A stretch of 64,000 bases of DNA from Ianthella basta. Taxonomy: Eukaryota; Porifera; Demospongiae; Verongiida; Ianthellidae. The DNA is taken from contig OZ025880.1 in the NCBI GenBank assembly GCA_964019415.1, positions 3,340,813 to 3,404,812 of the forward strand, written 5' to 3'. The translations under genes and the position numbers were made by a program. Shown piece by piece: positions 1 to 64,000 of this stretch. The notes under the pieces were generated by a model. That model was not told the origin of the DNA. It searched no databases and was given only the letters and a program-made list of their open reading frames with translations. Numbering within the stretch: the stretch's first letter is position 1; each line of letters opens with the position of its first letter.

Positions 1-325
1 CAGCTAGTGATTGTACCATATAAGTGAAGGAGGGGACTCAACCCTTAACCTAATGTATGTACCTAATTCAAGAACTCTCATCCTAATGCAATTCCCTCCC
101 AAAAGTAGTTAGTACAGCTCCATCATCTAAGAAATATCAATACAAACCATGTACTGGAAAAAATCCTGCCATGGAGTTTTACAGAGAGAGTGTATGGAAT
201 TCTCCCAATTGAATCAACAGTTTAGAGTGGCTAAACAATCAAATTCCAAACAACAGGCTGGGAACCCAACTGAGGCCAGGTATTCACCCAGGAATTTCAA
301 CAAACAATAATATTAATTAGCTCAC

Positions 326-3300
326 ATGAACACAGCTGGTGAAACTGTTAACCTGACTGGTATCTGGTAGGTGTGAACATTGTTTGCAGAGTTTGAGTCA
401 TCATCCTCCCTGTAGGTGATTAATGTATTGCTTTAAGTAAATGTCTACTGTACATACAGTCTGTCATACGCATTAGCTACATCATTACGTGCCATGTACA
501 TACAAACATAGCTTACACTTGTATTTCCACTGAGACCATAATTTCATTCACCGATGCATCAAATTGTCTGTCGTCAATGACAAAACGAACTGGCACCTTC
601 AGCTACATGTGAATACAAGAGAATGATTATTGCTAAATGCAGTTATGGCCCATACTACACTGTCATAGTCACCTCTGTGCCACCACCCAATCCATTAGGT
701 GTAGAGCAGGCAGTTTGCCTTGCTGTTGAATCTGTTTCACACATAAATTGAGCCCCATCCTCAACACGTGAGAAGGTCAGTGATGCTGGGTGGGTGAAGA
801 CTAGCTGAACGTTGTAGGCTGTTTCAGGGCCTGTATTTCCAATAGTGGTACTAAACACAATGTCAGAGACCACTCCAACTAGAAGAAAATCATCTTTGAA
901 AGTAGGATCCAGGTGGGATCTGTGTGTGAATGTGGAGCACAGTGCACTGGTTTAGATAACATGCACATAGCACATGAGTACATCATAGTAATTCTCACAT
1001 GTATTTAACTGGGTTTCCTTTGATGTAGGCATCCACACTGCACAATGCGCGAAGACACTCTTTGTTTCCAGCAACCTGCAATGTTGCACAGTATCGTGGC
1101 TGGTGAATATGTAGCAATCGTAAGAGCAGCAACCCTAAATGAATTTGATATATGCAACCACTTCCATGTGTAGATACGGGAATGGAGAGCATTTCCAGCT
1201 TACCATAGAGTCATGTAATACAGATAGACATATGTATAGTTAAAAGTGTAAGATGTTTGGCACTTGGGCACCCTTTCAGTTGCAAACACCAACACACATT
1301 TGAAACTGAAATATTTTGCAGCAGTATCTCAACTATTTGCAACACATGTCTGTACGTATGTTCAAGAATCTGCTCTCTACACTGTAACAGCTTACTTGAG
1401 CACTAAATATCCCGTCTGTCCGGACATATATCCTGTTTTTAGTGAGATCAGTTAGCTCCTGGTTGCCATCACTTTGAGAAGGTAGGTCTCCTTGAGGGAC
1501 AGACACATCCATAGCAGGACGAAGTGGAGCTACAAGCTCTTGCGAATTAGTGGTCTACAGACAAGCAAGAACCAGCTTCTGTGAAAGGCAGCAGACTGAA
1601 AGTGCTAACACATTCAGCACAGTGAATACCTGGATGTATAGTATAAAGTCATTGCACCAACTGTCATTGGAATTGAGCAGCAGTGAGGTCTGTCCTGAGA
1701 TGACAGCACTTCCAGAACTGAAAATAGCTCTGGGCTGGAGACCACTGGTGCGCTTGTCAGCATACAGGGTATAATTGATAGCTGGGGAAAATGAACAATA
1801 ACTGACTGTAGAATTGGATACAATAGACAACATACAAATGTTTGGCTAGAATGGTATCTGGCTAGGTGGCCATACCAATGTGCTGGTCTTCTCTGAATCT
1901 TTTTCCATTTATAGAAAGACAGTACTGAACTTGAAAGCTGCAATTTATAGAAACGAATCATGCCCACTGAGTTGAGTCTACATACACACATGCATGCAGG
2001 TATGATATCCATTCCAGAGTGATGCATGCATGCTAATATTTACCAGTGGTTAGCTGACTGATCCAGAGGACAGGATCTTTGGTTACCAAGAGTTACAGAT
2101 GTAGTAAGAGGCTTCACCACACCTACCACAGTGACAACACTCCTAGATCTGGACAAGAGAGTACTGCTAAATGAAGAAATCCAATTATTTAGTTGTGTGA
2201 GCTCACCTCATGACAAACACCTTTCGTGACATAAATGCTCCAATAATCAGATCTGCAAAGTGCATGTACAGTAGTCATATGAGGGATTGTAACTACTTCA
2301 AACACCTACACCCGTACTTGCTTTAGCAGGCAGTGGTGCACTCACCATTGTACTGATTGCCATCAATGTCTGTACCACCAGACAGGTAGGCACCAAAGGA
2401 GGTCAGACCAGCCAGTGTACTGGGCATCAGGTTCAGCTCACTCCCCACCAGGGTCTGTGCAGGAGTGGTGACAATGCCTTGGCGAGAACCACGGTAGATG
2501 TAGACTGTCCCAGACAGACCCTGTCCAAATGGAGCACTAATGGCCACATCTAAAGGAGGCATGGAAAGGCCAGTTCTCATCGTCTGCATTAACCTTCCAC
2601 TCCCCGCACACCACACTTGACTAAGCAACCTAGCACATGTACCCTACACAACATTGCCCGTGTGTCCTCTGCTGGCAAGGAAAGGCAAGTTGACACTGCG
2701 TTCCACTCGGGCACACATTATGTCCCCATGCCACCTAGCTATAGTGTGTTCTTACGTACCATCAAACCCATCATCATCCAGGTCCCCCAGAGGAGCAATG
2801 GCATGTCCAAACCTGCTGTACGCAACTCCCCCTCCTGGAGCAGTCAGAACTGTCATTTGGCTGTTGTCCAAGGAGCCTATGTTGTTCTATACAATGCACA
2901 AGGGCAAAGCACTCCCCGTGTAGTCATGCACTCCCTAGTTGTCCTAGCTGTAGGCACTAACTTAACTCACAGTGACTGTGTTCTCATAGACGTACACAGC
3001 TCCCACTTCAGGAAGGGAAGATCCCTTGAAGAACAATGGGGCTCCAACCAAGACATCATCAAACCTGCAATAGCCACAGACACCTGACCTCTCACACACT
3101 CATGCACACACACACAATGTTATGCACAATGTTACACTTTCTTGACATCACTTGGCTGCTCACCCGTCACCATCAAAATCCACTCCTCCTAAGCTGTACC
3201 CAAAGGATGCTCCAATCTGTGCAGAAACAATGAACATGCACTTTGTCTCAAGCCTGTTCCATTTCAAAAGGATGGTGATGATTAACCTACTTTAACAGCT

Positions 3301-6300
3301 TACCTGGCCACCAGTTAAAGTAAACACTGGTTTGCTGAATTGAGTCCCACTCTGGTCACCAGACAGTACATCACTGACATCAGGTATGAAAACATGGACC
3401 TCTCCATAGAGCTTGTTAGCTCGTGGGGCACTCATCAGCCAGTCTGAAAGGTAAAAGGAATATGCTGTACAGTAGTTCCTTGTACTTGATTGATGCAGGT
3501 GCAGTGCTATTGGGCCTGCTACTGTATTCATCCCATATATTACACATCAACATATAATCCACCTCATACACAAATTTATCATATGATGTGGCTTTTGATC
3601 AGTTTGCAAAGCTCCTGCCAAGGCAAAATTACTTGTCTAAACTTTCTTACTGTGCATAACATTCAGTGTGCATACACAAGAATGTAGTATTAAAGCACAC
3701 CCGGAACCAGATACCATACTATATGCTGCAAGCAATAATTATAAGGAATTGCAATGTGTGGTACGCATACCTGCTCTGTCCAGGTTGGTGATTCTAGCTT
3801 GTCTGACAGCCATTCCCCCATAGGATACAAGGGAATCTCCAGTTGGCCCTGTAACTGGTGCCATACCAGACCCACTGTAAACAAAGCCAGCTCCATTCCA
3901 TGTATGGTACCCTGGAGCACCAATAGCAAGGCTACCATCATCCTACAGGCACACAAGAGTTAACATCTGGTTCAAGTGATAAAAGAGTATTGGGTTAAAG
4001 TGTCATAGCATGCTTTTTGTGATGCTGCGGAAATGGTATATCAGAATTAATTATCTGCAATTACATAATAACAATCTTCTTTAAAATTTAAATTTAAATA
4101 TGACTGATTCACATAGCACGTAATGGAAGTTGTACATAGTTGATTACATTACTCCCAAAAGTGGTGGGCAAGATACGGCAGCCCACAAAGTACCTTCCAC
4201 TTCCTCTGTACAAACACAAAGCAACCACTAATTGCTGGAGATATTACTAGCCAATCTATTGCTTATTCGTATGCGGTAGCCTTCTAATCAGGCAAAGATG
4301 GACAGTACAGACAGTAGGTTGGTGCCATGCACTGGTAGATGTTCAATTGGAGGTCTTTGTCAGTCTTACAGTACATCCTGATGTCAGTCAATCGTTATAC
4401 TAGATGGCTACAACAGATTCCAAATGTGAGTGTAGCCATTAACATCACCACCAAGTCTGCTGTTTACAGCAAATCAACATGCATTGAATCTTGAGAGCCC
4501 AAAGGACACAATAAATCAAAGTGTCTGAGGGCCCCATCAGGAACAATTTTCAATGCATCCACCCATTTTCATGAGACTGGAGGTCCAAAGCACATTGCAC
4601 AAAGGACTGAACTTGCCTATGGGTACCCTATCAGGCCATGAAGACAACTGGCATTAATTCCAGAGGTGGATACCTCTGAGTACTGTAACATGTACAGTAA
4701 GTACTAATATTTTGCAGATGGCTCACTCAATTATATGTACAAATCAACTTATTTTACAACTTTTACTAGCACAATGTGCTCAAACAAGCCACAGGCAAAG
4801 TTCGACTACATACATGGGTACAGTAGTTATCGTCTACAGTATGAAACTACAGATACCTTCAGTAGAATAATAAAGTAGTACACCTAAGCAATGTGTAATT
4901 TCAACATGTACTCACCAAGAAGCTCATGTCTGTTCCAGACAAGCAGTATCCATAGTACCTATTTACAGCATCCTCTCCAAGGAGCAGCTGGTCGTTTGCC
5001 CCTGTGTGCAAGTCAGATGTGGAGTGCAGCAGAAGTGGGTAATTTCACATTTGTACCATACACAAATGGTTAGCATATAGCAACATACGTATACATATGT
5101 ATAGCAATCAATGTGCGTACGTGTTCTTTTGGTGAATGTTGATGGAAACATACTATATTGATGATTTGCACATGAAGGACAACTAAACATAATATAAAGC
5201 TTCTATGTACATCAAGCTTAATGCAAAACAAGACAATAACATTGTCCTACTATAGCATGCATTCATGACTTGCACACACCTGTGCCACACACTACTGTCC
5301 TCACCTTGGGTACAAGGCAGCACCACATGAAAGTCTCTTAGTAATCGTCCTGACACCAGGCATTTACCCTGAACATATCTGTTTGCACCAGAATTAAATC
5401 CCCTGGACTTCCATCTGTGACCACAAACCTTTCCAGCAGCAAACAAGTAGAAATATGTAAGTATGATGAAGGCATCCCCGATGAGCATGCATAAGCTACT
5501 AATGTCTGTGCTGCCATACCGCAAAGCTACCATTTCTGGACTCCATGGCCACTCCAAGAAACTGCTCCATCTTATCTTCATCAGCCTCATTGCCTGCCAG
5601 TGTGATAACAGGTGTGCAGAAAATGAACTGGTAAACTTGAATTAGCAAGACTGCACATGAGTGACCATGGAAGTACTCCCTAGAAATTGAAAGCACCAGC
5701 TTTCAGTCTTTAGCGCTGGCCACTCACTTGTTTCATCATAAAGCAGTGTGTCATTCCCATTCCCGCTTCCCCTCAGGGGGGTGCAGGTCCCTGGAGTTAG
5801 AGGGCACTCTAGCACATAGCCAGTTCTGTCTACACGGTAGTTAGCAGTTGTGCCATTGGGAACACCAACCAGGATCCTACAGAAACATCATGTAAGTAAG
5901 CAAGTTGAGCACTGGGTTAATGGGAAATGAAATTATGTACCTTGATAGTATGGCAAGCACCAATTCTTTGTTTTCTAATTAGATCACTAACTCTGTCCTC
6001 TCCTTAATTTCAACTGTTAATTTATTCATGTATGTCATTAGCTGTCACTCCCGTTTTGATTTCGTACCTTTTTCCCGCCTTTTTTAGTGTACTTAAAGCG
6101 AGCTTATCCTTTGTTTTGTATTCGCCACTGGCGATGACAACTGTATAGTTGTCGAAACGTTTGGTTTTATTTTCAAAGTTTTGGCTAGTGAAGTTCGGTG
6201 ATAGATACGTACACCAAGCCTCAGCCTCAGAGCTAGCTACACATTTACATCTGTCCCTCCTACTCCAAACAGGACCCCCTAGCACTCTACTACAATATGC

Positions 6301-6858
6301 AGTGTAAGTCTCACCTAACACTGAATGCCTCAATAGCTCCTAACACACTCCCCTAAAACACTGAATGCCTAGCTACAGTACTTCCCATTGTACAATGAGC
6401 TCTGCTTGGTGTTACAGTCATTTTGGGCCAGGTAGAGTTATACAAAACTGAGTAAATAAGATATTTCATGATAGCCATGTGGAGCAACTGACTTGCTCTT
6501 CAAGATACACAATTCAACTGATTGCACCAGTATTGAATGGTGTATTGAATCATAGACCCAAATAACAGTTGTGTGCATTGCTCACACTGCAACTAACCCT
6601 AAAAGGACTATAATGTGTGGGACCAGCCTGTGAGGTGACTTTCATCCTTTGGCCTTTGCTATAGATTATAGCCAGTTTAGTTTAATGTTCTGTGGAAGAC
6701 TCCTAATACCCTTCCCGCTTCGTGAGAAAAGTGAATTATGGAATGAATTAATTTTAATGGAAGGATGGATGGAATATATATATATAATACTAAATCTTAC
6801 CACCACTGATCTAGTGAAGCAGAAAATATACCTGGGCCAACAACACAAACATGCACAT

Positions 6859-6900
<42 letters not shown>

Positions 6901-7787
6901 GCGCACGCACACACACACACATACACACACACAACACACACACAGAAACCATCAAGTAACATGACATCACGCAAGTGCTATGCACACACAGAGCACATTG
7001 TTGTGGTGTGATGCAACTCATGTCACATCTTTATACCTGTCTATAATGTATTGTGAATCCAGTCAGTTCATATTGGTACCCCAACATGAGCTTGATTTGT
7101 CGATGATGACGTTTTGTCGATGATGAAGTCAAGCCATTAACTACACTCAACCAGGTTAAACATTAAACTACAGTATATCTGATATCATGAATGTATATAG
7201 CTACTCTGCAACGTAAGCAATTGCACCACTGATGACTTAGTTCACAGTGAAAACCACTCAACTGATCCAATTACCAGTCTGCAGACCACCCCTGTGCATA
7301 CCTAGCCAGTGTTAGTCACACACTGTTATTACAAGAGACCACTATGGCTGGTATAGAGTTACCTAGACGATCTCTGCATACACATTTCCCATTTGTCACA
7401 CGTAGCCAGATCGCTTCACCCTCTGATATACACTGTGATGTAATAGGTCAGGCCAACGTCACAGTACATGACATAGGACGAAGCAGTCAGGCTATGGGAG
7501 ACTAACAGCGGACACACCCAATTATTGCTCTAAATACTAATTGTTCTGTATATGGCTTCTCATTATGATAACATGGGAAGTGCAGTGGAGCCTACCCCAA
7601 GTAAGGAAGTGGTTTGGTATCAGCAGTGGTGAGCAGCCAACTATAGAAGAGTGTAGTGACTATCACAAATTAAGCTTGTATTGGGGTGACAATATGGAAT
7701 CACTGTCACCGTAAATTGCATCTGCTAGTGCACTCCCACAAAGATCTGCAAAGAGATTTCCTTTTCAGTACCTTTACAAGTTGGCGC

Positions 7788-7867
<80 letters not shown>

Positions 7868-8271
7868 ACCACACGCACACACACACACACACACACGCCA
7901 CACACACACACATACACGCGCGCGCGCACACGCCACACACACACACACGCGCGCACGCACGCACGCACACACTACGTACGTACACATCACAGAGCACATT
8001 TGGTTGCCTATGTACATAGTGTAGGATCACAGCTGTCCTCTTGTAGCCTACTGGCTCACCTGGCAGAGCGAGTAATACTCTCGAAGTCGGACCCGTTTGC
8101 CACTGGATCGACTAAGTTGTGTAGCGCTGCGCTGTATCCGAACAGGTCGTCCGTGTCGATGGCGTGCTGAGGTGGTGGTCCTCTAACGATAACTTCGTAC
8201 TCATCTATGGTGATGGCCAAAACAGTAGTGAAGAGTGCCAGACAACAGAGGACAGGCAAACGGCACGACAT
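326..8271 (-). CDS. Integrin alpha chain, gene A (3' end beyond window)
   Basis: Predicted cell-surface integrin alpha subunit: signal peptide, then seven-bladed FG-GAP beta-propeller and thigh/calf beta-sandwiches. No inserted I-domain is seen. Exons in coding order: 8271-8060, 5876-5728, 5593-5520, 5428-5305, 5001-4916, 3942-3771, 3443-3304, 3216-3164, 3064-2971, 2886-2760, 2549-2346, 2252-2207, 2148-2044, 1937-1876, 1781-1630, 1554-1396, 1075-999, 919-673, 602-517, 409-326. Propeller calcium loops are visible as DFDGDGFDDV, DLDDDGFDDV and DIDGNQYND, assembled across exon junctions. I chose the Met at 8271 because it gives a compact signal peptide (MSCRLPVLCCLALFTTVLA); an in-frame Met at 8301 is possible. 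The last seen exon aligns with the 84-nt exon of gene B before the calf-2 exons, so calf-2, membrane helix and tail should lie left of position 1. Family call is firm; individual borders about 85-90% sure. Confidence 0.9.
6040..6205 (+). mobile_element. Possible Penelope-like relic with hammerhead-like motif
   Basis: At 6126-6160 the sequence reads ...GGCGATGA, then a hairpin GACAACT/AGTTGTC with a GTAT loop, then GAAAC. This is the order of elements in the hammerhead ribozyme core (CUGANGA, stem II, GAAA), which Penelope-like retroelements carry in their terminal repeats. No reverse-transcriptase reading frame is left beside it. The core is imperfect, so this is a relic at best. Confidence 0.35.
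6861..6945. repeat. (CA)n microsatellite
   Basis: About 38 bp of pure CA followed by imperfect CA with CG and TA interruptions, in the first intron of integrin gene A. Confidence 0.95.
7786..7970. repeat. Compound (CA)n / (CG)n microsatellite
   Basis: About 70 bp of pure CA followed by an imperfect tract with CACGCC and CGCGCG interruptions. It lies about 90 bp inside intron 1 from the first exon of gene A. Alternating purine-pyrimidine tracts of this kind can adopt Z-DNA (general knowledge; not shown here). Confidence 0.95.
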
Positions 8272-11200
8272 TTTGCCCGAGTGGTGACCGCACAATGCCA
8301 CAGCTGAACGGAAGAAAACTACGAAATGCTAATTATTGAATCTCGTTTGTCTTTATGTAATCACACGGGAAAGGAGCATGCCGCGGATGGCGCGCACTAA
8401 CGCGCACACATACTGAGCCTAATTGGTAAGATACTAGTCTGGCTAGCTAGACCGTCCCAACAACTTTGTTGGAACGGTTTAGTAGGCCAGATTAGTAAGA
8501 TACAACAACTCATAGTCAATAACAATGATACTGAGGTGTAGTACGTTGGTTGTGTGGATTACCAAAATATTAATGTTGAATATGACTACTGGAGATAATT
8601 ATGGTAAATGGATGGTAAATCACTGGATTGGTACAACACTGAACCTGCCTGCTACATCAGTGTTGGTGTCTCAGACGCAGGGCAGGCTGGAGCCCTATTG
8701 AATGGCTACCACTGACCACTTTTCCCTTAAGCTTATGAAGATTGAAAAGCCACATACAGCTGTACATTTCACCCTGATTGGAGCTGACAGTGTGTGGCAA
8801 ACTGATGGATATAGCTACTAGGATGACTTGCTGCCTTTCATACCCACCACCAACAAAATACTTGTGGTTCTAACAAATGGGAGAGAAGCGACAGGAAGAA
8901 ACTCATAAGTGCAACTGGTACACAATCATTGAGAGGACAGTTCTTACAGTAGGCCACCGCATAGCACAAGCTAGACTGGCTGTGTTGATGGATAGTGATA
9001 TATAAGGTACAGTATAGATGATGCATACATTCTGAACAATTCATAGCTCAACTAATTCAATTCATTACTATTAATTACTACTATTACTACTATTCAATTT
9101 CTGAATACTGATTCAATAGAGGCTCATAGCTGTGTTATGGATTCAAACAGGAAACATCCTGCAACCGCCTCCCCTGCTGCTGTATTGCTCAATTGAATTC
9201 CCGTTTGAGTACTACAGTTTCCCCAGACTCAATTCCTGGTAGCATACAGCTCTACTAGCTCTTCATATGCCAAATGAGCTTTCATCACAGCTCACCTACT
9301 CTTCTCTATCTGGTCTTCTTTTCACCCGTTCAACCACTCAGACTTTGCACTGTGGATTGCCTTCATCTGCCATATCCTTTTGTGATGGTCTTTGGCCCAC
9401 ATTCAGTTTCTTCTCCTTCAGACCACAGATCAGTGCCTTTCACTTAGCCTACTCCTACCCTTCTCCAAACATATCCAGATTGTTCATCTCTACCGCTACC
9501 ACTGAACCCTTCGCTCCCAACAGGCATATGAACCTATCCCTTCTCTTCTTCCCATTAACTATGTATATTTCAGCCAATTATATTTAAGGGAGTGCATCGA
9601 TCATCTGCTTCTCATCACTATTGGCCTTAGTTAACCACAGTTTGCTAGATGTCCACCCCAACAGAGCTTGCAGTGTCTTCTTAGCAGCTTTCACTATGAA
9701 GGGATATGACAAACAGCCAGAACTACAGTGTCTGCTCTTCCTATTGCCAACTGAACTACACTCACAGAGCATACTCACCACTCTTATGCGTACATGCATC
9801 CCAGAAGAACAGTGCAGTTTATACAAATGCCTAGTGCTCCAAACCATTTATATTCTTTGATCAAGCTTCCCCCTTTGTCCCTTACACCACTGCAGCCAAA
9901 GCATTTGGATAACAAAGTCTCTTCCGGTATCACCTTAAAAGCTGTAAAATTTAGTGGCAACTAATTAACTGTGCATTTTTGAAACTCCACGTCTAGTCCA
10001 GTTCAGGATTTGGCAGGTACTAGTTTCAATGATTTTCAAGAAAAATTGTGTATAACAATTATACCTGTAGAAAGACATTCTTGTGTGTATGTTTTTTTAC
10101 CAATTTTGCACTACACACTAAAATTGCTAGTTTAATACCTGTTAAATTAACTTGTGCATACACTCAGTATTTAGCAGTTCACTCAACCTTCCTGGGCAAC
10201 CTTTAGTTCTCAACCAATGACTCACACTCCAGCATATCTTACTATAGTCTCCTGTGCCCACCTGCCTCCTCTTATACCTCACACTTATCATTGTCTTCGA
10301 TGCTCACATGTCCTTGCACATGTTCCACCTCTAGAAAACCATCGTGAGCCTGCATACAAGTCTTTGCCATGTTCAGGACTCATGTTCCTACTTCATTGAC
10401 AAGGTCCCCTGGAGATGCTAAAGCCCTCCAGCAATGGAATTGCTGCAATTCCTGACATCAATGCCAAAACCAGCCTGATCCACGGTTGCTATCACAACCC
10501 ATGATCAAAAACTATCATTTCATCAGCCTGGCCGAATGGCAGATGCAAGACAAGAGTACATAGCCATGCACAGGCAAACCAATACATGTGTCTATAGGGA
10601 GTTGGTGTGGAGACCACCATCCCACAGGCTGATGAACTACTGAAAAGGGACAGAATTAAGCAGCCAACAGCTTGTGAAGAAATGCAATGCAATTAATGTA
10701 TGATTTCATGTCTATACATTGAATGGAAATAGAGCCAATAATTGTCATCAAATATGATTCCACTTCACACTTCTAGTACTATGTACGTATCACCACATTC
10801 AATCCAGTGCCTCTTAGGACTGCCCATATATCTTTTTTAGAATTAATCTCCTTTTAAGATTTCCTACTTTACTATGCACCATGTTGATTGAATGCTTACC
10901 TCAAGTACATATAATTATTGCCGAATCTAGTTCTTATCACTTATAGCTATATAGTAATATTGATTATGTGCCAATCAGCTGCAGTAGCATTTTGACCTCC
11001 AGGGTCTTTGCCCATCACAAAACAGTTTTGTGACTGACAGCATTCCTTGGGGTCAAAACAACTCAGTAATAATTCATTTCATTCATTCAGAGAAAACCAG
11101 GCCTAGGAGCATGCAGCAGAACATAATTGGATGATTGAGTGCATTACAATACAAGGGAAGGGAAATGTGTGCATGTACAGGTGGAGTAGGTGGAGTGCAC

Positions 11201-12258
11201 AACAATGTGGGGGACAGAAGAGGGTATAGATATGTGTTTGGAAAAGTTAGTTATGTGTTCTTGCATTACTTGACCACCGAAGAAACACATCATGGGTGCA
11301 GAAACAAGGTGCGTGTAGTAACACTGGCATAACCACCAGTGACAAGAGTACAGAGACAACTGAACGTGCTTGGCAACAGAAAAACATGCTGAAACATGAT
11401 CATGCAAGGATTATGCATCACGTACAGTGATGAAGGCTTCCTTGTCACCCAAAATTTTCAGGAAGAGCTAGCAAACACACAAGTACATAGGTTTTCCAGT
11501 GTACTCTCCCTCTTCTACTTACATGTGGACTAATCACATCATCACCTGTTGGTAAGGTGGCAGGGGCCCACACCCTATTAACCAGGCTGATAGGATCCAT
11601 ACAGCTGCCCCAGATGGGAGAAGAAAGAAAACAGTGCAAAGACCTTGCAAAGAGGTACGGTTACCCAGAGAGCTTGTCACGAGGAACTGCTGATCGATCT
11701 ACACCACATCCACAACCCCTTGAACAGGCATGCCCAGTAAGTAAGCCTACCCAAGGCATACATCATTTAGCTAAGACCACCTGGAGGACATACTGGCCCA
11801 AGCTGGGATTCATACACACTGCCCGCCACACCACACCCAGCAATTCAGTTCAAATATATACTACACACCCAAGTAGCAACATGCATGATGTGTGGTTTAT
11901 CAAATCCCTTGTTCTGATCAGATACATGACTATTTAATCAAAAAGGTGCTGTTGCATTGGGGTAAAGGAGGCTGCCATGATCAATTCCATACTGACCACA
12001 ATTACATAGAATTCAAGCATGATGATTACTCTTTAACCAGTCTTGTCTCTGCAGTGGTTTACTGTATTAAGCAACCACCCTTTTCAAGCTCCATCCCACA
12101 TTTATGAAGGCTTCCTTGTTAGGATGGTATGACCCTCTGAGGGTTGTGTGTGAAGCTTCACACAGTACTGTGTCATCTGTGCACACTACCCAGGATGTCC
12201 ACTGAGACTGGCTATTACTGAAGATGATGGAGTCCTACCCACCCACCCACCCCATATA

Positions 12259-12436
12259 CAGTGGCAGATCTGGAGGGGGATCCAGGGGTGCAAAGGAACC
12301 CCCTTTTGCTAGTCTTATGCAGGAGTTCGGGCAGTTTTCAGCCAGAAAGAGGCGTGGTGGCCATACATCAGGGGCACTGTGTGTACACCTAGCTACTTTA
12401 GAACCCCCCTATTCGGAAATCCTAGATCCACCACTG
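12259..12436. mobile_element. Non-autonomous hAT-like MITE
   Basis: The 178-bp element starts CAGTGGCAGATCTGG and ends with a near reverse complement (CTAGATCCACCACTG). It is flanked by ATATA on both sides, a possible short target duplication. There is no coding content. CAGTGG-type ends resemble hAT elements, but the flanking duplication is shorter than the 8 bp usual for hAT, so the superfamily is uncertain. Confidence 0.5.
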
Positions 12437-12945
12437 ATATAGACATTACATGTACATGTACATTTCTTAGCCTCATGTTAATCAACGATGATGAGGACAA
12501 TAGATGTACACCTATTGTCCTAATTGCTTGATCACACATCAGCACAGGAGTGTATTTGAGATGCATGTATCAGCTGACAAGGGCCATGGCCATTGGATGT
12601 GATAAGTGCATGATATGCAGTAGGTAACTGATGTTGGGGTTGCTCAATAGTTCATGGTATTTAAGTACTGTTATGAGCGTATGGCCATTCTGTAGAGGTA
12701 GCATGTGATGCTCTTAGCTACTTGTGTGGTGGCATGCTTATTAAGAGTTTCATTATTAAACAAGGCCTCATAGAGACCATACCCCATGCGCGTGGAGACT
12801 GTGTAGACCTAGCTATATAAAATGATTATATATGTCTCTATCCGTATATGGACGTGGGTAGTCTGCAAACTTTTTTCATACTTTAACGCAGAAGGTTAAA
12901 GGTCATTAACCCTGATGTGTCCGGCAAGCATGTGATGCATGTGGA

Positions 12946-13646
12946 AGTGCAAGGGCACGTGAGCATTGACGGGCGCTGTCAAGAGTTTGCAAGTCGGTAG
13001 CTGACTGCGTGACAATCGAAGGAAAACAGACTCATTTCTCTTTCCCTCCCTCCCTTTATACATTTCTCAACATTAGGGTGAGACAGTGCAAGGGCAAAAG
13101 TTATGGGAATGAGTGACGATCACATGGCAAGCATGTATTAGACGAATGACCAAATAGGGCAGAGCCTAAGCTGCCGAGCAGAGCCTAGCTGCCTGCGGCA
13201 ACTATCACAGCAAGGCATTGGTTGTCCGCGGCAACCCTAGCAGTAAGGTCTTGGTTGCCCGTGGGAACTCTCACAGTAAATGGTCTTGGTTGCCCGCAGC
13301 AACCCTCATAGTAAGACCTTGGTTGCCCGTGGCAATCCTCGCAGTGAGGCCTTGGTTGCCTGTGGCAACCCTAGCAGTAAGGTCTCTGTTGCCCGCGGCA
13401 ACCCTACCAGGATAACCTTGGTTGCCCGCGGCAACTGTAGCTGTAAGGTCACGGTCCCCATGGCAACTACCATGGGAAGGCAAGTTGCAAATCATAGGAT
13501 GCCAGGGGTGCCTGGACATAGCATGGGTTGGCAGGCAAGACCAACCCTTAAGAGTATAGTGGGTGGACTTACTACCTCCACCTACCAAGCGGTTGGGAGG
13601 AGACAGCCATCTCCTCCCAATGTGCGATTGACGTGCCCTTGCACTA
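12946..13646. mobile_element. Possible element with 15-bp terminal inverted repeats
   Basis: AGTGCAAGGGCACGT near 12946-12960 recurs inverted near 13631-13646, with a third partial copy (CAGTGCAAGGGCA) near 13084. Between them lies the 33-bp minisatellite. No target-site duplication is evident. It may be a non-autonomous transposon whose interior is a satellite, or chance clustering. Confidence 0.3.
13195..13470. repeat. 33-bp minisatellite with hairpin in every unit
   Basis: About eight tandem copies of a 33-bp unit, consensus around TTGGTTGCCCGCGGCAACCC followed by TAGCAGTAAGGTC. Each junction forms an inverted repeat GGTTGCC/GGCAACC around a CGC or CGT centre. The unit length is a multiple of three, so frames stay open through the array on both strands. 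I do not read this as protein coding. Confidence 0.85.
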
Positions 13647-13824
13647 TTCGCCGAACGATATAGGTATAGGTTAGACCTTTAAGGGTAGAATAGGTTTAGG
13701 TCTTATCAATACGCAAAGATGCAGCAAAGGGTTAACCGCATAATTATGGCCGCTGACCGTCTAGTCTGGCTTGCTAGACCGTCCCGTAAGCGCCCAGAGG
13801 CGCGGAAGGAGACGGACCGTCCGT

Positions 13825-13888
13825 AGTCTCGTCCCCAGCCCACTTCCGGCTGCAAAATGGCGGCCGGAAGTGGGCTGGGGACGAGACT
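13825..13888. repeat. Perfect 25-bp-arm palindrome (MITE/foldback)
   Basis: The 25-base arm at 13825-13849 (AGTCTCGTCCCCAGCC...TTCCGG) is repeated as an exact reverse complement at 13864-13888 around a 14-base spacer. Flanking GACGGACCGTCC and TAGACCGTCC stretches extend it imperfectly. A related sequence occurs near 44517-44560, so this is a dispersed family. Confidence 0.8.
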
Positions 13889-14388
13889 AGACCGTCCGCA
13901 AAGACTAGAAAGTGCCGTTTAATAGCTTTTGCGTGGTTGTTGCAGTCGTTGATCGTATACAGGCTTTTTTGCGAAACCTATCTTTCAGGAACTACACGAG
14001 CCTTGAAAGTGCCTTAATCGCGCAAATGGCCCAAAAAGTGCCGGACAAACTGACCCACAATCCAAACGCATAACCCCTGTTGCGCAATCGCGCACGGGAT
14101 AATGAACATACAAAGCTACTTGCTAGCTACTGCTACACTACCTCTGAGTTCCGAATGTAGCCAGTTCATGGACCACTGAGCAAGACTGCAAAAACTGTAG
14201 TACCCATAGTATATATATGCACATGCAGTGCTGTGCTATATATGGCTGCACACATACCACACTGGGGGGTGTTCCTTGTCCAGGAGCATGTTATGCATGA
14301 CCATATTTGGCACATGTGACGAGTGGGCCGCGCCACAGTACACTGCACTAGAGCGCAAACTTGTCATCAGCGGAGAAGAGATCTAGAG

Positions 14389-32144
<17,756 letters not shown>

Positions 32145-32630
32145 ATAACACATTCACAGGTTGGCATTGAGCCACCCTTGTGTGAATGAGAGTATAATAA
32201 TGATCACACACACAATGTATATTATAATGTAGCTAATAATTGCAATTGAGTGAGTTTTCTGACATACGCAAAAAGGTATAATTTTGTTTTTGCACATCCA
32301 TCAGATTCATAATTAATGATACTCCTCTATTCCTGTTGAAGTTTGGGAAGCCATAGTCCATACACCGGTAGCTAGTGTCCTATATAACTTAAGAGGAATC
32401 CTCATTATTTATACATGTACATATAGCTATATTTCTGTACATGTCTATATTGCATTGGAGAGGCCTATCGATAAGGGGCCCGCGACCCGCAGGTCAACCC
32501 AATGACGTCATGTTTGCGGTTGCTGGGGAATGTTCGCTGCGCTTATTCGTCTGTCGGCGAAATCTAGGCTATCTATGGGTTGACCGCAACAGTGTCCTAT
32601 TCTCACACTAGCTCAAGCGAGTTTACAACG
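32145..32630. promoter_or_regulatory. Short intergenic spacer carrying gene C promoter
   Basis: Only 486 bp separate the gene B stop from the gene C start in head-to-tail order. The 3' UTR of B and the promoter and 5' UTR of C must share it. The right half becomes GC-rich with CpGs (GGGGCCCGCGACCCGCAGG near 32476), unlike the AT-rich left half, which fits a promoter near 32480-32600. No clear TATA box or AATAAA signal was found. Confidence 0.45.
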
Positions 32631-43706
<11,076 letters not shown>

Positions 43707-44993
43707 CATAGTAGGGTACTGTATAGTAGGCAGGAGTTGCATTTGTAGTGTGTTTTCATTTCCGGTATCCCCGTATAACCCTGTGCGTGTCACAGTCTCA
43801 AGACAGCATGCAGTGCGTGTACAAATTACTCATTCATTTCATTGCCATACATATTGTTTGCAACTTTAGTGACTGACAATGGACAATGCAAAAGCAAGTG
43901 TTTTACTATAACTAGGTTGTAATGGGAGTTCTGGCGATTTGAAGTATGAGATGTAGTGTCTTCAAAGCATGTCTCAATGGCACTGGCATAATGTATATGT
44001 ACAGCAAACAATCATGTATATCAGCACAGTCATATGTATTACCTCTCATTCCTAGTACATCTAGGTGGGGTTGCTAGAGGTTCTACAGAGACGAGGGGCA
44101 TGCATGTTAGGTGCACGTGGCTGAGGGATTTGGAGTGTAATATGGAGGACATGGGGTGGAATTGGATATGAGTTTGGAAGGTTTGAAAACTTACAGTGAT
44201 CACTTAATGGGATATACTGTATATATGACAGATGGCAAGAGACAGTGCCCTGCTTTTGCGCAACTCCCACAGAGCTGCTTGCTGGCCATGGTGTGAATAA
44301 GGGACAAACCTGTATGCATAATTATGTGCAACCCTTCAGACACATCTACATCACAGAAGAGCGCAGCAGTTATACATTGCAGCTTGTGAGTTGCCATGAT
44401 CATGAGTACAGTATGTATAAATAACAAGTGAATTGCTTCAATGTGCCAATATACAGCACATAAATACAGCCATACTATGGGTAGCCTCAGGACAGTATAC
44501 CATCTCGCCACCCAGCTGCAGCCCACTTCCAGTCACCGTTTTGGCTGGGGACAAGACTACTGTGCAGTAGCCATTCCACCCAACACCCCAACAACAACCA
44601 TCTCATATGATTACACCAGCCACATGCACCTCAGTGTCAGCCTTAGACCTGCATAGTACACCCCACACTTCTTTGTAGGTGGCTTCTTTCACCAGTTAAT
44701 CATTACAACTCCATATTATAGGAATTGTGCTACTTTTCCAGACCATACACTAGATAATATGTAGTTAAACACAGTTGAACGTAGTTAATGGCCAGGTTCA
44801 AAATGCCCGTGCTTATCATTTACCCACACGGGTATGATAGGTATTGAGCATGTGCAAGGATAACCCCACCTATATGCGTGACTGCGCATGCGTAGAGGTC
44901 ACCTCATGCTACGTAGCTGACCAGAGCACAAGCGTTGCTGCTGTCGACAAGACTGTTGTTTTTTTCTTTTCATTTTTATCTCCGCTTTTTTAG

Positions 44994-45097
44994 GAAGGCG
45001 TAAATGGGTTGTGGGCTGTATTCCCCAGGTTTGACGGTGATCCCAGCTGCGGAGGTCAAAGGTCAGGACAAAGGTCAGGGGTCAGTTACTTACATGC
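44994..45097 (+). other. Exon-like segment of unknown gene
   Basis: The segment is preceded by a pyrimidine-rich acceptor (CCGCTTTTTTAG), contains ATG at 45005 opening MGCGLYSPGLTVIPAAEV, and ends at a GTAAGG donor. MGC at a N-terminus is typical of myristoylated/palmitoylated proteins. No second exon could be tied to it with confidence (a possible one ends at CTTCTCAG|GTATGA near 45297). It may be a small unannotated gene, a non-coding RNA exon or chance. Confidence 0.2.
45053..45084 (+). promoter_or_regulatory. Double DR1 nuclear-receptor half-site cluster
   Basis: Four direct half-sites: AGGTCA (45053), AGGTCA (45060), AGGTCA (45072) and GGGTCA (45079). They form two DR1 elements (one-base spacer) separated by six bases. 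DR1 is the preferred site of NR2-class/RXR/HNF4 receptors (established knowledge); occupancy here is inference. Confidence 0.45.
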
Positions 45098-45499
45098 TGT
45101 AAGGGCCCCCCACGGCTAGTGGCCATGCAAGTCTGACCATCCAAGCGTTGGGGGTAGAACCTGCCCCCTAATACCATGGAGAAGCTCCATACATGTATGG
45201 TCCGATCTCCTAGAATAGATGTTGCCTATAGCTGCATGCTTGATATATATCGATGAGAGTCATGGCTGCCAGCAGAAGGGCCCATGAGTCTTCTCAGGTA
45301 TGAATGGAGAACACTAGGACATTAAAATAGCACAATCATGTAAACAACCTTGCTTTCTGATAGTGAATACATTCTGTACCCTATAGCTATCAGGTATGGT
45401 GCATACAAGGAAGTGAGCAAGTGATTACAGTATAAGTGAATACAAAAATGCATGCACGGTCGGGTATACAGTCAGGTAGTGTTCAGTAGCTATAATAAG

Positions 45500-48400
45500 C
45501 TATAGTTGTGTGTCTGCATTCTGTGTATCCATACAGGAGGCTTCAGCTGGCATGGCCTCCCCTGTACTGCTGCTACTGTCAGATGGTCGGGCAACCCTTA
45601 GCGGCAAGGGTCCTTCTCCTGTTGATTCATCGAGGAAGCTTTGTGGTTCAAGGTAGGGCGTATGAAATTGCCCTGTGCTTAACTGAAGAGGAATTTCATC
45701 CTCAGAGCTTTCAGCTACACTGGCAGCACTCATTGGGTAGTAGGGCATGTCATCTGCACCAGCATTGAGGTCAATGTAGTGAGCTCGGTGCACATTGTTG
45801 AGCATTTCCTCCAGCTTCACACGCAATTCCTTGAAGTGTGGTCTGTTGTGGGGGTTGAGAGCCCAGCAGAGTGACATCAAGTGGTACCTGCATGAGTGTA
45901 CAGTGAACAGTCAATAGTGTAAATGATACACTTGCATACACCCAGCAACACTCCATCTTTTACATGTATACAATACAGTATATGCAGGGACTGTATGTAC
46001 AGGGAGAGTCTAAATGTTGCATATTGCAAAGCCATGCATGCAAGCACACGTGTATCACACATCTAACATATGGCAGAGCAGGACATTGGTAATTCTCTGC
46101 AGTAAGTACCATTCCTCTGAGCAGTTCATCGGCTTCTCCAGTGTCTTTCCACTTAGCAAATAGCTAAGGAGAGCCCTGTTCCCAAGGGTGGGGTATGGAT
46201 GGCCACCTGTAAGGAACAATCACACAAAAGCATTTCCAGTGATGGCCATATCAGTATTGTTTGCATTTATCTATGCAGGTGCTCTTTCCTGGTTCACCTA
46301 CATACCAAAAGTGGTGATTTCCCACAGTGTCACACCAAATGACCATCTGCATGAGTTGTGTAAAAAGACTGATATCCATAAAGTTCTATGTATTATGTAC
46401 AGTCACATCAACATACATAATTAATCATGAACATTCAATGTCCTTGCTCACACATCACTCTTTGTTGTGAAGACACGTTCCTCAATGGACTCAGTGGCCA
46501 TCCACCGCAATGGAAGCTTCCCCTCTGTCGTCTTAACATAGCATTCATCCTCCCTAGCCAGCCCAAAGTCAGACACTTTGAGTTGCTTGTTGGAACACAC
46601 CAGGACATTCCGACAGGCAAGGTCTCTGTGCACAATACCAAGCTGACTCAGGTACTCCTGAATAGACAGACCAGACAAGGCATATTGAAACACACTCTTA
46701 TGAGGAAGTGCTGATTAAATTACACCCCTAGAGAGAAACAAAATCAGTATCTGGCAATACATGTGTACTGCCAGCAGACATCCCATTAATTCCTCAAAGC
46801 TGCCATGGTCAGCGTGTTAATCAGGGGAGCTGAGTAGTGAATTAGGCCGTGGTGATTTCCTCTTACTGAGCATGAATACCTGTAATCACATAATTGCTTG
46901 TATTTAATCAATATACACTCAGGTTTCACAAGGGAAGCTAGTGAATGCCTTTGTGGAATGGCAAATGCATGAATGATTAAGAAGGAAAGGCTAGCAGTTA
47001 CCTCAATACAGTGGTAAGCAGGAGATCAATGGTCAACAACATTATATTCGTACTTGCACTAGCTGCCACTACTTCTTAATACACTGGCTCAGTGAGTGGA
47101 AGAATGCATGCTTGATGGTGTCACTATGGTTACTGTGAACTATACAAATGTTGTACGTTGCATGGGAAAGGCATACACTGTGGTGTATTACGTATGACTG
47201 TACCATTCCACTTGCAATCTGCCATCCATATGATATAAAGTTGGCAGGGGTGACCTCCTCGATGACAGGACACTCAGTGCCAGCATTAGCCACTGGTAGG
47301 TCTGTCTCTCCCAGGATGTCCTCACAAGTAGATTCCTCGGGACCATTCACATACTGGTTCTCATTTTCTCCGCTCTCCACCTGTTCTGGTTCATCACACT
47401 ACAGAGTGAGTGTACATTGTGTATTAGTTACATGTACACACACACACACAATACATACCCTGTAGCAGCAGGTTTTCAGGATACTCACCAGCTTCCTCAT
47501 GGCCCTTAGGTAGCGAAGGAGGTCGCCATTAGATGCATACTCCAAAACAAGGGCAATGGGTTCTTCGTGGGTGCAACACCCTATCATGTTGACAACATAA
47601 GGACAAACATCTCCACTGACTTTCTTCATCAATGCAATTTCACGCAGGAATTCACTTTTAAGTGTTATTGTTGCATCAGCTGTCAGAGAGGGAGGAAGGC
47701 AGGGAGAAGGAGTGGTGTTTCATTTGTCATGTGAAAACTGTAAAGTAGAATATTGCTGAAAGAAAATACACATTGTAAATTTCTATGAAACTACATATTA
47801 CTGATTATGTTGAGGAGAAACATACATTTAAGTAGTTTCACTGCCACAAGCAAGTTCCCAAGTGTTTCAGAGTGGTGTCTGGCTGCTGGTGCATTGGCTT
47901 CAAACTTGACCAGTCCTCGGTACACTTCTCCAAAATTCCCTTCTCCTAATTGCCCAAGGATGATGATATCCTGAGGACCCAATTCCCATGAATCCATGTC
48001 TTGAAGAGGACATTCCCCATCCATTCCATCATCCATAGTCACTGCATTCTCTACAAACAGTGATGATGTCTGAAAGAAAGAGATACATACAATGTATTGC
48101 TTGTAACCTACCCTAGATGACTGCCTACTACATGTGTATGTATAAGTGATCAACTTACAGGAATGACTACCACCTTGTTCTTTTGATAGTAGCATACACA
48201 AGCAACAATGAGGACAATCAGTAAAATTGCTGCTACAGCTCCAACAACACATGGTAGTACCACACCATATATGGCAAAGTCATGGGGTCCGGCTGCAGCA
48301 GACACACATTCAAACACAATGAGCGGCCAGCAAAGAGCATGCTGAAACATCTGCTGATTGCCATGTTACCTAAGTGATGCTCCACAAACACTGAGGTATT

Positions 48401-51400
48401 TATCCATGCACTGCATGCTCCCCAGTTGGATTTAGCCCGCACCTATTGACAGAAGAGTACTGTTATGTGCAACAGCACGACATGTGACTGCAGCCTCTTA
48501 CTGCTTCTACTTGAGAACAAACTCACAGCAAAATCATACGAGCCACTCCTGGATATTGTCAGGGTGACCAAAGTCTCAAACCGCTGACTTGGAAGGACCT
48601 ATGTGTAATGATTAGAACAATATCAGCAGAAAAGGTAATGAGTGCTGTGGTGAATACAGCTAACAGAAAGTCTCACCACAGCCTCTTTTCCATTGCTCCT
48701 GTGGAAAATGGTTTTGTTTAACAGTACTTCTGTGCCATTGGAGGTAGAAACGAGCACATTGAAGCTGTTGTTACCATAAGGAAACATTGAGTTCTGCCAT
48801 GATATGTTGAAGGTAACTGTGCCACTGCCACTGGGGTAGTTCAGAACAGTCAGGTTTCGTAAGTTGGAAGGTGAGACAGCTGAAAATAATGGGAGATTGA
48901 ATGAAACACATAAATCTACTGTACATTGTATGAGACATGAACAAATCCAAACGTTGGACCTACGGTTGATGCTGATTGTCCAATTTTGCTCTTTAAAAAT
49001 CTCCCGATATTTGGTATTGACAATGAAACAGCAACCTGGGCTCAGCTGATTGAGAACAACGCATGACATTGTTTGTGAATAAAGTTACAGGGCTAAACTG
49101 TGTGTAGGTCACATCTCTGTACACCTACGTAGTATAAATGCACCAATGCTGCACTCACTTTCAAGCTGTATACTTCTCCATCAGACGTAGGACTCACATT
49201 GTTGAAGACAATCACTTCATCGCCAGAAGAGAAGTTCTACAGAGTTGCATAACAACACCTCATGGCATTACTTTAGTTAACAGATACACTTTGTCACTTC
49301 CATTGCTTCAACCAGCTGGATAAACATATGGTAAGCATGGCTATTTCCTTAGTTAGTGCATGTCTCATTCATAAAGTCCTTTCAAATTGCACTGTAATAA
49401 TAAGGTGTCGAAATGCAGCTCTTTTCACATCTACAGTACTTAGGCATCTTGTTTCTCAACCAGCTACTGCAGCTTACTTGCAAAAGCAAAACTTGCTAGT
49501 AAGTACTTACAAGTATTTTGGTCTCTTCTTCATTCAGTATCTGCTGTGACCTGCTCAATTTCACCAGTTTAGCTTGCAAGCTATTCAGAAACATCTCAAG
49601 CTTCAAGCTAACATTGCTGGAGTTGTTTATTACTGCTCCTTGAATAACAACATCAGCACGGCCGCTAGTGCGGTTGTAGGTATTGTTGTGGTAGTAGGTC
49701 ACTTCTGGATGAAGGATCTCAACTTCTGATGAGTATGTGGATGAAGAGTGTACCACACAGTGAACATGCAGTCATTGATGCATACAACTTAAATAATATA
49801 TCTGCATGTACACATGCTATTATAGTGTGCATTCGCTAAAGGGATTACCTTGCAGTAGAAAACTGGCAATCATCTGCTTTGGCTTATACGCCTTATCTTC
49901 AGACTCTTGGTATCTCTTGAGAGTGGTGTTAGGAGTTCTGGGGTTAACTAAAACCTTGCAATTAGGGAATCAGAACAGGATTAGCACCCAATCATTTTCC
50001 AGGTTCACATACTATACAATGCACCATCGAGTACAGCAAACTCACAAGGAAGGTAACGTTGCAATTCCATACAGATGTAAAGTTGTATTCTTGAAGTTGC
50101 CTCCTGTTCATGACAAAGCTGAGCCCTTCACTCTATGCAAAATGGGAACAGATTGGCACATTAAAAATTGTCATCACCAACACTGTGCCCATGCAAGCCA
50201 GTTACAATTGGTAACAATTAAGAACACACCAAAGAGTATACGATCTATATAACATAACATATAATTGATGTAAAAAGCTATATACAACCTGGAATGAAGC
50301 TACACCTTCTGTACAGTAATACTGAATAGCTTTTGCTCTGGGCAGTGAAGACCCGGAAGGTGACCTTCCTGAAGTGCAGCATTGATCTCATAGGACTGTA
50401 CAAGATCATGATCTGGGATGGAGATAAAATAGAACAATTCAACTTATCATGTACTGCCAATGAAACATGCATGCACAGTGCTATATTCACCTGGACTTCT
50501 TGCACATGTGATATTCACTTCTAACAAGCCCTGTGTGTTGAAGCTGGCATCAATGCTCATGTTTTGTGGAGTTGATGGCTGATACTCACCTGAACACAGA
50601 GCAAAGTGCTACCTTCAGTTTGCCAGGTACACATTGGGCATTTCCGCATGCAGTATATATTAGCAACTAACCAGGAAAGCATACTGTTGTAGAAGGTGAG
50701 AATCCTGAGCAGCCACCAGCATTAACAAATGCATATGAAATGTTGGCTGACTCACAAAACTGTACAATCCTCAAATACCCAGCCACTCCACTGTGGTTGT
50801 AATGGACAAATAGGTGATATACATGTTCAGTCTCCAAGGCTCGGCTGCTTTGATTAAACGGGTGCCTGAAATGCTATTGTGAGATAAGAAGCATGCAGTA
50901 TTGCATTACAGACACTATTCTGGAAACAGTTAGTACCTAGTAACAGCCAAACAGAGCTTACAGTAGCATAGTAAAAGATGTCTGTTGAATTTAATGGTTC
51001 AACCTTCCAAATCAACCCTACAGGGGTTGATGCATTCATTGAGGCTGTGTCTGTTCCAGAGATGTTATAAGACAGAGCTGGGAAGTTTTTCTGAAGTTGA
51101 ATGTCATCTGATAGATACATAGCTGGAGGTTGTACTGGAGTTGCTGGGACTGGTAGTAAACCTGCTCAGACGCATTTCAGAGAGGAACATGTGCAAAGTC
51201 AATATCCCATGCAAACCACTGTTTCATGTAGCAGAACCAACCTTGTTTATCTGATCGTACAATTGCCTCTGACAGATTTAGAGTCTGATTGCACATTGCT
51301 GAACATAGATAGCTGTTGAAGCATGCACTTACACACTCTTGCTTCCCTATGTTCCCATCAAAGGCACTTGCACATATTCCAAACTCCTATAAGTACAGTA

Positions 51401-52229
51401 GCTGCAGGTTAGGTTATAACAGTGCATAGTTGGTAACAGTGCAAAACTCACAGGAACATAGCATAGATCTGAACACTGAGGATTTGCAAGTAGACTATGC
51501 AGAGTAGTGTTCAGTTCATGGAATCTTTTAGCATGCTTCGTGGACTGATTGCCCATTGAAGTGAGACTTAGTAGATACTGTCGATCTCTGTGAAATTGTA
51601 TCTCTTTGTATGGGTTATACAGATCCAAGTTCTCTTGGCCAGGCTCAAGACTGCCGTGAAAATCTGGCCAATAGGAGTTAACGTGCCACACGCATGTTGC
51701 AATGCAGAGGAATACCTGCAAGGCAATTATTACAGGTTAAGTAAATGACACAGCTAAATCAGTGAAAGAAGCTTCAGAGTTACCGATAGGTTATCCAAAC
51801 AGTGTAGTGTAGCCGTATTGGGAATGTTGTACTGGGTCGGAGCATCGTCACCAGAAACATTCATCTGTTTGAGAAAGCACAATAGTAGCTAACTAGCTAC
51901 GTACATAACTAAAATTCCAGCTTCGTTCAAATGCAAAGTACAACAGATTGACTCACCATGCCAAGGCAAGCTGTGAAACATTGCTCCGGCTGAACCACGT
52001 GCAGCAGCAAATCTTTCGCTGGGATCAAGTACAGTCCTGGCGAGTCCCTGGTCGAGGCTCTGGCATCATTACTGATGTTGCCCACGCGTGAAATAGTTGC
52101 GTCATAGCAGTACTCGAAGTCACAAGAGGACGAAGGGAGAACGTCCAGTGCCCACGGCTCGTAGGCATTGAGAGACGTTGCAGAATATAATAAGGCAGTC
52201 AAAAAGATATGCTTCCTGAGGACCGTCAT
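45500..52229 (-). CDS. Receptor tyrosine kinase, gene D (complete)
   Basis: Single-pass receptor tyrosine kinase. Exons in coding order: 52229-51957, 51864-51784, 51715-51452, 51386-51334, 51161-50962, 50865-50672, 50589-50491, 50412-50306, 50132-50046, 49954-49849, 49725-49511, 49236-49159, 49045-48964, 48879-48677, 48598-48527, 48442-48370, 48292-48159, 48069-47826, 47679-47489, 47398-47204, 46657-46452, 46346-46306, 46206-46110, 45887-45500. The order is: signal peptide; Cys-rich N-terminus; FN3-like region with WKVEPL and a C-terminal module (48879-48370); transmembrane helix in exon 48292; kinase with GQLGEGNFGEVYRG, VAVK, HRDLACRNVLV, DFG, PLRWMATES and DVWSFGVTLWE. All catalytic residues are present, so it should be active. 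A roughly 50-residue insert before the catalytic loop holds YVNG, a Grb2-type SH2 site. The Ser-rich tail ends DTQNADTQL. The subfamily cannot be assigned. Confidence 0.93.
46110..47972 (-). other. Tyrosine kinase domain of gene D
   Basis: Kinase subdomains run from the P-loop GEGNFGEV (exon 48069-47826) through the alpha-C region (FLREIALMKKV) and hinge (LVLEYASNGDLLRYL) in exon 47679-47489. The acidic insert lies in exon 47398-47204. The catalytic loop HRDLACRN, DFG and a short activation loop with one Tyr (DECYVKTTEG) are in exon 46657-46452. The C-lobe is in the last three exons, ending NPHNRPHFKEL in exon 45887. HRDLACRN plus PLRWMA identifies a receptor-class tyrosine kinase. Confidence 0.93.
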
Positions 52230-52266
52230 GGCTGAATTGTGCGGCGACGAGCTGTGCCCGCAGCTC

Positions 52267-52274
52267 TATATATA
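52267..52274 (-). promoter_or_regulatory. Candidate TATA box of gene D
   Basis: TATATATA reads on the minus strand about 38-45 bases upstream of the start codon at 52229. If used, the 5' UTR would be only about 10-15 nt. It could also be a chance AT run. Confidence 0.35.
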
Positions 52275-52675
52275 CAAAGCTGTGTGTTTCCTACAACCCT
52301 TGACACCATGACGGTGGCCCTGGGGCCGCGGGCGATTGTGAAACAGCTGTGCATCACGGGCTGCTCGAAGAACACTACCAACTAGAGTAAGTTGTGCAGC
52401 ATGTCTAATGGCTTAATGTGTGGCTATGTCAAACCTCCTCTCCAATAAGGACAGCAGCTGCGTACGAAGCCAACCTCGCATTGCGCCCACACAGCAGCAG
52501 CAGACGACACGGAGACTCATTCCACCATTCCTGACTTTCCCTTACTTAGAAGTTAGGTAAAGGATTCGTTTCTTTGCATATTATCTCCGTAGCAGGGTTC
52601 AGCTTCTGAACGAAAGGATTATAATATTATTAGCATGGCTGTCGGGTGCCATTTTAGCCTTGCAACTTATTTCGG

Positions 52676-53265
52676 TCGGGTATAATTTTCGGACCAAAAC
52701 GGACCGACCAGACCGGACCAATACATTAGATAGGGGCCTGTGCGGTCCATCAGAAAGCTGCTACTCACACTTTCGCCCTTTGTATCGACTTGTCTGCACT
52801 AGGTTGGTTTTCTCTGTGCTTAGTACGACTCTCCAGACGGGACCAGTAAGTTAGAGCATCATTTGGCTAACTGACATTTACTTTTTTCGGAGTGGCTATT
52901 GTTCCGGCAGCCAGCTCAGCAAAATTATAGAAAACAACACCGTAGGTTGCGATATTATATCCTGTATAAATTATTTAGTATTAGGGTTAGGGTTAGGGTT
53001 GATTTTATATAATTTTGCTGAGCTGGCTGCCGGACCAATAGACACGGGGTACTTTTTTATGTATCAACATCCTGTCGCAAGCTGAACAACGCTCTAATTT
53101 ACTGGAGAATCTTACCAAGTGCAAAGAAAACCAATGGAGAGCAAGACAAGTTAATACAAAGGGCGAAAATGCGAGTAGCAGCTTTTTGATCGACCGCACA
53201 GGCCCCTATCTAATGTATTGGTCCGGTCCGGTCGGTCCGTTCTGGTCCGAAAATTATACACGGCC
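52676..53265. mobile_element. Foldback/MITE element with nested inverted repeats
   Basis: Arms of about 185 bp (52676-52863 and 53085-53265) are near reverse complements and start with TATAATTTTCGGACCA and CGGACCGACC motifs. A second, inner inverted pair (about 52898-52930 and 53008-53042, GCCAGCTCAGCAAAATTATA) lies inside. The centre carries three TTAGGG repeats (52981-53000). There is no coding capacity. Confidence 0.8.
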
Positions 53266-53721
53266 CTTATTTCCATGTAATAGCTATTGAAATGGGGACC
53301 ATGAGGTTTCTCCGAGTTTTAGAGCACAAGGCACGAGGGCGCGAAGCGCCCAAGTGCAGAGTGGTCTAAGTATTTATGGAGCGTTGATGAGCATTCACGT
53401 AGCTGTAGGTCTTCTGGTTCCAGTATTAAAACGTTTCAGTTCGGGGTCAGCATTTAAGTGTTATAGATTCCAAATGATTGGGTCAGGAGCCAGCAGTGAT
53501 GACCAATACTTTGTTCCGTGCATTTAGACCAGATGGAGTTTAACAGCGAGCATCGAGCAGTGCTAATCGAAAGCATTGAAATGCCAACACACGTTAGCAC
53601 TGGACACACTCTGTCTATGCACTGCCACCTAGCCATGCACAGCACACTCATCTAACAGTTGTACATATTCAGTTCATGTCAGTCATGTGTACATATTATG
53701 TATTCACTGGTACAAGATTCT

Positions 53722-54319
53722 TGTAGAGGCTCATAGTTGCGTTGATAATACACTGATACGAGATTCTTGAGCAAGACACAACTGATAATGATAAATCAAT
53801 CAAATGCAGGATGTTTCGACCCGAAGGTCTTTGTCAACTGCGTACAGGATAAGGGGGTGAGGTGAGAGGTGGCTATTTATAACATTAGGGGTATTAACAG
53901 CAAAGACTCTCTAGTACACAAAATACTGTAATCTGATTGGTTGAGTTACAAAACCTGGGATGGACAACTGTAAGGAGTGGATTGGCTGTTTACAATAAAT
54001 GTGATGATGTAATGACAGGTAATGTCCTAATGTGGCCTAATGTGGGCTGGGTGTGTTACAGCTAATAAGTAAAGTTACATAGTAATGTACAAACAAGAAA
54101 GTAAATTAAAGAGCAAATGATAGATAGAGGGTGGGGGTAATATTACGTTTGGTCCAATACCGGGTTCCAGAGTGAGGGGAGTAGTAAGCCCTTGTCTAGG
54201 TTCATGGACCTCTTGCTTCTCCTGATCTCAGTAGCTTCCATCGTTCTCCGTTCCCAGTACCCTTGCACTGTTCTCACAACCTTGGCCCCTGGCCAATCAA
54301 TACAGTGTTGACTCTTTCT
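53722..54319 (-). repeat. Left inverted arm of the Penelope-like element
   Basis: Reverse complement of 55273-55868 with only a few mismatches and a 2-bp length difference. It breaks off at the ACTCTTT where the sense coding sequence begins. Confidence 0.88.
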
Positions 54320-55447
54320 GAGAGAACTAGCATCCCAGCACCACAGCTGGTGGAGCTTGTTGAACTGTGTTTGCGCTCCTCTTACTTTCAGTTTGAAGAT
54401 TTCTTCTATGAGCAGGTAGATGGCACAGCAATGGGCTCCCCACTCTCGCCCATTATTGCCAACCTCTGTATGGAGAGTCTGGAAGAGGCAGCAATCAGCT
54501 CAGCAGAACTCCAACCTAATCTGTGGGTTCGCTATGTGGATGACATGTTCGTGATCTGGACACATGGACAAGAGGAATTGCACCGGTTTCATCAATACTT
54601 GAACAACCAACACCCTAACATCCAGTTTACCATGGAAGAGGAGAGTGGATGCAAACTAGCCTTCCTCGATGTCCTTGTCACCAGGAAGGATGAGAGACTA
54701 CTGACCTCTGTTTACCGGAAACCAACCCACACAGAGAGATACATTCCCTTCAACTCCCACCACCACCGGACGATTATCACTGGTGTACTGAGAAGCATGA
54801 GTGATTGAGCACATCGCATTTGTGACCCTTCTACCAAGCCACAGGAGCTACACCACCTGAAGAACGTTTTCGAAGCCAATGGTTTCCCCCCAGATCCGGT
54901 GAAGTAGACACTCCAGGTCCCTCCCAAGTCGGCTCTACCCCCACCAAAGGAAGACCCCCAAACAGAAGAGCCACAGAAGACCTTGCGAACCCCCTATGTC
55001 CGTGGTCTGAGTGAGAAGCTGGAGAGGATTTGTGCATCTCTCAGTATCCGTTTGGTCTTCACCCCAGCACGCACCCTGAAGCGGACCTTAATGAAGGTAA
55101 AGTCACGGCTCCCAGATGAAAAGAAGAAAGGAGTGGTGTATCAGATCCCCTGCAACAACTGTGATCATGTGTCCACAGGAGAATCAAAGAGAACTCTGAA
55201 AGTACGTATGACAGAGCACAAACAAGCTGTGAAGATGAGTGATCCTAGCAATGGTATTGCGGTCCATGTGGCAAAGAGTCAACACAGTATTGATTGGCCA
55301 GGAGCCAAGGTTGTGAGAACAGTGCAAGGGTACTGGGAACGGAGAACGATGGAAGCTACTGAGATCAGGAGAAGCAAGAGGTCCATGAACCTAGACAAGG
55401 GCTTACTACTCCCCTCACTCTGGAACCCGGTATTGGACCAAACGTAA
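54320..55447 (+). pseudogene. Penelope-type reverse transcriptase/GIY-YIG remnant
   Basis: The frame reads through the fingers/palm (YEQVDGTAMGSPLSPIIANL), catalytic YVDD box (LWVRYVDDMFVIW), LAFLDVLV and VYRKPTHTERY, then a C-terminal GIY-YIG-like module (GVVYQIPCNNC ... RTLKVRMTEH). The N-terminal RT part with the first catalytic Asp is missing. Two in-frame stops (TGA at 54806, TAG about 100 bases later) separate the RT and endonuclease parts. The usual YIG is replaced by STG, so the nuclease is probably dead as well. Confidence 0.85.
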
Positions 55448-55868
55448 TATTACCCCCACCCTCTATCTATCATTTGCTCTTTAATTTACTTTCTTGTTTG
55501 TACATTACTATGTAACTTTACTTATTAGCTGTAACACACCCAGCCCACATTAGGCCACATTAGGACATTACCTGTCATTACATCATCACATTTATTGTAA
55601 ACAGCCAATCCACTCCTTACAGTTGTCCATCCCAGGTTTTGTAACTCAACCAATCAGATTACAGTATTTTGTGTACTAGAGAGTCTTTGCTGTTAATACC
55701 CCTAATGTTATAAATAGCCACCTCTCACCTCACCCCCTTATCCTGTACGCAGTTGACAAAGACCTTCGGGTCGAAACGTCCTGCATTTGATTGATTTATC
55801 ATTATCAGTTGTGTCTTGCTCAAGAATCTCGTATCAGTGTATTATCAACGCAACTATGAGCCTCTACA
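55273..55868 (+). repeat. Right arm of the Penelope-like element
   Basis: Contains the end of the coding sequence (stop near 55445) and then non-coding repeat. A hammerhead-like core lies at 55753-55777: TTGACAA, stem GACC-TTCG-GGTC, GAAAC. Two core positions differ from CUGANGA. Confidence 0.85.
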
Positions 55869-56603
55869 TTATCATGGTATGTATTCTTAATTAAGGTCTT
55901 CACCTTCCAATGAAAGCGTACAGCTGTACCCCACTGCCCATGTACACTAGGGCCTTCATTGAGGGAGTGCTAAGGTCAGCTGTATGGTACATGTCATGGT
56001 ACATACATGGAGATAGTGTACTATGGCACTGTAGTAAGGAGAGAATGTAGAAGTGTTGGATGAAAATAGGATGAAAGGGGAGATTCCTAAGGGTAATTTG
56101 GGCATTGTTGAGTTTGAGTGTTGATGGAATGGAATCAGAGTTGTTTGGTTTGCACAGAGTAGCTAGACAGGGCTGTACCTTATCTCTCTATATATGGCAT
56201 TTAATGTGTTTATATGCATTTGGGTGTGGGTGGGTGTGAGTGGGTGAGGGTATAGGTGTGCTGTGTATGTAACCAACTCTGGTCTTCAACACATTCATGA
56301 GCACTTAGGGTACTCTGAACTTCCTCTCATTCTCCACCAAAATTAGTGTTTCTTAGTCTTCATTCAGACTGACACATCATAATGCATTACCTCCCAATCC
56401 AAAAGAGAATGGTAGTGTCTAGCAAATGCCTGCTATTTGAGGTTGTTGGCATGACAGGAAGCTGGTGGCCAAGTGTAGCTAACATCTTCAACAATCACTG
56501 TGTACTGTATGATTTGGGTACTTCTCTGCTGGTTTGAATTACCCTGGTCTTCTTTTGGGTGAAAGTAAAGCTAGCATGAGCTCACACTAGTTTTACTTTT
56601 GCC

Positions 56604-56633
56604 CTGAAGAAGGCCAGAGCATCTGGTCAAAAC
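56604..56633 (+). ncRNA. Hammerhead-like motif, probable Penelope relic
   Basis: CTGAAGA, A, stem GGCCAGA/TCTGGTC with GCA loop, then AAAAC. The layout equals that in the Penelope arms (55753-55777), but the core strand here is intact (CUGANGA) while GAAA has become AAAA. It is probably a solitary remnant of another terminal repeat. No activity is claimed. Confidence 0.4.
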
Positions 56634-58314
56634 TTCAGAAAGCTTCCAACCCTGTTATTTAAGCTGGTATGCATTTGGAGAACTATATATCATTCTTGTG
56701 CCTGAGCCAGCTGAGAAACCATCATGCACTTCAAAGTCACAATGCTAGCTACAACATTTAACTGCACAACTAGTAATCCTTTTACGACTTATGTAAGGCA
56801 CAAAGGAAGATGGAGGCATGTCACTCATTATGGACTATGTTTGTAGTCTAATTGTCTAGCTGTGATGTAAATGACATTTCTTAACACTGTGCCTTTGATG
56901 TACACAGGTGTGCATGATGTAACCATAATTGAAATGATTTTCTATCTTGTACTATCAATAAAGTAATCAATTAGTGTGTTAGTAATAAAGAGTACTGTGA
57001 ATGACTGGCTAAATGCAATTACTGTAGTTATCCTGTAAGTAGTGGAACTGCTGACAATCAAAGATTTAATAATAGCAAGATATCTAGTACTTTCAATGTA
57101 TGGGCAGTCTTACAGCCCAACTGAGCCATGCAACCACTATGATGTAGTGGCACAGGAAAAGCAGTTGTAGGGGACTCTATCTGATCACAATAAAAGATGT
57201 AACAGAAGTTATCTGTGGCTAATTATTCATAATTGTAGGTGAGTAATGATATTGATCAGTCATAATTTGCAATTCTGGTCATTATTTGATGTAATGGCTA
57301 CATCATTGTCATAAAGTAAGTTTGCATGTCACATGAAGTGTCTGATGCACAGATCAGATGAGCAAGTAAGTCATGTACCACTTACAGCATTATCTAACTC
57401 TCACCATTTTCTGCTCACCATGTTGCTAAGAGACTGTTGGATGTACATTGTTGCCTTAGCTATTCCAATTGAATCTTTGTTCTTTTGTGCCACTGTGTAC
57501 ACGCACAGTTCTAATGTGTGCAAGTGGTGAGAGTTGTTTTATGATCAGACTGGGCTGTGCAGGACGTCTTATAGAATTTGTGCATTAAATAGAATATTGT
57601 ACTGAATGGTGTTACACGGTGCGGAGTGTTTGCACACAAGGCATCATATCAACAGAATTTTATATTGTAGTTGGCAAGACCTAGGCTTTTGGGTCAAAAT
57701 GGCATGCATCATTTATAAGCTAGGCTGTGTACCTTGCTGAACAAGTATTTCAAGTTAAAAAAAAAAACTCGTGGAGCTGCTGCCCCAACTCGAAATACTT
57801 GCTCCTTCCGGTCGCTGCTGTGTTATCAATATATAGTAGCTATTGTGACTAATTCTGTGTAATTCATCAACACACTTGTAAACACACTTCATAGGCAAGA
57901 ATGAACACAAATGATTGAAGCGAACATGAATAGAGTCAATAATATTTTGACAAACATTTGCACAACAGCCCAGACACGCACGCGCGCGCACACACACACA
58001 CACACACATACACACAGAGAGAGAGAGACGTACGCTAAACACACACATGCAAACATACATGCATGCTCTCTGAAAGACATGGATAAGAGGAGATGGACAT
58101 GGATGGAGGGCACACAGATACCTGCAAGTGCTTTACAGCACACCCGCAGTCATTGCAGCGGTTAAGGTTCTGTTGTGGCAGAAGTCAGTTCGCTCGACCG
58201 CACTACGTACGCACCATCTGGAGGAAAGTTCCATGGGTAACTGTGCGCGCTTAAGCTTTAAACGCTATAGACCGTTAGCGCGGTACTCACCAGGTTCTAC
58301 GTCGCTCCTGTCAC

Positions 58315-58739
58315 TTCTCTAAGTCTCTTCTTGACGTCAGGGTTTTAACCCGTATGCACCAAGTAACTGCAAGTCGACCCAAACCGCTGCGTACAGAAGA
58401 CATGAGAATGAAAAGAGAAGAAGTTACCAGCAGCGAATACTGGGAGTTGAGCGCGGATCCTTCACCCCGTTAGTCTTCTCGGCAACAGGCGGCATGGGCC
58501 CTGCAGCACGCGTCACCTATAGGAGACTAGCCTCTCTTCTAGCAGAGAAGAGGTCCTTGCCATACCACCAGGTCATCACCTGGCTCCGCTGCCTACTAAA
58601 TTTCTCTCTGCTGAGATCCACAATCATGTGCATCCGAGGTGCGCGATCAACCTCAAATGGACCAAGCAGATCAGCTGTGCGCGTTAATTCACTCGACCTA
58701 GCAGCCTGCACACACGTGGATGTGCGGCCCAGCTGCTAG
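58315..58739 (+). pseudogene. C-terminal relic of a retroelement-type ORF
   Basis: In frame from about 58344: FNPYAPSN, then a basic helix (AYRRHENEKRRSYQQRILGV), ERGSFTPLVFSATGGMG, RLASLLAEK and WLRCLLNFSLLRSTIMCIRG. I recognise this pattern from the C-terminal part of reverse-transcriptase ORFs in aquatic invertebrate genomes (from memory). LDVRV just upstream (58330-58344) is in another frame, indicating a frameshift. No upstream RT domain remains. Confidence 0.55.
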
Positions 58740-59627
58740 ATGACTTCCAGTACAGTATAACAGAATTATGAGTTACTTATTTTACCATATTATGTTTTGT
58801 TTCTTTGTTTTCAACCACCATTCATGTATAAGTATTATCATTACAATGTCGTACCTTACCTTAAATACCTGTATGGCAGTGCCCATGTGTGCCTATATAC
58901 TTGTTTAATTGAAGTTTGGTACCTCGCGGTTGCGTCACTTCTCTAAGACAGGGAACTGAAGTCCTTCAACGGGGCAGCCATATGATTAAAAGCGTCATGC
59001 CAACCAAGTCGCCGAACTGCTGGGTGTTATCCCTCTGCTTCCTGTACATCTTCAGACCAGAGGTGGTTTGGTTGCCTGTTCTACAGCTTTCGAAGGCAAA
59101 AGACGCCTATGCTCTCGCGCCGAGCGACGTTTGGAAGCCAGTTTCAAAGTCCTTCCCTCGGTTCTTCCGGCGTGAGGGAGGCAAACAGAAAGACCGACAA
59201 TATAAATTCCCCATCTTCAATACTTCTGTCGATACATTATTGTATAAATGCAAGCACAGTTATACTACCTCAGTTAACGTATTATATAAACATACCGACA
59301 TATACCACCGGAAGCGGGACACGAAGCCATACAATGTCAAAACGAAAACAATGCCCCTGTCTCATTTCATCGATCATGTAGTTATGTGCCCCTAACATCG
59401 TGGTTGTGAATATGTATATGCTTTAGACTGAACTCGAACTTTATTCAAAAGGCTCTACAAAACAGCTAACTCACTCTCAGCAAGCATATCTGTTGCAGGT
59501 TTGGTAGGTCCAGACAGTATAAGCTGATGTGCATACAAGTGGGACAGTACTTTACGCGCTTCACACAGTTTACTGCCTACTCTTCAATCTTTGGGATGAT
59601 TAGTGCAGGTAATTGTTGTGTGCAGTT

Positions 59628-59817
59628 GATGATCATGAAGGATTATGAGCATAATCACAGCACGGGAGGAGTCCGATAGCCGGGACTCCTCACTAGTCCG
59701 TAGACCTGTGATAGTACTTGTGTCCAATAGCAGACAAACCTTTCTTTCTGTCACAACAGTCCCAGCCATCGGACTCCTCCCCTGCTGTGATTATGCTCAT
59801 AATCTTTCATGATCATC
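59628..59817. mobile_element. Small inverted-repeat element (MITE-like)
   Basis: Arms of about 50 bp, GATGATCATGAAGGATTATG... through GGAGTCCGAT, and their near-perfect reverse complement at about 59768-59817. The spacer is about 90 bp with no coding content. Confidence 0.65.
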
Positions 59818-60639
59818 TCTTCAATCTTCTTTCTTCCAGGTTCATCATTATTATATTTGAGCTGCGTGAAGAAGGTGTTACCTGCTCAGACTTCACCAGC
59901 CTTCTTCATTCAAGTATTGATCGATTGATTGATTAATTATTATTTGTCAACAGGGAGCTGCATCCACAAGAGTGGATTTTCATGCAGGCCCTGGCACACA
60001 GCTACATCACAAAGAAAGCATAAGATACATAGAACATGCAACATGCATATTGTCAATAAATGAAATAGTAAAAAAAGAAAATGAAGCAATGTCGGTTTAA
60101 ATGGCTAACAGCATGTCTAAATGAGGAAAGAGATGAATTGGAACGGATAGTCTCTGATAACTGATTGTAATACATTCCATATATCATACAAGCTACGTAC
60201 CCTATACACATGTCCAATGTTACTATTGTATTTCTTTTATGTGATGCATACCACTCTAGGCTGTGCCAGGTGTTTATATATATATACAGCTTGTAAACTT
60301 CAAGGTTCTATTTAAGTCAGTTTCCTGCCCATGCGATAGCACATTGAACTCAGCTCAGATACATATGCACACCCCTTGACAAGTTACTTATTGAAGTTTC
60401 TAGTGCAATGAGCACAGAAAAATAGATATATCCTACAAAGTCTACAGAAACTCAACACATAATGTGAAGTTGAAGGAGTTCTCAGTCCTAATTTCATCTA
60501 ATGTGCAATGAGACAGCTATAATTTATTGTGGCTCTTGCTAATCTGTGCAAATGGAGCTTAATTGATTGTTAATTGGGGGTGTAGGTTATCATCTTACCA
60601 ATTAGTGCAGGGGTATAAGATGAGGTGTAGTGCTATTCA

Positions 60640-63600
60640 GTGGTCACTGGTCACACTATGCATAGACTGTGTTGTCTGGTTTATTGGGTCCTCACTGTGT
60701 CAGCTGTACTGGCGCAGAACCAGCCCAGCCCTTGTGAGTTGCCACAGAAGTGTTTCCCTCCAAAGAGTGCAGTCAATGTAACAGGAGACCTGCAGAGTCT
60801 TTTTACTCAAGCCAGATGTTACAGTGCCTGTGTGGAAGATGTGAGCAACTTTAGGTTAGAGCAGAAGTGCTCATAGAAGTACTCTGCTCAGCTGGATTAT
60901 ATGTGCCTTTAAGAGGAAGTAGATGCAGAGAATGCATCCATTCAGTTAAGTTCTCTTATTTGTACATTGCACAGGAACGGCTGAACCTCTCAACAGCTGC
61001 TGTGAAGGTCAGTTACCTGTCACACTAGCCTCTCCACATTTTAGTATTCTATAAGCCTTCATTCTTGTCACCTATTTGGTCTCATTAATGCAGCTGAACT
61101 CCACCTTACCACACTGGCCAAGTGTTCACCTCAAAGAGAGTGCTAGTGCTATTGTTCAGGCATGTACTGCTGGATGCTCTTTTGCATTATTTGGTTCACT
61201 TACTTGCCCATTCGTCCTTTGTGTAAGTTCCCATGCATAATATTAAGCCAAGTTGCAACATTTGATGTGGTAGCACTGTAGGAGTCATTCAACTTAAACC
61301 ACTCTATTACTTCAGGGTTCTTTTTTTGGCACTGAGAACGAAGATAATTGCAATCTGGGCTGTGAAATAGGCAATCAGATTAAAAATGAAACTGGTATGT
61401 GCAACAACTACTGCTGGTGCCAGTAAGAGCTTTAATCAGCAAAGTCCTCTTCTCTTGTTGCTCAGGTAATCCACCAGTTGCTCCCATTGCACCTCCAGTG
61501 CCAATATCCTACAACCCATTTCAGTTTGACTTTGCTAGTGCACAGCCCAAGACAAGTCACGGTGCAGTGGAACATCTGAATTCATTCATTGTGCTAATGA
61601 ACAATGGAACCACAGATGCTTCATTTCAGTTGGTGAGTTGTACCGTGAATACATGATTCATGTATATGCATTCGTCTAGTATTGTTTTTGGTTACCAATG
61701 TGTGTAGGGGTCTCCAGCTGACGAGTTGATTCCATTCAGTCAATTCAGCTGCGAGTTTGTAAATGCTTCATTTGCAGTTGTCAACCGCTATGGTGCTTCT
61801 AGGATGTCTCCACCTGTGGCAATGTGTGGAGGAGGTACGTTTGTGCTAGCTTGTGCACCATGATGACCTGACCACCTGTCCTTGGACTGCTTTTTTTGAG
61901 AAAGAGTCTCTTCCTCTGCAGGAATAGTCTATCCATCTCATGTTCGCGAATTGGAGGTTACCCTTGTTGAGGATCGTGACAGGAGGGATGAGTTCAATGT
62001 GGACGTTGTGATGATAATTCTGTCTTGGAAACCACCCCCTGGTAAGGATACTTAGGCAACTGCATTCACCTGCTAGTGTAAAGTACCAGGTTCCACTGTA
62101 CTGTGTCATATTGCCGACTACAGAGGCACAATTTGTCACTGAGTATCAAATTCAAGTCTTCCCAACGAGTATTGAAGATCACTGCCCAAAGAGTCAGGAT
62201 GTGATAGAACCTTTTTCTGTTCCCAAGGTCTGCTTACTGTAGTGATGGCATGGTCTATGCTCCTTATGTTATCAAAACTCTGTCTTTCATTGTTCAATCT
62301 CTATAGGACAGTGTTGACTTCACTTTGGAAAGCAACAATGCTACCGGCTTCAAGTTGCCAGTGTCTTGTGAATTTCGCATTGTAGTAAGTAGTATCACAT
62401 TCACAGTTTATGCACCATATATATACGTAGTAATAACACATAACAGTGTACAAGTACCTGTAAGTGATTTGCACAGGCCTCAGGGTGTACCCTTTGGCCC
62501 TGCAGTCCTGGATGGAACATTGCCTCTGTTCAGCACAGGCAGTGCTCCAGTGTGTTGCAAACACTGTAGAATAGTATTTGGATGTTAATTAACACATCTA
62601 CACTTCTTTTCACTTTAGATAGAATCACTGCCACAAATTTCAGAAACACTTTCAGCAGACTTAAAGCAATCAGAAGAAATTGTTGTAACAACTGATTATA
62701 TTGGTTAGTTAAACATGGCACCATTTTGAATCTCATGTTTGGAGGTACTACTGCTTATGTCTTTATACACTGAACAGGTGAACAAGGCCTTAACCTGACT
62801 GTTATGTCAGATTGGACATGGAATGAAGCTGGGTTCTATTCACTTGGACTGAATGTCTCTTTGCCTGATGTGGGCTATGTGCGAGAAGGACTGCGGGAGT
62901 TAGAGATTACTGTACATACTGCAAGGATCAGTAATATACAAGGGGGATTTAAGATTCTCCAGATTCTTCCAAGTGACCGGATTGCTATCAGCGTAAGTGC
63001 CAACTCTGAACTGGCTATTTTATTGATTAGGTTGAACTGGTAAGTTTATCCTATCATCCCTTGCAGGTAAATCAGCTTACTTACGTGCATACTCTGTCAG
63101 CCCGCTACCCTCCTAAGGAAGATGATGTGGAATATGTCTTTGATGTACGTATACCTTCCCAGGTTAACTCTTACAAGACGCACATCTTCAAATTTTGTCT
63201 CCTCTGTTTTACAGATTAGGCCCAAGCACCATGCAGATTATTACAACTACCGGATGCCAGAAGCAAAGAAACTGAGCTTTTCTGCACCAAGTAGGTAGTA
63301 CTTAGCCCTTCAGCAGTTTGTGCACCTGCTTCATGTTTGTGACCTCGCCTACTGTGCAGGCTTTCCTCCTAGTCCAGCACTGAATGTCACAGTGAACTCG
63401 TATGAACTGAATGGTGCTAACCTTACATTGAATATCTCATGGCTGCCACCAACTGTCTCCAATGGGGAATTGCATAGGTACTCAGTCTACGTCTGGCACC
63501 TGAAAACACCAGACATCAAGCAGTCCATTTCAGTTTCAGTTAGTAAGATAGGCACTTGGCTATAGCTGCTATAGTCTTGAAACATATCATACCACATATT

Positions 63601-64000
63601 TTATTAATATTCCTACATAGGCTGACAACTTGAATTTATTCCTGGCCAAGGAGATATTTCCTGAGAAGCTACAGTACATTATGGTAAGCTGTGTTTGGAT
63701 ATTGGCATACATAACCTACATGTATTTAGCATATGTGGAAGCACTTCTTGTGTTCATTTACACCTGCTACATACTATGCAATTCCTGTTTTCTGAAGGTT
63801 CTTGCCGAGAACTACCACAAAGCAGCCAACTGGAGTAAGCCAGTCATACTAAACCTTGGTGCAGCAAATGCTGGCATCGCAGAGGATGTTATATATGGAG
63901 TTGCTGTTACAGCTGCAATAATAGCAGTGGTGCTAATCATCCTAATTGTCTTGACTGTGGTTTACTACTGGCAGAGAAGAAGGGACAAAGTTGTCTTCCT
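60640..64000 (+). CDS. Receptor tyrosine kinase-type receptor, gene E (3' truncated by window)
   Basis: Paralogue of gene D. Exons: 60640-60840, 60975-61007, 61094-61222, 61316-61394, 61466-61632, 61708-61834, 61922-62041, 62124-62227, 62307-62384, 62619-62703, 62778-62992, 63067-63144, 63215-63290, 63360-63538, 63621-63683, 63798-beyond 64000. It has a signal peptide (CLVYWVLTVSAVLA), a Cys-rich N-terminus (ARCYSACVED, CNLGCEIG), FN3-like modules (LSWKPPP, then a module with SWLPPTVSNGELHRYSVYVW) and a transmembrane helix (IIAVVLIILIVLTVVYYW) followed by QRRRDKVVF. The kinase itself is not in the window; it is inferred from gene D, with which two ectodomain exons match exactly in length (215 and 78 nt). 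Start Met 60640 or 60658 are both possible. Confidence 0.85.

Follow-up and report, generated by a model that had tools for sequence, protein, structure and literature searches.

An integrin alpha/beta gene complex beside receptor tyrosine kinase genes in the sponge Ianthella basta, with a candidate beta-kinase fusion gene

We analysed a stretch of 64,000 nucleotides from the genome of Ianthella basta (the window; C13:3340813-3404812, on contig C13 of 7.59 Mb in an assembly of 209 Mb in 96 contigs), in which three integrin alpha genes are followed by two receptor tyrosine kinase (RTK) genes. On balance, the window is probably the alpha end of a duplicated integrin alpha/beta complex, with the two RTK genes as its chance neighbours, and one gene within this complex, here called F1, would join an integrin beta head to an RTK kinase. 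The complex covers about 361 kb of the contig, from the first beta locus to the end of the third alpha gene, and the window is its right end.

Gene models were obtained with a self-written gene finder and then scanned against Pfam. The models and Pfam matches confirmed the order and strands of the five receptor genes given by an initial annotation of the window, namely the integrin alpha genes A (-), B (+) and C (+) and the RTK genes D (-) and E (+). Gene A occupies positions 1..8271, and its model extends leftwards out of the window to about -1925 (C13:3338888). Gene B lies at 14371..32144 and gene C, a 22-exon model, at 32631..43706, with 486 bp between the end of B and the start of C. All three encode FG-GAP propeller repeats (PF01839; 3.7e-15 in A, 3.3e-19 in B, 2e-14 in C) as well as leg Ig-like domains above the Pfam cut-offs, Integrin_A_Ig_2 with 1.1e-7, 2.3e-7 and 1.1e-14 and Ig_3 with 2.5e-6, 8.4e-12 and 5.8e-23 in A, B and C, respectively. 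The Ig_1 profile passed its cut-off in C only (7.3e-12), the scores of A (17.8 bits) and B (16.7 bits) staying under the 26 needed. A transmembrane segment with a GFFKR-type motif was present in each gene (GFFKRK in A and B, GIFKRK in C). The tail exons of B (31560-32144), which the finder split off as a gene of their own, encode the transmembrane segment, GFFKRK and the Integrin_alpha cytoplasmic region (1.2e-4); PF00357 exceeded its cut-off in B, and A and C were unlisted at E 0.1. The model of B also includes some false exons, due to a minisatellite and to part of a transposon. A whole-genome search with PF08441 returned no matches, for the controls as well, probably on account of short exons.

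The initial annotation had also stated that no other credible gene lies between the five. This held in so far as no other gene model had a significant Pfam match, with the exception that between D and E a retroelement at 53722..55868 contains a reverse transcriptase ORF (RVT_1, 2.3e-8) flanked by inverted arms of 596 bp (53722-54317 and 55273-55868) that are 99.5% identical. A further ORF between D and E (58335-58739) had no significant Pfam match (best 0.054), and scans of the window for Rfam families and tRNAs gave no match.

The proposed paralogy of the alpha genes was borne out, since A and B match far beyond chance (72.5% over 80 residues, E 4e-35; 56% over 91 residues, 4e-35), and C is a more distant paralog than this pair. 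An integrin alpha query found A, B, C, a left-hand alpha at C13:3161-3162k and a locus at C7:254k, together with weak matches at C13:366.8k (E 0.002) and C7:2620k (E 0.09-0.17), and a query made from C gave no additional firm loci. The exons of the left-hand alpha (C13:3161310-3162315) are 84-97% identical to A. At the DNA level, its stretch C13:3161315-3162321 is 92.9-97.1% identical to window positions 2341-3067 of A over 393 and 315 bp, and 97.4% identical to positions 19557-19707 of B over 152 bp, with lower identity around. Judged from the sequence, these high-identity patches among the left-hand alpha, A and B suggest gene conversion.

Extension of the contig in both directions, proposed earlier as a check, uncovered 15 integrin beta loci and a second alpha on the left and one more RTK on the right (C13:3416223-3417957). 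The complex consists of the beta loci (seven on the minus strand, then eight on the plus strand; C13:3023575-3336910, PF00362), the second alpha (the left-hand copy, close to A in sequence), and A-B-C, so that four alphas lie beside or among the 15 betas of C13:3.02-3.34 Mb; the last beta model and the A model lie about 2 kb apart. Genome-wide, PF00362 gave 120 exon matches, which we grouped by hand into 27 beta loci, 24 of them above the Pfam cut-off and three below (C3:10984k, C5:10.69M and C6:5319.8k). Contig C13 holds 20 of the 27, including the 15 of the array. The suggestion that local duplication operated in the receptor cluster was upheld, the three alphas of the window forming the edge of a complex that has 15 beta loci, and the complex most likely grew through local duplication and inversion. 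A chimeric assembly, raised earlier as a concern, is unlikely given the length of the contig and the 264 kb joined around the window without a single N.

We read most betas of the plus half exon by exon, the locus at 3206k excepted, and several genes contained the full series of exons b01-b20. One sibling, b3325, ends in an NPxY-type cytoplasmic tail (PF08725, 3.6e-11). In the part of the minus half that was read (C13:3140001-3150000), the beta exons match the plus copies. A separate observation concerns the beta gene b3294, whose EGF3 exon b18 (C13:3304731-3304823) has an in-frame stop, so that it is a pseudogene or contains an assembly error.

The candidate fusion gene F1 lies in the plus half (C13:3272560-3289683, + strand), 51-68 kb left of the window. 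Its exons b01-b17 and then the kinase exons k2-k7 follow each other in order and free of stops over 13 kb (C13:3276949-3289683), and a search for b18-b20 in F1 found none of them. Downstream of b17, a linker rich in Ser, Thr and Pro carries a transmembrane stretch and leads into a juxtamembrane exon, k2-k7 and a stop codon. Upstream, as in the siblings, there are a signal-peptide-like exon (3272560) and a PSI exon (3276256-3276360), which the finder itself joined in two siblings. The F1 model of 1034 aa was joined by hand and departs from the finder output, with the signal-peptide exon added and the stretches between b05/b06, b07/b08, b12/b13 and k3/k4 omitted. It matches Integrin_beta (PF00362, 1.2e-81) at residues 120-372 over profile positions 3-248 of 248, and PK_Tyr (PF07714, 1.1e-81) at residues 705-1001 over positions 4-257 of 258. 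The beta half has an I-like VWA domain with the sequence DFSNS, a MIDAS-type DxSxS motif, and an I-EGF domain (PF18372, 2.7e-7, above cut-off; PF23105 at 20.8 bits, under its cut-off of 27). The beta tail domain and the NPxY tail are absent from F1, with no match to b19, b20 or PF08725, as is the EGF3 exon b18. In their place stand a single transmembrane segment and a complete tyrosine kinase with its catalytic motifs GxGxxG, HRDLACRN, DFG and APE.

The main alternative, which we regard as unlikely though worth weighing, is that F1 is a chance juxtaposition in which a beta gene lacking its 3' end sits beside kinase exons lacking their 5' end, with no fused protein and both parts decaying. Against it stands the absence of any stop or frameshift in b01-b17, the transmembrane exon and k2-k7, with dS near 0.3 to the siblings. 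In addition, the splice phase at the junction speaks against this alternative. Six of six siblings examined have the b17 donor in phase 0; F1, alone among the seven copies, has it in phase 1, at the same GTGAGT (score 5.3), and this change brings the join into frame. F1 reads into its transmembrane exon in phase 1 as well. The unfused RTK at C13:4156726, the one RTK compared, was read likewise, at a transmembrane acceptor with a score of 0.6 that the finder did not choose, and such an agreement of phase would occur by chance in about 1 of 3 cases. From the transmembrane exon through the juxtamembrane exon to the kinase, the phases of F1 and the unfused RTK agree. The beta and kinase halves were united by the gene finder in four runs or settings; with homology hints it picked a b17 donor 18 nt further, with the phase unchanged. 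In favour of a juxtaposition, the donors of the transmembrane exon (GTGCAT, score 1.1) and of the juxtamembrane exon are weak in F1, and the array holds a remnant (C13:3312.9-3315k) and the stop-bearing b3294.

A further point for the juxtaposition comes from a sister copy, F2 (C13:3216097-3228506), in which the kinase has decayed. Between C13:3217k and 3227k, F2 has b01-b18, an unusual tail and then the decayed kinase at the place that matches F1, and in both genes the first exons of the next beta gene directly follow the kinase. Most kinase exons of F2 are gone, k4 has a 5-bp insertion, and HRD has become HHD. Its k5 is closer to F1 (dS 0.153) than to the unfused RTK (dS 0.260). This pattern suggests that a unit of beta gene plus kinase was duplicated and that the kinase of one copy decayed afterwards. 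The tail of F2 (C13:3226405-3227201) is long and has three imperfect NPAY repeats replacing the usual integrin tail; a search of 280 kb gave no second copy of this exon.

Regarding selection, the beta part of F1 gave dN/dS of 0.29-0.37 against six siblings, and the 15 pairs without F1 gave 0.21-0.38. The kinase of F1 against the unfused RTK gave dN 0.083 and dS 0.375, i.e. a dN/dS of 0.22 over 245 codons. A three-way count over k4 and k5 assigned four synonymous and five nonsynonymous changes to F1 and eight and 11 to F2, numbers so small that constraint on the F1 branch is unclear, which leaves room for the juxtaposition. Besides F2, the nearest relatives of the F1 kinase among the matches listed are about 12 loci at C13:3.97-4.26 Mb, and its family has many copies on C4 and C11. 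Weak matches to the transmembrane exon of F1 lie immediately 5' of two RTKs on C4 (40%, E 1.8e-4; 33%, E 0.037) and apparently of one on C20 (28%, E 6e-4). In the unfused RTK (C13:4150-4160k), the ectodomain is short and of another kind, lacking an integrin match and any match above a Pfam cut-off.

Under the favoured reading, tandem duplication would have built the integrin alpha/beta complex, and RTK 3' exons would have landed behind one of the beta genes, where a small change at b17 made the splice in-frame. F1 would thereby have lost the stalk, transmembrane and cytoplasmic exons of an integrin and gained from an RTK its transmembrane, juxtamembrane and kinase exons. Integrins are not known to have enzyme activity of their own and must recruit FAK and Src. 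F1 is predicted to be transcribed as a single mRNA, and its head may still pair with an alpha chain (A, B, C and the left-hand alpha being neighbours). Ligand binding would then cluster the F1 kinases, and adhesion would lead directly to tyrosine phosphorylation with no recruited FAK or Src. F1 may have lost its heterodimer behaviour, as it has neither a beta tail domain nor an EGF3 exon. More tentatively, one beta head on three different inner ends (an integrin tail, three NPAY repeats or a kinase) might give differing outputs, the kinase form signalling upon binding, although we hold this to be somewhat short of an even chance. If F1 is what it appears to be, it is a germline integrin beta with an RTK tail, meaning that evolution can bypass kinase recruitment, and it offers a natural test of whether activation of the integrin head alone drives a kinase.

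Like other animal integrin beta chains (PF00362, PF18372, PF08725), F1 and its siblings have PSI-like, I-like VWA and I-EGF parts; unlike them, F1 has no beta tail domain or integrin tail and ends in a tyrosine kinase, and F2 ends in three NPAY repeats. Ectodomain shuffling has been described for groups of RTKs in the holozoan tyrosine kinome (PMC8662651), and F1 resembles those RTKs in its RTK-type transmembrane, juxtamembrane and kinase exons; that paper's main text does not use the term integrin. Several alpha and beta paralogs are likewise found in Ephydatia muelleri (seven beta and six alpha integrins; PMC6820919) and Oopsacas minuta (three beta and five alpha integrins, with domain structures as in other animals; PMC10280926), compared with which I. 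basta has 27 beta loci, 15 of them in a complex that contains alphas, plus the candidate kinase fusion. In the part consulted, PMC8380372 gives no count. Our limited literature search found no report of an integrin-kinase fusion, and prior publication is possible.

The two RTKs at the right of the window were identified by a tyrosine kinase domain together with a hydrophobic transmembrane stretch. D lies at 45500..52229 (-), with the transmembrane stretch at 48192-48251 and a PK_Tyr match of 2.7e-52, its model being incomplete in the kinase (profile positions 4-190 of 258). E begins at 60704, with an uncertain 5' end, and continues through the window edge at 64000 to about 66720 (C13:3407532) on the plus strand, with the transmembrane stretch at 63903-63962 and PK_Tyr at 7.3e-83. 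In the HRD exon, the two kinases share 66% identity. The genome contains at least 135 RTK loci, many of them arrayed (C2, C4, C7, C10, C11 and C13). A genome-wide PF07714 search was dominated by kinases in one open frame and did not enter the counts.

Linkage had led the initial annotation to consider co-regulation, in which the integrin alphas and RTKs would be held together as an adhesion-signalling cluster. Five RTK loci are indeed found no more than 50 kb from an integrin (F1, D, E, the locus at 3417k and the decayed one of F2), and kinases whose HRD exon is 65% or more identical to that of E occur only on C13 and the small contig C84 among the matches listed. C84 itself seems to duplicate C13:2509651. 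We compared the positions of 34 integrin loci and 135 RTK loci, the latter hand-picked among the matches listed, by rotation, with approximated lengths for the chromosomes besides C13. Within 20, 50 and 100 kb of an integrin there were 3, 5 and 7 RTK loci, against 2.25, 3.41 and 5.32 expected from rotation within chromosomes (P 0.31, 0.32 and 0.33) and 0.59, 1.01 and 1.76 from rotation over the whole genome (P 0.076, 0.067 and 0.088). The counts being within chance, we rejected a special adjacency of the two families; adjacency alone therefore requires no co-regulation. Moreover, each family also has loci or arrays elsewhere, away from the other. With RTKs this numerous and clustered, the case for co-regulation from linkage is weak, and we consider such a cluster very improbable. 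The linkage of the five genes may be fortuitous in a genome where clustered copies of both families abound, D and E being members of the large RTK family that would adjoin the complex without special cause.

Equally improbable is that the integrin array serves allorecognition, as had also been floated, or immunity and is shaped by diversifying selection: the copy number is far over the two published sponge counts and the fastest exons by pN/pS are b08 (1.01), b01 (0.61), b18 (0.59) and b05 (0.54, presumably the specificity loop), but only the short b08 reaches 1 and dN/dS over b01-b17 is 0.21-0.38 in all 21 pairs of the seven beta copies, one of them partial.

Several repeats were observed in the window besides the retroelement. 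A second, older inverted repeat (75%) lies at 52674-53265. An intron of B contains a 20-bp minisatellite in 26 copies (16619-17139), the source of false finder exons. In the B intron sequence at 20793-21675 there is also a repeated ORF piece, which matches at about window coordinate 135000 (39% over 54 residues) and which we take to resemble the helix-turn-helix part of a DNA transposon.
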